Assembly (NCBI RefSeq): GCF_019331695.1
Contig: NZ_JAHBBI010000008.1
Location: 62,001 to 126,000, forward strand
Direction: 5' to 3'
DNA length: 64,000 bases
From: Bifidobacterium pluvialisilvae
GTDB lineage: Bacteria > Actinomycetota > Actinomycetes > Actinomycetales > Bifidobacteriaceae
Part shown: piece after piece, positions 1 to 64,000 of the stretch
Numbering within the stretch: position 1 is the first letter of the stretch
Layout of the letters: each line of letters starts with the position of its first letter
Program-made: the position numbers and the translations under genes
The notes under the pieces: generated by a model
Seen by the model: only the letters and a program-made list of their open reading frames with translations
Told to the model about the DNA's origin: nothing
Databases searched by the model: none

Positions 1-94
1 GCGACGCCCTGAGCTCCCCGGCTCCCTAGCCGCCACACACTCAGCATCACCAACCAAATCAACCAAACCAACCACCAAACCAAAGGAAACCATC

Positions 95-979
95 ATGAAG
101 GTAGGATTCGTAGGACTCGGCATCATGGGCAGGCCGATGGCGCACAACGTGCTCAAGGCCGGCCACACCGTCATCGCGTACGACCGCAACCAGGCCCCGG
201 TCGACGAGCTCGCCGCCGCCGGCGCCATCGCCACGGCCAGCGGCAAGGAGGTCGCCGAACAGGCCGACGTCGTCATTACCATGCTGCCGAACTCGCCGCA
301 CGTGCGCAGCGCCCTGTTCGACGAGGGCGGCATCGCCGAAGGCCTGTCCGAAGGCAAAGCCGTCATCGACATGAGCTCCATCGCCCCGCTTGCCAGCCGC
401 GAGTTCGCCGAGAAACTGGCCAAGCGGGGCGTGGACTTCCTCGACGCCCCGGTCTCCGGCGGCGAACCCAAGGCCATCGACGGCACCATCGCGGTCATGG
501 TCGGCGGCGAGCAGGCCGTGTTCGACAAGTACGAGGCGCTGCTCGGCACCATGGCGTCCACCGTCACGCTGGTCGGCGGCGTCGGCGCGGGCAACATCAC
601 CAAGCTCGCCAACCAGATGATCGTGGCCGTGAACATCGCTGCCGTCTCCGAGGCGTACTCGCTGGCCAAGAAGGCCGGCGTCTCCCCGGAGAACGTGTAC
701 AAGGCCATTCGCTCCGGTCTGGCCGGCAGCGTCGTCATGGACCAGAAGTCGCAGAAGATCTTCGACGGCGACTTCACGCCCGGCTTCCGCATCGACCTGC
801 ACATCAAGGACCTGCAGAACGCGCTCGACACCTCGCATGGCGTGAACGTCTCCGCGCCGTTCACCTCGCTCGCCATGGAGATCCTCCAGTCGCTCAAGGT
901 CAACGGCCACGGTTCCGACGACCACAGCGGCATCGCCGAATGGTACGAGATGGTCAATAATTTCAAGCTGCAGGACTGA
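95..979 (+). CDS. garR: 2-hydroxy-3-oxopropionate (tartronate semialdehyde) reductase
   Basis: This cytosolic NAD(P)H enzyme of the beta-hydroxyacid dehydrogenase family would reduce tartronate semialdehyde to D-glycerate. The 294-residue length is typical. It opens with the Rossmann motif GFVGLGIMGRPMAHN, has the substrate-binding motif DAPVSGGEPKAIDGT, and has the catalytic lysine in GAGNITKLANQ at about K170. The C-terminal stretch PGFRIDLHIKDLQNALDTSHGV closely resembles E. coli GarR/GlxR as I remember those sequences. The ATG follows AAAGGA at a normal distance. It appears to be a single gene closed by the strong hairpin at 1064-1106. A 3-hydroxyisobutyrate dehydrogenase activity cannot be excluded from sequence, but the GarR-type motifs favour tartronate semialdehyde. 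A role in galactarate or glyoxylate metabolism would fit the pectin-related genes nearby, which is inference. Confidence 0.88.
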   Translation: MKVGFVGLGIMGRPMAHNVLKAGHTVIAYDRNQAPVDELAAAGAIATASGKEVAEQADVVITMLPNSPHVRSALFDEGGIAEGLSEGKAVIDMSSIAPLASREFAEKLAKRGVDFLDAPVSGGEPKAIDGTIAVMVGGEQAVFDKYEALLGTMASTVTLVGGVGAGNITKLANQMIVAVNIAAVSEAYSLAKKAGVSPENVYKAIRSGLAGSVVMDQKSQKIFDGDFTPGFRIDLHIKDLQNALDTSHGVNVSAPFTSLAMEILQSLKVNGHGSDDHSGIAEWYEMVNNFKLQD

Positions 980-1063
980 CGACGGTCCGCGCGCCGGCGC
1001 GTGACGACATGCACAACGTTGCGTGACGACGGATGCCGATGTACGGAACGTCGATCGCTTGAT

Positions 1064-1106
1064 TTCCCGTGTTCCCCGCCACGCCATGCGGCGGGGAACA
1101 CGGGAA
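1064..1106 (+). terminator. Perfect 17-bp stem-loop after garR
   Basis: TTCCCGTGTTCCCCGCC (1064-1080) and its exact reverse complement (1090-1106) flank a 9-nt loop. It sits 85 bp after the garR stop and 69 bp before the next start. There is no T-run, so it may act in both directions or serve as a transcript-end structure rather than as a classical intrinsic terminator. Confidence 0.6.
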
Positions 1107-1174
1107 TCGTCGTATTGCGATTCCGCGCCGGACATCCGGATACTATTGGCAAGGCAAGGGGAGTGACGGTAATC

Positions 1175-2035
1175 ATGACGTTCAGGGAAACCGTACGACT
1201 GCACGACGGCACGATGATGCCGCGACTGGGCATGGGCACCTGGTATCTGGGGGAGGGGCGGCGTTCCGCGCGCACGGAGATCGCGGCGCTGCGGGCCGGT
1301 CTCGACGCCGGGATCCGGCTCATCGACACGGCCGAGATGTATGGCGAAGGCCGCGCCGAATCGTTGGTCGGCGAGGCGATTGAAGGATATGACCGCGAGC
1401 GGCTGTTCCTCGTCTCCAAGGTGTATCCGCATAACGCCGGCCGCGGCAATCTCCGACGCAGTCTCGAGGCGTCGCTGCGTCGTCTCGGCGTCGATTATCT
1501 CGACATGTATCTGCTGCATTGGCGCGGATCGGTGCCGCTCGCCGAAACCGTGGCGTGCATGGAGACCGCGAAGGCCGACGGACTGATAGCCAACTGGGGC
1601 GTCTCCAACTTCGACACGTCCGACATGCGGGAGCTGTTCCGTGTGCCGGGCGGCGATAATTGCGCCGTGAACCAGGACCTGTATCATCTCGGGTCGCGCG
1701 GCGTGGAATACGATCTGCTGCCGTGGATGCGCGAGCATGGCGTGCCGATGATGGCGTACTGTCCGCTCGCGCAGGCCGGCAGCCTGCGACGCGGGCTGTT
1801 GGACAACGCGGCCGTGCGGTCGGTGGCGGCCGCACACGGCGCCACGCCGATGCAGATCCTGCTCGCGTTCGTGCTGCGACGCGACGACATGATCGCCATT
1901 CCCCGCAGCGGCACGGCCGAGCATGTGCTCGCCAACTGGGCCGCGCGCGAGATTACGCTGACGCCCGGCGACCTGGCCGCGCTCGACGCCGCGTTCCCCG
2001 CCCCGACGCGCAAGGAGCCGCTGGACATGGAGTGA
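1175..2035 (+). CDS. Aldo/keto reductase
   Basis: This 286-residue cytosolic NADPH-dependent reductase has the TIM-barrel AKR fold. The signature residues are visible: GMGTWYLGEGRR near the N-terminus, the Asp and Tyr of LIDTAEMYGEG, the Lys of LVSKVYPHN, the His of DMYLLHWRG, and the NADP-binding tail AIPRSGTAEHVLANWA. The frame is open further upstream to 1001, but that part crosses the hairpin at 1064-1106 and has no AKR similarity. I therefore start at ATG 1175, which begins MTFRETVRLHDGTMMPRLGMG, as AKRs usually do. The overall look is of the YeaE/2,5-diketogluconate reductase group. The substrate is unknown. Confidence 0.85.
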   Translation: MTFRETVRLHDGTMMPRLGMGTWYLGEGRRSARTEIAALRAGLDAGIRLIDTAEMYGEGRAESLVGEAIEGYDRERLFLVSKVYPHNAGRGNLRRSLEASLRRLGVDYLDMYLLHWRGSVPLAETVACMETAKADGLIANWGVSNFDTSDMRELFRVPGGDNCAVNQDLYHLGSRGVEYDLLPWMREHGVPMMAYCPLAQAGSLRRGLLDNAAVRSVAAAHGATPMQILLAFVLRRDDMIAIPRSGTAEHVLANWAAREITLTPGDLAALDAAFPAPTRKEPLDME

Positions 2036-2250
2036 CGCGGTGACCGGGTGCGCTGCATGTGTGACTGGGTGCATCGCGCGTGACCGGGTGCGTTGCGTAT
2101 GTGACCGGGGGCGGGTGTGCCGGGTCACGCACTTGTCGAATCCCTTGTTTTTCAACGTTTTGCAAGTGGCGTTACTGGGTGCGGGTGTGCCCGGTCACGA
2201 TAAGGTGTGCCCGGTCACGGTATACGTGCTCCCGGTCACGTAACGGTGGC
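2036..2250. repeat. Class C nested inverted-repeat array (GTGACCGGGTGC arms)
   Basis: Immediately after the stop there are four forward copies of a motif like GTGACCGGGTGCG. A central stretch containing TTTTTCAACGTTTTGCAAG (about 2149-2168) follows, then several reverse copies like GCCCGGTCACG. Related copies built from the same arm motif lie after the GH43 gene at 11941-12165. Nothing here looks coding. The remaining 100 bp before 2355 hold only an AT-richer leader of the peptidase gene. Confidence 0.75.
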
Positions 2251-2354
2251 CGTCTCGCGTAACGGTGGCCATCGCATAATTGCCGAAGTTGGGGTATTGT
2301 GGTTGATTTGGATTTGTCGACCGGAGAGATGTAACGAACGGGGACAGACGGATT

Positions 2355-5177
2355 ATGACACAGCCCAATCAGCCCATTATCAACACCGAAGCCAACGCCG
2401 ATATCGCCGATATCAATGCGGCGATCGCGGCGTATCCGCGGGCGAAGGCCCGTACGCTGCGGTTCTCGCTTGGCGCGCCGCGTACGGCCACCGTCGTCGA
2501 CGACGGCTCACGCGCGCTGTTCCTGCGGTCGCGCGACCCGCAGGACGCGGTCATGTGCCTGTGGATGAGCTGGTTCGACGGCGCGGGACGCCATCACGAG
2601 ACGTTGCTGGCCGACCCCCGCGACCTGTTCGCCGCCGCCGGCTCGAACACGGCCGAGGCCGGCGTGCCCGACGAGGAGAAGGCCCGCCGCGAACGCGCCC
2701 GCGAATCCGCGGCCGGCATCGTGTCGTACAGCGTCAACGAATCCGGCAATCGCGTGACGTTCACGGTCGGCGGCCGCCTGTGGCTCACGACCATCGTGTT
2801 CGACGGCGACCTCGAATTCATATCCGAACTCAATTCCGACGGCGACGATAGCGGCGACGACTTCGGCACGGCGGGCGGCGACTCGCGCCGCGGACCGGCC
2901 CGCGTTACGGTCGAGGAAGGCGAACTCCACGCCGTCACCCGCGAACTCGGCGACACCTGGTACGTATCCGCCATGGCCGTGCACGGCCACCCCGGCCGAC
3001 TGTTCCGACCCGTGCTCAACCCACGCATCTCGCCCAACGGCAAGCTCGTCGCCTATACGACCGGGCGCATGATCAACCTCGTCGTCATCGGCGAGAACGG
3101 CGCCCCCGACGACGAACGCTCCATCTGCGGTGTCTACGACGACCCGAACGTCACCGTCGGCCTGGCGGAATTCGCGGCCGGCGAGGAAATGGACCGCTAC
3201 GACGGATTCTGGTGGTCGCCCGACTCGAAGAGCCTCCTCATCGAACGCGCCGACGAATCGGCGGAGCCGGTCTGGCACATCAGCGACCCGGCGAACCCGA
3301 CCGCGCCCGCCCGCACGCGACACTATCCGCAGGCGCTCACCAAGAACGCCGACGTACGACTGTTCCGATTCGACATCGGCGACATCGAGCACCGCGCCGC
3401 CAACATGGCGTACTCCAGCATCGTCGACCTGCCGGAAGTCTGGTGGGACCGCCACGGCTACGAATACCTCGCCGACGTGCATTGGAGCCGCGGCGGCGAC
3501 CCGCTGCTGCTCGTGCAGAACCGCCGACAGACCGCCGACCAGGTGCTCACCATCGGCGAGGAAGGCAGCAATCCCAACGTCGGATACGCCTCCCAGCAGA
3601 GCATCCTCGACGGATTCGCGCTCGAACAGGACGGCGGCGCGCTCGCGGCCGAGGAACGCCACCGCTGGCTGCCGACCAGCCCGCTGACCGTCAGCGGCAG
3701 CCGGTACTGGCTCGATCTGATCCACGGCTGCCCGGCGTGGACGCCCGACGGCCGCCTCATCACCGCCATGCCCGACGAGGAGACCGACACCATGCGTCTC
3801 GCCGTCGACGGCCACGCGTTCACGCCTGTCGGCTGGCAGGTGCTTTCGGTGCTCGACGTGACCGACCATGACGTGCTGGCGCGCGCGGCCCGCGACGCCC
3901 GCGGCGTCGACGTGGTGAGCTTCCCGCTGCCGTCCGCAGGCCAGGAGTTCGTCGGCTCGTACTGGCAGGAGGTGCGTGACGACAGTCGTGGCATCGAAAC
4001 CCCCGACGCCCCCAACGCCAACGGTTTCGGCAACCGGTTCGCCGCCGACTCCGACGGCGACTACGACGCGTCCGGCGAATCCGCCGCACCAAAGGTGCTC
4101 AACCCCGAGCCGGGCGTGTGGACGGCATCCCGCACCGGCGACGGCGTGGTGCTCTCCGGCCGCACCATGCGCGACGCCAAATCGGTCATGATCCACATGG
4201 TGGACGGATCGTCGGGGGAGCCGGTCTCCGCGACGATCACGAACCATGCCGAAACGCCCGGATTCACGCCCAACACGACGTTCGTCCGGCTCGGCCGGCG
4301 CGGCATGCACGCGGCGATCACGCTGCCGTCGGCCGGCAGCCCGTACGCCCACGCCGAAACGCTGCCCGTGCTCATGAAACCGTACGGCGGGCCGATGCAC
4401 CGTGAGGTCATGCTCGCGCAGTCGATGTACTGGGATGCGCAATGGTGGGCCGATCAGGGATTCATCGTCGTGGCGGCCGACGGACGCGGCACCGGCGCCC
4501 GCGGCCTCGCCTGGGACCACGCCATGTTCGAACGGTTCGCCGACGTGGCGCTTGAGGACCAGGTCGAAGCCGTGCGCGCACTGCCCGAGGCGATGGGGGA
4601 GATCCTTCGACTCCGGTCTGCGACCTCCGCTCAGGATGACAACGGGGGAGTGCGTCCCGCTCAGGATGACAATGGGGGAGTGCGCCCCGCTCAGGAGGAC
4701 AACGGGGGAGTGCGCCGTCCCGTACAGGATGACAATGGGGGAGTGCCCAAGCCCGACCTCGACCACGTGGCCATGATCGGCTGGTCGTTCGGCGGATTCC
4801 TCTCCGCGCTCGCCGTGCTGCGCGCGCCCGACGTGTTCGCCGCGGCCTGCGCCGGCGCCCCGCCCACCGACTGGACGCTGTACGACACCCACTACACCGA
4901 ACGCTACCTCGGCCTCAACCCGCGCGTATACGAGCGCAACAGCCTCATCGCCGACGCGCCGAACCTGCGCCGCCCGCTGCTGCTCATCCACGGATTCGCC
5001 GACGACAACGTGACCGTGGCCAACACGCTGCGCCTCAGCTCCGCGCTGCTCGCCGCCGGCCGCGAACACACCGTGCTGCCGCTCACCGGCATCACCCACA
5101 TGACCAACGACGAGACCGTCGCCGAAAACCTGCTGCTCTTCCAGCGCGACTTCCTGCGCAAGGCGCTCGCGGAGTAG
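2355..5177 (+). CDS. S9-family prolyl peptidase (DPP IV type) with repeat-derived insertion
   Basis: This 940-residue serine exopeptidase should cleave dipeptides after proline or alanine. No signal peptide is visible, so it is probably intracellular. The N-terminal half is the DPP IV beta-propeller and includes the double-Glu anchor for the substrate N-terminus (E277-E278 in AAGEEMDRYDGFWWSPD). The C-terminal alpha/beta-hydrolase domain has the triad S811 (GWSFGG), D883 (ADDNVT) and H915 (GITHMTND). Between PEAMG and PDLDHVAMIG an extra segment of about 50 residues (about 4598-4745) is translated from an intergenic repeat and gives four DDNGGV/EDNGGV units. The insertion lies on the hydrolase domain before the nucleophile elbow and keeps the frame, so the enzyme may still fold. 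The family and catalytic assignment are firm; activity with the insertion is unknown. Confidence 0.9.
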   Translation: MTQPNQPIINTEANADIADINAAIAAYPRAKARTLRFSLGAPRTATVVDDGSRALFLRSRDPQDAVMCLWMSWFDGAGRHHETLLADPRDLFAAAGSNTAEAGVPDEEKARRERARESAAGIVSYSVNESGNRVTFTVGGRLWLTTIVFDGDLEFISELNSDGDDSGDDFGTAGGDSRRGPARVTVEEGELHAVTRELGDTWYVSAMAVHGHPGRLFRPVLNPRISPNGKLVAYTTGRMINLVVIGENGAPDDERSICGVYDDPNVTVGLAEFAAGEEMDRYDGFWWSPDSKSLLIERADESAEPVWHISDPANPTAPARTRHYPQALTKNADVRLFRFDIGDIEHRAANMAYSSIVDLPEVWWDRHGYEYLADVHWSRGGDPLLLVQNRRQTADQVLTIGEEGSNPNVGYASQQSILDGFALEQDGGALAAEERHRWLPTSPLTVSGSRYWLDLIHGCPAWTPDGRLITAMPDEETDTMRLAVDGHAFTPVGWQVLSVLDVTDHDVLARAARDARGVDVVSFPLPSAGQEFVGSYWQEVRDDSRGIETPDAPNANGFGNRFAADSDGDYDASGESAAPKVLNPEPGVWTASRTGDGVVLSGRTMRDAKSVMIHMVDGSSGEPVSATITNHAETPGFTPNTTFVRLGRRGMHAAITLPSAGSPYAHAETLPVLMKPYGGPMHREVMLAQSMYWDAQWWADQGFIVVAADGRGTGARGLAWDHAMFERFADVALEDQVEAVRALPEAMGEILRLRSATSAQDDNGGVRPAQDDNGGVRPAQEDNGGVRRPVQDDNGGVPKPDLDHVAMIGWSFGGFLSALAVLRAPDVFAAACAGAPPTDWTLYDTHYTERYLGLNPRVYERNSLIADAPNLRRPLLLIHGFADDNVTVANTLRLSSALLAAGREHTVLPLTGITHMTNDETVAENLLLFQRDFLRKALAE
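4598..4745 (+). repeat. Family A hairpin repeat translated in frame inside the S9 peptidase
   Basis: The segment starts GATCCTTCGACTCC, continues with the hairpin GGTCtgcGACC (4615-4625) and CCGCTCAGGATGAC. It then has a 30-bp tandem (GCTCAGGATGACAACGGGGG type) with repeats at 4631, 4661 and 4691 and a diverged 33-bp unit after that. These are the same words found in intergenic copies, for example at 20023-20143 and 33194-33312. The frame stays open throughout. Confidence 0.9.
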
Positions 5178-5203
5178 ATGCGACTGGGGACGGCGGTGCC
5201 CGG

Positions 5204-5342
5204 CCGCCCCGGTTGTTCGCCAAACTCACCGCAACCCCGGTTGTTCGTCGAAATCCACCGCGAATCAGCCGTTTCGACCGGCGTGTTGCGGTGAGAATCG
5301 CCAACAACCGGCTTTGCGGTGAAAATCGCGAACAACCGAAGA
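5204..5342. repeat. Class C nested inverted repeat (CGGTTGTTCG arms)
   Basis: Two forward units CGGTTGTTCG (5210 and 5238) are mirrored by CCAACAACCG (5301) and CGAACAACCG (5329). The arms extend inward: CTCACCGCAAC near 5226-5236 pairs with GTTGCGGTGAG near 5285-5295. The whole forms a long cruciform-capable structure in the gap between the peptidase and the permease. The rest of the gap to 5546 shows no gene. Confidence 0.8.
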
Positions 5343-5546
5343 CGGATGAAAGCCCCCGCCCCACCCCGCCCCCGGTCACGCAACGGCGAATCGCAGGTGA
5401 AATCCTCCCCCGTTTACACGAATTTCCTGTAGGTTCTGTACTCTAGTGCAATTGCCGCATACAAGCGGCGTTCCGTCGTGCATCGTCGCGTCTGTTCGCC
5501 GAAACGGGAATGCATCAGCGAACAGACGCGGCGGGAACGAGGATAT

Positions 5547-7016
5547 ATGCAGGACGTCGAGGAGCTTGACGCGGAAAACCAGATGAACCGTGGCCTGAAG
5601 AACCGCCACGTGCAGTTCATCGCCATCGGTGGCACCATCGGAACGGGCCTGTTCCTCGGTTCCGGCAAATCCATCTCGCTCACCGGACCGAGCATCGTCT
5701 TCGTCTACATCGCCGTCGGCATCATCATGTTCCTGCTCATGCGCGGCATCGGCGAGATGATGTACCGCGACCCCAGCCAGCACACGTTCATCAACTTCAT
5801 CACGCGGTATTTGGGCCGCGGCTGGGGGCATTTCGCCGGCTGGACGTACTGGATCGTGCTGATTCTCATCGGCATGAGCGAAATCACCGCGGTCTCCACG
5901 TATTTCGTCACGTTCTTCGACACGTTCGGCATCGATCTCAGCCATTGGAAATGGCTGATCGAACTGTGCTTCCTCGTGGCGCTGTCCGGCATCAACCTCA
6001 TCGCGGTGAAGGTGTTCGGCGAGGCCGAATTCTGGTTCTCGATGATCAAGATCACGCTGATCTGCGGCATGATCGCCACCGCCGTCGTGATGCTCGTCAT
6101 CGGATATCATTACCCGGCCGTGCAGATCACCGGCTCCGACCACGTCAGCCCCGCCGGCGCCGTGAGCCTCACCAACATCACCGACGGATTCTCGCTCGCG
6201 CCGAACGGCTGGCTGGCCCTGCTCATGAGCTTCCAGATGGTGTTCTACGCCTATCAGATGATCGAATTCATCGGCGTGACCGTGTCCGAGACCGAAAACC
6301 CGCGCAAGGTGTTGCCCAAGGCCATCAACGAAATCATCCTGCGCGTGCTGATCTTCTACGTTGGCGCGTTGATCGCCATCATGGTGATCGTGCCGTGGCG
6401 CAATTTCCAGCCGAACGCCGACGGATCGTTCGCCTCGCCGTTCATCATGGTGTTCAAATACGCCGGCCTCGACTGGGCGGCCGCGCTCGTGTTCTTCGTC
6501 GTGATCACCGCCGCGTCGTCGGCGCTGAACTCGCTGCTGTACTCCGCCGGACGACACCTGTACCAGCTGGCGAAGGATTCGCCGTCGCCGGCCATGCAGC
6601 GCCTCGGCGTGGTATCCAAAAACCAGGTGCCGGCGAAGGCCATCATCGTGTCGGCGGCCATGATCGTGCTCTCGCCGATCATCAATGCGTTCCCGCAGGT
6701 TTCCAGCGCGTTCGTGCTGTTCTCGTCGGCGTCGTCCGCCGTGATCATCTTCATTTACACGCTGACGATGATCGCGCATCGGAAATACCGTGTCTCGCCC
6801 GATTTCATCGCCGATGGCTATATCATGCCGGCGTGGAAAATCACGAATACGCTGGCGATTGCGTTCTTCGTATTCGTATATTGCACGCTGTTCATCTCCA
6901 GCGATACGCGAGGCCCGGCGATCGCAGGCTTGGTGTGGCTGGTGATTTTCGGCGGGTTCTGCCAGTGGAGGCAGCGGTTGGAGGACCGCGACCTCAAGCG
7001 CGCCATCAATTCATGA
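5547..7016 (+). CDS. Amino acid permease, APC superfamily (CycA/AnsP-like)
   Basis: This 489-residue inner-membrane proton symporter has about twelve hydrophobic segments. The AAT-family signature is clear: LKNRHVQFIAIGGTIGTGLFLGSG in TM1, a Glu/Pro-containing TVSETENPRKVLPKAI loop, and ASSALNSLLYSAGRHLYQLA in the TM8 region. The C-terminal half recalls E. coli D-serine/D-alanine/glycine permease CycA. The substrate cannot be fixed from sequence. The open frame runs back to 5478, but ATG 5547 has a ribosome site (GAACGAGGA) about 6 nt upstream and gives the usual short charged N-terminus, so I start there. It converges on the AEC transporter gene, and the shared gap carries AATTCATGAATCG/AATTCGTGAATT arms. 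Confidence 0.88.
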   Translation: MQDVEELDAENQMNRGLKNRHVQFIAIGGTIGTGLFLGSGKSISLTGPSIVFVYIAVGIIMFLLMRGIGEMMYRDPSQHTFINFITRYLGRGWGHFAGWTYWIVLILIGMSEITAVSTYFVTFFDTFGIDLSHWKWLIELCFLVALSGINLIAVKVFGEAEFWFSMIKITLICGMIATAVVMLVIGYHYPAVQITGSDHVSPAGAVSLTNITDGFSLAPNGWLALLMSFQMVFYAYQMIEFIGVTVSETENPRKVLPKAINEIILRVLIFYVGALIAIMVIVPWRNFQPNADGSFASPFIMVFKYAGLDWAAALVFFVVITAASSALNSLLYSAGRHLYQLAKDSPSPAMQRLGVVSKNQVPAKAIIVSAAMIVLSPIINAFPQVSSAFVLFSSASSAVIIFIYTLTMIAHRKYRVSPDFIADGYIMPAWKITNTLAIAFFVFVYCTLFISSDTRGPAIAGLVWLVIFGGFCQWRQRLEDRDLKRAINS

Positions 7017-7075
7017 ATCGTCGGATATCGACGTTGTTAGCGGTAAAAACAGGCGTATCTCGCAATTCGTGAATT
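7008..7075. repeat. AATTCatGAATCG inverted arms between convergent genes
   Basis: AATTCATGAATCG (7008-7020) and GCAATTCGTGAATT (7062-7075) form imperfect inverted arms around an AT-rich centre containing ACGTTGTTAGCGG. Both arms overlap gene ends. The same arm sequence recurs on the other side of the AEC transporter gene (8095-8162). Confidence 0.65.
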
Positions 7076-8051
7076 AAAAAATCACCGCCGAGATCGCCGT
7101 CAACGAAATCAATGAGAACAACGTCGATACCAGCACCATTCCCACCGCATACTCCGGCATGTTCTTCGACCGTCCGGAGAACATCGCGATCGTCGTCATC
7201 GTCGGCAGACCGGAAATCAACGCCATCATCTCGATCATCTCGTGCGTGAACGGCAGCCCGGTCGCGCCGGCGAACCACGTCATCAGCGCCGCGAAACCAA
7301 TGGGGAACAGCAGCATCTTGATGACCATGCCCACATACAGTTCGTATTTTCCGAAAATCCCCCACCATTTCGTCAACGCGAACAACCCGCCCAGATAGAA
7401 CAGCGACAGCGGCGTCGACATCTGGCCGATCGTATGCAACGGCGTCAATATGACGCCGGGGATGCGTACACCGGCTGTGATGATCGCCAGCGCGATAAGA
7501 ATCCCGATGAACGCCGGATTGGCGAAACGGCGCAGAAAACCGACGGCGCGGCGCGAGAACGGGACTGCGACGCGTTCGGCGCCGGCATCACGCACCGGCT
7601 CGCACAACCATACGCCGTACGACCACAGCAGCGCCTGATCGACCAACGACATCAGCACGATGAAAATAGCGCCGTCCTTGGGGAACAACGCCATGACCAG
7701 CGGAATGCCGATGAACCCTGCGTTGCCGAACATGAACCCCGCCTGGAACAGATGGCTGCGGCTGCCATGCAGACGCAATATCCACGCCGCGACCGCGACC
7801 ACAGCCGCCAGCAACGCATACATGATCGCCGTCAGTGCGATGATGCCCCAGTTGCGGACGATGTCGGCGCGCGTCGTGCCGGCGACCGCGTTGCTGAACA
7901 CGAGCACGGGGATGAGCACCTTCGTGAGCAGCATGCACATGCCGTCGAGCGTTTTCATGCCGTAGAACCGCAGGCGGACGCAACCGTACCCCACCATCAT
8001 CATGATGAAAAACCCGACGATCTGGCCGACCACGATCTCGAACTGCGACAT
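7074..8051 (-). CDS. AEC (auxin efflux carrier) family transporter
   Basis: This 325-residue inner-membrane transporter has about ten hydrophobic segments. It starts MSQFEIVVGQIVGFFIMMMVGYGCVR and contains LFQAGFMFGNAGFIGIPLVMALFPKDG, the family's hallmark asparagine- and glycine-rich discontinuous helix. AEC proteins export or import small carboxylates such as malate or malonate; the substrate here is not known. The ATG at 8051 is preceded on its strand by GGGAGG at ideal spacing. The gene is convergent with the permease and divergent from the first GH43 gene. Inverted repeats with the arm word AATTCACGAATC bound it on both sides. Confidence 0.85.
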   Translation of the reverse strand: MSQFEIVVGQIVGFFIMMMVGYGCVRLRFYGMKTLDGMCMLLTKVLIPVLVFSNAVAGTTRADIVRNWGIIALTAIMYALLAAVVAVAAWILRLHGSRSHLFQAGFMFGNAGFIGIPLVMALFPKDGAIFIVLMSLVDQALLWSYGVWLCEPVRDAGAERVAVPFSRRAVGFLRRFANPAFIGILIALAIITAGVRIPGVILTPLHTIGQMSTPLSLFYLGGLFALTKWWGIFGKYELYVGMVIKMLLFPIGFAALMTWFAGATGLPFTHEMIEMMALISGLPTMTTIAMFSGRSKNMPEYAVGMVLVSTLFSLISLTAISAVIF

Positions 8052-8094
8052 GCTGCCTCCCTTTGCCCATCGGGGATGATACTCAGGGGCGTTG

Positions 8095-8162
8095 AATTCA
8101 CGAATCGTGAAATACCCTCATTGTGAGCGCTAAATTTGCGGGTATTTTGCGATTCGTGAATT
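8095..8162. promoter_or_regulatory. Long inverted repeat between divergent AEC and GH43 promoters
   Basis: Two 23-nt arms, 8095-8117 (begins AATTCACGAATCG, ends AAATACCC) and 8140-8162 (begins GGGTATTT, ends CGATTCGTGAATT), are complementary except at two positions. The 22-nt loop carries TTGTGAGCGC (8121-8130), one half of a lac-type operator. It lies in the shared 192-bp intergenic region and could control both genes. The function is inferred from position. Confidence 0.65.
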
Positions 8163-8207
8163 GGATATACGCTAAAATATTCCAGAATAGCGTTGTTTGC
8201 GCTCACA
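8121..8207. promoter_or_regulatory. Pair of LacI-type operator half-sites upstream of GH43
   Basis: TTGTGAGCGCTAAATT (8121-8136) and TTTGCGCTCACACG (8196-8209 region) each match one half of the ideal TGTGAGCGCTCACA operator, in opposite orientation and about 75 bp apart. Between them, TATTCCAGAATA (about 8178-8190) is a further palindrome within ACGCTA...TAGCGT. Spaced operators of this kind suit repression by a LacI-family sugar regulator. No such regulator is encoded in the window. Confidence 0.45.
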
Positions 8208-8243
8208 CGGGGAAGAGGAGCCCCACTTGATCGAGGAGGATTA

Positions 8244-11200
8244 ATGAGCCTTATTCGCAAAATCACTGCGGCCGGCGCCACGGCGGCGTCGCTGCTCGCA
8301 CTGTGCGTGGGCGTATCGCCGGCGATGGCCGATAGCACCGGTGCCGCGGCAACGACGCCGGCCGCCGACACGGCGCCGACGTTGCTTGCGAGCTGGGATT
8401 TCACCGGCAAGAACGGCACGGACAGCGGCAGCATCGCCGATTCGACCGGTAAATACAAGATGACGCTCAACGGTGGCGTGTCGGTCGGCAAGTTCGGCGA
8501 CCACAGTGATAACGAGGCCTTGAACCTCAACAACGATTCAAGCAGCGCCAAGTACGCGCAGATCGACGACCAGCTGTTCAAGGACGCCGGCGACTCGTTC
8601 ACGCTCGAGTATGCGGCGAAGTCGCGTCACGCCGACGACGGCAACTACTTCACGTTCGCGGTCGGCCAGAACTACAACAAGTACTTCTTCAACTACATCA
8701 GCACCACTGCGGTCAAGACGGTCATCTCCGACAACAAGTGGAGCAACGAGCACGGTGAAAAGGTCGCCGTCTCCAATAACAACAACGTCTGGCACAACTA
8801 CAAGATCGTCGTCGACGGCACGAACATCGGCGTATGGCGCGACGGCACGCTCATCAGCTTCACCGCCAACACCGGCATTACGATGAGCGACCTCGGCGGC
8901 TACACCACGTACATCGGCAAGTCGTTCTACGACGGCAGCGCCTCCGGCATCGGCACCGACAAATACTGGAACGGCGCCATCGACGACATCAAGGTGTACA
9001 AGGGCGCCGAACTGACCGAGCCGGAGTCGGTCGCGATTTCCGGCACCGGCGTGGCCGATAACAAGCTCACCCTGATCGAGAAGGCGACCGCCAAGCTCAC
9101 CGCCACCGTCAAGCCCGACGACGCCGTGAGCAAGGACGTGAAGTGGGAATCCTCCGATACGAAGGTCGCGAAGGTGAGCGCCGACGGCACCGTGACCGCC
9201 GTCGCCAAGGGCGAGGCCGCCATCACCGCCACGACCGCGGTCGGTGGCAAGCGCGATTCGATCACCGTGACCGTGAACCCGATGAACGCGCACGACGCGG
9301 CCACGGCCGACCTCGACGCCGCCATCGCCGCGCTGAAGAAGACCACCACCGAGAACCTGCCGCTCGTCTCCGAAGGCACGCAGAACGGTTCCGCAATCAC
9401 GTGGACGTCGTCGAACGACAAGGTGATCACCGGCACCGATGCCAACTACAAGGCGCCGGCCAACGGCATGGCCGACCCGTACAAGGGCGCCGGCATCGTG
9501 ACCCGCCCGGCCTACGGCGACGGTGATTCCAAGCCCGTGACGCTCGCCGCCACCGCCAGCTACAAGGGCGGCGAGAAGGTCACCAAGACCGTCGACGTCG
9601 TCGTCAAGGAGAAGACGCGTTCCGTGCCCGACGGCGCATACGCGGCCGTCACGTTCCTCTCCGACGCCGCCACCACCAACGGCAAGATCGGCGAGGCGCT
9701 GTACGAATCCGCCACCGACGGCAACAACTTCTTCTCGTTCAAGGAGATCAACAACTCCAACCCGGTCATCGTCTCGAACACCGACACCAAGGGCCTGCGC
9801 GACCCGTACGTGCTCAAGTCCAAGGACGGCGACAAGTTCTACATGATCGCCACCGACCTCAAGGTCTCGTCGCAGGGCTGGGGCCAGAACCAGCAGTACG
9901 GCTCCCTCAAGCTCGAGGCATGGGAGTCCACCGACATGGTGAACTGGACGCGCACCAACGCCGAGGACGGCGACACCGGCATCAAGGTCAACGCCGACAA
10001 CATGGGCATGACCTGGGCTCCGGAGGCGTTCTGGAGCAACGAACTCAACTCCTACGTCGTGTTCTGGTCGTCCCGTGAATACACGGACGACACGCGTTCC
10101 ACCGCGGTGAAAAGCTCGAAGACCGGCGGCGCGTACAACATCGTGATGATGGCCACGACGCGCGACTTCAGGACCTTCACCCCGGCCCAGAAGTGGCAGG
10201 ACACCCAGTACTCCCGCATCGATTCCACCGTGTTCAAGATCGGCGACACCTACTACCGCCTGACCAAGAACGAGGAGGGCGGCAAGGCCGGCGACTACAT
10301 CACCACCGGCAAGTCCACGTTCCTCGAGCGTTCGAAGTGCCTGACCTGCGAGACGACGTCCGCCGACCCGAACGCCGACCTCACCAAGACCTGGCAGCTC
10401 GTCGACCAGAACATCCTGCCGTTCGAGGGCCCGGAGTCCATCAAACTCAACGCGGGCGACCCGAACCAGAACGAGGCCGGCGACGCGATGATCATCATGG
10501 CCGATTCCGGCGGCTACAAGCCGTACATGACCAGCGAATCCGCGCTCGCCGCATCCGGCTGGACGAACCGGCTTTCGCAGACCAACGGCTGGGCCACCGA
10601 AAAGCAGTGGGGGCCGGGCGTGACCGGCAAGGTGACCCCGACCAACATGCCGACGCCCACCCGTCACGGTGCGTTCGTGAACGTCTCGGCCGCCATCGCC
10701 GAGAACATGCACAAGTGGACCGCCGACAACCCGACGAAGATTGCCGCCGTGGAATCCACGACGACCGCCGAGTACAACGCGGATTCCCGTGAAATTGCGG
10801 CGACTGTTAAGGCGGATGACAAGGGCACGGTCGCCGGTTCGGTGAAGTTCACGTCGGAGGACGGCAAGTGGTCCAAGACCGTGAAGCTCGACGCCGACGG
10901 CAAGGCCACGGTGACGGTGCCCGGCGACGTTTCCGGCAAGATTACGGTTGCATATGACGGCTACACCGATGGACTGGTCAAGGCGTCCTCGACCGAGGTT
11001 GAGGGCGTGAAGGTGACGCCGTACAGCGTCAAGGATTTGGCCAAGGTGACTGCCGTGTATGCCGATAATGGCGCCTCGGTGGATGGTTTCGACCCTGCGT
11101 CGGAGAGCCCCGTGAGCATCGACAAGGGCAAGAAGGTGAAGCTGCAGGGCGTGCCCGAGTCGCCGAAGGCGTGGACGGTCAAGGAGGCGGCCGATGCCAC

Positions 11201-11717
11201 TGGCCAGGTGTTCACCGTGACCAGCCCCGACGGCGGATTCATCATGACCTACACCTTCGCGTTCAAGACCGACGGCGGTGAGGGCGGCGACAAGCCCACC
11301 CCCGTGAACTACGACGCGCTCAAGGCGCAGATCGCCCGCGCCGGGAAGCTCGCCCGCACCGACTACACGTCGGCTTCCTGGGATGCGATGCAGGCCAAGC
11401 TCACCGCGGCCAACAACGCGCTGAAGTCCACGGATCAGAACGCCGTGAACAAGGCCGCCGACGAGCTGAAGGCTGCCATCGACGGACTGGACAAGGCGAC
11501 GTCGAGCCCGGCGCCGAGCGCGAAGCCGAGCGGTTCCACCAGCGCGAGCGCGAGCTCAGGCGCCACGTCGTCGGCCGGCGCCGACCAGTACGGTGGCAAC
11601 GAGCAGCAGCCGAACAAGCTGGGCCGCACCGGTGCCGCCGTTGGCGTCGTGGCCGTCGTGGCGCTCGTCCTCGCCGCCGCCGGTGGCGTGGTGCTGCTGC
11701 GCAAGCGTCGCGCGTAG
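8244..11717 (+). CDS. Cell-wall-anchored GH43 glycosidase (LamG-BIG2-GH43-FIVAR)
   Basis: This 1157-residue secreted enzyme is a probable alpha-L-arabinofuranosidase or arabinanase. A signal peptide (1-30, cut after SPAMA) precedes a LamG/concanavalin-like module (about 48-255), a BIG2 Ig-like domain (about 256-343) and an atrophied Ig-like domain (about 344-460). The GH43 five-blade propeller (about 465-835) has catalytic base D520 (GLRDPYVL), pKa modulator D660 (SRIDSTVF) and acid E728 (FEGPES). Further Ig-like segments follow, then a helical FIVAR module (about 1022-1083), a Ser/Gly linker and the sortase signal LGRTG (1126-1130) with a membrane segment and RKRRA tail. ATG 8244 has GAGGAGGA upstream; the earlier in-frame codons lie in the regulatory region. 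It is the first of four adjacent glycan-degradation genes. GH43 subfamily and linkage specificity cannot be settled by eye. Confidence 0.9.
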   Translation: MSLIRKITAAGATAASLLALCVGVSPAMADSTGAAATTPAADTAPTLLASWDFTGKNGTDSGSIADSTGKYKMTLNGGVSVGKFGDHSDNEALNLNNDSSSAKYAQIDDQLFKDAGDSFTLEYAAKSRHADDGNYFTFAVGQNYNKYFFNYISTTAVKTVISDNKWSNEHGEKVAVSNNNNVWHNYKIVVDGTNIGVWRDGTLISFTANTGITMSDLGGYTTYIGKSFYDGSASGIGTDKYWNGAIDDIKVYKGAELTEPESVAISGTGVADNKLTLIEKATAKLTATVKPDDAVSKDVKWESSDTKVAKVSADGTVTAVAKGEAAITATTAVGGKRDSITVTVNPMNAHDAATADLDAAIAALKKTTTENLPLVSEGTQNGSAITWTSSNDKVITGTDANYKAPANGMADPYKGAGIVTRPAYGDGDSKPVTLAATASYKGGEKVTKTVDVVVKEKTRSVPDGAYAAVTFLSDAATTNGKIGEALYESATDGNNFFSFKEINNSNPVIVSNTDTKGLRDPYVLKSKDGDKFYMIATDLKVSSQGWGQNQQYGSLKLEAWESTDMVNWTRTNAEDGDTGIKVNADNMGMTWAPEAFWSNELNSYVVFWSSREYTDDTRSTAVKSSKTGGAYNIVMMATTRDFRTFTPAQKWQDTQYSRIDSTVFKIGDTYYRLTKNEEGGKAGDYITTGKSTFLERSKCLTCETTSADPNADLTKTWQLVDQNILPFEGPESIKLNAGDPNQNEAGDAMIIMADSGGYKPYMTSESALAASGWTNRLSQTNGWATEKQWGPGVTGKVTPTNMPTPTRHGAFVNVSAAIAENMHKWTADNPTKIAAVESTTTAEYNADSREIAATVKADDKGTVAGSVKFTSEDGKWSKTVKLDADGKATVTVPGDVSGKITVAYDGYTDGLVKASSTEVEGVKVTPYSVKDLAKVTAVYADNGASVDGFDPASESPVSIDKGKKVKLQGVPESPKAWTVKEAADATGQVFTVTSPDGGFIMTYTFAFKTDGGEGGDKPTPVNYDALKAQIARAGKLARTDYTSASWDAMQAKLTAANNALKSTDQNAVNKAADELKAAIDGLDKATSSPAPSAKPSGSTSASASSGATSSAGADQYGGNEQQPNKLGRTGAAVGVVAVVALVLAAAGGVVLLRKRRA

Positions 11718-11744
11718 GCTCCGCCTAGCGGAATTCGCTGATTC

Positions 11745-11776
11745 ATCGACCCTCTGCGTTCGCGTAGGGGGTCGAT
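11745..11776 (+). terminator. Stem-loop after first GH43 gene
   Basis: ATCGACCCTCTGCG pairs with CGCGTAGGGGGTCGAT across a short TTC loop, with G.T wobbles, 28 bp after the stop codon. A GT-rich rather than a pure T tail follows. Confidence 0.6.
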
Positions 11777-11934
11777 TGCGTTGTTAGGGTGGGGTGGGGC
11801 TGATTCTGGTGTTTGCGGCGGTGATGCTCCGTGGCGTGGAGTGTTTATTCTGGATGAACTGGCCGGTTCCTTGACGGGGACGTGATTTGGCATGGAACGC
11901 CGGATATGCCGTTGTGCTCGTTCCGTGCCGCGAA

Positions 11935-12165
11935 GTCACGTGGTGTGACCGGGTGCGTTGTATCGTGACCGGGTGCACCCGTACCGGGTCACGCCTTCGC
12001 GAAAACGTTGCAATTTCAACAATTGTATCGGCGCATGACCGGGTGTACCTGTGCCCGGTCGTGTGGCTGTCGCACCCGGTCACGTGGTTGCCGCGCCCGG
12101 TCACGTGACCGCCGCCGTGCCCGGTCACGCATTGATGCCCCTGGTCACGTGGCTGTTGAACCGTG
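11935..12165. repeat. Class C nested inverted-repeat array (GTGACCGGGTGC arms)
   Basis: Forward copies of GTGACCGGGTGC (from 11945) and reverse copies of GCACCCGGTCACG (to about 12155) surround the core AACGTTGCAATTTCAAC (about 12003-12020). The arm word is the same as at 2036-2250. Weaker repeats of the type TTGAACCGTGGTGGCG continue to about 12290. No gene is credible here. Confidence 0.75.
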
Positions 12166-12363
12166 GTGGCGTAGCGCCGTGGGGGTGGCGCGCCGCTGGG
12201 CAGCCATGCCGCATCGCCGTTGAGCCGTGATGTCGCCGAAGAGGCGTGTCGCAATGCCATTGAACCGCATTGCTGGTGGACGATAAAACTGCTTTGCTGG
12301 CTGTGTCTTGCGATGGGCATTTTCCACCCCCGAAAAATAATCCGATTTTTTTCGAGACACGGC

Positions 12364-12391
12364 TTGTGGGAGCCTTAACATCTGGTACACT
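12364..12391 (+). promoter_or_regulatory. Candidate sigma-70-type promoter for an RNA
   Basis: TTGTGG (12364-12369) and TACACT (12386-12391) are 16 bp apart in a locally AT-rich stretch far from any start codon. Transcription would start near 12398. Confidence 0.4.
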
Positions 12392-12397
12392 AAAAAT

Positions 12398-12760
12398 GTG
12401 CTTGTTAACCTTCACAAAGCAGCGTGGAAGCCGTTTTGCGGAGTGCGATAAGTGCAATAAGCAATGAATCGTCAACGGATGGTGCCGCCGGCAAAACCTG
12501 AGAAGCTTGCCGGGGGTTTCCGCCCGTGACATTGATTCTCGACGGCGGAGGCAGTGATGCTTCCGGTCGGACCGACGAAAATCATCCATTGCCCGATACC
12601 GATGAGACATTGACGCGGGAAAGAACGTTCTTCCCCGCCCTACCATCAAAGGAGCTGTAACCGCCTCTCTTTTTTCATTTCCCCTTTAGAAACCCCTGCT
12701 ACGCGATCGAAGAACCATGTTCTAGCCTCTTTTCAGGTTCTTCGGTCGCGTAGTTTGGTT
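12398..12760 (+). ncRNA. Candidate structured non-coding RNA
   Basis: About 360 bp sit between a plausible promoter and a strong terminator, with no credible reading frame. Visible helices include GCTTGTT/AATAAGC (12400s with about 12460), CCGGCAA/TTGCCGG, GGAGGCA/TGCTTCC around a GTGA loop, and the near-palindrome GCGGGAAAGAACGTTCTTCC (from about 12615). It does not match the conserved words of RNase P RNA, tmRNA or T-box leaders that I know. An alternative is a short leaderless peptide starting at ATG 12396 (MCLLTFTKQRGSRF...), which I consider less likely. Function unknown. Confidence 0.3.
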
Positions 12761-12762
12761 TT
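12699..12762 (+). terminator. Strong intrinsic terminator
   Basis: CTACGCGATCGAAGAACC (12699-12716) pairs with GGTTCTTCGGTCGCGTAG (12736-12753), 18 bp with one G.T pair, followed by TTTGGTTTT. It would end the candidate RNA starting near 12398. Confidence 0.75.
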
Positions 12763-12800
12763 GGGACAGGCCGCGACTTGTTATGGTGCTTGGACGGCTG

Positions 12801-13275
12801 GGCGGCATGTGTTACTCGACACACTCAAGGCCGTTCGGCCAAGCCTACGGTCGAGTAACACATGCCGCCCGGCCTTGGTACGCCGTACTGCCGTCGCGGC
12901 GGTGCTGGAGGGTGGGCCGTTCGGCCAAGCTTACGGTCGGACAACATATATCAGACCGCCTTGGGGGCGCTGGTTTTCCGTCGCGGTGGTGCTGGAGGGT
13001 GGGCCGTTCGGCCGAGCCTACGGTCGAGTAACACATGCCGCCCGGCCTTGGTACGCCGTACTGCCGTCGCGGCGGTGCTGGAGGGTGGGCCGTTCGGCCG
13101 AGCTTACGGTCGGACAACATATATCAGACCGCCTTGGGGGCGCTGGTTTTCCGTCGCGGTGGTGCTGGAGGGTGGGCCGTTCGGCCAAGTCTACGGTCGA
13201 GTAACACATGCCGCCCGGCCTTGGTACGCCGTACTGCCGTCGTGGCGGTGCTGGAGGGCGGGCGTTCGGCGGGTG
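12801..13275. repeat. 173-bp tandem repeat made of two related half-units
   Basis: The word ACGGTCGAGTAACACATGCC recurs at 12847, 13020 and 13193, an exact 173-bp period. A related half-unit starting ACGGTCGGACAACATATATC lies at 12933 and 13106, so each period is an 86-bp plus an 87-bp half. The halves share GGTGCTGGAGGGTGGGCCGT and the palindrome GGCCGTTCGGCC. An inverted partial copy (GGCGGCATGTGTTACTCGAC, 12801-12820) precedes the array. Reading frames through it are by-products of the periodicity. Confidence 0.9.
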
Positions 13276-13279
13276 GGGC

Positions 13280-13427
13280 ATTCACTTTTTTTGCGAGGCT
13301 CAAAGAGTGAATCGGAGTCGCTCAACAATACTCATGGAAGTTGGAAAATGTGTGGTTCCGCGGGTTGGGAGTGTTTGTATGAACAGCCGGGCATTCACTC
13401 TTTGGCAGACCGCAAAAAGAGTGAATG
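13280..13427. repeat. Two ATTCACTnTTT / AAAGAGTGAAT hairpins
   Basis: ATTCACTTTTT...CAAAGAGTGAAT spans 13280-13312 and GCATTCACTCTTT...AAAAAGAGTGAATG spans about 13391-13427. The arms are nearly identical in the two hairpins, which lie about 110 bp apart downstream of the tandem array. The stretch from 13428 to 13680 shows no gene. Confidence 0.6.
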
Positions 13428-13686
13428 AGGATTGAGGAAGGCGGGCGCCTCTTGCTCTATGGTGAGCGGTCACAGTAGAATTGTGAGAGTTCACATCATG
13501 AGTGGGTGTCGAATATCGAAAGCGCAGGACTACGTAGTTCGGCGACGACGGTGGCAGAACGCATGAGCGGCGTGAACACAGCCAACAACAACGAAGTACC
13601 GCGCGCCGAATGGCCGCCGTGAGGAGCTGCGTCAACCCGATTCGCCGTCGAATATCGGTCGATTCAACAGAGAACCGCCCGACATT

Positions 13687-13715
13687 GATAACAAAACGAT
13701 AACGAATTGATAACA
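13687..13715 (+). promoter_or_regulatory. Three GATAAC motifs exactly 11 bp apart
   Basis: GATAAC occurs at 13687, 13698 and 13709, about 50-75 bp before the TTG start of the large GH43 gene. The 11-bp phasing would place the sites on one helical face, as expected of a cooperative DNA-binding regulator. The regulator is unknown. Confidence 0.45.
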
Positions 13716-13760
13716 ACGCGGTGGTGGCCGAGCCGATGCTTCCAGGAGGAAGGATTCTCG

Positions 13761-16700
13761 TTGAGGAGAGCCAGACAACTCGCGGCATTGATAGCCGCGA
13801 TATCGACGCTGGGCGTAGGGCTGACGCTGCCGCCCGTCGCGTCGGCCGAAGAAAGCGGCGCGACGTCGCCCGCAATCAGCACGACCGGGGCAGCGTCGTC
13901 AACCACAGCGTCGTCAATAGCGACGGCGAACACGACGAAGGCCGCCGCCGACCCAATCGCCAGTTTTGATTTCAACGCCGATCCGACCGACGGCGTGTTC
14001 GCCGACGCCGGCAAGGCCAAGGCGACCGTCAATGGCACGGCGAATCTCGTCGCAAGCAAGGATGCCGCGAACGGCAAGGCCGCCCAGCTCGGCCAGAACT
14101 TCTGGATGAACGTCACCAAGTCCGACGGCAGCCCGCTGCTTGCCGGCCTCAACGACGTCACCATCAGTTACGATTCCAAGGCCACGGCCACCGGCGGCCA
14201 GTGGACCGTGTTCGCCGCGCCAAGCGACGCCGCCGTCAACGGCAACGCGCCGACATATCTCGGCGTGCTCGACCGCACCGACAAGACCCGCGTCGAACGC
14301 TACCTCAATGGCCGCAACAACGACACCGCCACCATCGACCAGAACGCAGGCACCGCCGGCAACTGGAAGCACGTGGACCTCGTAATCTCCGGCACGACGG
14401 CGAAACTCTACGTCGACAAGAAATTCGTGGCCAGCAACGTGAATGGCGAGGAGCTCAAGACCATCCTCGGCGGCTCCGGCGGCGTGCTGCAGATCGGCAA
14501 AGGCAACTGGGGCAACGGCGAATACTTCACCGGCCTCATCGACAACCTCAACATCTACGGCAGCGCGCTGTCCGCCACCGATCTCGGTGCCGCGGTGCCA
14601 AGCAAGCTCCATATCGACGGCAATAGCGTGGCCGATGATGGCACGCTGAGCCTGAGGGAAGGCTCCAGCACCACGCTGAGCACATCCGTCGAACCGAGCA
14701 GCGCCGACCCCACCGTCACGTGGGAATCGGATAATCCGGCTGTCGCGAAGGTCTCCGCCGCCGGCAAGGTGACCGCCGTCAAGGCCGGCACCGCCACCAT
14801 CACCGTGACCTCCGAGGCCGCGCCGACCGTGAAGGCCACGCTCAAGGTGACCGTCGAAACCGTCAAGGCCGACGATGCCTACGGCTACGCGATGGTCCAC
14901 TTCATCGAGAACAACAAGGGCTACGCGGAGAAGATCTACCTCGACATCTCCCGCGGCGACGACGCCACCCAGTGGGATACGCTCAACGGCGGCCAGCCGA
15001 TCCTCGCGAACAACGAGAGCACCACCGGCGTGCGTGATCCGTTCATCGCCTACAATCCCGAATCCAAGACCTACTACATCCTCGCCACCGACCTGCGTGT
15101 GTTCGGCGGCGACAACGCCGGCTGGGGCACGTGGTCCACCGGCTACAGCACCAAGTTGCATGTGTGGGAATCCAAGGATCTCATCCACTTCAACGACATG
15201 ACCGAGCTGGAGACCGCCACCGAGGACGCCTACACGAAGAACCCCGCCAAGACGCAGACACTCAAGGACACCGTCACCGGCAAGACGATCTCCGATATCG
15301 GCATGGCATGGGCGCCCGAAGCAACCTGGGTGCCGAACTTCTACGATCTCAACGACGACGGCATCGCCAACGGTTCCGACAAGGACAATCCGAAGGACCA
15401 GCAGGGCGGTGCGTTCGTCATGTACTGGTCCACCTCCGCCAAGTACGACGGTGAGAACAACCAGCCCGGCAAGAAGGTCACCCACGTGCTGTGGGCGGCG
15501 ACCAAGGACTTCACCAACGCCACCTACCAGTTCGGCGGCGTGTTCGTGCCGAACAGCAAGTACCGTCCGGGCAACACCATCGACACGACGATGATCCAAC
15601 GCACCATGAAGGGCGATGACGGCAGCGAGCATCTGCGCTCCTACCGCACCACCGGCTCCGGCACCATCTTCATGGAATACACCGATCGCGCCGACTGGTG
15701 GCGCGCCAACGACAACGGCCAGTACGCCACCGACCCGGCCCAGGGCTGGGTGCTGCGCCAGAACAACGTGGGCCACACGCTTGGTTCCTCGCAGGAGGGC
15801 GCCAACGGTTTCAAGGTCAACGGCCAGGACAAGTGGTACATGTTCGTCGACAACTACGGGTCCGTCGCCTCCGGCGCACGCTACGGCTACAACCTGCTCG
15901 AATCCGACGACCTCGACGCGGCCGACGGCAACGTGTGGAAGCCCGTCGGCAACGACGGCTTCTTCCTCACCGCGAACACCAAGCACGGCGGCGTCGTCTC
16001 CCTCACCAAGGCGCAGTACGACGCGATCCGCGCGGCCGACGCGAAGGCGAGCGACAATCAGAACCTCACCGTCGCCGACGAAATCACCGTCGGCAAAAAC
16101 GCCACCGCCGACGACGTGAAGGCGGCCCTGCCGGCCACCCAGAAGGTCACGCTTGCCAACGGCTACGGCACCGCCGACCGTGACGTCACGTGGGACGTCT
16201 CCAAGGTCGACACTGCCAAGGACGGCACCTACACCGTCAAGGGCACCGTCGACACCATCGGCGCGGCGAAGAACCACTGGAAGTGGACGAACGCGGCCGG
16301 CGATACCAAGACCGACGAGGACGACCTCATCAACGAGGGCGTGAACGCCAACAACAGCTGGAAGCAGACCGGCGGCTTCGTCGACAACGCAACCGCGCAG
16401 AAGAACCGTCCGCTCTACAGCTCCACCGCCATCACCGTCACCGCCAAGGTGAAGGTCGGCACCGGCGCGACCACGCCGACCAACCCCGACCTGCTCGCCG
16501 ACTTCACGTTCGATACGGCCCCCGCCGACGGCACGTTCGACGGCGGCAACGCGACCGGCGCCACGCAGGGCACCGCCACGCTCGCCGACTCCAAGGACGA
16601 CGCCAACGGCAAGGCCGCGAAGCTCAGCAAGGACTTCTGGCTCAACGTCACCGCCAAGGACGGCTCGCCGCTCCTCAAGGGCAAGACCGACGTCACGATT

Positions 16701-19700
16701 TCCTACGACGTCAAGCCCGACGCCGCCAACAACACCGGCTGGACGTTCTTCGCCGCCTCCGACGCGAACAAGCAGGAGTACGGCAAGGAGCACTACGTCG
16801 GCGTGCTCGACAAGACCACCGGCATCACCGTCGAACGCTACGACAACAACAGCGGCTCGCGCGACTCCTCCGGCAATATCGCCATCACCAAGACGAACAC
16901 CGGCTGGAAGCACGTCGACATCGTCATCTCCGGCAAGACCGCGGAACTGTACGTCGACCAGAAGCTCACGGCCGTCAACACCACCGGCAAGACGCTCACC
17001 GACATTCTCGGCGAGACCGGCGGCATCCTCCAGATCGGCAAGGCGAACTGGGGCAACGGCGAATACTTCTCCGGCCTGCTCGACAACCTGAAGATCTACG
17101 GCAAGGCCCTGAGCGACGACGACCTCGGCGTCGAAGGCGCGAAGACCGACTACGCCGCCGCGCTCGCCATCCCGGCGCGCATCACCGGCGACCTGCCGTC
17201 CACCGTGCTCGGCAAGAAGGTCACGTGGAAGGCGGCCGGCGACGGCGCGAAGCTCGTCGCCGCCGACGGCAAGGTCACGCTGCCCAAGGCCGGAAGCGCG
17301 TCCGTGAAGGTCACGCTCACCGCCACCATCGACGGCGTCGCGACGCCGATCACAGCCGATGCAACGATTCTCGACAACGGCGGCGCCGTCGCCTCCTACG
17401 TCAAGGACGTCGACCGCAGCGACCCGAACGGCGCGAAATACGATCCGCTCGCCTACAACGACGACCGTCGCGCCGACTCGCTATACGTGGCCGCCAAGGC
17501 CGCGGACGCCGAGAAATGGACGCCGCTGAACCGTTCGCAGTCGATTCTGTCGGTCAAGTGGGATGGCTCGCAGTCCGCGAAGCCGAACGCGCAGATGGGC
17601 TCGCCGACGTTCTTCCGCAACTCCGACGGCAAGCTCGGCGTCGTCTCGTCGCAGAACAACGCCACCGGCGCGATTTACGTATGGGACGTCAAAGCCGACG
17701 GCGCCACGTTCACCAACGAACGTGCGATCACCGTGTCCGATTCGTCCGTCGTCACCGATCCGCGCATCGTCTACGACGCCGCCGCGAAAGGCTACAAGGT
17801 CTACTGGACCGACGGTCTGAGCGGCGAAGGCCGCGTGGCCACGCTTTCCGACCTGACGAAGGACACCAAGGCCGGCGAGATGATGAAGGCCGACGCGGTC
17901 GCGATGGGCGTCGGCTCGGTCACGGCCGGACTGCCGGCATGGGCCGGCAGCGGCCAGACCAGCGCTTTCACGATGTCGAAGACCGAATACGACGCGTTCT
18001 ATAGGAACTACGTCGACCTGCAGAACACCGGCAGGAAGGACATCGCCGACGTGGACGTGAAGAACGGTACGTCCGTCGACGACGTCACGAAGGCCGTCAG
18101 CGGCAAGCAGGCCACGATGACGTACAACGACGGTTCCGAGAAGACGTTCAACGTCACGTGGAACGCCGACGACCTGGCCAAGATCGACACGTCGAAGGCC
18201 GGCACGTACGAGGTCAAGGGCACGGTCGACCAGACCGTCGAGGCCATGGTCAACGACGCCCGCGCCGATCCCGACATCTTCTACAACGAGGACGACGGAT
18301 ACTACTATCTGACCGGCTCGACGTACGAGGTCAAGTCCACGGACCCGACCATGGCGTAGAAGACCAGCTACCGTTCCATCGGCCTCAAGCGCGCCAAGAC
18401 CATCAACGGGTTGAAGGACGCCAAAGAGACCATCATCATCAAGCCGGAGAACGGCACTCCGGGCCACAAGGACCAGTATCCGGACTCGTTCTACGGATGG
18501 AGCGCGTTCATCTGGGCCCAGGAGTTCCACAAGATCAACGGCAGGTGGTGGATCGTCGCCGGCTTCCATAAGGGCGCCTCGTCGACGAACGGCGGCTGGT
18601 GCAACAACACCATCCTCATCCCGTACACCGGCGACGAACAGTCCATCAAGGACGGCGGATTCCTCAAGGCCGAGAACTGGGGCGAGCCGACCGTATTGGA
18701 GGGCGCCGCGTTCGACGTGACGTACTTCGAACGTGAGGAGAACGGCAAGACCCAGGGCTACTGGCTGTTCCCGAAGAGCGCCGGCCTGTACCTCGCCAAG
18801 GCGAAGATGGGCGACAACGGCGAGGTCCCGCTCGTCGACGGCTCGCTCAAGCAGATCTATCAGGTCAGCCAGCAGTTCGAATACGGCAAGCAGGCGCCGA
18901 CCCCCGGCGACAACACCGAGGGCTCGGACCAGGCGATCGTCGAGGCGCCGTTCATGTTCAAGCACGGCGGTTACGTGTACATCGCGTACGCCGGCGCCAC
19001 GGTGGACAAGTACTACAACACCAACGTGATGCGCGCCAAGGCCGACGCCGACCTGACCGATCCGGCCAGCTGGACGACCGCCGCGTTCCCGTCGCTGGAC
19101 ACGCTCGACACGTACACGGGCAAGTACGGCGCCGACGAAACCTCGTATGAGCGCAGGCACGCCGGCCCCGGCCACATCTCGCTCGCGCACGACGAGGCCG
19201 GCAACATCGTCATGGCCTACCATGCGCGCCCGTACCCGGAGATCCACTCCGGCAGTGCGGCCGGCGGCCTGTTCGACCAGGACCGCAACACGTGGCTCAA
19301 GGCGGTGAACGTGCGCGCCAACGGCATGCTCGACATGTCGCTGACCAAGGACCAGGAGGTCGCGCCGGCGAACCGCACGGTCACGGTGAAGGTGGTCGTG
19401 GCACCGGAATCGGGAGAGCAGGCGTCCTCCGATGCGACGCTCAAGTCGCTGGAGGTGGCGGGTGTCGGTGTCGATTTGGCGAAGGCGGCGTCCGCGGATG
19501 GCGCCTCGCTGGAGGTCGCTGACCCGGGCTCGGTGAAGGTGGCCGATGTGGCCGCCGTGGTAGCCGACGCCAATGCGAAAGCCGTGGTGAAGGTGGCCGA
19601 CGGCAAGGTCACGGTCGTTGTGACGGCGCAGGACGGCAAGACCACCAAGACCTACACGGTCAGGCTGGTCAAGAAGTCCGAGCCGGTCGAGCCGAGCAAG

Positions 19701-19964
19701 CCGACGCCGGGGCCGAGTGACAAGCCGGGCACGGGTGCCGGCGGTGGCACGGGTGCCGGTAGCGGTTCCGGCAATGCGAGTGCTGGCGCCGGGGCTGCCG
19801 GTGCGAACGGTGCAGCGGCCGACGCGAACGGCGGCGACAAGGCCGCGGGTTCGCGGTCCGGTTCGCTGAGCCGGACCGGTGCGGCCGTGGGCGGCATCGC
19901 CCTGGCCGTGGTCGCGCTCGCCGGTGCCGGCATCGCCCTCGCACTCCGCAGGCGCCGTGCGTGA
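13761..19964 (+). pseudogene. Double GH43 cell-wall enzyme interrupted by an in-frame TAG
   Basis: The frame would encode 2067 residues but contains one TAG at 18357-18359 (codon 1533); translation resumes perfectly in the same frame afterwards. The TTG start 13761 follows AGGAGGA at about 10 nt and begins the signal peptide MRRARQLAALIAAISTLG (cut after VASA). Order: LamG, BIG2 and GH43 domain 1 with D426 (GVRDPF), D608 (NTIDTT) and E679 (QEGANG). Then Ig-like linkers, a second LamG and Ig-like domains. GH43 domain 2 has D1503 (RADPDIFY), D1652 (FDVTYFE) and E1728 (VEAPFMF). Next come a beta-sandwich module and LSRTG (about 2036) with an anchor. The stop falls inside domain 2 between its first catalytic Asp and the rest. 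Without readthrough the product keeps domain 1 but loses the anchor. TAC to TAG would be the simplest origin (inferred). A sequencing error is possible. Confidence 0.85.
18357..18359 (+). other. Premature in-frame amber codon
   Basis: The codons read ACC ATG GCG TAG AAG ACC AGC TAC. The protein on both sides is continuous GH43 sequence (STYEVKSTDPTMA, stop, KTSYRSIGLKRAKTING). A downstream restart at ATG 18411 would lack a signal peptide and the catalytic base. Confidence 0.9.
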
Positions 19965-20022
19965 CCGTGCGCACGCTGGTGTGGCCAGGTGCGCCTGCAC
20001 CTTGTCACGCCGTTCCCCGCCG

Positions 20023-20143
20023 TTGTCATCCTGAGCGAGCGCTTCCGCCTTGTCATCCTGAGCGAGCGGAGCGAGTCGAAGGATTTGCTGAAATCCGGCA
20101 AAGATCCTTCGACTCCGGACTCCGTCCTCCGCTCAGGATGACA
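20023..20143. repeat. Family A hairpin repeat
   Basis: The copy runs from GTCATCCTGAGCGAGCG (given twice in tandem at its left) through GATCCTTCGACTCC and the hairpin GGACtccGTCC (20117-20127) to CGCTCAGGATGAC. It lies just after the double-GH43 gene. Confidence 0.85.
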
Positions 20144-20195
20144 AGTAGGGAAGTGGCCTCCGCCCGGGGTGGCAGTAATGTCGGGCGGCTCGTCC

Positions 20196-20244
20196 GTCCC
20201 CCTCTGACGAGAGGGCTGTCAGTCAAAGGCTGACTGGGCGAGAG
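20196..20244. repeat. Family B double-hairpin repeat
   Basis: CCCCTCTGACGAGAGGG is followed by the second hairpin GTCAGTCaaaGGCTGAC (20218-20234). Confidence 0.75.
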
Positions 20245-20264
20245 ACCGCGGCGCAAGCCGCACA

Positions 20265-20690
20265 ACCGTCGTCGTGTGCGCCGCGTGCCGGACTTCGCAG
20301 TGCGTGCTGGACTGTGCGCCTCGTGCTGGATTGCGTCGTGTGTGCTGGACTGTGCGCCTCGTGCTGGATTGCGTCGTGTGTGCTGGACTATGCGCCGCGT
20401 GCTGGACTTTGGGCTGTGTGACGGGAACGAAAACGTTGGAATTGCAACGTTTGTGATTTTCGGTTCCCGTCACGTAACGCGAAGTCCAGCACGTAAGGCC
20501 AAGTCCGGCACGCAAGTCCTGCGATGCGGGGCCAAGTCCAGTATGTAGGCCGAAGTCCAGCACGCAGGGGCCACGACGTAGGGCCACATTCGGTGTGCAG
20601 GGCCTTCGGCACAACGTCAAGTCCAGCACACAGGGCTAAGTCCAGCACACAACGTCAAGTCCGGCACGCAGGGCCTACGACGCGGCGTAA
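20265..20690. repeat. Class C nested array (GTGCTGGACTG arms)
   Basis: About seven forward copies of GTGCTGGACTG/GTGCTGGATTG (20285-20410) face about eight reverse copies of AAGTCCAGCAC (20480-20670). The core AACGTTGGAATTGCAACGTT (about 20432-20452) is flanked by GGGAACGAAAA and TTTTCGGTTCCC. It fills most of the gap before the third GH43 gene; only about 60 bp of leader with the ribosome site AGAGGAGAATC remain. Confidence 0.85.
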
Positions 20691-20746
20691 ACACACGTCA
20701 ATCCATAACTGAATATCGCAACAATCCCAACGTTCAGAGGAGAATC

Positions 20747-23700
20747 ATGGGGAAATGGAAGAAAGTGGTGGCGGCCATAGCGGCGCTGCCCATGACATTC
20801 GCGGGGCTGGCAATAGGCGCCGGCACCGCGGCGGCGGCCGACGCGACGACTGCGCCCACGCCAATCGCCAGCTATCCGTTGACCGCTGACGCGAACGATG
20901 TCAGCGGCAACGATTTCAATGGCACCGCGCAAAGCGGCGTGACGTTCAACGCCACCGACGGCGCGACGCTCACCGGCGGCAAGGCCACGACGGCTGGGAC
21001 CGACGCCATCACGCTGCCAAACGACATCGGCGCGAAGGTCAAGGCCGGCAACGCCGTCACCATCTCCGCGTGGATCAAGAACACCACCACGCGCACCAAC
21101 ACGGCCGCGCTCTATCTCGGCGAAGCCCCGGCCAGCAACAACATGCCGACGCATTACTGGCTGCTCAACCCCAGCAACCCAAGCGGCAACTACAAGTCCG
21201 TCATCACCAACGCCACGAACGCGGGCGCGCCGTACAACACCGAGGTCGGCGGCTCATCCACGTCCACGGCAGACGTGACCGGCAAGTGGGCCAACTACAC
21301 CACCGTGATCTCCCCGACCACCATCACCAGCTACCTCAACGGTGAGCAGATCCAGACCGTCGCACGCTCGCAGAGCATGGCCGACTGGACGGGCGACATC
21401 AACGCCTACATCGGCCGCTCCAACTACACCGGAGACAAGACGTGGGGCGGTTCCGTGCAGGACCTGCGCTTCTACGGCGAGGCCCTGACCGCCGACCAGG
21501 TCTCCTCCGTGTTCGCCGACGCGCAGACCGACGCCACCAAGCAGACCGTCGCCGAAGCAGCCGCCGACGCGCTCGATCTCGGCATCAAAGGCAACGTGAC
21601 GTCCGATATCACGCTGCCGACGGCCGGTTCGTACGGTGCCACGGTGACGTGGGCCTCCAATAACGAGGCCGTGATCTCGTCCGCCGGCAAGGTGACGCCG
21701 GCCGCTGCCGACACTGCGGTGATGCTCACCGCCACCGTAACCGTGGACGGCAAGACCGCCACCAAGACGTTCGAACTGACCGTGCCGGCCAAGATCACCG
21801 AACCCTCGCAGGTGGGCGATAAACTGCTCGTCGACTATCAGCTGACCAACGGCACCAAGCTGCCGACCAGCCTGTACGGCGCCACGATTGCGTGGACGGC
21901 CACGGGCGACGGTGCGAAGCTCGTCGCCGCGGACGGTACCGTGACCGGCGCCGACGGCGATGCCGAGAAGACCGTGGACCTCACCGCCACCATCGCCCTC
22001 GACGGCAAGACCGCCACGAAGACCTTCAAGGCCGTGCGCATCATGCCGAAGAACGCCGAGACCATCGCCTCGTACACGCGCGACCATTCCATCAACGGCG
22101 GCGCACGCGTCGGTGACGCGCTGCATCTGGCCCTGAACGACGGCACCAAGTACACGGCGCTCAACACCAACTACGGCGTCGCGTTCGCCGAGGCGAAGAT
22201 CACCGTCGGCGCGAAGAACAATGCCGGTTACCCGACGCAGACCACCGACATCCGCGGCCTCGTCGACCCGTATCTGTTCCCGATGAAGGACGGCAAGTAC
22301 GCGTACGTCGCCGCTTTCACCGACGTCAACGGCAATCGCGTGGACGGCGGCCAGATCGCCTTCTCCACATCGTCCGACCTGACGGCATGGTCCGGCAAAC
22401 CCAATGAGGACGAGCGCGGCGACATGGTCAAGGTGACCGACGACGCCACCGTGTTCGACGCCGGCAGCATCACCGCCGGATACGACGCCGCCGCCGACGA
22501 CTACCGCATCTCGTGGAAGGTCAACGGCGTCGACAAGTATGTGACGACCACGGACTTCAAGACGTTCTCCGACGTGAAGAACGGCAGCGGATTCGCCCGC
22601 ACGAAGGCCGACCTTTCCGGCGTCGCCAACGCCGTGAGCGCCAACACGATGGCTGTGACCAAGAGTGTCGCCGCCACGTTGTCCGAGAAGCTCGGCCGCG
22701 TGCACAACACCGGCGTCGAACAGCCCGCCACCATCACCGTGAAGAAAGGCTTCGACCTCGCCAAGCTCAAGGAGCAGATCTCCGGCGGCGTGGAGCAGAA
22801 GGACGGCACCCTCTCCAAGGGCAAGACGCTCAAGGCCGAATACTCCGACGGATCCACGTTCGACTTCCGTGTGAACTGGAACGAGGATCAGCTCAACAAG
22901 CTCAGCACCGATGAGACCGGCGAGACCACCATCGAAGGCACCGCCATCCAGCAGAACTATTCCGAGCAGTTCCCGATGATGAGCAACCGTGCCGACCCGA
23001 ACATCGTGTATTACAAGGGCAAGTACTACGCCATGGGCACGTCCGACGCGGGCGGCATGCGCACGCTGTTCATCCGCTCCTCCGACACGCTCGCCGGGCT
23101 CAAGGACCAGAAGGCCGGAGTGGTCGCCGACGGCGGCTACAAGGTCGAAGGTCAGGACGTCTACCTGTTCGGAGACAACGACGGCCTCGGCCACAAGGGC
23201 TACCACTGGGCGCCGGAGCTGCACGTCATCAACGGCAAGCTGTACTGCTTCTACGCCACCGTACCCGACAAGGCCTACGGCGGTCCGAACTGGGTCGGCA
23301 CCGCGCCCGTTGCGTACGTCATGGAGCTCAAGGACGGCGGCGACCCGACCAAGACCGCCGACTGGATCGAGCACCGCGTACAGCGCCAGCTCGCCGATGG
23401 CAGCCTCGATAACCTCTCCAACCTCGGTCTGACCATCGATATGACCTACTTCGAGGTCGGCGACAAGGCATATATCGCCTGGAGCCAGGGCGACGAGGAA
23501 CGCGCCGGCGCCAAGGCCAACGTCTCCATCGCCGAGGTCAACCCCGACAAGCCGTGGGTGGCACTCACCACGCCGCAGCGCATCATGCGCCCCGAATGGG
23601 GATGGGAGCTCGACGGCGTGAACGAAGGCCCGAACGTGCTCGTCTCCGGCGGCAAGGTGTATATGGTGTTCTCGGCGCAGCTCGTGACCCCGCAGTATGC

Positions 23701-24865
23701 CACCGGCATGCTGGTCGCGAACGTCGGCGACGACCTGACCAAGGCGTCCAGCTGGACGAAGTCCAACTATCCGTGGCTGCACAACGGCACCTTCGCCGGC
23801 CAGTACGGGCTCGGCCACAACTCGTACTTCGCCGACCCGTACGGCGATGTGTACAACGTCTACCATGCGATGACCAACGGTTCGCGCAATACCGCACGTT
23901 CCGCCGGCGTCGTGCCCGTGCACTTCCGCGCCGACGGCACGCCGATCATCGACATGACCACCACCGAGGAGCTGCAGAAGGAATACTCCGCCGCAAACTA
24001 CGTGAAGCTCACCATCAAGGTCGTCGACGACGCCGTGTCCTCCGATGCGACGCTCAAGTCGCTGAAGGTAGCCGGTGTCGGTGTTGACATGGCGAAGGCG
24101 GCGTCCGCGGATGGCGCCTCGCTTGAGGTCGCCGATCCGAGCGCGGTGACGGCGGACGACGTGGTCGCCGAGGCCAACGACGCGAACGCCGGCAAGCCCG
24201 TCGTGACCGTCGCCGACGGCAAGGTCACGGTCGTCGTGACCGCGCAGGACGGCACGACCAAGAAGACCTACACGGTCAACTTGGTCAAGAAGACCGAACC
24301 GGTCGAGCCGAGCAAGCCGACGTTGGCCATCACCGGCGAGAACGTGAAGGACGGCGAACTCGCGATGAAGGTGGGCGCCTCCGAGAAGCTGACCGCCACG
24401 TACACCGCCGACGGCGACGTCGCTGGCAAGGCCATCGAGTGGTCGTTGTCCGACCCGGCTGTCGCCGCTCTTGAGAAGAAGGCCTCGTCCGACGCCGCCG
24501 AGGCGGGTGTGGGCACGAACTCGCAGACACTGGTGGCATTGAAGGCCGGCAAGACCACCGTGACCGCGAAGGTCGGTGACGACACGGTTGCGACCATCGA
24601 GGTGACGGTGTCCGACGACGCCGTGACGCCGAACCCGAATCCGAGCGACAAGCCGGGCGCAGGTACCGGCGACGAATCCACGAACGGCAATACCACCGAC
24701 AAGGTGACCGGCACGACCAGTGACAATGCGGCCAAGCCGAACGCTGTCGCCAAGCCGTTCGGTTCGCTGAGTCGTACCGGTGCGGCTGTGGGTGCGGTGG
24801 CTTTGGCCGCCGTCGCGCTCGCCGGTGCCGGCGTCGTGCTGACGTTGCGTCGCCGCCGCGCGTAG
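20747..24865 (+). CDS. Cell-wall-anchored GH43-type enzyme (LamG, Ig-like, tandem propellers)
   Basis: This 1372-residue secreted protein begins with a signal peptide (1-30, AAA-rich) and a LamG module (about 40-260), followed by two atrophied Ig-like domains. A partial five-blade-propeller-like region follows (D507 in IRGLVDPYLF). It looks incomplete because no acid residue motif follows before an Ig-like domain. A full GH43 domain (about 735-1090) has D750 (NRADPNIVY), D898 (TIDMTYFE) and E960 (NEGPNVLV). Its C-terminus has a beta-sandwich module nearly identical at DNA level to that of the preceding gene, a BIG2-like domain, a Pro-rich linker and LSRTG (1341) with membrane anchor and RRRRA. 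The ATG has GAGGAG upstream. The probable substrate is an arabinose-containing plant polysaccharide (inferred from family and neighbours). Confidence 0.87.
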   Translation: MGKWKKVVAAIAALPMTFAGLAIGAGTAAAADATTAPTPIASYPLTADANDVSGNDFNGTAQSGVTFNATDGATLTGGKATTAGTDAITLPNDIGAKVKAGNAVTISAWIKNTTTRTNTAALYLGEAPASNNMPTHYWLLNPSNPSGNYKSVITNATNAGAPYNTEVGGSSTSTADVTGKWANYTTVISPTTITSYLNGEQIQTVARSQSMADWTGDINAYIGRSNYTGDKTWGGSVQDLRFYGEALTADQVSSVFADAQTDATKQTVAEAAADALDLGIKGNVTSDITLPTAGSYGATVTWASNNEAVISSAGKVTPAAADTAVMLTATVTVDGKTATKTFELTVPAKITEPSQVGDKLLVDYQLTNGTKLPTSLYGATIAWTATGDGAKLVAADGTVTGADGDAEKTVDLTATIALDGKTATKTFKAVRIMPKNAETIASYTRDHSINGGARVGDALHLALNDGTKYTALNTNYGVAFAEAKITVGAKNNAGYPTQTTDIRGLVDPYLFPMKDGKYAYVAAFTDVNGNRVDGGQIAFSTSSDLTAWSGKPNEDERGDMVKVTDDATVFDAGSITAGYDAAADDYRISWKVNGVDKYVTTTDFKTFSDVKNGSGFARTKADLSGVANAVSANTMAVTKSVAATLSEKLGRVHNTGVEQPATITVKKGFDLAKLKEQISGGVEQKDGTLSKGKTLKAEYSDGSTFDFRVNWNEDQLNKLSTDETGETTIEGTAIQQNYSEQFPMMSNRADPNIVYYKGKYYAMGTSDAGGMRTLFIRSSDTLAGLKDQKAGVVADGGYKVEGQDVYLFGDNDGLGHKGYHWAPELHVINGKLYCFYATVPDKAYGGPNWVGTAPVAYVMELKDGGDPTKTADWIEHRVQRQLADGSLDNLSNLGLTIDMTYFEVGDKAYIAWSQGDEERAGAKANVSIAEVNPDKPWVALTTPQRIMRPEWGWELDGVNEGPNVLVSGGKVYMVFSAQLVTPQYATGMLVANVGDDLTKASSWTKSNYPWLHNGTFAGQYGLGHNSYFADPYGDVYNVYHAMTNGSRNTARSAGVVPVHFRADGTPIIDMTTTEELQKEYSAANYVKLTIKVVDDAVSSDATLKSLKVAGVGVDMAKAASADGASLEVADPSAVTADDVVAEANDANAGKPVVTVADGKVTVVVTAQDGTTKKTYTVNLVKKTEPVEPSKPTLAITGENVKDGELAMKVGASEKLTATYTADGDVAGKAIEWSLSDPAVAALEKKASSDAAEAGVGTNSQTLVALKAGKTTVTAKVGDDTVATIEVTVSDDAVTPNPNPSDKPGAGTGDESTNGNTTDKVTGTTSDNAAKPNAVAKPFGSLSRTGAAVGAVALAAVALAGAGVVLTLRRRRA

Positions 24866-24871
24866 CGTCGG

Positions 24872-27800
24872 GTGGCCGGCCGGCCTCCTCTGACGAGGGG
24901 GCTGCCGGCCGGAGGCTGGTTCGGCAGCGCGATCGGCGAATACTGGTGCTGCCAGGGCACCGGCATCGAGAACTTCGCCAAGCTCAACGACTCGTTCTAC
25001 TTCACCGACGAGAACAACATCTACGTGAACATGTTCTGGTCGTCCACCTACACCGACAAGCGCCATGACCTGACCATCACGCAGACGGCGAACGTCCCGA
25101 AGCAGGACGTCGTGAAGTTCGCGGTCTCCGGCAACGGCTCCGCCAACCTCAAGCTGCGCGTGCCCGAATGGGCCATCGCCTCCGGCGTCAAGCTCGTCGT
25201 CGATGGCAAGACGCAGGCGCTTGACAAGGATGCCAACGGCTGGGTGACGGTCGCCGTCAAGAACGGCACCGCCATCGAATACACGCTGCCTGCGAAGCTC
25301 CAGGCCATCGACGCCGCCGACAACAAGAACTGGGTCGCCTTCCAGTACGGCCCGGTCGTGCTCGCCGGCGCGCTCACCGACACCAACTACAAGACGAACT
25401 ACTCGTACGGCGGTGTGAAGGTGCGCGTGGCCAACTACGATTCCGACGCGAACGCCAAGGCCGCGATCATCCCGACCGACGGCGCGTCCGTGACCGAATG
25501 GCTCAAGGGCGTCAGCACCGACGGCAAGTCCGGCAACCTCGTCCGCACCGACGATCCGAACACGGGCGCCCGCGAAACCCTGACGTTCCAGTTCAAGAAC
25601 GTCGACGGCGACGCCGCCGGCCTCGAACTCCATCCCTACTACTCGACGTACAAGACCACGTACGCCATCTACTGGGATCTCGCCGAGGTCGACTCCGACG
25701 TCTACCAGCAGAACATCCTCAAGAAGAAGACCGACGCCGCCACCCAGTCGCTCATCACCGACGCGGTCGACGCCTTCGACAACGAATTCCAGCAGGAAAT
25801 CGCCCACAACGCCGCCAAGTCCGACGACTCCAACGCCGGCACCTACGAGGGCAAGCAGTACCGTGACGCCAAGGCCAATGGCTGGTTCAGCTACGATCTG
25901 AAGGTCGACACCGCGGCCAATGCCAAGAACTACGTGAGCGTGCAGTACCAGTCCGCCGACGCGGGCCGTACGTTCAGCATGATCGTCGACCCGACGCCGG
26001 TCTCCGACAACTCGAAGGGCGAGGTCTCCGCCAACGCGAAGACCTACACCGTCACGATCGAGAACAAGGGGTCGAAGGCCTTCTACTGGAACACCACGGA
26101 ACTGCCCGCCGATCTGGTCTCCCAGGCCAAGGACGGCAAGGTGCGCGTGCTGTTCAAGTCCACCGGCGGTCTCGTCGGCGGCGTCTACGGCGTACGCATG
26201 CAGAACGCCGAAGGTCTCAACGACGACGCGTCGCTCAAGTCGCTGAAGTTCAGCAACGGCGACCTCGCGCCTGCGTTCGACGGCGCCAAGACGTCGTACA
26301 CGCTCACCGTGCCGTCGGATACGAAGTCCGTCGACGCGACGATCGGCGTCAAGGACGCCGGATCGTACGTGACCGTCGACGGCGTCATCATCGACGACAC
26401 GAAGGCCCGTACGATTACGCTCGACAACGACGTGACCACCGTCGACATCGCCTCGTATGCGCAGGATCATCAGACCGTGAAATACTACACGGTCACCATC
26501 GTCAAGGACGGTGCCAAGGTACCGTCCTCCGACCCGGTCCTCGAATACACGTTCGACAAGGACGCCTCCGCCGACGCGAACGCCGTCGTCGACAACACCG
26601 GATCCGCCGGCGACAAACTCGACGGCAAGATCACCAACTCCGGCGCCACGCTCGTCGACCATGAGGACAACGGCAAGGCGTTGCAGGTGCCCGGCGGCAA
26701 TCACGGATCGACGGCGTACGTGACGATTCCGTCCGGCGTGGTCTCGGACGGCCAGAAGGACATCACCATCTCCGCCGACTATCAGTGGGATGGCGCCAAC
26801 ACCTGCGTCTACCCGTGGGCGCTCGGCAAGAGCAGCAAGGACTATCTGGTGAACATCGTCTCCTGTGGCTCCAACACGCGCGTCGAAGCGTCGAAGAACG
26901 GCTCGCAGACCCAGCTCACCGGCTCCACGCCCGCCAAGAACACGTGGGTGCACGTGGACGTGGTCGTCAAGGGCGGCAAGTCCATCGCCTACTACCTCGA
27001 CGGCAAGCTCGTGGCCACCAAGACCACCACACTGACCGCCGCCGACTTCGCGGGCACGGACAGCGCCTCCGGATACCTCGGCCTGTCGTTCTACGGCAGC
27101 GACAAGGACTTCGGCGGCCAGATCGACAACTTCAAGGTCTGGAACCGCGCCGTCGGCGTCGCCGAACTGTTCCCGAGCGACGGTGGGGACAAGCCGGCCG
27201 CGACCGTCGACTCCATCACGGTGACCAAGCAGCCCTCCAAGACCACGTACACCGTCGGCGACAAGTTCGACGCCGCCGGTCTTGAAGTGACCGCAAACAT
27301 GAGCGATGACAGCACGAAGGTGCTTGATGCGGCCGACTACACCGTCTCCGGATTCGATTCGTCGAAGGCCGGCAAGCAGACCCTGACCGTGACGCTCAAC
27401 GCCGACAAGACCAGGAAGGCCACGTTCGACGTGACCGTCGAGGCGAAGAAGTCGAACGACTCCTCGCTCAAGTCGCTCACCGTCGGCGGCGTCGCCCTCG
27501 ACGCGGACCAGCTCAAGGCCGCGACGGCTGCCGACGGCGTGACCGTCAAGGTCGCCGATCCGGGCGCGGTCGGCGTGCAGCAGGTCGCGTACGCGCTGGG
27601 TGACGAGAACGGGGCCAAGGCCGAGGTCGCCGTCGACGGCAAGACCAACGTCGTCACGGTCGTCGTGACCGCCGAGGACGGCTCCACGACCACCTACACC
27701 GTGAAGCTCGCCAAGGACGACACGCCCGTCACCCCGACCAAGCCGACGCTGAGCATCACCGGCGACGGCGTGGACGGCGGCAAACTGACCCTCAAGATCG

Positions 27801-28291
27801 GCGCCGAAACCGGCCTGAACGTGGCGGTCAAGGGCGATGGCGTCGACGTGGGCAAGCTCACTTGGAAGATCGGGGACGAGAAGGTCGTCGGCTTCGTCGA
27901 CATGGGCGCCAACCCGACCTCCGACCGCCGCATCAAGGGCCTCAAGGCCGGTGAGACCACCGTGACCGTGACCGATCCGGCGACCGGCGCCAGCGCGCAG
28001 ATCACCGTGACGGTGCCTGCCGATGGCAACGGTGGCACTGGCAACGGTGGCAACGGTCAGCAGACCGGTGGCTCGGGTTCTGGTTCGGGTGAGGGCAACG
28101 GCTCCAACGCGAACGGCTCCGGTTCCGCCGCCGATAGCAAGGGCAACGGCAACGGCGCCCAGTACGGCGGCAACGAGCAGAAGTCCGGCTCGCTGAGCAG
28201 GACCGGCGTGGCCGTGGGCGCGGTGGCTTTGGCCGCCGTCGCGCTCGCCGGCGCCGGCGTGGTGCTCACGCTGCGTCGCCACCGCGCGTAG
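24872..28291 (+). pseudogene. 5'-truncated GH146/GH127-like beta-L-arabinofuranosidase remnant with wall anchor
   Basis: The frame opens 6 nt after the previous stop, but its first residues translate a family B repeat. Recognisable enzyme sequence starts abruptly near 24920 with SAIGEYWCCQGTGIENFAKLNDSFYF. This corresponds to the catalytic-cysteine region of GH146/GH127 enzymes, which normally lies hundreds of residues into the barrel. The missing part includes the signal peptide and the expected catalytic glutamate. What follows is intact: the GH beta-domains, a cadherin-like beta-sandwich, LamG (about 26530-27170), a Big_3-like domain, the same C-terminal module as in the two GH43 genes, and LSRTG with an anchor. 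GTG 24872 has no good ribosome site. It is probably non-functional, either a deletion product fused to the repeat or, less likely, an assembly join. Confidence 0.82.
24879..24919 (+). repeat. Family B copy at the truncation point
   Basis: CCTCCTCTGACGAGGGGG followed by a GCCGGCCGGAGGC-type hairpin matches the family B layout seen at 33341-33400. The enzyme-coding sequence begins directly after it, so the repeat marks the deletion junction. Confidence 0.7.
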
Positions 28292-28299
28292 TGCCTTGG

Positions 28300-28530
28300 C
28301 TCCCCTCAAGTCTGAGGGGAGCTGGCCGCCGGGGGCGGAACGTCCATTTAGTTGGCTCCCGCTGGACGAACAGTTCAGTGGACTGTTCGTAGCAGTGCGC
28401 TCTTGCGAGCGCACGTCGCACAACACGGCGGGAGCTGTCGGCGGAGCCGACTGAGGGTGGTTGGTGTGGTGCTGAGTGGGTGTCCAACCACCCCCAGTCT
28501 GCCTGACGGCAGCCAGCCCCCGCCAGCGGG
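28300..28530. repeat. Composite of family B copies
   Basis: Several family B pieces in both orientations are joined: CCCCTCAAG..CTGAGGGG, then GTCGGCggaGCCGAC (28437-28451), then a reversed copy ending in CCCCCGCCAGCGGGGGCC. Between them lies the inverted word GAACAGTTCAGTGGACTGTTC. No coding potential. Confidence 0.75.
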
Positions 28531-28576
28531 GGCCAGTGTCCTCACCCCTGTCGTCTTGGGCGACGTGCCTCCACCC

Positions 28577-28702
28577 TGTCATCCTGAGCGAGCGGAGCGA
28601 GTCGAAGGATCTTGGTGCTGATGCGGCGCAGGATCCTTCGACTCCGGCCTATGGCCTCCGCTCAGGATGACAGGGAAGGGACGGCTCCGCTCAGGATGAC
28701 AA
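28577..28702. repeat. Family A hairpin repeat
   Basis: The copy runs from GTCATCCTGAGCGAGCGG through GATCCTTCGACTCC and the inner stem GGCCtatGGCC (28646-28656) to CGCTCAGGATGACA, plus an extra partial CCGCTCAGGATGAC. It lies between the converging GH146 remnant and the alcohol dehydrogenase. Confidence 0.85.
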
Positions 28703-28765
28703 ACGGTTTTGCGTGATCAGGCATGGGGCATGCCCGGTCCCCCTTAATCCGCGCTCGCAGCGCCT

Positions 28766-30031
28766 CTACGGCAGCAGCACGGCGGCACCGGTGAACGCTC
28801 CCGCCTTCAGGTCCTTCAACGCCTGCTGCGCCTGATCGAGCGGATACGGATGCTCATCGACCTTGATGTGATGCGCGGCCGCGAACGCCAGGAACTCCCG
28901 CCCGTCCTGCCGCGTGTTCGACTCCACGGAACGGATCTCCTTCTCGTGGAACAGATGCTTCTCATAGTTCAACGTCGGCACATCGCTCATATGGATGCCC
29001 GCCAGCGACAGCACACCGCCCGGACGCAGCGCCTCCAACGCCGGCAACACGATCGCCCCCACCGGTGCGAAGATGATGGCCGCGTCCAAAGGCTCGGGCG
29101 GCATCTCATACGCGTCGTCGGCGAACGCGCATCCGAGCTTCAACGCCAACCGCTGCGCGTTCTTGCCGCGCGTGAGCACGTGCACGCGCATCCCCAGCGC
29201 CAACGCCACCTGCGCGGTGATATGCGCCGATCCGCCGAACCCGTACAATCCCAGCACCGGCTTGTGCCCCAGCCGTTCCGCGATCGCATCGCGTGCGGCC
29301 TCAAGGTTGAGCCCGTCGAACGAGATTCCATCCAACAGACCTGTACGCTTCAACGCGCGGAATCCGATGATGCCGGCGCACAGCAGCGGCGCCACCGTCT
29401 CCAGCGAATACGGAGTGCCATCGTCGCCATCGCCCTTGCCCTTGCCCTTGCCTTCCCCGCCGCCCAGCAGCGGCTCCAGCGAATACAGATACTCGATCGG
29501 CGCCACCATATACTGCGCGTATCCGCCGTTCGCATCCCATCCGTTGTACAGCGAATGCTGGCAGAGGTTCTCCTTGCCGCTGTGGCAGAACTCGCATTCG
29601 TTGCACGTGTGCCGCAGCCATGCCGCGCCCACGCGCTCGCCCACCCGCGCCTCGAACCGGTTGCCGAACACGTCGATGCCGGCGTCCGGCCCCACCGCCA
29701 CGATTTCGCCGACGACCTCATGACCGGGCGTCACATGCTCGCGATGCACCGGCAGGTCGCCTTCGGAGACGTGCAGGTCGGTCCGGCACACGCCGCACGC
29801 GAGCACGCGGATTAGCGCGTCACCGGGTCCGGGCTGTGGCACAGGCTTCTCCACCCATTCGAGCGGATCGTCGTCGATGTTCCCCGGCTGGTCGCGCACC
29901 TGCCATGCGTGCATGGTCTCGGGAATGATGGAACCGTTGGAATCATTGGGTTTTTCGGGATTGGTGGTGTTATCGTTTGCTGTGTTGTCGTTCATTGCGT
30001 CACTGCCAATGCCGTCGTGTAAAACACTCAT
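28766..30031 (-). CDS. Zinc-dependent alcohol dehydrogenase
   Basis: This 421-residue cytosolic medium-chain dehydrogenase interconverts alcohols and aldehydes with NAD(P). Catalytic zinc ligands lie in [11 protein letters not shown] and PGHEVVGE. The structural zinc site is [15 protein letters not shown], and the nucleotide-binding motif is [10 protein letters not shown]. It is longer than the usual 340-350 residues because of an Asn/Asp-rich N-terminal extension of about 40 residues and a Gly/Lys insert ([16 protein letters not shown]). The ATG at 30031 has GAGG four bases upstream; M13 is an alternative start. It resembles AdhP-type or stand-alone NAD(P)-dependent dehydrogenases. The substrate is not identifiable. 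It is divergent from the alpha/beta hydrolase gene across a nested inverted repeat. Confidence 0.87.
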
Positions 30032-30094
30032 ACAACCTCATGGTAGACGCCGTTGGTTGCGAATGTGTGGAGCCTGATGCCGACTTTCATCCGG

Positions 30095-30245
30095 TTTTTG
30101 GCGAGTTGTGGGTGTTCGTATGACGATATCCGCGCCGTCTTTGGTAGCGTGAAAAACGCGAATCGTTGATTTTCCAATGTTTTGTGCATTCCCGAAATCA
30201 ACGAATTCCGGGCCTACGCACAATCAAACACCCACGACTCGGGTT
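30095..30245. repeat. Class C nested inverted repeat (GAGTTGTGGGTGTT arms)
   Basis: Outer arms GAGTTGTGGGTGTT (30103-30116) and AACACCCACGACTC (30227-30240) pair with one G.T wobble. Inner arms CGTTGATTT (30164-30172) and AAATCAACG (30195-30203) are perfect. It occupies the divergent promoter region of the alcohol dehydrogenase and hydrolase genes. Confidence 0.8.
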
Positions 30246-30409
30246 TTTCATATATTCGCGGCCGCGAATCGCATGATTCGACGGTTACGATGGGCATGAA
30301 CATGCCTCCCGGCCTTGACGCCCCGAAAAACCGGTCTGACCATCCATTTATTTCGGGCCACCCGATTGCCCCGGCCATGGAGAACGCGAAAGAAATCGCG
30401 GAGGTGAAG

Positions 30410-31318
30410 ATGAACGCATCGTCTGACTACCGGTTTCCCCGGGTTCCGCAGTTCGGCCCGTTCGATACGCCGGATTGCCTCCGCACATTCGGCATCGACT
30501 GCTCGGTGGGGCGTTTGACCGCCGTCGGTACGCATAATCTCGACGCCGCCGAGCGCGTGGCGGTGTTCATTCCCGGATTCACCGGCTCGAAGGAGGATTT
30601 CATCCCGTTTTTCCCACAGTTGTGGAAAGAGCTGGGGATTCGCGAAGGCGCGCGCCGCACCACGGCCATCATGGCCTACAGTCAGCGCGGCCAGGCCGAT
30701 TCCGCCGCCCCGGACCGCCGTGACGCGTACGCGCTCAGCGATTTCGTCGCCGACGGCTGCGAAGTGTTGGAACGACTGGGGGCCCGCGAGCGCCCGGTCG
30801 ATTTGGTCGGCCATAGTTTCGGCGGCGTGGTCGCGCGTCGCATCGCTGTGCGCCGCCCCGACCTTCTGCGTTCGCTGACCGTGTTCGATTCCGGCGCCCG
30901 CCCGGTGAACAGCACGCCGTTGTTTGAGGTCGCGCCCATGCTGCTGCGGCTGTTCGGCTCGATGCTGCTGTATTACGCGTACCGTCCCATCCGCGACGAG
31001 CCGCAGCCGGACCGGTACGCCGAACTGTTCCGCCAGTGCATGCATGCCACGTCGAAATACCATCTGGCGTCGGTCGCCGGCTTCATGACGAAATACGCTG
31101 ATGTGACCGGGAAATTGCGGACGCTGCGCCGACGCGGATTGCCCATCAACATCATGTATGGCGAGGACGACGACGTCTGGCCGAACTCCGTGTACGAACA
31201 CGAGGCGGCGATGCTGGGCGTCGAACCGGTCGTCTTCGCCGACGCCGCGCATATCCCGACGATTGACCAGCCCGAACGGTTCGCCGCCGCGCTCGCCGAC
31301 TTCTGGCACCGGTCATAG
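30410..31318 (+). CDS. Alpha/beta-fold hydrolase
   Basis: This is a predicted cytosolic esterase- or lipase-like hydrolase of 302 residues. The nucleophile elbow GHSFGG places Ser at 136. The acid is expected in YGEDDDVWP and the histidine in ADAAHIPTID. The oxyanion stretch is FIPGFTGSKEDF. I start at ATG 30410 because GGAGG ends 5 nt upstream. Earlier in-frame ATGs (30290 and others) would add up to 40 residues with no similarity, and the longest frame runs into the inverted repeat. The substrate is unknown. It is not obviously in an operon, as the next gene is convergent. Confidence 0.8.
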   Translation: MNASSDYRFPRVPQFGPFDTPDCLRTFGIDCSVGRLTAVGTHNLDAAERVAVFIPGFTGSKEDFIPFFPQLWKELGIREGARRTTAIMAYSQRGQADSAAPDRRDAYALSDFVADGCEVLERLGARERPVDLVGHSFGGVVARRIAVRRPDLLRSLTVFDSGARPVNSTPLFEVAPMLLRLFGSMLLYYAYRPIRDEPQPDRYAELFRQCMHATSKYHLASVAGFMTKYADVTGKLRTLRRRGLPINIMYGEDDDVWPNSVYEHEAAMLGVEPVVFADAAHIPTIDQPERFAAALADFWHRS

Positions 31319-31368
31319 CGGATGATCGGCACCGGAAATCGGCGTAGACGGCGACCGGCCCGCGAGGC

Positions 31369-32841
31369 CTACTTCTTCGCCTGGGTGAGCTGGTAGGCCA
31401 CGAAGAGCACGGCCAGCCAGATCACGCCGGCGATCACGGCCACGCGGTAGCTGGGGGAGAAGAGCATGAGCACCACCACGAGCGCGAGGAACGCGAGCAC
31501 GATCCACGGCGTCACCTTGGCGGCGGGCAGCTTGAAGTGGATGGCGTCGATTGCCTTCTGCCCGGAGAGTCCGGCCAGCGCGGAGTCGGACGGCGACTTG
31601 CCGGCGGCGGCCACGCGACGGAACTTCATCTCGGTGATCATGATCATCGTCCAGTTGATGATACCGGCGATGGTGGCGATGGACATGAGGTAGTTGAACG
31701 CGAACTCGGGCCACAGGAACACGACGACCACGGCGATGGCGGTGATCACCGCGGAGGTGAGCACGCCGGCCACGGGCACGCCGTGCTTGTTGAGCCTGCC
31801 GAGATAGGCGGGCGCGTTGCCCTGCTTGGCCAGCGAATAGAGCATGCGCGAGTTGGCGTAGAGGCCGGAGTTGTAGACGCTCATCACGGCGGTGAGGCAC
31901 ACGAAGTTGAGGATGCCGGCGGCCGCGTGCACGCCCACGGAGTCGAAGATCTGCACGAACGGGCTGGACTTGCCGTCGATGGTGTTCCACGGGACGACGG
32001 CCATGATCACGCCGAGCGCGCCGATGTAGAACACGAGGATTCGCCAGATGATGTCGTTGGTGGCGCGCGGGATCGTGCGCCGCGGGTCCTCGGTCTCGCC
32101 GGCGGTGATGCCGATGAGTTCGGTGCCGCCGAAGCTGAACATCACCACGACGAGCGCCATGAGCAGGCCGGTCCACGAGCCGTCGCCGGCGTGGCTCATC
32201 AGTCCGTTGGGGAAGAAGCCGCCGCCCACGGTGAACCAGTTGGCGAAGCTTGCGCGTATGCCGGAGTCGGTCGGCAGGTTGAAGATGATGACGGCGAGGC
32301 CGCCGAGGATCATGGCGATGACGGCCACGATCTTGATGATGGCGAACCAGAATTCGAACTCGCCGAACTGGCTGACGCCGAGCAGGTTGGCCGCGGCGAT
32401 GACGGCGAGGAACACGGCCGCCGAAACCCAGGTGGGGATGGCCGGGAACCAGTAGTTGACGAACGTGCCGACGACGGAAAGCTCCACCATGGAGACGAGG
32501 ATGTAGTTGAACCAGTAGTTCCAGCCGCTGACGAAGCCGGCCCGCTTGGACCAGTACTGGGTGGCATAGTAGCTGAACGCGCCGGCCTTCGGATCCTCCA
32601 CGGACATTTCGGACAGCGCGCGCACGATCATGAAGATCGCAAGGCCGCCGATGAGATAAGCCAGCAGAATCGCCGGGCCGGCCAGGGCGATGGATTCGGA
32701 CGAGCCGTAGAACAGGCCCGTGCCGATGGCGCCGCCGAGCGCGATGAGCTGGATGTGGCGGTTCTTCAGTGATTTACGCAGTGACGCGGGCACCGGCACA
32801 TCGTCGGTCTCGCGGGGTTTGGTCGATGGATTCTCAGCCAT
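31369..32841 (-). CDS. Amino acid permease, APC superfamily (GabP/AroP type)
   Basis: This 490-residue inner-membrane symporter has about twelve hydrophobic segments. LRKSLKNRHIQLIALGGAIGTGLFYGSSESI is the AAT-family N-terminal signature. GGTELIGITAGETEDPRRTIPRATNDI and NSGLYANSRMLYSLAKQGNAPAYL are the other hallmarks. The frame extends upstream to 33189 through hairpin repeats and parS-like sites, and that extension is clearly not protein. ATG 32841, preceded on its strand by AAGGAAGGGACGTC, gives the normal start MAENPSTKPRETDDVP. The substrate may be an aromatic, branched or GABA-like amino acid; sequence alone does not decide. Confidence 0.87.
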   Translation of the reverse strand: MAENPSTKPRETDDVPVPASLRKSLKNRHIQLIALGGAIGTGLFYGSSESIALAGPAILLAYLIGGLAIFMIVRALSEMSVEDPKAGAFSYYATQYWSKRAGFVSGWNYWFNYILVSMVELSVVGTFVNYWFPAIPTWVSAAVFLAVIAAANLLGVSQFGEFEFWFAIIKIVAVIAMILGGLAVIIFNLPTDSGIRASFANWFTVGGGFFPNGLMSHAGDGSWTGLLMALVVVMFSFGGTELIGITAGETEDPRRTIPRATNDIIWRILVFYIGALGVIMAVVPWNTIDGKSSPFVQIFDSVGVHAAAGILNFVCLTAVMSVYNSGLYANSRMLYSLAKQGNAPAYLGRLNKHGVPVAGVLTSAVITAIAVVVVFLWPEFAFNYLMSIATIAGIINWTMIMITEMKFRRVAAAGKSPSDSALAGLSGQKAIDAIHFKLPAAKVTPWIVLAFLALVVVLMLFSPSYRVAVIAGVIWLAVLFVAYQLTQAKK

Positions 32842-32875
32842 GACGTCCCTTCCTTCTCTGTTGTGCGGCCGCGGC

Positions 32876-32937
32876 TGTTTCCCGTGAAACATTGCGCATC
32901 GGGGCGTTTTCACGTGAAACATCGTTTGCGTGAAACA
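32876..32937. other. Cluster of parS-like sites
   Basis: TGTTTCCCGTGAAACA (32876-32891) differs from the ParB consensus TGTTTCACGTGAAACA at one position. GTTTTCACGTGAAACA (32906-32921) differs at two. A weaker half-match TCGTTTGCGTGAAACA (32922-32937) follows. They lie in the 5' region of the permease. ParB binding is inferred from the match alone. Confidence 0.55.
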
Positions 32938-33012
32938 TCCGTGGTCGTTGTTTTGCCGTGTACCGAGGGTAGCCGCACCGTATGTCAGCGGTTGGTTTTC
33001 GTCCATTGGGCG

Positions 33013-33124
33013 GGAAGATCCCTCGACTCCGTCGCTGCGCGACTCCGCTCGGGATGACATGGCCGAAGGTTGCGCGACTCCGCTCGGGATGACAGTGAGG
33101 GGAAGTCTCCGCTCGGGATGACAG
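33013..33124. repeat. Family A repeat, CGGGATGACA variant
   Basis: GATCCCTCGACTCC, inner stem GTCGCtgcGCGAC (33031-33043), CGCTCGGGATGACA and two further partial copies of the last word. Confidence 0.8.
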
Positions 33125-33193
33125 AGGGGGCGGCTGTCCAGGGGGGGCGACAGTGGTGCCGGTACCCGGCTCCCGCTGGCGGGGGCCAAGTCG

Positions 33194-33312
33194 TGTCATC
33201 CTGAGCGAGCGGAGCGAGTCGAAGGATCTTGAGGCGGTGGAAGATCCTTCGACTCCGGACTCCGTCCTTCGCTCAGGATGACAGTAAAGGGAGGTCTTTG
33301 CTCAGGATGACA
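33194..33312. repeat. Family A hairpin repeat
   Basis: Full copy from GTCATCCTGAGCGAGCGGAG to CGCTCAGGATGACAG with inner stem GGACtccGTCC (33257-33267), then a partial TTGCTCAGGATGACAGG tail. Confidence 0.85.
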
Positions 33313-33334
33313 GGGGCTGAGACGTGCCATCTCA

Positions 33335-33590
33335 TGAGCTCCCCTCAAGGTTGAGGGGAGCTGGCCGCCGGAGGCGGTCTGAGGGGAGCTGGCGGTGTGG
33401 CTGAGTGGGTGTCGAACCACCCCCAGTCTCGGCTGCGCCGAACCAGCCCCCGCCAGCGGGGGCCAAGGGCCTTGCGGCGCCTACGGACAGTCCGTGGGAC
33501 TGCTCGTCCGGCGGGGGCAAGCCTTGCCGCCCTGGCGAGCGCTCGCCCCTGTCATCCTGAGCGAGCGAAGCGAGTCGAAGGATCTTTTTC
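33335..33590. repeat. Family B composite followed by a half family A copy
   Basis: GCTCCCCTCAAG..TTGAGGGGAGC with GCCGCCggaGGCGGT, then a reversed unit CAGTCTCGGCTGCGCCGA with CCCCCGCCAGCGGGGGCC. At 33551-33587 only the left half of family A is present (GTCATCCTGAGCGAGCGAAG to GGATC). Further on (33660-33740) the word CATCGGACG repeats several times. No gene lies between 32842 and 33852. Confidence 0.7.
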
Positions 33591-33852
33591 GCTGTCTCAC
33601 TCGCCCCACACCCAAACATTTGACACTATGAAATATTGGTGGTAGAAAATATTGCGGGACGGCGATGGGCCATCGCATCGGACGGCTCGCATCGGACGAA
33701 CCGTCACATCGGACGGGCCATCTCGTCGGATACGTCGCGTCCGTTCGTGAACGTACGTGTCGCGGGCGGTCTGCCGCATTCGCGATGCATTCGATGTATC
33801 CGATGCCGTGCCCGAGTCGTAGTCAGTGCCATGTTCGGCGGAAAGGAGTGCC

Positions 33853-34314
33853 ATGGGATTCGCGGAGGATGCCGTCGACGAGATGTTCGCCATGGCGATG
33901 CACAGTCGGGGCGAGGCGTTCGACAGGGTGAACCGCGGCGTGAAGGGCGAGCATCCGGCGCTGCACATGCTGGCCATGTCGAGCGTGCCATTGACCCCGG
34001 GCAGGATGTCCGAGGCGCTGGGCGTCAGCCCCGGTCGTGTTTCGGCTATTCTCGACCGGCTGGAGAAGAAGGGCCTGGTCGTACGCGAGACCGACCCGTC
34101 CAACCGTCGCAACGTGTTGGTGAGCATCACCGTCGAGGGCCGCGAGCGCGAGCGGATGCTGTTCCATGAGATTCGCGAGAAGTTCGTCCATGTGTTCAAC
34201 CGCATGGGGGAGGAGCATACCCGCCAGTTCATCGACCGTTGCAAGGAGTTCGGCACCTATATGCGGGACGAGGGCTTTCCGGCACCGCCGGCCGGCCCGC
34301 CGTGCAAGATGTGA
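33853..34314 (+). CDS. MarR-family transcriptional regulator
   Basis: This 153-residue winged-helix repressor begins MGFAEDAVDEMFAMAMHSRG. The DNA-binding region is LTPGRMSEALGVSPGRVSAILDRLEKKGLVVRETDPSNRRNVLVSITVEGRE, with the usual DxRxxxV-type wing (DPSNRRNVLVSIT). ATG 33853 has AAGGAG about 5 nt upstream. It lies 277 bp before a heterodimeric ABC exporter on the same strand, and MarR proteins often control such exporters. The candidate operator is at 34486-34519. The ligand is unknown. Confidence 0.88.
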   Translation: MGFAEDAVDEMFAMAMHSRGEAFDRVNRGVKGEHPALHMLAMSSVPLTPGRMSEALGVSPGRVSAILDRLEKKGLVVRETDPSNRRNVLVSITVEGRERERMLFHEIREKFVHVFNRMGEEHTRQFIDRCKEFGTYMRDEGFPAPPAGPPCKM

Positions 34315-34344
34315 CGGTCTGACGGCATGTGCGTTGGCGGGCCG

Positions 34345-34386
34345 CGTGATGACACAGTGTGATGACACAGTGTGATGACACGGCGT
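34345..34386 (+). repeat. Short GATGACACAGTGT tandem
   Basis: GATGACAC recurs at 34348, 34361 and 34374, a 13-bp period, just after the MarR stop. The word TGTCTCCGCCGACCG then occurs twice near 34404-34435. Confidence 0.7.
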
Positions 34387-34485
34387 GATGGCCGCGTAAC
34401 ATGCTGTCTCCGCCGACCGCTGTCTCCGCCGACCGTTGGCTCTGCCGTCGTGTTGTTATGCCTTATATTGAACACCATAAATTAT

Positions 34486-34519
34486 GAATAGATGAAACGG
34501 TAAGTACTGAAAAATACTT
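34486..34519. promoter_or_regulatory. Candidate MarR operator before the ABC exporter
   Basis: Two inverted repeats stand close together: CATAAaTTATG (about 34486-34496) and AAGTActgaaaaaTACTT (34502-34519). The second overlaps a TTGACG that could be a -35 box. They lie 75-105 bp before the exporter start in a clearly AT-rich patch. Binding by the upstream MarR protein is inferred. Confidence 0.5.
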
Positions 34520-34591
34520 TTGACGACAACTTATATAAGCTCCTGACGCAAGCGCTGACGGAGACCAAGATATGCAAGGGAAAACCATAAC

Positions 34592-36391
34592 ATGATTCGG
34601 ATATGCAAATACCTTTCCAAAGCCGAATGGGGGCAGCTGTTCGTCGGTCTGCTGCTCATCGTGGCGCAGATCTGGTTCAATCTGGAACTGCCCGACTACA
34701 TGGCCGATATCACGCGCCTGGTCGAGACGCCCGGCAGCGAGATGCATGACGTATGGGTCGCCGGCGGCAAGATGCTCGCCGTGTCACTCGGCGCCGTCAT
34801 CTGCATGGCGTTGACCGGCCTGATCACCGCCCGCGTGGGCGCGTCGTTCAGCCGCCGGCTGCGCTCGCTGGAATTCGAACGCGTCGAATCGTTCGGTCCG
34901 GCCGAGATGAACCGTTTCTCCACGGCCAGCCTCATCACGCGTTCGACCAACGACATCACGCAGATCCAGATGTTCGTGACCATGGGACTCATGCTGCTCG
35001 TGCAGTCGCCGATCATGGCCGTATGGGCCGTGTGCAAGATCGCCGGCAAGGGATTCGACTGGACCATCGCCACCGGCGTGGCCGTTGTGATCCTGCTCGT
35101 CGCCGTCGCCGTGCTCATGGCGATGGTCATGCCGAAGTTCAAGGCCATGCAGGCGCTGACCGACAACATCAACCGTGTTTCACGTGAAAACCTCACCGGT
35201 CTGCGCGTGGTGCGCGCCTACAACGCCGAACGCTACCAGGAGGCCAAGTTCGACAAGGCGAACGACGAACTCACCGGCACCCAGCTGTTCACCAACCGTG
35301 CGATGAGCGTGATGATGCCGCTCATGAACACCGTGATGAACGGCCTCATGCTCGCCGTCTACTGGATCGGCGCCTACCTCATCGACGCCGCCGGCATGAT
35401 GGACAAGCTCACCCTGTTCTCCAACATGGTCGTGTTCTCCAGCTACTCGGTGCAGGTGATTATGAGCTTCCTCATGATGAGCATGGTGTTCGTGCTCTGG
35501 CCGCGCGCCGACGTCTCCGCCAAGCGCATCCTCGAAGTGCTCGACACCGAGCCGACCGTCACCGACGGCGAGCGCACCGACGGCGCGAAGGACGCCGCCG
35601 GCCGCGAGCTGCGCGGCGAGGTCGAATTCCGCAACGTGGGCTTCACCTACCCCGATTCGCGCGAGCCGATGCTCGAACACGTGAGCTTCAAGGCCGAACC
35701 CGGCCAGACCGTCGCGTTCATCGGATCCACCGGCTCCGGCAAATCCACGCTGGTGAACCTCGTGCCACGGTTCTACGACGTCACCGAGGGCCAGGTGCTC
35801 GTCGACGGCGTGGACGTGCGCGACTACACGCTCACCGCCCTGCGCGACAAGATAGGCTACGTGCCGCAGCGTTCCGTCATGTTCAAGGGAACCGTGGCCG
35901 GCAACGTGGCCTATGGCGACAAGACCGGCATTGGCAACGCCGGCGCCAACGGCAACACCGCCAGCGCCGAATCCGTGCGGGCCGCCATCGACGTGGCCCG
36001 GGCCGGCGAATTCGTCGACAAGATGCCCCGCGGCATCGACTCCGACATCGCCCAAGGCGGCTCGAACGTCTCCGGCGGGCAGAAGCAGCGCCTGTCCATC
36101 GCCCGCGCCGTATGGCGTCATCCGGAGATCCTCGTGTTCGACGACTCGTTCTCCGCACTCGACTTCCGCACCGACCGCGAGGTGCGTGAGGCGCTCGCCA
36201 AGGAATGCGCCGACTCCACGAAGCTGATCGTGGCCCAGCGCATCGGCACCATCATGCACGCCGACCGCATCGTCGTACTCGACGACGGTCACGTGGTCGG
36301 ACAGGGCACCCACCGCGAACTGCTCGACAACTGCGAGGTCTACCGCGAGATCGCCGAATCCCAGCTCAGCGAGTCGGAGCTCGCCGCGTAG
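34592..36391 (+). CDS. ABC exporter subunit 1 (degenerate ATP site half)
   Basis: This 599-residue inner-membrane protein has an N-terminal six-helix exporter domain and a C-terminal ATPase. Walker A is GSTGSGKST (from G378), the signature is VSGGQKQR (from V493) and Walker B is LVFDDSFSALD (D517-D518). The residue after the Walker B aspartate is Asp instead of the catalytic Glu. This is the pattern of the non-canonical subunit of heterodimeric exporters such as TM287/288 or LmrCD. The partner is the gene at 36735, which has the normal DE. The function is probably drug or lipid export under MarR control. The coding sequence contains a parS-like word at 35176-35191. Confidence 0.9.
   Translation: MIRICKYLSKAEWGQLFVGLLLIVAQIWFNLELPDYMADITRLVETPGSEMHDVWVAGGKMLAVSLGAVICMALTGLITARVGASFSRRLRSLEFERVESFGPAEMNRFSTASLITRSTNDITQIQMFVTMGLMLLVQSPIMAVWAVCKIAGKGFDWTIATGVAVVILLVAVAVLMAMVMPKFKAMQALTDNINRVSRENLTGLRVVRAYNAERYQEAKFDKANDELTGTQLFTNRAMSVMMPLMNTVMNGLMLAVYWIGAYLIDAAGMMDKLTLFSNMVVFSSYSVQVIMSFLMMSMVFVLWPRADVSAKRILEVLDTEPTVTDGERTDGAKDAAGRELRGEVEFRNVGFTYPDSREPMLEHVSFKAEPGQTVAFIGSTGSGKSTLVNLVPRFYDVTEGQVLVDGVDVRDYTLTALRDKIGYVPQRSVMFKGTVAGNVAYGDKTGIGNAGANGNTASAESVRAAIDVARAGEFVDKMPRGIDSDIAQGGSNVSGGQKQRLSIARAVWRHPEILVFDDSFSALDFRTDREVREALAKECADSTKLIVAQRIGTIMHADRIVVLDDGHVVGQGTHRELLDNCEVYREIAESQLSESELAA
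35176..35191. other. parS-like site inside the ABC exporter gene
   Basis: TGTTTCACGTGAAAAC matches the ParB consensus TGTTTCACGTGAAACA at 14 of 16 positions and has the complete core TTTCACGTGAAA. It encodes part of NRVSRENLTG. Confidence 0.5.
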
Positions 36392-36480
36392 ACAAAACGT
36401 GGGGACGGGGCTGCGTGCGCCTTTGCCATCCCGGGCGAAGGCCCGTGGCCGGAGCCGAAGGATTCGGTGTGGCGGAACGA

Positions 36481-36550
36481 GATCCTTCGACTCGCTGCGC
36501 TCGCTCAGGATGACAGTGTGTACGCCGGTTCGTCTCGCTCAGGATGACAC
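36481..36550. repeat. Partial family A repeat in the exporter operon
   Basis: GATCCTTCGACTCGCTGCGCTCGCTCAGGATGACA and a second CTCGCTCAGGATGACA. A diverged piece (GCCATCCCGGGCGAAGGCCC) precedes it at about 36425. Confidence 0.75.
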
Positions 36551-36555
36551 GACTC

Positions 36556-36674
36556 GGCCCCCGCTGGCGGGGGCTGGCTCGGCGCAGCCGAGACTGGGGA
36601 TGGTCCGACACCCACTCAGCAGCACACCAACCACCCTCAGTCAGCTACGCTGACAGCTCCCGCCAGCGGGAGCG
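36556..36674. repeat. Family B pair in inverted orientation
   Basis: CCCCCGCTGGCGGGGGCTGG with GGCTCGGCGCAGCCGAGACTGGGG faces a reversed unit with GTCAGCtacGCTGAC (36640-36654) and CTCCCGCCAGCGGGAG. With the family A copy it fills the 343-bp gap between the two exporter genes and could weaken readthrough to the second subunit. Confidence 0.8.
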
Positions 36675-36734
36675 GGGGTGACGCGAAAAACACCCCCACC
36701 CTCCCCACATCATCAAATGAAAGGACTTTGAATC

Positions 36735-38576
36735 ATGCCAGGACCAATGGGACCGCGTCGTGCGGCCGAAAAACCCCAGGACTTCGGCAAGATCATGGGC
36801 AAGCTCGTCCGTTTCTGCAAACGGTACCTGCCCGCCATGGTCGTCGCGCTGATTCTCGGCGCCGCCGGAACCGTCTGCCAGATCATCGGACCGGACAAAC
36901 TCAAGGACGTCACCAACGAAATCACCAAGGGCCTGCCCGCCATGGTCAACGGACGCCCGGTCATGAACGCCATCGACCTCGACGCCGTCACACGGATCTG
37001 CGTCACGCTCGTGGCACTGTACGTCGGCTACGCGCTGCTCACCTACGTGCAAAGCTGGATCATGGCCACCGTCACCCAGCGCACCGCCCAGCGTCTGCGC
37101 GACGAAATCTCGAAGAAGATCAACCGTCTGCCGCTCAAATACTTCGACAAGACCAGCTACGGCGACGTGCTCAGCCGCATCACCAACGACGTCGACGCCA
37201 TCGGCCAGACGCTCGGCCAATCGCTTGGCTCGCTCATCACGTCGGTCACGTTGTTCGTCGGCTCGCTCGTCATGATGTTCTACAACAACGTGACCATGAC
37301 GTTGACCGCCATCGGCGTCAGCGTCATCGGCCTCATCATCATGATGATCATCATGAAGGCGTCGCAGAAATACTTCACGCTGCAGCAGCTCGCCCTCGGC
37401 GAGGTCAACGGCCATGTGGAGGAGATGTACGCCGGCCACACCATCGTCAAGGCGTACTCCGGCGAGGCCGACTCCATCGCGCAGTTCGAGAAATACAACG
37501 ACCGGCTGTATGTCTCCGGCTGGAAGTCGCAGTTCCTTTCCGGACTCATGATGCCGATCATGCAGTTCATCGGCAATCTCGGATACGTGGCCGTCTGCGT
37601 CGTCGGCGCGGCGCTCGCCATGAACGGCACCATCGAATTCGGCGTGATCGTGGCGTTCATGATGTACATCCGCCTCTACACGCAGCCGCTCAGCCAGTTC
37701 GCCCAGGCGTTCCAGAACCTCCAGCGCTGCGCCGCCGCCTCCGAACGCGTGTTCGGCTTCCTCGAGGAGCCGGAGATGACGGACGAAAGCGCGCTCGAAG
37801 GCCGACACATCACCGATGAGGCCGGCGACGACAACGGACTGCGCGGCGACGTCGAATTCGACCATGTACGGTTCGGCTACGAGCCGGGCAAGCCCGTCAT
37901 CCACGACTTCAGCGCCAAGGTCAAGGCCGGGCAGAAGGTCGCCATCGTCGGCCCCACCGGCGCCGGCAAAACCACCATGGTCAACCTGCTCATGCGGTTC
38001 TACGATCTCGACGGCGGCGACATCCGTATCGACGGCGTATCGACGGCGTCGGTGCCACGTGCCGAAGTCCATAACCAGTTCGCCATGGTGCTGCAGGACA
38101 CGTGGACGTTCGAAGGCACGATTCGCGAGAACATCGTCTACTCCAAGCGGGGCGTGACCGACGAACAGGTGCGCGAGGCCTGCCGCGCCGTGGGCCTTGA
38201 CCGGTTCATCCGCTCCCTGCCTGACGGCTACGACACGGTGTTGAACGACAACACGAGCCTGTCCGCTGGCCAGAAGCAGCTGCTCACCATCGCCCGCGCC
38301 ATGATTCAGGACGCGCCGATCCTCATCCTCGACGAGGCCACGTCGTCCGTCGACACACGCACCGAGGAGCTGATTCAGAAGGCCATGGACCAGCTGACCG
38401 TGGGACGTACGTCGTTCGTCATCGCGCACCGTTTGTCGACCATCAAGAACGCCGACATGATTTTGGTGATGAAGGACGGCGACATCATCGAACGCGGCAC
38501 GCACGACGAACTGCTCGCCGACGGCGGTTTCTACGCCGACCTGTACAACAGCCAGTTCGCCACGCTGGCCGCATAG
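36735..38576 (+). CDS. ABC exporter subunit 2 (catalytic ATP site half)
   Basis: This 613-residue partner of the preceding exporter gene has a six-helix membrane domain and a canonical ATPase. Walker A is GPTGAGKTT (from G406), the signature is LSAGQKQL (from L509) and Walker B is LILDEATSSVD with catalytic Glu (D533-E534). The membrane domain contains the usual exporter coupling region (RLPLKYFDKTSYGDVLSRITNDVDAIG). The start has GAAAGGA upstream. Together the two proteins should form one heterodimeric exporter. Confidence 0.92.
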   Translation: MPGPMGPRRAAEKPQDFGKIMGKLVRFCKRYLPAMVVALILGAAGTVCQIIGPDKLKDVTNEITKGLPAMVNGRPVMNAIDLDAVTRICVTLVALYVGYALLTYVQSWIMATVTQRTAQRLRDEISKKINRLPLKYFDKTSYGDVLSRITNDVDAIGQTLGQSLGSLITSVTLFVGSLVMMFYNNVTMTLTAIGVSVIGLIIMMIIMKASQKYFTLQQLALGEVNGHVEEMYAGHTIVKAYSGEADSIAQFEKYNDRLYVSGWKSQFLSGLMMPIMQFIGNLGYVAVCVVGAALAMNGTIEFGVIVAFMMYIRLYTQPLSQFAQAFQNLQRCAAASERVFGFLEEPEMTDESALEGRHITDEAGDDNGLRGDVEFDHVRFGYEPGKPVIHDFSAKVKAGQKVAIVGPTGAGKTTMVNLLMRFYDLDGGDIRIDGVSTASVPRAEVHNQFAMVLQDTWTFEGTIRENIVYSKRGVTDEQVREACRAVGLDRFIRSLPDGYDTVLNDNTSLSAGQKQLLTIARAMIQDAPILILDEATSSVDTRTEELIQKAMDQLTVGRTSFVIAHRLSTIKNADMILVMKDGDIIERGTHDELLADGGFYADLYNSQFATLAA

Positions 38577-38614
38577 TGGTGCCTGTGCCGTCCTAGGTGG
38601 CTGCTTCCCTTTAT

Positions 38615-38777
38615 GTCATCCTGAGCGAGCGCAGCGAGTCGAAGGATCTCGGCGCTGTGATGCGGTGGGGGATCCTTCGGCTCCGTCGCTTCGCGACTCC
38701 GCTCAGGATGACAGTGGTGTGTAGGCGACTCCGCTCAGGATGACAGTGGGATGGGCGCGCGACTCCGCTCAGGATGG
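38615..38777. repeat. Family A hairpin repeat
   Basis: GTCATCCTGAGCGAGCGCAG, GATCCTTCGGCTCC, inner stem GTCGCttcGCGAC (38685-38697), CGCTCAGGATGACAG and two further partial copies of the last word. Confidence 0.85.
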
Positions 38778-38843
38778 CTCGTCTCCATCCACGCCCGCGC
38801 ATCGCCTATGCTGGGGCGTAGATGCACGACGAAAGGAGCCGCA

Positions 38844-39824
38844 ATGGCACGACTGGCAGGATACGAGACGCCGAGACTCGGCATGGGCACCATGGCGCTC
38901 GCCATCGAGGGCCGGCCGTCCAACCGCAACGTCGCCATCGACACCATCCACGCCGCGCTCGACGTCGGCGTACGCTACCTCGACACCGCATGGTCGTATT
39001 ATCTGCCCAGCAGACCCGGCACCGGCGAGCCCGAGGACCTCGGCTACGGCGAAAAACTCGTGTACGAGGCGCTCGCCACATGGGACGGCCCGCGCGACGA
39101 CGTGCTCGTCGCCACGAAAACCGGCTGGCTGCGCACCCTCTCCGCCGCTCCCGCCACTTCCAACGCAGACTCTGCCGCCGCGCCCAAATCCGCCATCGCC
39201 GACCGAACCGGCGCCGTCTCCGGCAACAACTTCGGCGAATACGGCTGGCAGGCCGACGCCCGCCCCGAAACCATCATCCATCAGGCCAAGGAATCGGCCC
39301 GTCGACTCCACGTCGACTCGCTGAGCCTGCTGTACTCGCATTGCAACGACCCGCAACTGCCGTACGAGGACCAGATGGGCGCGTTCCGGCGGCTTGTCGA
39401 CGAGGGCGTGGTCCGTCACGTCGGCATCTCGCGCGTCGACGCCCACGACATCGACATCGCCCGGAGCATCCTCGGTGAGAGTCTCATCGCCGTGCAGAAC
39501 CAGTTCTCGCCGTCCTATCCCGACCCCGACCATACGTTGGAATACTGCGCGGAATTGGGGTTGGCATTCGTCTGCTGGTCGCCGCTCGGCGGATTCCTCG
39601 ACGCCGTCGACCAGCGTAAGTACGACCCGTTCCGCAAGGTCGCCGCGACGCGCGGCTGTTCGTACCAGCGCGTCACGCTCGCATGGGAACTGGCGCAATA
39701 CGACCACCTGTTCACCATCCCCAGCGCCCGGAATCCGCATGAAATCAGCGATTCGTTCGCGGCGACCGACCTCGTGCTGACGTCCGACGAACTTACCTAT
39801 CTCAACGCGGCGGTCGGTCGGTAA
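38844..39824 (+). CDS. Aldo/keto reductase
   Basis: This 326-residue AKR-fold oxidoreductase shows RLGMGTMALAIEG, the Asp/Tyr pair in YLDTAWSYYLP, the Lys in VLVATKTGW and the His in LLYSHCND. It also has VRHVGISRVDAHDIDIA and the cofactor-binding tail FTIPSARNPHEISDS. An Ala/Ser-rich insert (LSAAPATSNADSAAAPKSA) follows the Lys strand. ATG 38844 follows AAAGGAG; the longer frame reads into the family A repeat and is rejected. It is not closely similar to the reductase at 1175. Substrate unknown. Confidence 0.85.
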   Translation: MARLAGYETPRLGMGTMALAIEGRPSNRNVAIDTIHAALDVGVRYLDTAWSYYLPSRPGTGEPEDLGYGEKLVYEALATWDGPRDDVLVATKTGWLRTLSAAPATSNADSAAAPKSAIADRTGAVSGNNFGEYGWQADARPETIIHQAKESARRLHVDSLSLLYSHCNDPQLPYEDQMGAFRRLVDEGVVRHVGISRVDAHDIDIARSILGESLIAVQNQFSPSYPDPDHTLEYCAELGLAFVCWSPLGGFLDAVDQRKYDPFRKVAATRGCSYQRVTLAWELAQYDHLFTIPSARNPHEISDSFAATDLVLTSDELTYLNAAVGR

Positions 39825-39847
39825 CACGACGCTGCCATGCTGCCATG

Positions 39848-40050
39848 CAACCGATAGGAACCGTGGAACCTCCCCGGTTCCCGTTCGTCGTGTGTGGAGC
39901 AACCGACAGGAACCGCGTCACTGTTCCGGTTCCCGTTCGTCGTGTGTGAGGCAACCGATAGGAACGGTACCGTTTCCCCGGTTCCCATTCGTCGTATATA
40001 CAACAACCGGCAGGAACCGTACCGTGTTTTCGGTTCCTGCCGGTTGCGAT
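39848..40050. repeat. 52-bp tandem hairpin repeat, four units
   Basis: CAACCG starts units at 39848, 39900, 39952 and 40004, an exact 52-bp period. Each unit contains GGAACCG or GGAACGG and an opposing CGGTTCC, so each can fold alone or pair with its neighbours. It fills most of the gap between convergent genes. Confidence 0.9.
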
Positions 40051-40126
40051 GGTTGCGTAAATCGGGAATCGATCAGCCGATTGGGCTAATCAACCGACCG
40101 ATTGATTCCCGATACGACCACTCGAT

Positions 40127-42763
40127 TCAGCGGCTGAGCATACGGCGATACACCATCACGGCTCCCGCGGCCGCGATCATCAGCATCGTTCCCGCGACGG
40201 CGATGACGTCGACGCCGGTCCTGGCCAACGCGTTGCCGTTGCCCTGCTGGCCGTTGCCGGCGTTCGAGCCCGTCGAGACCGTCGCAGAGCCACTGCCATT
40301 CGCGCCGTTGCCGCCGTTGCCCGTTGTCGGCGTCGTCGGGATCGCCATGCCCTGACCCACGTATCCGAACGCCGGGTTCCAGTCGCCGAGCCCGTCGCCG
40401 ATGTGCATCGCGGCGAGCAGTTCCGTGCGCTTCGCCGCCAGCTGGTCGGCGGCCAGCGTCTCGCCGTGGCCGATGAGGAAGTCGGTGCGCTTCGTGTTGT
40501 CGCCGCCGAGCTTGGAATCGTAGTCGTAGGTGGGGGCGGCCACGCCGTTCTCGTCGACCGAATTGTATTCGGCGAACCGCACGGCCGGATGGTAGGTCAC
40601 GTCCACGTTCTTGCCGTCGAGCTTGCGGCTCCACGTGCTCCAACGCGTGACGGCCTTCGTGCCCGAGACCTTCGCGCCCACGTTCGACGCCACCGTGGAT
40701 TCCAGCAGCGTCGTGGCCGAGGCCGCGCCCATTGGATACACGCCCTGGCCGTCGGCGCCCTCCTGCTTCGAGAAGTCATATCCGGTGATGACGCCGGCCG
40801 CGTTCTTGACCTGCTTCACCTCGGTCTGCCAGGGGCGTCCGAGCGTGACCTTGGCGTTGGCGGCGTCGGCGGTGAAGCGGCACTTGTCGAATACGAGGCC
40901 GGTGTGGGCCTTGTTGGTGTTCGGCGCGGTGAAGTAGCCGTTGTCCTTGCCGGCGAAGTGCGCCATGTGCAGCTGCGTATCGTGGATGTAGGCATCGGCG
41001 GAGCCGAACACGAAATCGACCGTGCCTTCGATGTACGAGTTCGCCACGTTCACGCGGCCGTTGCCGTTGAACCAGACGGTGTCCTGACGTCCGATGAGGC
41101 GGCAGTTGACGAGGTTGATTTTGTCGGCCGCCGTGTACAGCGCCACGGCCGGGGTCTGCGAGCCGGCCTCGGGGTGCACGGAGATGTTGAAATCATTGCG
41201 GAACGTGATGCCGTATGCCGTGAATCCGTCCGCGCCCGACTGCACGCTCACGGTGCCCGACGTGTTGGTGCCGGCCGCGCGCGAGGCGTCGTACTTCGGG
41301 TTCGCCTGCGGGGTGACCGTGCCCATGGCCGCGTAATACGCCTCGTGGATGACGACCGGATGCGTCGCCGTCTTGTCGCCGTTCTCGAACACCACGCCGG
41401 GCTTGGCCACGGTGATCTTCTCGCGGTAGTCGCCGGGGGCGATCTGCAGGACGAGGCGGTCGGTCAGCGAGGAATCGTTGGCGTTGAGGGCCTGCTGGAT
41501 GCTCTGGTAGCGGTACTGCCTGCCGTGGCCCACGGTGACGGTCCGGTTCGTCGTGGCCGGCTCGTTCGAACCGTAGTCCACGCTGATCGACGTCAGATAG
41601 AAGCTGCCCGTCAGCGTGGGGTCGGTGCTGTTGACGGCGAGCGCCACGTAGCGCGCCTCCGTGGCGTCGACGACCTTGGCCGTTCCCGCGGCGATGTCGT
41701 CGCCGTCGAGCGTGAGCTTCACGCCGTTGGCGCCGCTGGACTGCACGGTGACCGTCGCGCCCTTGGAGTCGGCGGCGATGGGCAGATACAGCACGGTGCC
41801 GGAGTTCACCTGCGTGTCGCTGGCCCTGAGGAGGAACTTGCCCGAGAGCGCGTCGATCTTGATGTCGTCAAAGCTGCCCTTGGCGCCTTGGATGGCCGGG
41901 TTCGCCGCGTCGACGGGCTTGCCGGCGGCGTCCTTGAGCAGCGCGGCCTTCGAGGTGTTGAACGTGTAGGTGCGGTCCACGGCCTTCACGTCCGGGGTGC
42001 CGTAGCCGCTGTCGGAGCTGTAGTCCACGGTGATGGCGGTGGCGTATGCGGCGGCGGTGAATCGCACCGTCACGTACTTCGGGAAGTCGGTCTGCTTGCC
42101 GGCGATGGCGACGGACTGGTTGGTCGTCGCGTCCTTGCCGTCCACGGTGATCGCGGCGTTGCCGCCGGCGGAGGCGATTTTCAGCGAGACACCCTTGGCG
42201 TCGTAGGCCACGGGGATGTACAGTACGGTGCCCGCGTTGATTTGCACGTCCTTGTTCGTCGTGCGCATGGCGAACTTGCCGGTGGTCGCGTCGATCTTGA
42301 TGGCGCCGAACGAGCCCTTGGCGGCTTCAAGCTTGGCGACGCCGGTCGCGTCTGCCGCAATCGGATTGCCGGAGGCGTCCTTCAGACCGTCGGCGGCATC
42401 GAACGTCGTCGTGACGTCCTTCGCTTCCGTGGTGCCCGGCGTTCCCGGGAAGTCGGCGGTGTCGCCGGTGTTCGGCGCGTCGGATGCTCCCGCGCCGTTG
42501 GTGTCGGCGTTGCCGTTGCCGGCGGTCGTGGCGCCGTTGTTCGTATTACCGGTATTGTCGTTGGATTCCGGCTTGGCGTTGGTGCCGGCGTTATCGGACG
42601 ATGCCGCGGCCGGCGCTTTGGCGGTGGCGCCGCTGGTGGCCGCGGGCGTCGCGGCTGCGGTGTTGTTCGGCGTTGCCGCCGCGTTGGCGGGCATGGCGAA
42701 TGCCGTCATCATGATGGCGGCCGCGCATACTCCGGTCATTATGGTCAATGGATTTTTTCTCAT
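40127..42763 (-). CDS. Sortase-anchored pectin methylesterase (CE8)
   Basis: This 878-residue secreted enzyme removes methyl esters from homogalacturonan. The signal peptide is MRKNPLTIMTGVCAAAIMM to about residue 27 (PANA). An Ala/Asn/Thr-rich linker follows, then two tandem beta-sandwich modules of about 130 residues each (TFDAADGLKD... and TFNTSKAALLKD...), possibly carbohydrate-binding. The CE8 beta-helix domain shows GDYREKI, acid/base D561 (GRQDTVWF), nucleophile D583 (GTVDFVFGSA) and R643 (LGRPW). The C-terminus carries LARTG, a membrane segment and YRRMLSR. The frame runs 36 codons further upstream, but only ATG 42763 starts the signal peptide. It complements the arabinan-type enzymes at 8244-28291 on pectin. 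Confidence 0.92.
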   Translation of the reverse strand: MRKNPLTIMTGVCAAAIMMTAFAMPANAAATPNNTAAATPAATSGATAKAPAAASSDNAGTNAKPESNDNTGNTNNGATTAGNGNADTNGAGASDAPNTGDTADFPGTPGTTEAKDVTTTFDAADGLKDASGNPIAADATGVAKLEAAKGSFGAIKIDATTGKFAMRTTNKDVQINAGTVLYIPVAYDAKGVSLKIASAGGNAAITVDGKDATTNQSVAIAGKQTDFPKYVTVRFTAAAYATAITVDYSSDSGYGTPDVKAVDRTYTFNTSKAALLKDAAGKPVDAANPAIQGAKGSFDDIKIDALSGKFLLRASDTQVNSGTVLYLPIAADSKGATVTVQSSGANGVKLTLDGDDIAAGTAKVVDATEARYVALAVNSTDPTLTGSFYLTSISVDYGSNEPATTNRTVTVGHGRQYRYQSIQQALNANDSSLTDRLVLQIAPGDYREKITVAKPGVVFENGDKTATHPVVIHEAYYAAMGTVTPQANPKYDASRAAGTNTSGTVSVQSGADGFTAYGITFRNDFNISVHPEAGSQTPAVALYTAADKINLVNCRLIGRQDTVWFNGNGRVNVANSYIEGTVDFVFGSADAYIHDTQLHMAHFAGKDNGYFTAPNTNKAHTGLVFDKCRFTADAANAKVTLGRPWQTEVKQVKNAAGVITGYDFSKQEGADGQGVYPMGAASATTLLESTVASNVGAKVSGTKAVTRWSTWSRKLDGKNVDVTYHPAVRFAEYNSVDENGVAAPTYDYDSKLGGDNTKRTDFLIGHGETLAADQLAAKRTELLAAMHIGDGLGDWNPAFGYVGQGMAIPTTPTTGNGGNGANGSGSATVSTGSNAGNGQQGNGNALARTGVDVIAVAGTMLMIAAAGAVMVYRRMLSR

Positions 42764-43332
42764 TTTTGTATGCTTCGCAATCGTTGATGGGAATCGTTTT
42801 TCCGATGGTCCGATGGAGAAATGAATGATGCGATTGTTCAAACCCCAACAAATCCAACCCTCGGATTCCAACGTAGAACGTCTGGTTCGCCTTCATTGGT
42901 GGGAAACGGAATAGAGGGTCCGTGATGAAATGTTCAGGGGTATATCGAGGGTATGATTATGTGGTATGTGGTTGTGAATCATGATGTTCGCTTGTCGCAA
43001 AAAACCACACGTGAATAATGCCCTCCTTGGGGCATGTGCGCTGTCGGCGTGCGGGTTGCCGCGGTTCCGGGCTGATGGGGTTTGCCGTACCGGCGCGGTG
43101 CCTCCTCGTTCTTAGATTGCTCTAAGAATTCGTAGAGATTCGGTGATGGCAATCGTTTGAAGGGGGAGTAGGGGGCTTCTTGGCCATAGGGCATACGATA
43201 CCCTGAAATCAGGCATGGCAACTGCCGGCCGGCCTTGATGATGTATGCCAGTGGGGTTTTCGGCATAGGTCGTTGGGGGTTGACGATCGTCCGTGGCAGC
43301 GATGATGCGGGCGACCATATGAAGGGAATATC
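42764..43332. other. Gene-free stretch between divergent genes
   Basis: This 569-bp region holds the promoters of the pectinesterase and of the acidic lipoprotein. I see the small hairpin word CCCTCCTTGGGGCATG near 43021-43036, and AT-rich patches, but no repeat family and no credible small gene. Confidence 0.5.
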
Positions 43333-43710
43333 ATGCGTACGAAGTCCATCACCAACCGTCGAATCATGCCGTTGCTCGCCGTTCTCGCGGCGGTGCTGAT
43401 GGTGCTCGGATTGTCCGCGTGCGGCAACATCGGAGGGGGAGGCGGTGACGCGCCGTCCAATTCGCCGAGCCAGTCGAGCAACACCGGCACGACGGACGAC
43501 GATAATGACGACGCCGACGACCAGAACGACGATGGCAACGATGACGACGGCAACGACGACGCCGACGATGGCAACGATGGCAACGATGACAGCGACGACG
43601 ACAAGAATGACGACGCCGGCGACAAGGACGATAGCGACGACAACGACGATAATGACGACAAGGACGACGGCAACGATGATGCCGACGACAGGGACGACAA
43701 CGACGACTGA
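43333..43710 (+). CDS. Small highly acidic lipoprotein
   Basis: This 125-residue predicted lipoprotein has a signal peptide ending LGLSAC with the lipidated Cys at 30. After a Gly/Ser spacer the rest is a low-complexity run of Asp and Asn (DDDNDDADDQNDDGND and so on to the C-terminus) with almost no other residues. Such a tail could bind calcium, iron or other cations at the cell surface. This is inference; I recognise no family. GAAGGGA precedes the ATG. It sits beside the ApbE gene (convergent) and upstream of the iron-transport genes. The tract length may vary between strains, because the GACGAC/AACGAC codons form near-microsatellite DNA. Confidence 0.75.
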   Translation: MRTKSITNRRIMPLLAVLAAVLMVLGLSACGNIGGGGGDAPSNSPSQSSNTGTTDDDNDDADDQNDDGNDDDGNDDADDGNDGNDDSDDDKNDDAGDKDDSDDNDDNDDKDDGNDDADDRDDNDD

Positions 43711-43759
43711 TCGGTTGCGACGGTGAACGCCAAGGCCGCCCCGACCGGGCTGAGGCGGA

Positions 43760-44932
43760 TTATGCCGTGAAGAAGCCTCCGGGGAAGTTCGCGGACGCGG
43801 CGGCGTTGCGGCCGGCGTCGAGCATCGCGCATGCGAACGCCGGCGCGCCGTCTTCCCTGGGGAATGCCGCGGCCAGACTGCCGGCGTCGGCGACGAACAG
43901 GGCCGTGGCCAGTCCGTCGGCCAGTGCGGTGGGACTGGTGATGCCGCTGCGGGGCACGAACACCCATGTGGCCTTGATGTCGTTCGCCGGCCGGCCGTCG
44001 ACGGCGTTCAGCAGATGGTGCACCTCGCGCAGCGCATCCCCTGAGCGGATTCGCCAATGACGACGGCTTGGCGCCGACGCGCACAATGACCCGTCGGTGA
44101 TGCGCAGGGTTCCCACCGCGCGCGCATCGTCGTCCGGATCCTCCATGGCTATGGTCAACGGGTCGGCGTGATCAAGGCCGCGGACCCGCAGGTCGCCGCC
44201 CGCGTCGACGACGTAGGCGGCGTCCGGCAGTTCATGTTCGAGCAGATTCGCCAACAGGTCGACCATCATGCCTTTTCCCGCCGCACCGAAATCCAATCGC
44301 ATCGGTCGGTCCACGGTCAGCGTCCGCCCGGCATGCGTGATGTCACGCCACGTCGGACGCTTCTGCAAGCCGTCTGCATAAGTGTCGTAGGCGGCCCCCG
44401 CTTTTCCAGACGACTTTATAAAGGCGGATGAGGGAGGGGAGGCGGTTTCCGGGGTTTTGCCCGAACGCAGGCGGAACGCCATGTCGGCGCCGTACCCGAG
44501 TCTCGTCAGCTCCTCGCCGACCAGCGGGTCGACGGCGCCGTCCGAAGCCGCATACAGACGGTCATAGAGCGCGAACAATGGCTCCGCACCGAGTCCGGAC
44601 GGGAACGTGACCGTGCCACCATGGGCGTCGGACGCGATTCGCCCGACCAAAGAGTCGGTGCGGAAACGGGAGAACGCGCCCTCGAATTCCTCGATGAGAT
44701 TCGCCATGCGCCGGCGCAGACATTCGGGGACCGGCCGCTCGCAGGTGACGATGATGCCCGTGCCCAGCGCCTGCGGAAACGCGGCCACGTACGGCAGTCG
44801 CGAGGAATGGCGTGCTGCCGTGCCGTCTGCATGCGCGTCACCGGTGGCTGCGGCATCGTTGTCGGGCGTGATGGCTGAGGTGGCGCCGTCAGGGGAGTCG
44901 GCGTGCGAGGCATGGGCGTTCATACCGCTCAT
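43760..44932 (-). CDS. apbE: FAD:protein FMN transferase, ApbE family
   Basis: This 390-residue enzyme would attach FMN from FAD covalently to Thr/Ser of target proteins. The family motifs are in order: RLDFGAAGKGMMVD, YVVDAGGDLRVRG, ITDGSLCASA, HHLLNAVDGRPAND and TALADGLATALFV. No clear signal peptide is visible, which is unusual for enzymes acting outside; the N-terminal about 60 residues are His/Ala/Asp-rich. The frame continues upstream into a family A repeat ([15 protein letters not shown]), which I exclude. ATG 44932 is chosen, with 44923 possible. The likely target in the window is the FMN-binding lipoprotein at 53676, which has a GASWTS flavinylation-like motif. Confidence 0.86.
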   Translation of the reverse strand: MSGMNAHASHADSPDGATSAITPDNDAAATGDAHADGTAARHSSRLPYVAAFPQALGTGIIVTCERPVPECLRRRMANLIEEFEGAFSRFRTDSLVGRIASDAHGGTVTFPSGLGAEPLFALYDRLYAASDGAVDPLVGEELTRLGYGADMAFRLRSGKTPETASPPSSAFIKSSGKAGAAYDTYADGLQKRPTWRDITHAGRTLTVDRPMRLDFGAAGKGMMVDLLANLLEHELPDAAYVVDAGGDLRVRGLDHADPLTIAMEDPDDDARAVGTLRITDGSLCASAPSRRHWRIRSGDALREVHHLLNAVDGRPANDIKATWVFVPRSGITSPTALADGLATALFVADAGSLAAAFPREDGAPAFACAMLDAGRNAAASANFPGGFFTA

Positions 44933-44968
44933 GGTAGCCGGGGTGCCGGGATGGAGGGCTCTGCCTTT

Positions 44969-45220
44969 GTCATCCTGGGTGAGCGTTCCGCCCTTGTCAT
45001 CCTGGGCGAGCGTTTCATTTCCTGTCATCCTGAGCGAGCGGAGCGAGTCGAAGGATCTTGGGGCGGTGGGAGATCCTTCGGCTCCGGCCTACGGCCTCCG
45101 CTCAGGATGACAGAAAAAGGTGGCTCCGTTCAGGATGACCAATAGCCGGCTCTGTTCAGGATGACCAATAGCCGGCTCCGTTCAGGATGACCAATAGCCG
45201 GCTTCGCTCAGGATGGCAAG
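44969..45220. repeat. Family A repeat with extended partial copies
   Basis: Two left partials (GTCATCCTGGG type), one full copy with inner stem GGCCtacGGCC (45086-45096), then four partial tail units such as GTTCAGGATGACCAATAGCC. Confidence 0.85.
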
Positions 45221-45468
45221 AAAGGTGGTCGGTGCGCCGCCGAGCAGGATTCCTGTGCTTGAGGGCTTCCATATAGTGGTTGGTGCATGGGATGGATTCG
45301 GAGACGGCCGAACCGGCGTCGTTCCGCGGTTGCCGTCACGCGGCGCGAGCTTGATACCACGCATCATCCAAAAAATCAAGACTTTATTTTTTGCCGAAAG
45401 CCTCTTACGTTGTACCTGTGATTCGAGGGATTGCCGAGAATCGTAAGAAATTCAAAGGGTTTTCCCGC

Positions 45469-45514
45469 TTCGGAAGCGCGCCTTCCGAAACAGAAAAATT
45501 CTTTCGATTTCTGT
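45469..45514. promoter_or_regulatory. Inverted repeats in the FTR1 leader
   Basis: TTCGGAAG (45469-45476) and CTTCCGAA (45482-45489) form a perfect 8-bp inverted repeat around CGCGC. CAGAAA...TTTCTG follows at about 45492-45514. Both lie 60-105 bp before the FTR1 start in a markedly AT-rich leader. Position suggests operator function for the iron genes. It does not resemble the DtxR/IdeR consensus I know. Confidence 0.45.
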
Positions 45515-45574
45515 GCGACACGCCTTGACACGACCGTGAATCACAAAAAACATCGGTTTTTTTGAGAGGAAATC

Positions 45575-47365
45575 ATGCGGTCACGTAGTTCAGTGTTCGA
45601 TGTCGTCGTGCGTGTGGGCGCGGCGCTCGCCATGCTGCTGATACTGACGACGTCGTTCTTCGCGGCGCCGCTCGTATCGCCGGCGCAGGCCGCGGACTCC
45701 ACCACGTCGTCGACGAACTACGCCACGTGGAGTGCCGTCGCCAAGGCCATCAACGACGAGATCGCCAACGGCCAGAAGACCTACAAGGCCGGCGACAACG
45801 CCGGCGCGGCCTCCGAATTCCAGTCCGCCCAGTGGTCGATCTACGAGGCGGCCAACTTCGGCAAGGTCGTCAACGACACCATCGGCGCCGAGAAATACCA
45901 GAGCCAGACGCAGCAGTTCCAGGATCTGCAGACCAGCGCCTACACCACCGGCAACGCGGGCACCATCGCCAAGCAGGCCGCCAAGCTCATCGCCGACCTG
46001 AACTCCACCGCCGCCACGCTCGACGGCAACGCCAAGCTGCTCAAGCCGGCCGCCTACGCGAAGGCCCGCGCCGAGCAGACCGCCAAGGAGCGCAAGGCCC
46101 TCGATGCCAAGAAAAAGAAGACCACCGACACGGCCAAGACGTGGAAGGACGTCGCCAATGCGATGCTGCCGATCCTCGACGACGCCGCCAAGGCGTACGA
46201 GCAGGGCGATGCCGCCAAGGGCGCCACACTCGTCAACGAGGCCTACTACCAGCATTACGAGAAGCTCGGCTTCGAGAAGACCGTGCTCAGCGCCATCAGC
46301 GGCAACCGCGTCTCGCAGGTCGAATACCAGTTCAAGCTGTGCCGTTCCTCGATGAACACCGGCAAGCCCGTCTCCGAGGTCAAGCAGAACATCGAACAGC
46401 TCAAGTCGATGCTCACCACCGACGCCGCCAAGCTCGACGGCGGCGCCGCCGACCAGGAGGGCGGTGCGCTCAAGTTCCTCACCAGTGCCGTCGGCCAGGC
46501 GTTCCTCATCCTCATCCGCGAGGGCCTTGAGGCGCTGCTCGTCGTCGCCGCCGTGATCGCCTACCTGGTCAAGTCCGGCAACCGCCGCTTCACCAAGTGG
46601 ATCTACGTGGGCGTCGTCGCCGGTCTCGCCGGCTCGGGCGTCATCGCCGTCATCTTCACGCTGCTGTTCGGCGGCGCCGGCGAGGAGCAGGAGATCATGG
46701 AGGGCATCTGCGCCCTGATCGCCATGCTCATGCTGCTGTGGACCAGCAACTGGATGCTCAACAAGTCGTCCGTCGAGGCATGGAACCGCTACATCAGGAA
46801 CAAGACCGAATCGGCTGTCGCCTCCGTCTCCTCGCAGGTGGAATCCGGCGAAAAGGTGGCGTTCGGTACCGTGGTTTCACTGGCCATGCTGAGCTTCCTC
46901 GCCGTGTTCCGTGAAGGCGCCGAGACCGTGATCTTCTACCAGTCCATCTACACGATGAGCCAGGATACGAAGGGCATGTGGACGGGCGGCATCGCCGCGG
47001 CCGTGGTCCTCGTCATCATCTTCCTCATCATCCGCTTCACTTCGGTGAAGATTCCGATCGGACCGTTCTTCATGGTCACGTCGATCCTGATGTCGGTGCT
47101 GGTCGTGGTCTTCGCCGGCGGCGGTGTGCACGCCCTCATCGAGGGCGACCTGCTGCCCGCCATGTACCTGCCGTCCGTGCCGACGAACGATTGGATCGGC
47201 CTCTACCCGTACGTCGAGTCGATCGTGGCGCAGGTCCTTGCGGCCATCGCCGTCATCGCCCTGTTCGCGGTCGGCTTCGCCAAGAAACGCCGTGAGAAGG
47301 CCCGCCTCGAATCGGCCTCCCAGCCGTCCTCCGACGGCAAGACCGACAAGGCCGCGACCAAGTGA
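45575..47365 (+). CDS. FTR1-family iron permease with extracytoplasmic domain
   Basis: This 596-residue inner-membrane permease would bring iron into the cell. A signal peptide (about 1-38, AQA) is followed by a helical extracytoplasmic region (about 40-300) made of two similar repeats (TWSAVAKAINDEIANG... and TWKDVANAMLPILDDA...). The seven-helix FTR1 domain carries both REGxE iron motifs, REGLE (315-319) and REGAE (446-450). The C-terminus is Lys-rich and cytosolic. GAGAGGAAATC precedes the ATG. It heads a run of genes matching the FTR1-P19 iron uptake systems of Campylobacter and Bordetella type. Confidence 0.92.
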   Translation: MRSRSSVFDVVVRVGAALAMLLILTTSFFAAPLVSPAQAADSTTSSTNYATWSAVAKAINDEIANGQKTYKAGDNAGAASEFQSAQWSIYEAANFGKVVNDTIGAEKYQSQTQQFQDLQTSAYTTGNAGTIAKQAAKLIADLNSTAATLDGNAKLLKPAAYAKARAEQTAKERKALDAKKKKTTDTAKTWKDVANAMLPILDDAAKAYEQGDAAKGATLVNEAYYQHYEKLGFEKTVLSAISGNRVSQVEYQFKLCRSSMNTGKPVSEVKQNIEQLKSMLTTDAAKLDGGAADQEGGALKFLTSAVGQAFLILIREGLEALLVVAAVIAYLVKSGNRRFTKWIYVGVVAGLAGSGVIAVIFTLLFGGAGEEQEIMEGICALIAMLMLLWTSNWMLNKSSVEAWNRYIRNKTESAVASVSSQVESGEKVAFGTVVSLAMLSFLAVFREGAETVIFYQSIYTMSQDTKGMWTGGIAAAVVLVIIFLIIRFTSVKIPIGPFFMVTSILMSVLVVVFAGGGVHALIEGDLLPAMYLPSVPTNDWIGLYPYVESIVAQVLAAIAVIALFAVGFAKKRREKARLESASQPSSDGKTDKAATK

Positions 47366-47430
47366 CGCATCAAGATTTTGGCAAAGCAATTTACCAAGCA
47401 ACACAACAAAAACAACTAAAGGATAGAGAA

Positions 47431-48096
47431 ATGAAGAAAAGCAAGCTGATGGCCCTCGCCGCCATCGTCCTCTCCGGCGCTCTCGCCCTGTCCGGCTGCG
47501 GCAACTCCGCCAGCTCGAGCAGCTCGAGCAGCTCCAGCAAGTCCGACTCCTCCTCGTCCGCCGCCGCCCCGAGCGAGGCCTCCGGCTTCGAAGAGGTCCC
47601 GGTCGGCCCGTCCGGCACCGCCGAGGAGCAGGACAAGCCCGCCGGCCCGCTGACCGTCGGCGCCGTCTACTTCCAGCCCATCGACATGGAGCCCGCCGGC
47701 ATGGGCCTGAAGGCCGCCGACGCGAGCTTCCACCTGGAGGCCGACATCCACGCCAGCCAGGAAGGCACCGACTACGGCTACGGCAAGGGTGACTTCGTCC
47801 CCGACCTGACCGTCAACTACCAGATCATCGACAAGTCCACCGGCAAGCCGGTCGAAGGCACCGCCACCTCCGGCACGTTCATGCAGATGAACGCCTCCGA
47901 CGGCCCGCACTACGGCGCCAACGTCAAGCTCGACAAGGCCGGCACCTACCAGCTGAAGCTCTCGATCCAGTCCCCGGAGAAGAAGGGCTGGATGCTCCAC
48001 GTCGATCCCGAGACCGGTGTGAAGAACCACAAGTTCTGGACCGAACCGATCGAGGTCACCTTCGACAACTGGGATTACACCCCGCGCCAGTGGTGA
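47431..48096 (+). CDS. P19-type iron-binding lipoprotein
   Basis: This 221-residue surface lipoprotein has the signal MKKSKLMALAAIVLSGALAL, then SGC with Cys23, and a Ser-rich spacer (about 24-45). The P19/Tpd Ig-like domain keeps candidate metal ligands: Met in DMEPAGMG, His in FHLEADIHAS and His in DGPHYGANV. In this family the protein binds iron (with copper) outside the membrane and passes it to FTR1. ATG 47431 with AAAGGA is chosen over the frame start at 47362, which overlaps the FTR1 stop. The gap to FTR1 is 65 bp, consistent with an operon. Confidence 0.9.
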   Translation: MKKSKLMALAAIVLSGALALSGCGNSASSSSSSSSSKSDSSSSAAAPSEASGFEEVPVGPSGTAEEQDKPAGPLTVGAVYFQPIDMEPAGMGLKAADASFHLEADIHASQEGTDYGYGKGDFVPDLTVNYQIIDKSTGKPVEGTATSGTFMQMNASDGPHYGANVKLDKAGTYQLKLSIQSPEKKGWMLHVDPETGVKNHKFWTEPIEVTFDNWDYTPRQW

Positions 48097-48117
48097 TTAC
48101 GTCGTACGGCCTGCCGC

Positions 48118-48240
48118 GGCTCGGCCCCCTCTGACGAGGGGGCTGTCGGCGAAGCCGACTGGGGGAGAGAACATGACGATCGTTCTCTAACCCTCCCCTC
48201 AGACCGATGCAGCCCGGCTCCCTCGTTGCAGGGAGCCCCT
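48118..48240. repeat. Family B repeat downstream of P19
   Basis: CCCCCTCTGACGAGGGGG with second hairpin GTCGGCgaaGCCGAC (48145-48159), then diverged pieces (GCTCCCTCGTTGCAGGGAGCC near 48221). Confidence 0.8.
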
Positions 48241-48247
48241 GACCCCT

Positions 48248-48290
48248 CCTTCCGCCTGAAACCTTGGAACATGACGGCGGAAGGATTTTT
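48248..48290 (+). terminator. Intrinsic terminator inside the iron operon
   Basis: CCTTCCGCC (48248-48256) and GGCGGAAGG (48276-48284) form a 9-bp stem followed by ATTTTT. It lies between the P19 and DUF2318 genes. FTR1 and P19 should therefore be made in excess of the downstream proteins, or the later genes have their own promoter. Confidence 0.75.
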
Positions 48291-48359
48291 CGCGTTTTTG
48301 GCGCGAAACCATAAAACTCAAGAAATCCTAAGGAACGCCTAGGAAAGAAGCGAAAGCGA

Positions 48360-49628
48360 ATGCTGAAACAGTTCGTTGCGGTGATGCCGGGCACGCTGGG
48401 CCCCGCATTGCTGATCATGTGTCTGAGCGTGATGCTCAACGTCGGCGAGGGCCGTGACAAGCCGGTCAGCGCGCATTGGCGCCGATGGGGCTTCCTCATC
48501 GGTATGGTGGCCGCGGTCGTATTCGCCGGATTGCGCGCGTCCGCCATCATCAACCAGCGTACTTTTGTAAACTTCCCGCTGCTCATCGTCTGCGTGATCG
48601 TCGACGTCCTGACCATCGCGCTGATCGCGGCATCCCATTGGATCGTGACGAACTGGAAGCGTCGCCCGGCCCTCATGCACATCGCCAACGGCGTCGCCGC
48701 CCTGTGCATCGCGCTCACCGTGTTCTACGCCCTGCCCGACGTCATCCTCCAGCTGACCATCTGGGTCGAGCCCGGCGACCCGGTCTTCACCTCGGCCATG
48801 CTGCTGCGTGCGCTCGGCTTCGCGCTGGGCATCGCCGCGTCCGTCATCATCGCCGCCATCTTCCGTACCATGCGTTCCACGGCCGTGCGGCCGGCGTTCA
48901 CCTTCGCCGTGCTCGCCGTGCTCGTCATCCTGCTGTGGCAGCATGCGACCGCGCTGCTGCAGATCATCCAGGTGAAGGTGCTGCTCTTCCCGCATACGCT
49001 GTTCGTGTTCCTCGCATGGTCGCTCAACCATAATTCGTGGATGATCCAGGCGCAGGCCTGGGTGTTCATCGTCCCCGCCGTAGCGTCCGTGATCGCCGGA
49101 TTCCGTATGCCGATGACCGGCGCGAACGAGGCCGTCGCACGTACGCATAGGGCGTTCCGCCGCCGCGCCATCGTCGCCGCCGTATGGAGTCTCGTCGCGA
49201 TGATCGGCGTGACCGTCACGTTGACGCTCGGCGTGGCCGAAATCAACAAGGCCCCGACGTTGTCGCCTCCCGAGGCGTATTCCCTCACCAAGACCACCGC
49301 CACGATCCCGTTCAGCCAGGTCGAGGACGGCCACCTGCATCGTTTTGAATACAAGGCGAAGGACGGCACCGTCATGCGGTTCATCATCATCAAGAAGAAC
49401 GGCGGCGCCTACGGCATCGGCCTTGACGCCTGCGACAACTGCGGCGACGCCGGCTATTACGAGAAGGACGGCAAGATCATCTGCAAGAAGTGCGAGGTGG
49501 CCATCAATCTGGCGACCATCGGCTTCAAGGGCGGATGCAACCCCGTCCCGTTGCCCTACAAGACCGCCAACGGCAAGATAACCATCCAGACCGCCGATCT
49601 CGACGCGCTCAGCGCACACTTCAAGTAA
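48360..49628 (+). CDS. DUF2318 Fe-S membrane protein of the iron uptake system
   Basis: This 422-residue protein has about eight membrane segments (1-270), then an extracytoplasmic DUF2318 domain. The metal or Fe-S ligands are visible: ACDNCGDAGYY, CKKCEVAINL and GGCNPVPLPY. Orthologous proteins lie beside FTR1 and P19 in Campylobacter (Cj1660 type) and probably pass electrons or handle iron across the membrane; the exact role is not settled. The start is 48360, with GGAAAG about 14 nt away, a weak site. Confidence 0.85.
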   Translation: MLKQFVAVMPGTLGPALLIMCLSVMLNVGEGRDKPVSAHWRRWGFLIGMVAAVVFAGLRASAIINQRTFVNFPLLIVCVIVDVLTIALIAASHWIVTNWKRRPALMHIANGVAALCIALTVFYALPDVILQLTIWVEPGDPVFTSAMLLRALGFALGIAASVIIAAIFRTMRSTAVRPAFTFAVLAVLVILLWQHATALLQIIQVKVLLFPHTLFVFLAWSLNHNSWMIQAQAWVFIVPAVASVIAGFRMPMTGANEAVARTHRAFRRRAIVAAVWSLVAMIGVTVTLTLGVAEINKAPTLSPPEAYSLTKTTATIPFSQVEDGHLHRFEYKAKDGTVMRFIIIKKNGGAYGIGLDACDNCGDAGYYEKDGKIICKKCEVAINLATIGFKGGCNPVPLPYKTANGKITIQTADLDALSAHFK

Positions 49629-49639
49629 AACCGTCGTAG

Positions 49640-49690
49640 CCGGCCTCCTCCACGGAGGCCTCCCGCGAAGCGGGCGGGGGAGAGGACGGA
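49640..49690. repeat. Family B repeat variant
   Basis: GCCTCCTCCACGGAGGC followed by TCCCGCgaaGCGGGCGGGGGAGAG between the DUF2318 and permease genes. Confidence 0.65.
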
Positions 49691-49725
49691 CACCGGAATC
49701 TCCCCTGGAATAGAAAGGAGGAACA

Positions 49726-51042
49726 TTGTTCTTTCTGCGAATGATCTATCGTTCGTTCAGCCGCCAGTTGCGTCGACGGTTGCTCATCGCGCTGACCGTA
49801 TGCCTTTCGGCCACGGTCTCGGTGGCGATGCTGGGCGTCGTGTTCGACGTCGGCGACAAACTCAACGCCGAACTCTCCACATACGGGTCGAACATCACCG
49901 TGCAGCCGAAATCCGACGCCGTGGTCTCCGACCTGTACAACACCGATGCCGCAGGCGCGTCGTCGGAAACCGATCCGACGTCGTTCCTCAAGGAATCCGA
50001 CGTGCCGAAGATCAAGACGATCTTCTGGGCGTTCAACATCACCAACTTCGCCCCGCAGCTCAACTTCCACGCGCAGATATCCGGCAAGGACGGCAAGGCG
50101 ACCGCCCCCGTGACCGGCACGTGGTTCAACAAGCAGCTCAAGCTCTCCACCGGGGAAAGCACGGTGGCCGGCGTCGAGGGCATGCGTTCCTGGTGGCAGC
50201 TTGACGGCGCATGGCCCAAGGACGACTCCGACCAGGGCGTCATCGGCGCCACGCTCGCCAAGCAGCTGGGCGTCGGCACCGGCGACACGATAACCCTGAA
50301 CAAGACCACGGCCTCCGGCAAGCACAATACGCAGAAGATCACGATCACCGGCGTCTATGACTCCGGCGACGACGACAACGGCGGCCTGTACATCGCCTCG
50401 TCCACGGCGCAGATGCTCGCCGACCTGCCCGGCTCCGTCGACAAGATCGAGGTCAAGGCGCTGACCACGCCGGAGAACGACCTCGCCCGCAAGGCCGCGA
50501 AGAACCCCGCCGCCCTCAGCCAGGAGGAATGGGAGACGTGGTATTGCACCGCCTACCCGAGCTCCATCGCCTACCAGATCGAGGAGGTGATTCCGGGCGC
50601 CGTGGCCAAGCAGGTGCGGCAGGTCGCCGCCCTGCAGGGCAACGTATTGCAGAAGACCCAGGCCGTGATGATTCTCATGACCGCGTTGAGCCTTCTCGCC
50701 GCCGCCGTGGCCGTCGCCAACCTCATGGCCGCGTCCATATCGGAGCGTTCCAACGAGCTGGCCCTGCTCAAGGCCATCGGCGCGACCGACGGCTCCGTAT
50801 CTCGCCTGATGCTCGCCGAAACCGCCGCCATATCGCTGATCGGCGCGATTATTGGTGCGCTGCTTGGCTCGGGCGTCGCGCAGATCGTCGGCCATGTGGT
50901 GTTCGGCTCGGGCATCACGATGCGCCCGATGGTCTTCGTGCTCGTGTTCGTCCTGCTGGCGATCACCGTGCTCGTGGCGTCGGCGTCCTCGATTCGTTCC
51001 ATTCTGAGCCTACGTCCCGCGGAGGTGCTCCATGGCCGGTAA
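49726..51042 (+). CDS. FtsX/MacB-like ABC permease 1
   Basis: This 438-residue inner-membrane protein has the MacB layout: one N-terminal helix (RRRLLIALTVCLSATVSVAML), a large extracytoplasmic domain (about 45-300) and three C-terminal helices. SERSNELALLKAIGATDGSVSRLMLAETAAISLIGAIIG is the FtsX signature. The TTG start 49726 follows AAAGGAGG at 5-6 nt; no ATG competes. It overlaps the next permease by 11 bp. With that protein and the ATPase at 52513 it forms an ABC system of the kind seen next to FTR1-P19 in other bacteria. Confidence 0.88.
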   Translation: MFFLRMIYRSFSRQLRRRLLIALTVCLSATVSVAMLGVVFDVGDKLNAELSTYGSNITVQPKSDAVVSDLYNTDAAGASSETDPTSFLKESDVPKIKTIFWAFNITNFAPQLNFHAQISGKDGKATAPVTGTWFNKQLKLSTGESTVAGVEGMRSWWQLDGAWPKDDSDQGVIGATLAKQLGVGTGDTITLNKTTASGKHNTQKITITGVYDSGDDDNGGLYIASSTAQMLADLPGSVDKIEVKALTTPENDLARKAAKNPAALSQEEWETWYCTAYPSSIAYQIEEVIPGAVAKQVRQVAALQGNVLQKTQAVMILMTALSLLAAAVAVANLMAASISERSNELALLKAIGATDGSVSRLMLAETAAISLIGAIIGALLGSGVAQIVGHVVFGSGITMRPMVFVLVFVLLAITVLVASASSIRSILSLRPAEVLHGR

Positions 51043-52354
51043 ACCCATGACTTCCAATACCCGAATGTTCTTCACCATGCTCTGGGGAGCGGTGTTCCGC
51101 CGCCGTTCCAGGGCGATCATGGCGGTGGTGGCGTCGCTGGTCGGCGCGGCCACGCTGTTCTGCCTGACGGCGATCTGCATCGCCGTGCCGCAGCAGATGA
51201 ACGACGAGATGCGCTCCTATGGCGCGAACCTCATCGTCACGCCCATCGAGACCGATGGTCATAAGACCGGCATCGACAGCGCGATGGTCGACCACACCAC
51301 CGAAATGGTGCGCGCCCACGGCAGCGCCCGCTACGCCACGTACCGTTACGAGAACGTGCGCGTCAACGCCGCACCGTATGTGATGGCCGGCGTCGACCCG
51401 ACGCAGGTGCGCGACCTCAACCATCATTGGAGCGTCGACGGCTCATGGCCGTCAAGCGGCGCCGTGCTCGTCGGCCGTGACGTGGCCGACGCGTTGGGCG
51501 CCGACATCGGCTCGACCATCACCATCGGATACCGTTCGTCCGACAACACGGCGTCTTCGTCCTCGTCGTCTTCTTCCTCGGATGGTCAGTCGTCTTCATC
51601 GGCGTCGTCTTCATCGGCGTCGTCCGGACAGTCGTCCGGCGATGCGACGTCGCAGAGCGGTTCGTCCGCGACGAACGCGAGCGGCCACGTCTCCAGCGAC
51701 ATCATGGACACCAAGGGCACCGACTTCCGCGTCGCCGGCATCGTCGACACCGGCGGCAACGAGGACTCCATCATCTACGCCACGCTGAACGACATGCAGA
51801 AGCTGACCGGCACCAAACGCGGCGCCGACGTCATCGAATACTCGTCCAGCGCCACCGGCGACGACCTGAACAAGACCGTCTCCTCCATCAACGACATGAC
51901 CTCCATGCACGTCAAGGCGCAGCAGGTCACCAAGATCACGTCCTCCGACACGCGCATCATCACCATGCTGCAGACGCTGTTCTGGATCGTCTCGCTCGTC
52001 GTGCTCGTGCTCACGCTGGTCGGCGTCTCGACGACCATCTCGTCGATCGTCTCCCAACGCGGCTACGAAATCGGCCTGCGTAAGGCGCTCGGCGCCTCCA
52101 GCCGCAGCATCGGCGCGGAATTCTACGTGGAGTCCGCGTTCTATGGGCTGATTGGCGGCGTCATCGGCACGGCGGCGGGCTATGGCCTGGCACACGTGCT
52201 CACCACGGTCGTGTTCGGACGTACATTGTCGCTCAACTGGCCGCTCGCCATCGGGTCGGTGATCCTCTCCGCGCTGATCGCCGTGCTCGCCTCCATCCCG
52301 CCCGTCCACCGCGCCAACCGCATCGACCCGGCCGTCGTGCTGCGCGAGGAATAA
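51032..52354 (+). CDS. FtsX/MacB-like ABC permease 2
   Basis: This 440-residue paralogue of the preceding protein has the same topology. It starts in the last codons of its neighbour with GGAGGTG upstream, so translation is probably coupled. The extracytoplasmic domain contains a low-complexity Ser tract (about 51556-51660: TASSSSSSSSSDGQSSSSA...) that its paralogue lacks. The C-terminus has the FtsX motif QRGYEIGLRKALGASSRSIGAEFYVESAFYGLIGG. Confidence 0.88.
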   Translation: MAGKPMTSNTRMFFTMLWGAVFRRRSRAIMAVVASLVGAATLFCLTAICIAVPQQMNDEMRSYGANLIVTPIETDGHKTGIDSAMVDHTTEMVRAHGSARYATYRYENVRVNAAPYVMAGVDPTQVRDLNHHWSVDGSWPSSGAVLVGRDVADALGADIGSTITIGYRSSDNTASSSSSSSSSDGQSSSSASSSSASSGQSSGDATSQSGSSATNASGHVSSDIMDTKGTDFRVAGIVDTGGNEDSIIYATLNDMQKLTGTKRGADVIEYSSSATGDDLNKTVSSINDMTSMHVKAQQVTKITSSDTRIITMLQTLFWIVSLVVLVLTLVGVSTTISSIVSQRGYEIGLRKALGASSRSIGAEFYVESAFYGLIGGVIGTAAGYGLAHVLTTVVFGRTLSLNWPLAIGSVILSALIAVLASIPPVHRANRIDPAVVLREE

Positions 52355-52365
52355 TCCCCGGTCTC

Positions 52366-52484
52366 TGCCCCGCCCCCGCTGGCGGGGGCTGGCTGCCGAA
52401 GGCAGGCTGGGGGTGGTTGGACGTCTCCATAGCGCACCAGCCACCCTCAGTCAGCTACGCTGACAGCTCCCGCCAGCGGGAGCA
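52366..52484. repeat. Family B pair before the ABC ATPase
   Basis: CCCCCGCTGGCGGGGGCTGG with GCTGCCGAAGGCAGGC faces a reversed unit with GTCAGCtacGCTGAC (52450-52464) and CTCCCGCCAGCGGGAGC. It separates the permeases from their ATPase. Confidence 0.8.
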
Positions 52485-52512
52485 AACCACACCAAAAAGA
52501 AGGAAATCTCCC

Positions 52513-53319
52513 ATGCTTCTCGAACTCGATCACATCTCCAAGATCTACGGATCGTTGCATGCCGTCGACGATCTTTCACTCACCGTGCCCGAAGGCGAAT
52601 GGCTCGCCATCGTCGGCTCGTCCGGCTCCGGCAAGACCACGCTCATGAACATGATCGGCTGCATGGATACCCCGTCCAAGGGCTCCGTCTCGCTTGAGGG
52701 CCGCAAACTCGAGGACCTCAACGCCACGCAGCTGGCCGACGTACGCAAGAACCTCATCGGCCTCGTGTTCCAGAAGTTCTATCTCGTGCCGCATCTGACC
52801 GCCGTCGAAAACGTGATGGTCGCGCAGTACTACCATTCCGTCGTCGATGAGAAGCAGGCCATGGAGGCGCTCGACAAGGTCGGTCTGGCGGATCGTGCCC
52901 ACCACCTGCCCGGCCAGCTCTCCGGCGGTGAACAGCAGCGCGTGTGCATCGCCCGTGCACTGATTAATTGCCCGAAGCTCATCCTCGCCGACGAGCCCAC
53001 CGGCAACCTCGACGAGAAGAACGAGAAGATCGTGCTCGACCTGTTCCGCGACCTGCACAAGCAGGGCACCACCATCATCGTCGTCACGCATGACGCGCTG
53101 GTCGCCAGCTGCGCGGAACGCGAGATCATGCTCAACCACGGCGTGCTCGTGGGCGAGAAGTGGAATGACGACGCCGCGCGGGCCGCGTACGAGGCCGCCG
53201 GCGGCAAGCCCGCCTCCACCGGGTCGAAGGCCGAAGGCGCCCAGTCCGGCGACGCCCCGGTCGGATTCGCCGACCCCACCAAGGCCGCCAAAACCGGCGC
53301 TGAACCGCTCAACAAGTAG
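52513..53319 (+). CDS. ABC ATPase of the FTR1-P19-associated transporter (MacB/LolD type)
   Basis: This 268-residue ATPase has Walker [10 protein letters not shown] (from G35), QFG-loop equivalent [17 protein letters not shown], signature [15 protein letters not shown], Walker [13 protein letters not shown] and switch VTHD. LolD/MacB proteins are usually about 220-230 residues; the extra C-terminal about 40 residues are Ala/Gly/Lys-rich and look disordered. ATG 52513 has AAGAAGGAAA upstream, and the longer frame reads through the family B repeat. It should energise the two permeases at 49726 and 51032. Confidence 0.9.
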
Positions 53320-53417
53320 CCTTGGACTATTCGTAGGCGATGCGAGCGCGATGCATCGAGCGCGAGGTCGACACGTTCATGCCTTGGCTCACTCTGACGG
53401 GGGAGCGTCCCGCCCTT

Positions 53418-53506
53418 GTCATCCTGAGCGAGCGGAGCGAGTCGAAGGATCTTGGAGTGTCGGAAGATCCTTCGACTCCGGACTGCGTCCTTCGCTCAGG
53501 ATGACA
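53418..53506. repeat. Family A hairpin repeat
   Basis: Full copy with inner stem GGACtgcGTCC (53480-53490). Before it, 53330-53400 resembles 54208-54272 (GGCGATGCGAGCGCGAT...CGAGCGC), another shared intergenic piece. Confidence 0.85.
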
Positions 53507-53540
53507 GGAACAGGTTGCGAGGCTGCCACGTTCATGCCTT

Positions 53541-53589
53541 GGCTCCCTCTGACGAGGGAGCTGTCTGCCGAAGGCAGACTGAGGGAGAG
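53541..53589. repeat. Family B repeat
   Basis: GGCTCCCTCTGACGAGGGAG and second hairpin GTCTGCCgaaGGCAGAC (53563-53579), ending ACTGAGGGAGAGA. Confidence 0.85.
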
Positions 53590-53675
53590 ACCGACACCTC
53601 CACAGCTTCCCCTCCGCTACATGCGCAAGTCCATAAAACCCTACTAGACTGTGTCCCAGATTGAAGGAGACCACA

Positions 53676-54179
53676 TTGACCCACAAGACTTCCGTCAAGA
53701 CCGCGGCCGCGGCGTTCGCCGGCCTGGTCGTGGCTAGTGCGTTGCTCGGCGGCTGCGGCGACCCCAAATCCAAGGCCGTGCCGATGGATGACGAATACGC
53801 CGGCAGCTCCGGCGAATCCACGTCGTCGCCGTCGTCCAGCGCGAGTTCGTCGGCGTCATCCTCCGCCGCCACCAAGGACACCGGCAAATACAAGGACGGC
53901 ACGTACGCGATCAAGGGCCAGTACGGTCCGGTCGGCGAGGACAGCATCGACGTCACGTTGAAGATCGCCGACGGCAAGGTCGCCGACGTGCAGGTTGTCG
54001 GCCACCCGTTCACCACGATTTCGAAGAATCATCAGAACGATTTCATCAAGGCCATTCCCGGCGTCGTCGAAGGCAAGCCGCTCAAAGGGCTGAAGGTCGA
54101 CAAGGTCGCCGGCGCCAGCTGGACGTCCGACGCCTTCAACAAGGCCCTCGACGTCGCCCGCGAGCAGGCCTCGGAGTAA
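53676..54179 (+). CDS. FMN-binding lipoprotein
   Basis: This 167-residue surface protein has a lipobox LLGGC at Cys27, a Ser-rich spacer and an FMN_bind domain (YKDGTYAIKGQYGPVG to the end). The motif AGASWTSDAF matches the ApbE flavinylation pattern, with T150 as the likely FMN attachment site. It could be an extracytoplasmic electron carrier reducing ferric iron for the FTR1-P19 system, which is inference from its place at the end of that unit. TTG 53676 is chosen because GAAGGAG lies 5 nt upstream; the TTG at 53661 precedes that ribosome site. Confidence 0.85.
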   Translation: MTHKTSVKTAAAAFAGLVVASALLGGCGDPKSKAVPMDDEYAGSSGESTSSPSSSASSSASSSAATKDTGKYKDGTYAIKGQYGPVGEDSIDVTLKIADGKVADVQVVGHPFTTISKNHQNDFIKAIPGVVEGKPLKGLKVDKVAGASWTSDAFNKALDVAREQASE

Positions 54180-54191
54180 GTGCCCTTACCT

Positions 54192-54321
54192 TGGCTCCCT
54201 CATCAGAGGGAGCCGCCTGTAGGCGATGCGAGCGCGATTGTATCGAGCGCGGGGTTGCCACGTCCATGCTCCGGCTCCCTCTGACGAGGGAGCTGTCATG
54301 CGAAGCATGACTGAGGGAGAG
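54192..54321. repeat. Family B repeats between convergent genes
   Basis: A partial unit GGCTCCCTCATCAGAGGGAGCC, a linker shared with 53335-53400, and a complete unit with GTCATGCgaaGCATGAC (54295-54311). Confidence 0.85.
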
Positions 54322-54352
54322 ACTGACACCTCCACAGCTCACCCACTTTCCG

Positions 54353-55792
54353 TCAGTTCACGCGAGAGTAGTATTTACCGTCCGACGTGACGATTTTCTG
54401 TGCGCTCCGTATGGCGTCGGCACCGAAGTAGTTTCTATCCATGTCACTTACCGGCGCATCCATTCCCGACGGATAATACGACAGGCTCTTGCCGTTGGAG
54501 AGCTTCCACGTATACGCGCCACCGTTGTCTTGGAACGACTGTGCCACATACGTTCCGGACCATAACGAGTTGCCGGTGTCCTGGGCGCTGGCGCTGCAGT
54601 TGGCCTGGATGGTCACGCCGACGGCCTGCGTCGCATAGCTTCCCGCAATCGACGAGCAACGGTTCGTGTCCGCGGCGGCCTGCGCTGCCGCCTTCTCCGC
54701 ATCTTCGGCGGCTTTCTTCTTCGCTTCCGACGCCTGTTTGGCGCTGACGGAACCGTTCACCTTGCCCATGGCCGACTTGACGTCGCTGTTGGATTTATCC
54801 ATCTCCTTGGCGGCGTTCTTGGCGTTGCCGTTGTTGTCGGTCGCGTTGTCGGACGTCTTCCACGACGAATCCTTCTCGTATTTCGCGAGCAGTTTCTTCG
54901 CCTCGTCGATGGCCTTTTGCAGGTTGGTGCGTGTGGCGTTGTCGGCCACTTTGCCGTTGGAGCTGGTCATGAGGTTCTGCGCGTCGTTCACGGACGTCTG
55001 CAACGTATTGCGCGATGTCGAGACCATCTTCGTGGACTGGCCGTCGTAGACGGTTTGCGTGCTGTTCGTGAATTTCGTGGCCGTATCGGTGTTTTCCGTA
55101 GCGGCGGAGTTCAGCGCGTCGGCGTGCTGTTGGAGGATGTTCGCCGTAAGGTCGGCGCCGCAGCCGTTGTTGGATTTCACGGCGTCGTTGTTGATGTCGG
55201 CATTCGATTTCGTCAGGTTCTTGAGGTTGTCGATGGCTTTCGGATCGCTGACGTCGTCGCTGTTGATTTTTGCGGCAGCCTCCGCCGCCTTCTTTGACTC
55301 CTTTAGCGTCTTTTCGGCATTGGCGAGCGTGGTCTGTGCGTCGAGGCAGGCGGCGAGTGCGGTGTCGTGACGTCGGTTCATGCCGAATACGACGATTCCG
55401 GAGGCGATGGCCAGGGCCGCTGCGCACATCGCCGCGATGATGACGAGACGGCGACGATTACTGTCGTCGGATTTGCCGTTGCCGTTGCCGGGGTTCGGGG
55501 CGGGCGTCGGGGCCGTGGCTGCGGGGGCCGCGGCCGGCGCCGGGGTTGGCGTGCCGGCGGCTGGACCGGCGTTCTGGCCCGGCATTGGCACGTCGGTTGG
55601 TGCCGGCACGTCGTTCGGCATGGGCACGTCGGTTGGCATCGGGACGGGGCCGGGAGCTGGAGTCGACGGCATCGCGCCGGTGGAAGTCGTTGCCGGCATC
55701 GGTACGCCATCCGGGAACGGCAGCCCGCATTTCATGCAGAATTTCGCATCGGACTGTCGTCGAGTGCCGCATTTCGGACAGAATTTCGCCAT
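54353..55792 (-). CDS. Zinc-ribbon membrane protein with coiled coil
   Basis: This 479-residue protein of unknown function is single-spanning. Order: N-terminal zinc ribbon (CPKC...CMKC), a long Pro/Met/Ala linker, a membrane helix (about 117-140, LVIIAAMCAAALAIASGIVVFG), an extracytoplasmic Lys/Ala/Asn-rich helical region with heptad character (about 150-375), and a C-terminal domain (CSSIAGSYATQAVG...WSGTYVAQSF...SYYPSG). ATG 55792 follows GGGAGA; five extra residues are possible from 55807. It is an adjacent paralogue of the gene at 56046. The architecture suggests an envelope sensor or scaffold; no enzyme motif is seen. Confidence 0.8.
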   Translation of the reverse strand: MAKFCPKCGTRRQSDAKFCMKCGLPFPDGVPMPATTSTGAMPSTPAPGPVPMPTDVPMPNDVPAPTDVPMPGQNAGPAAGTPTPAPAAAPAATAPTPAPNPGNGNGKSDDSNRRRLVIIAAMCAAALAIASGIVVFGMNRRHDTALAACLDAQTTLANAEKTLKESKKAAEAAAKINSDDVSDPKAIDNLKNLTKSNADINNDAVKSNNGCGADLTANILQQHADALNSAATENTDTATKFTNSTQTVYDGQSTKMVSTSRNTLQTSVNDAQNLMTSSNGKVADNATRTNLQKAIDEAKKLLAKYEKDSSWKTSDNATDNNGNAKNAAKEMDKSNSDVKSAMGKVNGSVSAKQASEAKKKAAEDAEKAAAQAAADTNRCSSIAGSYATQAVGVTIQANCSASAQDTGNSLWSGTYVAQSFQDNGGAYTWKLSNGKSLSYYPSGMDAPVSDMDRNYFGADAIRSAQKIVTSDGKYYSRVN

Positions 55793-55996
55793 ACGGCCGT
55801 CTCCCATTCCTTCGATCCCTCGCTGACTGATATGTCGGTTCTCTCGCTTTACGCAGGCAGTATTGCATTTACGTACCCCCGATTGATGGAATCGTAGATT
55901 CTGCGAATCACCTGCGTCGTTGTCATTCTACCCTGTAGGGGCTGGTTGTCGTAGGTGGAATAGGGGGGGCCGTGGAAGCTGGCGCCTCCATGCCTT

Positions 55997-56045
55997 GGCT
56001 CCCTCATCAGAGGGAGCCGGAGCATGGGCGTTTCCGCCCGCGCGG
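55997..56045. repeat. Partial family B piece
   Basis: GGCTCCCTCATCAGAGGGAGCC between the two paralogous zinc-ribbon genes. Confidence 0.6.
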
Positions 56046-58085
56046 TCACTCCCTGACGTACGGGGTGCCGTCCGACGTCTGGATCTGCGCCTTGTTCGGA
56101 CCGCTGCCGCCGCCGGCGCTCTGCATGTACTGTTTGATTGACGGCGCCGTTGTGCCGGCGGGGTAGTAGGTGAGCGATCTGCCGGTCGACAGCTTCCACG
56201 TGCCCGACTGGTACGAGTTCGGCACGTAGGTGCCGGACCAGCCGCCGCTGCCGGTCACATCGGACTGTGTGGCGCTGCAGTCGGCGCTGATGGTCAGCTT
56301 CGGACTGCCCTGCCACATGCCGTACGTGCCGGCGATCGATGCGCAACGGGTCTTGTCGGCGGCGGCCTCGGCCTTCTTCTGCTCCTCGGCGCGCTTCTTC
56401 GCCTCTTCTTCGGCCTTCTTCTTCGCGTCGGCGGCCTGCCTGGCGCTGACCGACCTGTTGACCGCGTCCATCGCGTTCTTCACCGTGGTGTTGGCGTCGT
56501 TCATCTCCTTCGCCGCCGTGGCCGCACCCGACGACCCCGCTGCCGCGCCCGACGAACTCGACGAATCCGACGATCCGCCCGACGACGTCTTCCAACTCGA
56601 ATCGTCCTTGTATTTCTCCAGCAGTTTCGTCGCTTCGTCGATGGCCTTCTTCAACGCCGTGCGTGTGGAGTCGTCGGCCACCTTGCCGTTCGAGCTGGTC
56701 ATGAGCTGCTGCGCGCTATCGGTCGTCGACTGCAACGTCGACCGCGACGTCGTCACCGTCTTGGCGGCCTGTCCGTCGTAGACCGCCTGCGTGCCGTCGT
56801 CGAGTTTCGTGGCGAGGTCGGTGCGCTTGGTGGCCGCGCGGTTCAACGTGTCGGCGTGCTGTTGGAGGATGTTCGCCTTGAGATCGGCGCTGCACGCGTT
56901 GGCGGATTTCGTGTTGTCGACGCTGCCGCCGACGTTGGTGTTGGACAGGTCTTTCAGATCGTCGATGGCCGATGGGTCGCTGACGTCGCTGGATTTGGTG
57001 GCCGTGGCCTTTACGGCCGCCTCCTTCGATTTCTTCAGCGACTGTTCGGCGTTCGTCAACGCGGTCTGCGCGTCGTTGCAGGCGGCGAGGGCTGTGTCGT
57101 GGCGACGGTTCATGCCGAACATGACGATGCCGGCGGCCACGACCAACGCGATGACGCACATGACGGCGATGATGATGACGCGTTTGTGGTTGCCGGCGTT
57201 CGCGCCGGGACCGTCGGGTGTTTCGGGGCCGTTGGCTCCGGCGGGGGAGATTCCTCCTGGCGGGACCGTGCCGTTGCCGCCGGGCGCGCCATCCCCGGCT
57301 GTGTCGCCGTCGTCCGGCAACGCAGGCGCTTCGTTCTCGCTTTCCATGGTGCGCGGCATCGGCACGGGGGATTCGGCTGGCATGGCCTGCGTGGGGGCGG
57401 TCGGCTGCAGCACTTCCGTGGGCTGCAACCGTGCCGTGCCATCGACGTTGCCATTACCGTTGCCGGGCATGGGGATGGCCATCGTGGGGGCGGAGGAGGC
57501 GGGCGTCTCCGGCAGCGGGACGCCATCGGGCATGGGGGCCGCGGTTGTCGGTGCCATCGCGGTTGTTGGTGCGTCGCCGGCGTGGGCGTTGGCACCGTCG
57601 CCGGGCATGGGCGGGTTGTCGGCTTCCGCCGCGTTGATTTCCTCGCGTTCCTCGGTGCGTGCGACCAGTCGCTCCAACGGCTTGTTCTCCACGCCGGGCG
57701 TGGGGGAAACCAGCGGTCGGTTGCGCAGTCCGTTGACGCTGAGTGCGTCATGCGCGGTCGGCAGCGTGGCGGTTTCGGCGGTCCGGGCGGAGAGGACCGT
57801 GGCGTCGGGGTCCGAAGGATCGGCGGGATTGCCGGCCAGCACGGTCGTCGGCGCTTCACCGCCGTATGGGTCATGCGGTGGGAATACGGTCGTCGGCGCC
57901 GCCGTTGACGGCATCGGTATCGGCGTCGTCGGCGATGCCATCGGCGCGTTCGCCGTGCCCTGCACTGGCGTCGCGCCTTGCGTCTCCTGCGCAAACGGCG
58001 TTCCGCATTTCATGCAGAAATTGGAGCCTTCCTTGCGTGGCGTTCCACATTTGGGGCAGAATCTCGCCGGACCGTTGCTCATCAT
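56046..58085 (-). CDS. Zinc-ribbon membrane protein with coiled coil, larger paralogue
   Basis: This 679-residue protein has the same plan as its neighbour: zinc ribbon (FCPKCGTPRKEGSNFCMKCG), a much longer disordered Pro/Thr/Ala region (about 30-300), and a membrane helix (VIIIAVMCVIALVVAAGIVMFG) followed by NRRHDTALAAC as in the paralogue. Then come a Lys/Ala-rich helical stalk and the C-terminal SIAGTYG...WSGTYVPNSY...TYYPAG domain. Identity is high from the membrane helix onward, so one tandem duplication explains the pair. ATG 58085 (MMSNGPARFCPKC) has GAAAGAGAG upstream; the 67 extra codons before it have no similarity and overlap the next gene's end. Function unknown. Confidence 0.8.
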   Translation of the reverse strand: MMSNGPARFCPKCGTPRKEGSNFCMKCGTPFAQETQGATPVQGTANAPMASPTTPIPMPSTAAPTTVFPPHDPYGGEAPTTVLAGNPADPSDPDATVLSARTAETATLPTAHDALSVNGLRNRPLVSPTPGVENKPLERLVARTEEREEINAAEADNPPMPGDGANAHAGDAPTTAMAPTTAAPMPDGVPLPETPASSAPTMAIPMPGNGNGNVDGTARLQPTEVLQPTAPTQAMPAESPVPMPRTMESENEAPALPDDGDTAGDGAPGGNGTVPPGGISPAGANGPETPDGPGANAGNHKRVIIIAVMCVIALVVAAGIVMFGMNRRHDTALAACNDAQTALTNAEQSLKKSKEAAVKATATKSSDVSDPSAIDDLKDLSNTNVGGSVDNTKSANACSADLKANILQQHADTLNRAATKRTDLATKLDDGTQAVYDGQAAKTVTTSRSTLQSTTDSAQQLMTSSNGKVADDSTRTALKKAIDEATKLLEKYKDDSSWKTSSGGSSDSSSSSGAAAGSSGAATAAKEMNDANTTVKNAMDAVNRSVSARQAADAKKKAEEEAKKRAEEQKKAEAAADKTRCASIAGTYGMWQGSPKLTISADCSATQSDVTGSGGWSGTYVPNSYQSGTWKLSTGRSLTYYPAGTTAPSIKQYMQSAGGGSGPNKAQIQTSDGTPYVRE

Positions 58086-58224
58086 CGTCTCTCTTTCGTT
58101 GATTCGTCGCCGCACGATGGTTTTCACGCAACGTTGCCGCCGCGTGATGTCCACCATGCCAACCAACCGTCTTCGGTCGGCGTACGACATCCCTGCCTTC
58201 CAGCCTACCCGTTTGCTGCCATAT

Positions 58225-59403
58225 TCAACTGATTGGCTGCTCATCTTTCGATAGCAGCTCCTTGATGCCGAGCACATTGATGCCATGGTCGGTATATTGG
58301 CCGTCGGTGCGCATGACGACGGTTCTGTTGTCGTCGGGTATGTTCATGGCGGAACCCACGGATCGAAGGTGCTTTGCGAAGCGGTCATGATACATCCGGC
58401 CTGATTTGATTTCGATGAGGTCGGGGGTGAGCTGCGATTTTGTGCAATCAACGAGGTCTATTTCGGCTTTGCTGTCGTCTCGGTAGAAATACAATTCAGG
58501 TGTTTTGAGGGCGTTGCAGTATCGCTTGACTGTTTCGGATATGACGAGGTTCTCGACGATTTCGCCAAATAAAGGATGATTTTGCAGGTCTTGTATCGTC
58601 TCGATTCGTAATAAGTGGCAGAGCAGTCCTGTGTCATAAAAATACAGTTTTGGTGTTTTGGTCAGTCGTTTGTTCAGATTGCCGAAGAATGGCGGCAGCC
58701 GGAATGTGACGTAGCTGGATTCGAGTATCGAAGACCAGGATTTGACCGTCCGATAAGCGACGCCGATTTCGTTCGCCATGGAGGTTTCTTTGATGAGACC
58801 GCCGACATGTTGCGCGCAAAGTCGTAGAAATGTGCGGAACGCCGTTAGATTGCGTACGTTGAGATAATCGGCGACATCGCGTTCGATATAGCTGTTGATG
58901 TAGCTTTCGAAGAAAATGCTGCGCGGAATGTGGGCGCTGTACAGCCGGGGATAACCACCGGTGAGGATGAAGTCTTCAACTGTCAGATCGGGGTTCGTGT
59001 ATAGCGCTTCCTTGTAGGAAAGTGGCAGGAGCTTCAGCACTCCTACTCGGCCGGCCAAAGATTGCTTGATTTGCTTGATAAGCAGGAAATTTTGTGAGCC
59101 GGAAAGTATGAACTGACCTGTTGCCTTGTTCTCATCTGCTACTACTTGGAGCGTGGAGAACAGTTCGGGCGCGTATTGTGCTTCGTCGATGATGAGGTGA
59201 CCGGGATTATCTCGGATGAAGCTGATTGGGTCAATCTGCGCTTTGCGACGAAGTTCAGGGTCTTCGAGATTGAGGTACGAGTAGTCGGGGAATGCGTGTT
59301 GTACCAGCGTGGATTTGCCGCTTTGTCTTGGCCCGGTAACCGAGGTTATGGGAAACCAAGTGGTGGATCGCCGCACTTGTTCTGACAATATTCGTGGGAT
59401 CAT
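58225..59403 (-). CDS. AAA-type ATPase with DUF4143
   Basis: This 392-residue protein has an N-terminal P-loop ATPase (VTGPRQSGKSTLVQ; Walker B GHLIIDEAQ; sensor LSGSQNFLL) and a C-terminal DUF4143 region (LKTPELYFYRDDSKAEIDLV, IEIKSG), which resembles a restriction-endonuclease-like core (ExK). The role of this common family is not established. I start at ATG 59403, where AAGGAG lies 6 nt upstream, not at 59421. Base composition is noticeably less GC-rich than neighbouring genes, suggesting transfer. Four 23-bp direct repeats lie upstream. Confidence 0.85.
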   Translation of the reverse strand: MIPRILSEQVRRSTTWFPITSVTGPRQSGKSTLVQHAFPDYSYLNLEDPELRRKAQIDPISFIRDNPGHLIIDEAQYAPELFSTLQVVADENKATGQFILSGSQNFLLIKQIKQSLAGRVGVLKLLPLSYKEALYTNPDLTVEDFILTGGYPRLYSAHIPRSIFFESYINSYIERDVADYLNVRNLTAFRTFLRLCAQHVGGLIKETSMANEIGVAYRTVKSWSSILESSYVTFRLPPFFGNLNKRLTKTPKLYFYDTGLLCHLLRIETIQDLQNHPLFGEIVENLVISETVKRYCNALKTPELYFYRDDSKAEIDLVDCTKSQLTPDLIEIKSGRMYHDRFAKHLRSVGSAMNIPDDNRTVVMRTDGQYTDHGINVLGIKELLSKDEQPIS

Positions 59404-59417
59404 AGGAAGCTCCTTTG

Positions 59418-59505
59418 CCATAATATTGATGTAGAGAATGCCATAATATTGACATAGACTTTACCATAATATTGACATAGGCTCTGCCATAACATTGATA
59501 TAAGA
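59418..59505. promoter_or_regulatory. Four 23-bp direct repeats before the DUF4143 ATPase
   Basis: CCATAATATTGACATAGACT-type units start at 59418, 59441, 59464 and 59487, an exact 23-bp period. Read on the gene's strand each contains GTCAATATTATGG, and the last unit runs into the gene's first frame codon. They could be regulator sites or multiple -10-like elements. The AT content contrasts with the surroundings. The rest of the gap to 59764 contains no clear gene. Confidence 0.8.
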
Positions 59506-59764
59506 AAGACCGAATTGTTGCAGTAGCGGGAATCGATATGATGCGATTGAGTCGACAAGGGGAGACTTCCGATTCGGCTTACTCTCGAAAATAATCATTC
59601 CCGGTTCATGTGTTTTGGGGTCGAGCCGTGTTCAACTGATATTCGCGCGATGTATTGCGTCAGATCGGCCGCGACGCCGACATATTGCGATTGGGGCCGG
59701 TATCCTGGGGATCGGTATCGTGGTATGTCGGTTTGCCGGATTGGACGAGGAGATGCGAGGACAG

Positions 59765-60244
59765 ATGGCCGAGAATGCAACGAACGAGACGATGGCGACG
59801 GTGACAGGGGGTGTTGGCGCGAGCGCAGCCAAGGCCGCTCCGCGCAAGCAGATTCGCGTGGTCGGTGCGGCGATCGTGCGCGACGGCATGGTGATGTGCG
59901 CGCAGCGCGGCGGCGGCAAGCAGCTGAGCGGCAAATGGGAGTTCCCCGGCGGCAAGATCGAACCGCATGAGACCCCGCGTGAAGCCCTGCACCGCGAGAT
60001 CGAGGAGGAACTGCTTTGCGAGGTCGAGATCGGCGACGAGGTCTGCACCGACTCGTACGACTACGATTTCGGCACCGTCACGCTCACCGTGTTCATCTGC
60101 CACCTGCTCTCCGGTGAGCCCCGCCGCACCGAACACCAGCAGTTCCGCTGGCTCAAGCCCGCCGACATGCCGACGCTCGATTGGGCCCCGGCGGACCATA
60201 AGGCCGTAAGCATGATCTCCGTTATGGATGTCACAAGGAAGTGA
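59765..60244 (+). CDS. NUDIX hydrolase (MutT-like)
   Basis: This 159-residue pyrophosphohydrolase carries the full NUDIX box GGKIEPHETPREALHREIEEEL within a MutT-type domain (IRVVGAAIVRDGMVMCAQRGGGKQLSGKWEFPGG). It may sanitise oxidised dNTPs such as 8-oxo-dGTP, or hydrolyse another nucleotide. ATG 59765 is chosen with GAGGAC upstream; the frame's earlier part (from 59615) is unlike NUDIX proteins, and the ATG at 59753 abuts a GAGGAG with no spacing. The stop is 6 bp before the helicase start, so the two are almost certainly co-transcribed. Confidence 0.88.
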   Translation: MAENATNETMATVTGGVGASAAKAAPRKQIRVVGAAIVRDGMVMCAQRGGGKQLSGKWEFPGGKIEPHETPREALHREIEEELLCEVEIGDEVCTDSYDYDFGTVTLTVFICHLLSGEPRRTEHQQFRWLKPADMPTLDWAPADHKAVSMISVMDVTRK

Positions 60245-60250
60245 GCTGAT

Positions 60251-63200
60251 ATGAGCGGCGATGCACAATCGGAGCCGTTGAAGGGCACGGCATACGATTC
60301 CGATGACGAAATCCAACGGCGATCGGCGATATCGCATGTGGATAACGCATTGACTTCGCTGGTACGGGCCGACGTGTCCTCTGGATTCATTCATGAGAAC
60401 GTCGACGCTCCGGGAACATATTCCCCCAAGCTGATTGCCAATCGTCCGGGATTGACGATGAAAGATGAGCTTGGCGCCGAGCTCTCCGGTTGCGATGACT
60501 TCGATATGTCGGTCGCGTTCGTCAGCGCGGATGCCATAGGCAGTCTTCAGCAGGATTTCGATGATTGGCATGAGGCCCATGGCGGCGAGGGCAACGGTCG
60601 GATCATCACTTCCACCAAAGGGTATTTCAATAATCCGCAGGCATTTTGGGATCTGTTCAAAATCCAGCGGAGAACGGGCATTGATGTTCGTATCTGGAAC
60701 GATCATGCTGGTTCCCAGACAGGCAAGGACCCCAAATTCCATCCCAAAGGATATGTGTTCACCCGTAAAACCAAAGACGGCAATCCATATTTCAACCTGT
60801 ACGTCGGCAGCTCCAATCTCACGTCGTTGGCGCTCAGCGGTGTGCAGCGTGAGTGGAACCTTAAAGTCTCGTCGTTGCCGGAAGGCGAATTGGTCCGGCA
60901 GTTCCGTGAGGAACTCGACGAGCAGGTCGGCGAATCGGAGCCACTGACCGAAGAGTGGATCAGACAATATGAAGAGGACTTTAAAAAGTATGCTCCGCCC
61001 CGCCGCGAGATTCTTGAATCCGTGGAAAACCGCGAGATCAAGCCGAATGTCATGCAGTCCGAAGCGCTTGCAAATCTACGGAAACTGCGTGATGAAGGCG
61101 AACACCGGGCGATCATCGTCTCCGCCACCGGCACCGGCAAGACCTATCTTTCGGCGTTCGATGTGCGTCAGTATCATCCGAAACGAATGCTGTACGTAGC
61201 CCAGCAGCATCAGATTCTCAAGGCGGCTATGAAATCGTATCAACGGGTTCTTGGCTGTTCGAAAGATGAGCTTGGCCTTTTCACTGGCAACAGCAAGGAA
61301 AGCGATCGCAAGTACGTGTTCGCCACCGTCCAGACGTTGAGTCGCCCGGAAGTTCTTAAACAATTCGATTCCGACGAATTCGACTACATCCTCGTCGACG
61401 AGGTGCATCACGCCGGTGCCGCCAGCTATCAACGTGTCATGGACCACTTCCGTGACGCCGACTTCATGCTCGGCATGACCGCCACGCCGGAACGCACCGA
61501 CGGCATCAACATCTTCGAGTTGTTCGGATACAACATCGCTTATGAAATCCGCTTGCAAAAGGCGCTTGACGAAGACATGCTGTGTCCGTTTGAATATCAT
61601 GGCGTCGCCGAATATCTCGGAGACGATGGGGAATCCATCGACGTAGCGCATGGCGCAACCACCGATGAAGCCGGCCAACTCACCTACGAAATCAGCCAGC
61701 TGGCCTCCGAAGAACGCGTCCAGTACATCATCGACAAGATCCAGCAGTATGGGCAATACCACCAGCAAATCACTGGACTGGTGTTCTGCAGCCGGCAGGA
61801 GGAGGCCGAAGCGCTTTCCGACCTGTTCAACCAACAGTACAACCAGCAGATGGAACGCAACTATCGTACGGCGGCCGTCACCAGCAGCCGGTACCCGAAA
61901 CAGGAGGATCGCGAGCCGCTCATCAGGAAGCTTGAAGAAGGCGAGCTGGACTATCTGTTCACCGTCGACCTATTCAATGAGGGCGTCGACATTCCCGCAC
62001 TCAATCAGATCGTGATGCTGCGTAACACACAGTCCAGCATCGTATTCACGCAGCAGCTCGGTCGAGGTCTACGCAAATTCCCGCACAAGGACCGTGTCGT
62101 CGTCATCGATTTCATCGGCAACTATGCGAACAACTATCTCATTCCGGTCGCACTGTACGGCAATACCGGCGACCGTGACATCGCCCGCAAAAACCTGCAG
62201 CGCACGTCTATCGGATTGTCATCCATCAGCTTCGACCGGATCTCACGCGAACGCATTCTCAAATCACTGGACACCGCCGACTGGTCCGACATGAAGAAAC
62301 TGACCGAACAGTATCGGCAGATTCGTTACGAGCACGGGCGCATCCCCATGCTCACGGACGTCTACGATTACGACTCATCGTTGCCGTTCACTTTGGCTGC
62401 AAAGAAGAAAAACTACCTTGAATTCGTCCGTTCCCGGGAGCAGAGTCTCAGCCGCGGCAAGAATTCCGGAGGAGATTTCCTTGACCAACTCGAACCGGTC
62501 ACCAAGACCGAGAGCGGCATACTGGACATGGCGACGTCGGCGCTGTTGCCTGGCCTGCGTCCGCACGAACTGGTGATGCTTGATGAACTATGCCGATTCC
62601 ATGAGGAACGTCTGGCGGCTCGCGGGAATGACAACGCGGCCGACGCGGCGGCATGGCAGCCCGCTCCCGCCATCCGGGACTCTGACCTCGCCGAAGCCAT
62701 CCGGCACCGCTTCCCTGAAGCCTACGTGACTCCGGAACAAATCGACTCCGCCCTGCACGTGCTCGACTACTCGTACTTCGACGCCAGCCGCAAACGGTTC
62801 GGCGGCACCCCGCTGGTCGAACGTGACGATGATGGCATGTGCCGTCTCACCGACGCATTCGTCGGAATGCTGTCCGAAAACCGTACGTTCCGTATCTTCT
62901 TTGCGGACACTCTGCGCGTGGGACTGCGTAACTGTCGGGATCTCTATGCCAAAGCGCGTGAAAACCGACGTCCGTTCGATCGCGGATTCATGTACGAGCA
63001 GAAGTACACGCTCGCCGATGTGATGCGACTGTGCGGCTGGCACAAGGAACTCAACGGGCAGAACGTCGGCGGGTATTTCCGTCATAAGGAAACCAACACC
63101 ATGCCCATCTTCGTGAAATATGCCTCCAGCCAGTACGAGGACCGGTTCCTCAACCAGCAGGAGATGAAGTGGTTCAGCAAGAACGGACGTACACCCAATT

Positions 63201-63466
63201 CCCCTGAATTCCAATGGATGCGGGAAGGCGTCGGAAAAGAGGACGGCGAGCATTTCGTTCCGTTGTTCGTTATGCGCCGTGAGGAGGCTGCCGACAAGAA
63301 GTACTACTACGTCGGTCACGTGACCTCGCTGGAGCGTGCGGAACTCACCACCAAGCCGGATGCGAACGGCGAAAAATCCGTGAATGTCACGCTTTCCACG
63401 CTGAGGCTGGAACGGCCGCTCGATATGGAGCTCTACCGGCACATCACCGGCCAGAGTGCAGAGTGA
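60251..63466 (+). CDS. PLD-SF2 helicase-DUF3427 protein
   Basis: This 1071-residue cytosolic protein has an N-terminal phospholipase-D-like nuclease module (H164-P-K166 in HPKGYVF; GSSNLT at 186-191) and an SF2 helicase core. Motif I is ATGTGKT (from A292), motif II DEVHH (383-387), motif III GMTATPERTDG and motif VI QQLGRGLRKF. The C-terminal region is DUF3427 and extra domains. Only one HxK is obvious; PLD enzymes act as two-motif or dimeric sites. The role is probably DNA processing, repair or phage defence, but this is not established. AGGAAG lies upstream of the ATG. It is co-transcribed with the NUDIX gene. Confidence 0.87.
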   Translation: MSGDAQSEPLKGTAYDSDDEIQRRSAISHVDNALTSLVRADVSSGFIHENVDAPGTYSPKLIANRPGLTMKDELGAELSGCDDFDMSVAFVSADAIGSLQQDFDDWHEAHGGEGNGRIITSTKGYFNNPQAFWDLFKIQRRTGIDVRIWNDHAGSQTGKDPKFHPKGYVFTRKTKDGNPYFNLYVGSSNLTSLALSGVQREWNLKVSSLPEGELVRQFREELDEQVGESEPLTEEWIRQYEEDFKKYAPPRREILESVENREIKPNVMQSEALANLRKLRDEGEHRAIIVSATGTGKTYLSAFDVRQYHPKRMLYVAQQHQILKAAMKSYQRVLGCSKDELGLFTGNSKESDRKYVFATVQTLSRPEVLKQFDSDEFDYILVDEVHHAGAASYQRVMDHFRDADFMLGMTATPERTDGINIFELFGYNIAYEIRLQKALDEDMLCPFEYHGVAEYLGDDGESIDVAHGATTDEAGQLTYEISQLASEERVQYIIDKIQQYGQYHQQITGLVFCSRQEEAEALSDLFNQQYNQQMERNYRTAAVTSSRYPKQEDREPLIRKLEEGELDYLFTVDLFNEGVDIPALNQIVMLRNTQSSIVFTQQLGRGLRKFPHKDRVVVIDFIGNYANNYLIPVALYGNTGDRDIARKNLQRTSIGLSSISFDRISRERILKSLDTADWSDMKKLTEQYRQIRYEHGRIPMLTDVYDYDSSLPFTLAAKKKNYLEFVRSREQSLSRGKNSGGDFLDQLEPVTKTESGILDMATSALLPGLRPHELVMLDELCRFHEERLAARGNDNAADAAAWQPAPAIRDSDLAEAIRHRFPEAYVTPEQIDSALHVLDYSYFDASRKRFGGTPLVERDDDGMCRLTDAFVGMLSENRTFRIFFADTLRVGLRNCRDLYAKARENRRPFDRGFMYEQKYTLADVMRLCGWHKELNGQNVGGYFRHKETNTMPIFVKYASSQYEDRFLNQQEMKWFSKNGRTPNSPEFQWMREGVGKEDGEHFVPLFVMRREEAADKKYYYVGHVTSLERAELTTKPDANGEKSVNVTLSTLRLERPLDMELYRHITGQSAE

Positions 63467-63469
63467 GCA

Positions 63470-63610
63470 TGGCGTTTCTGCGAGTTGTGAGTCTTTGATT
63501 GGCGATATCGGGGTTTTCTCTGATTACGGACATTGAAATTTCAACGATCTCGAATAGGGGAAGGGCCGTTGTTCTCAAGTAAAGCCTCACAACTCGATGT
63601 TTAGGCCTTA
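63470..63610. repeat. Class C nested inverted repeat (CGAGTTGTGAG arms)
   Basis: Outer arms CGAGTTGTGAG (63481-63491) and CTCACAACTCG (63586-63596) are perfect complements. The central CATTGAAATTTCAACG (63531-63546) is nearly palindromic. It starts just after the helicase stop. Confidence 0.8.
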
Positions 63611-63739
63611 ATTCCCTGCCAGGTTGTGGATCCTTGGCGGATCGTGGTTGCACAAGGCCGCCATGGGCCCCTGCTCCGATCATCATGAGGGTTATCTCTC
63701 GATAATTACGGTTTGCCCTTTTGAATGAAAGGATATGGG

Positions 63740-63946
63740 ATGCAGATTAATGTCAATGCGCGAATCCTGTTCGTGATGGATGACGGCACGATCCTCCACT
63801 GGCCGTGTGATGCGGTGGAGGTGGATGCGTTATTCAATGCTGGACTTCAAATCGGAACAGCGTCGGAACTTATCACTTACCTTCACGAGCATGCAGTCAA
63901 GGCAATGTCCGTGATGACCCTCGAAAAGAAGACGACCATTATGTGA
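63740..63946 (+). CDS. Small protein of unknown function
   Basis: This 68-residue frame begins MQINVNARILFVMDDGTILHWP and ends MTLEKKTTIM. ATG 63740 has AAAGGA 6 nt upstream. No signal peptide, membrane segment or motif is visible; the predicted make-up is alternating strands, then a helix (VDALFNAGLQIGTASELITYL). It could be real given the good ribosome site, but length and isolation limit confidence. Nothing further is visible to 64000. Confidence 0.5.
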   Translation: MQINVNARILFVMDDGTILHWPCDAVEVDALFNAGLQIGTASELITYLHEHAVKAMSVMTLEKKTTIM

Positions 63947-64000
63947 CCAATTCCGTCGTCCCTGACCCATGGTGCCAGGATACTACGGTGCACGGTGCGG

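What the first reader, a model, noticed from the sequence alone, without database searches (positions are those of the whole stretch)
2036..63610. Nested palindrome arrays with locus-specific arms and a shared CGTTGnAATTnCAACG core
At 2036, 11935, 20265, 30095 and 63470 (and, without the clear core, at 5204) long symmetrical elements have outer arms that are specific to the locus, often several copies per side: GTGACCGGGTGC, GTGCTGGACTG, GAGTTGTGGGTGTT, CGAGTTGTGAG, CGGTTGTTCG. The centre in most is related: AACGTTGCAATTTCAAC, AACGTTGGAATTGCAACGTT, CGTTGATTT..AAATCAACG, CATTGAAATTTCAACG. A common centre with private, mirrored, amplified arms is not explained by ordinary terminators. It may be a hairpin-amplified element class or a nucleoid or termination signal. 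I know of no description, but I cannot search.
Basis: seen in the sequence. Interest (0 to 1): 0.8.

Follow-up and report, generated by a model that had tools for sequence, protein, structure and literature searches.

The report
Shared-core palindromes with swappable arms
Some bifidobacteria carry many non-coding mirror-image DNA elements between their genes, built around one constant 16-letter centre and flanked by repeated arms that differ between species but keep much the same spacing, which points to an unknown protein that docks there.

Summary
The genome (2.66 Mb, a Bifidobacterium relative) holds 65 copies of CGTTGNAATTNCAACG with at most 2 mismatches; the reversed control gives 2. In the sampled third of the genome CGTTG-Nn-CAACG occurs 21 times at n=6, 0-1 times at any other n, never in coding sequence. 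Of 170 core sites from 24 family genomes, 88 have mirrored flanks above a 99% null (72 above a stricter one). The arms are not locus-specific. They come from at least six genome-wide families, at fixed distances from the core (about 39-41 bp for the inner arm in three unrelated families). Between species arms tend to change together while core and spacing stay. The core also stands alone: twice, 87 bp apart, in the nitrite/sulfite-reductase promoter of six genomes; beside tRNA genes; and in a DnaA-box cluster between parA and gidB. Its two free positions vary independently in this genus, as at a dimer-bound DNA site, while flanks pair. No RAYT gene was found in core-bearing genus genomes. Best reading: a protein-anchored palindromic platform acting as intergenic punctuation; the protein is unknown. 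Terminator hairpin and mobile palindrome remain live rivals.

The parts
2040..2239. Family A palindromic array (GTGACCGGGTGC arms; one search finds 5 in one orientation then 3 in the other), starting within 5 bp of the aldo/keto reductase stop codon
   Evidence: similar array at the orthologous place in G002
2142..2157 (.). Degenerate core remnant (5 mismatches)
5209..5338 (.). Palindrome with CGGTTGTTCG arms (2+2), a family without the core
   Evidence: the 7 relatives looked at do not show this palindrome downstream of the peptidase gene, and in G004 a palindrome with other letters lies there (in 5 of the 7 only the downstream flank of the peptidase gene could be placed)
11945..12148 (.). 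Family A element: inner palindromes on both sides of the core plus outer half-arms
12006..12021 (.). Core CGTTGCAATTTCAACA (1 mismatch)
20284..20668 (.). Family B array: 7 inward CGTGCTGGACTT arms left, 7 right, most on a 19-bp lattice
   Evidence: RNA fold of 20270-20690 z = -13; compact copy in G002, none in G004 or G005
20434..20449 (.). Core CGTTGGAATTGCAACG (exact)
30102..30241 (.). Family D element (CGAGTTGTGGGTGTT arms), between divergently oriented called genes
30164..30179 (.). Weak core CGTTGATTTTCCAATG (3 mismatches)
63481..63596 (.). Family D element (CGAGTTGTGAG arms), about 15 bp after a called stop codon
63531..63546 (.). Core CATTGAAATTTCAACG (1 mismatch)

Best explanation
These are members of a dispersed, non-coding, intergenic class of core-centred palindromes in bifidobacteria. 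Shown: a constant 16-bp dyad core; at about half of the sites mirrored arms, in G000 from a few genome-wide families; arms at fixed distances from the core whatever the spacer sequence; arms that tend to be alike within a genome and to differ between species while core and spacing persist. Inferred: the core is the binding site of a dimeric, sequence-specific DNA-binding protein; the arms are docking sites and/or hairpins held in fixed register to it; copying between loci (conversion or transposition) plus slippage homogenises and multiplies them. The complex works as punctuation between genes: a barrier or terminator facing both ways that separates transcription units, sets off tRNA genes, and perhaps marks origin-proximal chromosome. 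The protein is not identified.
For: Core enrichment 65 against 2, 21 against 0 exact. Strict spacer: 21 at n=6 against 0-1 for the other spacers from 0 to 19 in 155 kb intergenic, 0 in coding; 10 of 12 five-pair hairpins with a NAATTN loop have the CGTTG stem. 168 of 170 core sites lie outside called genes. In the window's genus the two N positions pair no more than chance: 6 of 19 (6.1 expected) and 23 of 78 (24.9 expected), as at a dimer site. Core without clear arms in a promoter: two copies 87 bp apart before nitrite/sulfite reductase in six genomes. Core inside a DnaA-box cluster between parA and gidB in G000, G002, G006 and G007. Arm distances: A 41/41 in most, then about 61 and 82; C 39/39, then 80-81; D 40 or 50 left, 50 right. 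Within-genome likeness: the nearest neighbour of an arm set is in the same genome for 47 of 88, shuffled mean 12.2, maximum 25. Same A layout with other letters in G002 and G007.
Against: No candidate protein. Flanks just outside the core pair within elements beyond expectation, which a plain operator does not need. In the sister genus g5 the N positions pair more than expected (26 of 42, P 0.039), and behind tRNA genes the core is the top of terminator-like hairpins. Sense-strand G.U exceeds A.C mismatches 115 to 75 (bootstrap 0.503-0.704), though not element by element (24 against 18, P 0.44), which hints at RNA. Half of the cores have no clear arms. Within-genome likeness could be recent dispersal alone; shared ancestry was not corrected for, and four of the 88 are near-identical tandem duplicates (L130, L170). 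Of 12 ortholog pairs scored, only 5 are less alike than both genomes' best paralogs; 6 lie between and 1 above. B spacing (19 bp) is not a helical multiple and the circular statistic showed no special period.
Confidence: 0.42

Rival explanations
1. RNA hairpins: the elements are long, often bidirectional terminators or 3'-end stabilisers, and the core is a favoured hairpin tip (CGUUG-NAAUUN-CAACG).
For: At 10 sites 5-12 nt behind tRNA 3' ends the core tops a predicted hairpin, clearly followed by a T-rich stretch in about 6 of the 10 (by eye). In tandem settings 36 of 45 armed elements are nearer to the upstream gene's end. G.U exceeds A.C in sense 115:75. The array at 20270-20690 folds with z -13. 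D arms are followed by TTTT in 7 of 9 copies (by eye).
Against: AATT and the 6-base spacer are fixed, and N-N' do not pair beyond chance in the window's genus. Armed elements are at most mildly depleted between divergent genes (8 of 66 against 87 of 427; one-sided P 0.06, two-sided 0.12). No terminator-like hit at the arrays in window 1-20000, where 18 were found against 17.4 in shuffles (loops of 3-8 only). Two cores sit in the nitrite/sulfite-reductase promoter and one in the parA-gidB DnaA cluster. RNA structure alone does not predict the same arms at unlinked loci.
Confidence: 0.3
2. Non-autonomous mobile palindromes (REPIN- or MITE-like), mobilised by an unrecognised transposase; the core is simply the conserved middle of the mobile unit.
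For: Presence/absence at orthologous slots and different families in one slot; an F pair nearly identical over about 130 bp inside unrelated flanks; arm sets within a genome more alike than expected from shuffled labels.
Against: No Y1/RAYT gene in 8 of 8 core-bearing genus genomes, although CGTC-tagged REPs are said to lack a dedicated transposase (PMC3733652, abstract passage); no GTAG tag seen in arms A-D (by eye); no target-site duplication or clean empty site shown; core shared by unrelated arm families and found alone in a promoter.
Confidence: 0.2
3. Chance or composition: AT-rich centres of unrelated inverted repeats.
For: Window alone is only weakly enriched.
Against: Genome-wide controls; zero control hits in the 189 family genomes tabulated.
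Confidence: 0.01

Closest known systems
REP / BIME / REPIN elements with RAYT transposases (PMC3116915, abstract and outline; PMC3733652, passages)
   Same: Extragenic palindromic repeats, inverted doublets forming hairpins, several families per genome
   Different: Constant 16-bp core shared by unrelated arm families, fixed arm-to-core distances, no RAYT in core-bearing genus genomes, core also alone in a promoter and in a DnaA cluster
Intrinsic (bidirectional) terminators
   Same: Hairpin-forming, intergenic; tRNA-proximal cores top such hairpins
   Different: Sequence-fixed loop and spacer, arms in genome-wide families, present also between divergent genes and in a promoter
Dispersed sites of chromosome-organising proteins (parS/ParB, NBS/Noc, SBS/SlmA, matS/MatP; recalled)
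   Same: Palindrome of similar length scattered in the genome with regional bias in G000; one copy near parS and parA
   Different: No cognate protein found; sits inside long mirrored arrays; nearly all sites intergenic
B. longum mobile integrase cassettes (PMC2430713, passages)
   Same: Bifidobacterial, palindrome plus inverted repeat
   Different: Those carry three integrase genes and a different palindrome and inverted repeat

Membership tests
REPIN / REP (RAYT-mobilised) | Inverted doublets of short extragenic palindromes | tested here: met
REPIN / REP (RAYT-mobilised) | GTAG tag at one end of the repeat | tested here: not met
   arm consensus of families A-D, by eye only; families E and F and the CGTC tag were not examined
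REPIN / REP (RAYT-mobilised) | Y1 tyrosine transposase (PF01797) in the genome | tested here: not met
   0 of 8 core-bearing genus genomes; the only genus genome with one (G003) has no exact core
Intrinsic terminator | Hairpin followed by U-run | tested here: inconclusive
   about 6 of 10 tRNA-proximal copies and suggested for D; not at the arrays scanned in window 1-20000
Intrinsic terminator | Lies downstream of genes, not between divergent promoters | tested here: inconclusive
   armed: 45 tandem, 13 convergent, 8 divergent of 66 with both neighbours called; base 277, 63, 87 of 427
Dimeric DNA-binding protein operator | Dyad with strict half-site spacing | tested here: met
Dimeric DNA-binding protein operator | Half-sites vary independently | tested here: inconclusive
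   29 of 97 exact sites pair against 31.0 expected in the window's genus; 26 of 42 against 21.3 in g5
Dimeric DNA-binding protein operator | Cognate protein binds it | not testable with these tools
   none identified
ParB/Noc/SlmA/MatP-type chromosome sites | Regional bias on the chromosome | tested here: inconclusive
   G000 contig C18: 14 sites against 3.4 expected, P 1.4e-5, two of them the paired promoter sites; a C18 stretch maps near oriC in most but not all closed g5 genomes; no clear bias by eye among the 8 sites of G027
ParB/Noc/SlmA/MatP-type chromosome sites | Cognate ParB/Noc paralogue | tested here: inconclusive
   two PF02195 proteins in G000; the one beside parA is a ParB; the second was judged mobile-element-like from its N-terminus only (recall)
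MITE | Terminal inverted repeats with target duplication and empty site | tested here: inconclusive
   inverted arms yes; duplication and clean empty site not shown

The most novel reading that the evidence does not exclude
CGTTGNAATTNCAACG is the site of an undescribed bifidobacterial chromosome-organising protein. It marks the origin region beside parS and DnaA boxes, tRNA units and gene ends, and seeds mirrored arrays whose arms are read by fast-evolving partners, so that arms across a genome change letters together while the geometry stays.
Probability: 0.18. Interest if true: 0.85.

Novelty: new variant of a known kind. Interest (0 to 1): 0.62.

Why it matters
If right, it defines a new class of bacterial intergenic element with separable parts: a constant core, interchangeable arms and a fixed spacing. 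It also gives a directly testable target for an unknown DNA-binding protein in a genus widely used as probiotics (recalled). Likeness of dispersed arms within genomes that lack a RAYT asks how short repeats are kept alike across a genome. The core next to DnaA boxes, parS and tRNA genes may tie it to core chromosome biology.

Tried and rejected
RAYT/REPIN membership: tested with PF01797, rejected for the RAYT kind. Rfam: no family in the window at gathering score. Plasmids: no match for the 2036 array in the PLSDB copy. Locus-specific arms: rejected. 'Unarmed cores mark divergent promoters': 23 of 62 unarmed sites are divergent, but 11 of these are the repeated nitrite/sulfite-reductase locus of six genomes; without them 12 of 51, near the base rate of 20%. 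Noc by ParB paralogy: the second ParB-like protein starts like a mobile-element ParB (recall), so not followed. Helical periodicity as a general law: A, C and D fit roughly, B does not, and the circular statistic was uninformative. L055 as a family swap at the L002 site: rejected, it lies some 700 bp away across two tRNA genes. Literature: sequence-string and topic searches listed no paper on this core; I read only search listings, passages of PMC2430713 and PMC3733652, and abstract plus outline of PMC3116915; most subscription papers are not in that library.

Caveats on samples: the 860 kb of the window genome used for family counts was chosen partly around cores (20 stretches, plus the window) and partly elsewhere (20 stretches) with the core list in view; one script calls the latter 'unbiased', which it is not; it holds one 2-mismatch core. 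The background comes from that same sample. Gene calls are from a simple codon-usage script of mine, not an annotation; tRNA calls are ARAGORN. The 170 sites are the distinct sites with at most 1 mismatch, and at least 60 bp of flank, in all DNA fetched by then, not a census. A second, stricter null (left arm against right arm of a site in another genome group) puts the 99% mark at 26 instead of 22 and leaves 72 of 170 armed. The DnaA-cluster elements of other genomes that score as armed have DnaA boxes as their arms.
Full report
WHAT WAS CHECKED. Only three have a clear core (20434 exact; 12006 and 63531 one mismatch). 30164 has three mismatches, 2142 a remnant with five, and 5204 none. In the window alone the core is weakly enriched: 7 sites with up to 3 mismatches against 2.5 expected, 2 of 100 shuffles reach 7. 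In the genome (2,655,377 bases, 21 contigs; window = C20:62001-126000) there are 65 sites with at most 2 mismatches against 2 for the reversed pattern, and 21 exact sites against 0. Of the 9 genus genomes 8 have exact sites (8-24 each) and one (G003) has none. In the family 87 of 189 genomes have at least one, with no control hit in the table.

WHICH ORGANISM. These pairings are inferred.

THE CORE. In 155 kb of intergenic DNA from the sampled third of the genome, CGTTG-Nn-CAACG occurs 21 times at n=6 and 0 or 1 time at every other n from 0 to 19. The 21 middles are NAATTN or one change from it. 10 of 12 five-pair hairpins with a NAATTN loop have the CGTTG stem. None of the n=6 sites lies in coding sequence of the sample. 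So sequence and spacing are fixed together. Among exact sites of the window's genus the two N positions are complementary in 6 of 19 (G000; 6.1 expected) and 23 of 78 (other genus members; 24.9 expected), which is chance; in the sister genus g5 it is 26 of 42 (21.3 expected, P 0.039). Just outside the core, left and right bases of the same element match more often than bases taken from different elements, clearly in armed elements and in g5, hardly in unarmed elements of the other genus members. Independent half-sites speak for a dimer-bound DNA site; paired flanks speak for hairpin constraint or palindrome-perfecting copying. Both signals are present.

THE ARMS. A local alignment of left flank against reverse-complemented right flank exceeds the 99% null at 88 of 170 sites: 24 of 43 in G000, 47 of 84 in seven other genus members, 17 of 43 in 16 g5 genomes. 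With a stricter null 72 of 170 remain. In G000 the arms fall into families A (GTGACCGGGTGC), B (CGTGCTGGACTT), C (AAGTTCTGGGGT), D (CGAGTTGTGGGTGTT), E (TTCCGTGCCAC/TTCCCTGCCAC) and F (GATGGACTGCGTTGCA). B arms point strictly inward on both sides in 5 of 5 multi-copy clusters. A has an inner complete palindrome on one or both sides in 5 of its 8 clusters. E and F are less regular. Other repeat families of the same genome (GTCATCCTGAGC, GGTTTGTGGGTCTA, CTCCCTCTGACGAGG, CGGTTGTTCG) showed no core at the clusters listed. Of 51 strongly mirrored intergenic regions of the sample, 10 have a core with up to 2 mismatches near their centre, against 63 of 3000 random intergenic points.

GEOMETRY. Outer edges of arms, counted from the core edge in G000: A 41 on the left in 8 of 9 elements and on the right in 7 of 9 (two chance rows left out), then mostly about 60-62 and 82-84; C 39 on both sides in 5 of 5 (one chance row left out), then 80-81; D 40 or 50 left and 50 right in 3 of 3; B 36 (or 25/44) left and 43/44 (or 36) right, then 19-bp steps with some gaps. 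Spacers between arms and core differ in sequence while lengths are kept; among nine D copies the two of the window have longer spacers than the rest. In other species the A layout (28-30-bp palindrome, about 13 bp, core, about 13 bp, palindrome) persists with other letters, for example L145 of G002 and L176 and L182 of G007.

EVOLUTION. Upstream of the S9 peptidase the intergenic slot holds an A array in G000 and G002, an E-like element in G005 with what looks like a shortened remnant in G004, a D-like palindrome without core in G001 and G008, and nothing recognised in G007; G006 has no comparable region. The B element at 20265 has 7+7 arms in G000, one or two per side in G002, and is absent from G004 and G005. 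At another slot G000 has B and G001 has C. Arm sets are most similar to another set of the same genome in 47 of 88 cases; shuffled labels give 12.2 on average and at most 25. Shared ancestry is not corrected for, and four of the 88 (L130 and L170, two each) are near-identical tandem duplicates. Of 14 ortholog pairs named, 12 could be scored: 5 are less alike than the best same-genome paralog of both members (L029/L145, L045/L176_1030, L023/L172, L031/L047, L020/L041; the last two are different families in one neighbourhood), 6 lie between the two paralog scores (L182/L126, L045/L176_1285, L023/L039, L172/L039, L031/L143, L031_2301/L147), and 1 is above both (L082/L083, two close g5 genomes). 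So concerted change is supported for part of the elements, not for all. Two F copies in G000 are nearly identical over about 130 bp in unrelated flanks, so copying does occur; its enzyme is unknown.

WHERE THE CORE LIES. 168 of 170 sites are outside called genes. It occurs twice, 87 bp apart, between a pyridine-nucleotide-disulphide oxidoreductase gene and a nitrite/sulfite-reductase gene, divergently oriented, in G000, G001, G004, G005, G007 and G008. It lies 5-12 nt behind tRNA 3' ends at 10 sites, where it tops predicted hairpins, and 79-106 bp upstream of tRNA genes at nine sites (two more at about 150 bp); GCGACACGCCG lies in between in 9 of these 11. It sits in a DnaA-box cluster between parA and gidB in G000, G002, G006 and G007, with a parS-like site nearby, and in a 10-box cluster of G031. 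On the contigs of G000 it is uneven: C18 has 14 sites with at most 1 mismatch where 3.4 are expected (P 1.4e-5; two of the 14 are the paired promoter sites); C1 has 2 where 6.9 are expected. A 20-kb stretch of C18 maps within about 50-215 kb of oriC in G022, G040, G041 and G062; in G027, G032 and G052 part of it maps farther off. Stretches of C12, C15 and C1 map roughly 300-750 kb from the origin in the three genomes searched. Other repeat families show no comparable excess on C18: GTCATCCTGAGC 42 per Mb there against 17-107 on other contigs, GTTTGTGGGTC 34 against 0-50. In the closed genome G027 the 8 sites show no clear bias by eye.

RNA OR DNA. Oriented by the nearest upstream gene, paired arms show 115 G.U against 75 A.C mismatches (58 elements, bootstrap fraction 0.503-0.704), but element by element 24 against 18 (P 0.44). 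Orientation among 66 armed elements with both neighbours called is 45 tandem, 13 convergent, 8 divergent, against 277, 63 and 87 of 427 intergenic regions in the sample: at most a mild lack between divergent genes (one-sided P 0.06, two-sided 0.12). In tandem settings 36 of 45 are nearer to the upstream gene's end, which elements that merely avoid promoters would also show. So a termination role is plausible and unproven for arrays, and better supported for the tRNA-proximal copies.

VERDICT. The best single account is a DNA site for a dimeric protein (core) with arms in fixed register, multiplied and partly homogenised within each genome, acting as punctuation between genes. The shown steps are the core, its spacing, the arm families, the distances and the within-genome likeness. 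The protein, the copying mechanism and the effect on transcription or chromosome structure are inferred. REPIN membership of the RAYT kind fails on the transposase and on the GTAG tag. Literature searches listed no description of this core. Papers seen: PMC2430713 and PMC3733652 (passages), PMC3116915 (abstract and outline).

Noticed in passing
window 4600-4747: Copies of the GTCATCCTGAGC repeat (as GCTCAGGATGACAA) lie inside the open reading frame of the S9 peptidase.
   Followed up: no
window 20031-20145, 28612, 53456: GTCATCCTGAGCGGAGG...GTCGAAGGATCT palindromes, the commonest intergenic repeat of the sampled DNA, without the core.
   Followed up: partly
window 12796-13220: About 173-bp tandem repeats with GTCGAGTAACACATGCCGCCCGGCC (copies at 12850, 13023, 13196).
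   Followed up: no
L022, L028, L029, L073 (G000): Large mixed-orientation arrays of GGTTTGTGGGTCTA: 97 intergenic hits and 1 in genes in the sampled third.
   Followed up: partly
upstream of tRNA genes in G000, another genus member and g5 genomes: GCGACACGCCG motif between the core and the tRNA gene in 9 of 11 such sites, a possible stable-RNA promoter element.
   Followed up: no
L194:4164-4450: DnaA boxes, parS and the core together between parA and gidB; a second DnaA cluster lies at 8748-8913.
   Followed up: partly
L104 (G004), slot of window 5204: A palindrome with other letters than the G000 one (CGGTCGCTCACTG / CAGTGAGCAACC) lies in the orthologous slot, so this core-less family may also change arms between species.
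   Followed up: no
L034:15432: Near-perfect palindrome GATTTGTGGTGTCTTATGGTCG...CGACCATAAGACACCACAAATC without a core.
   Followed up: no
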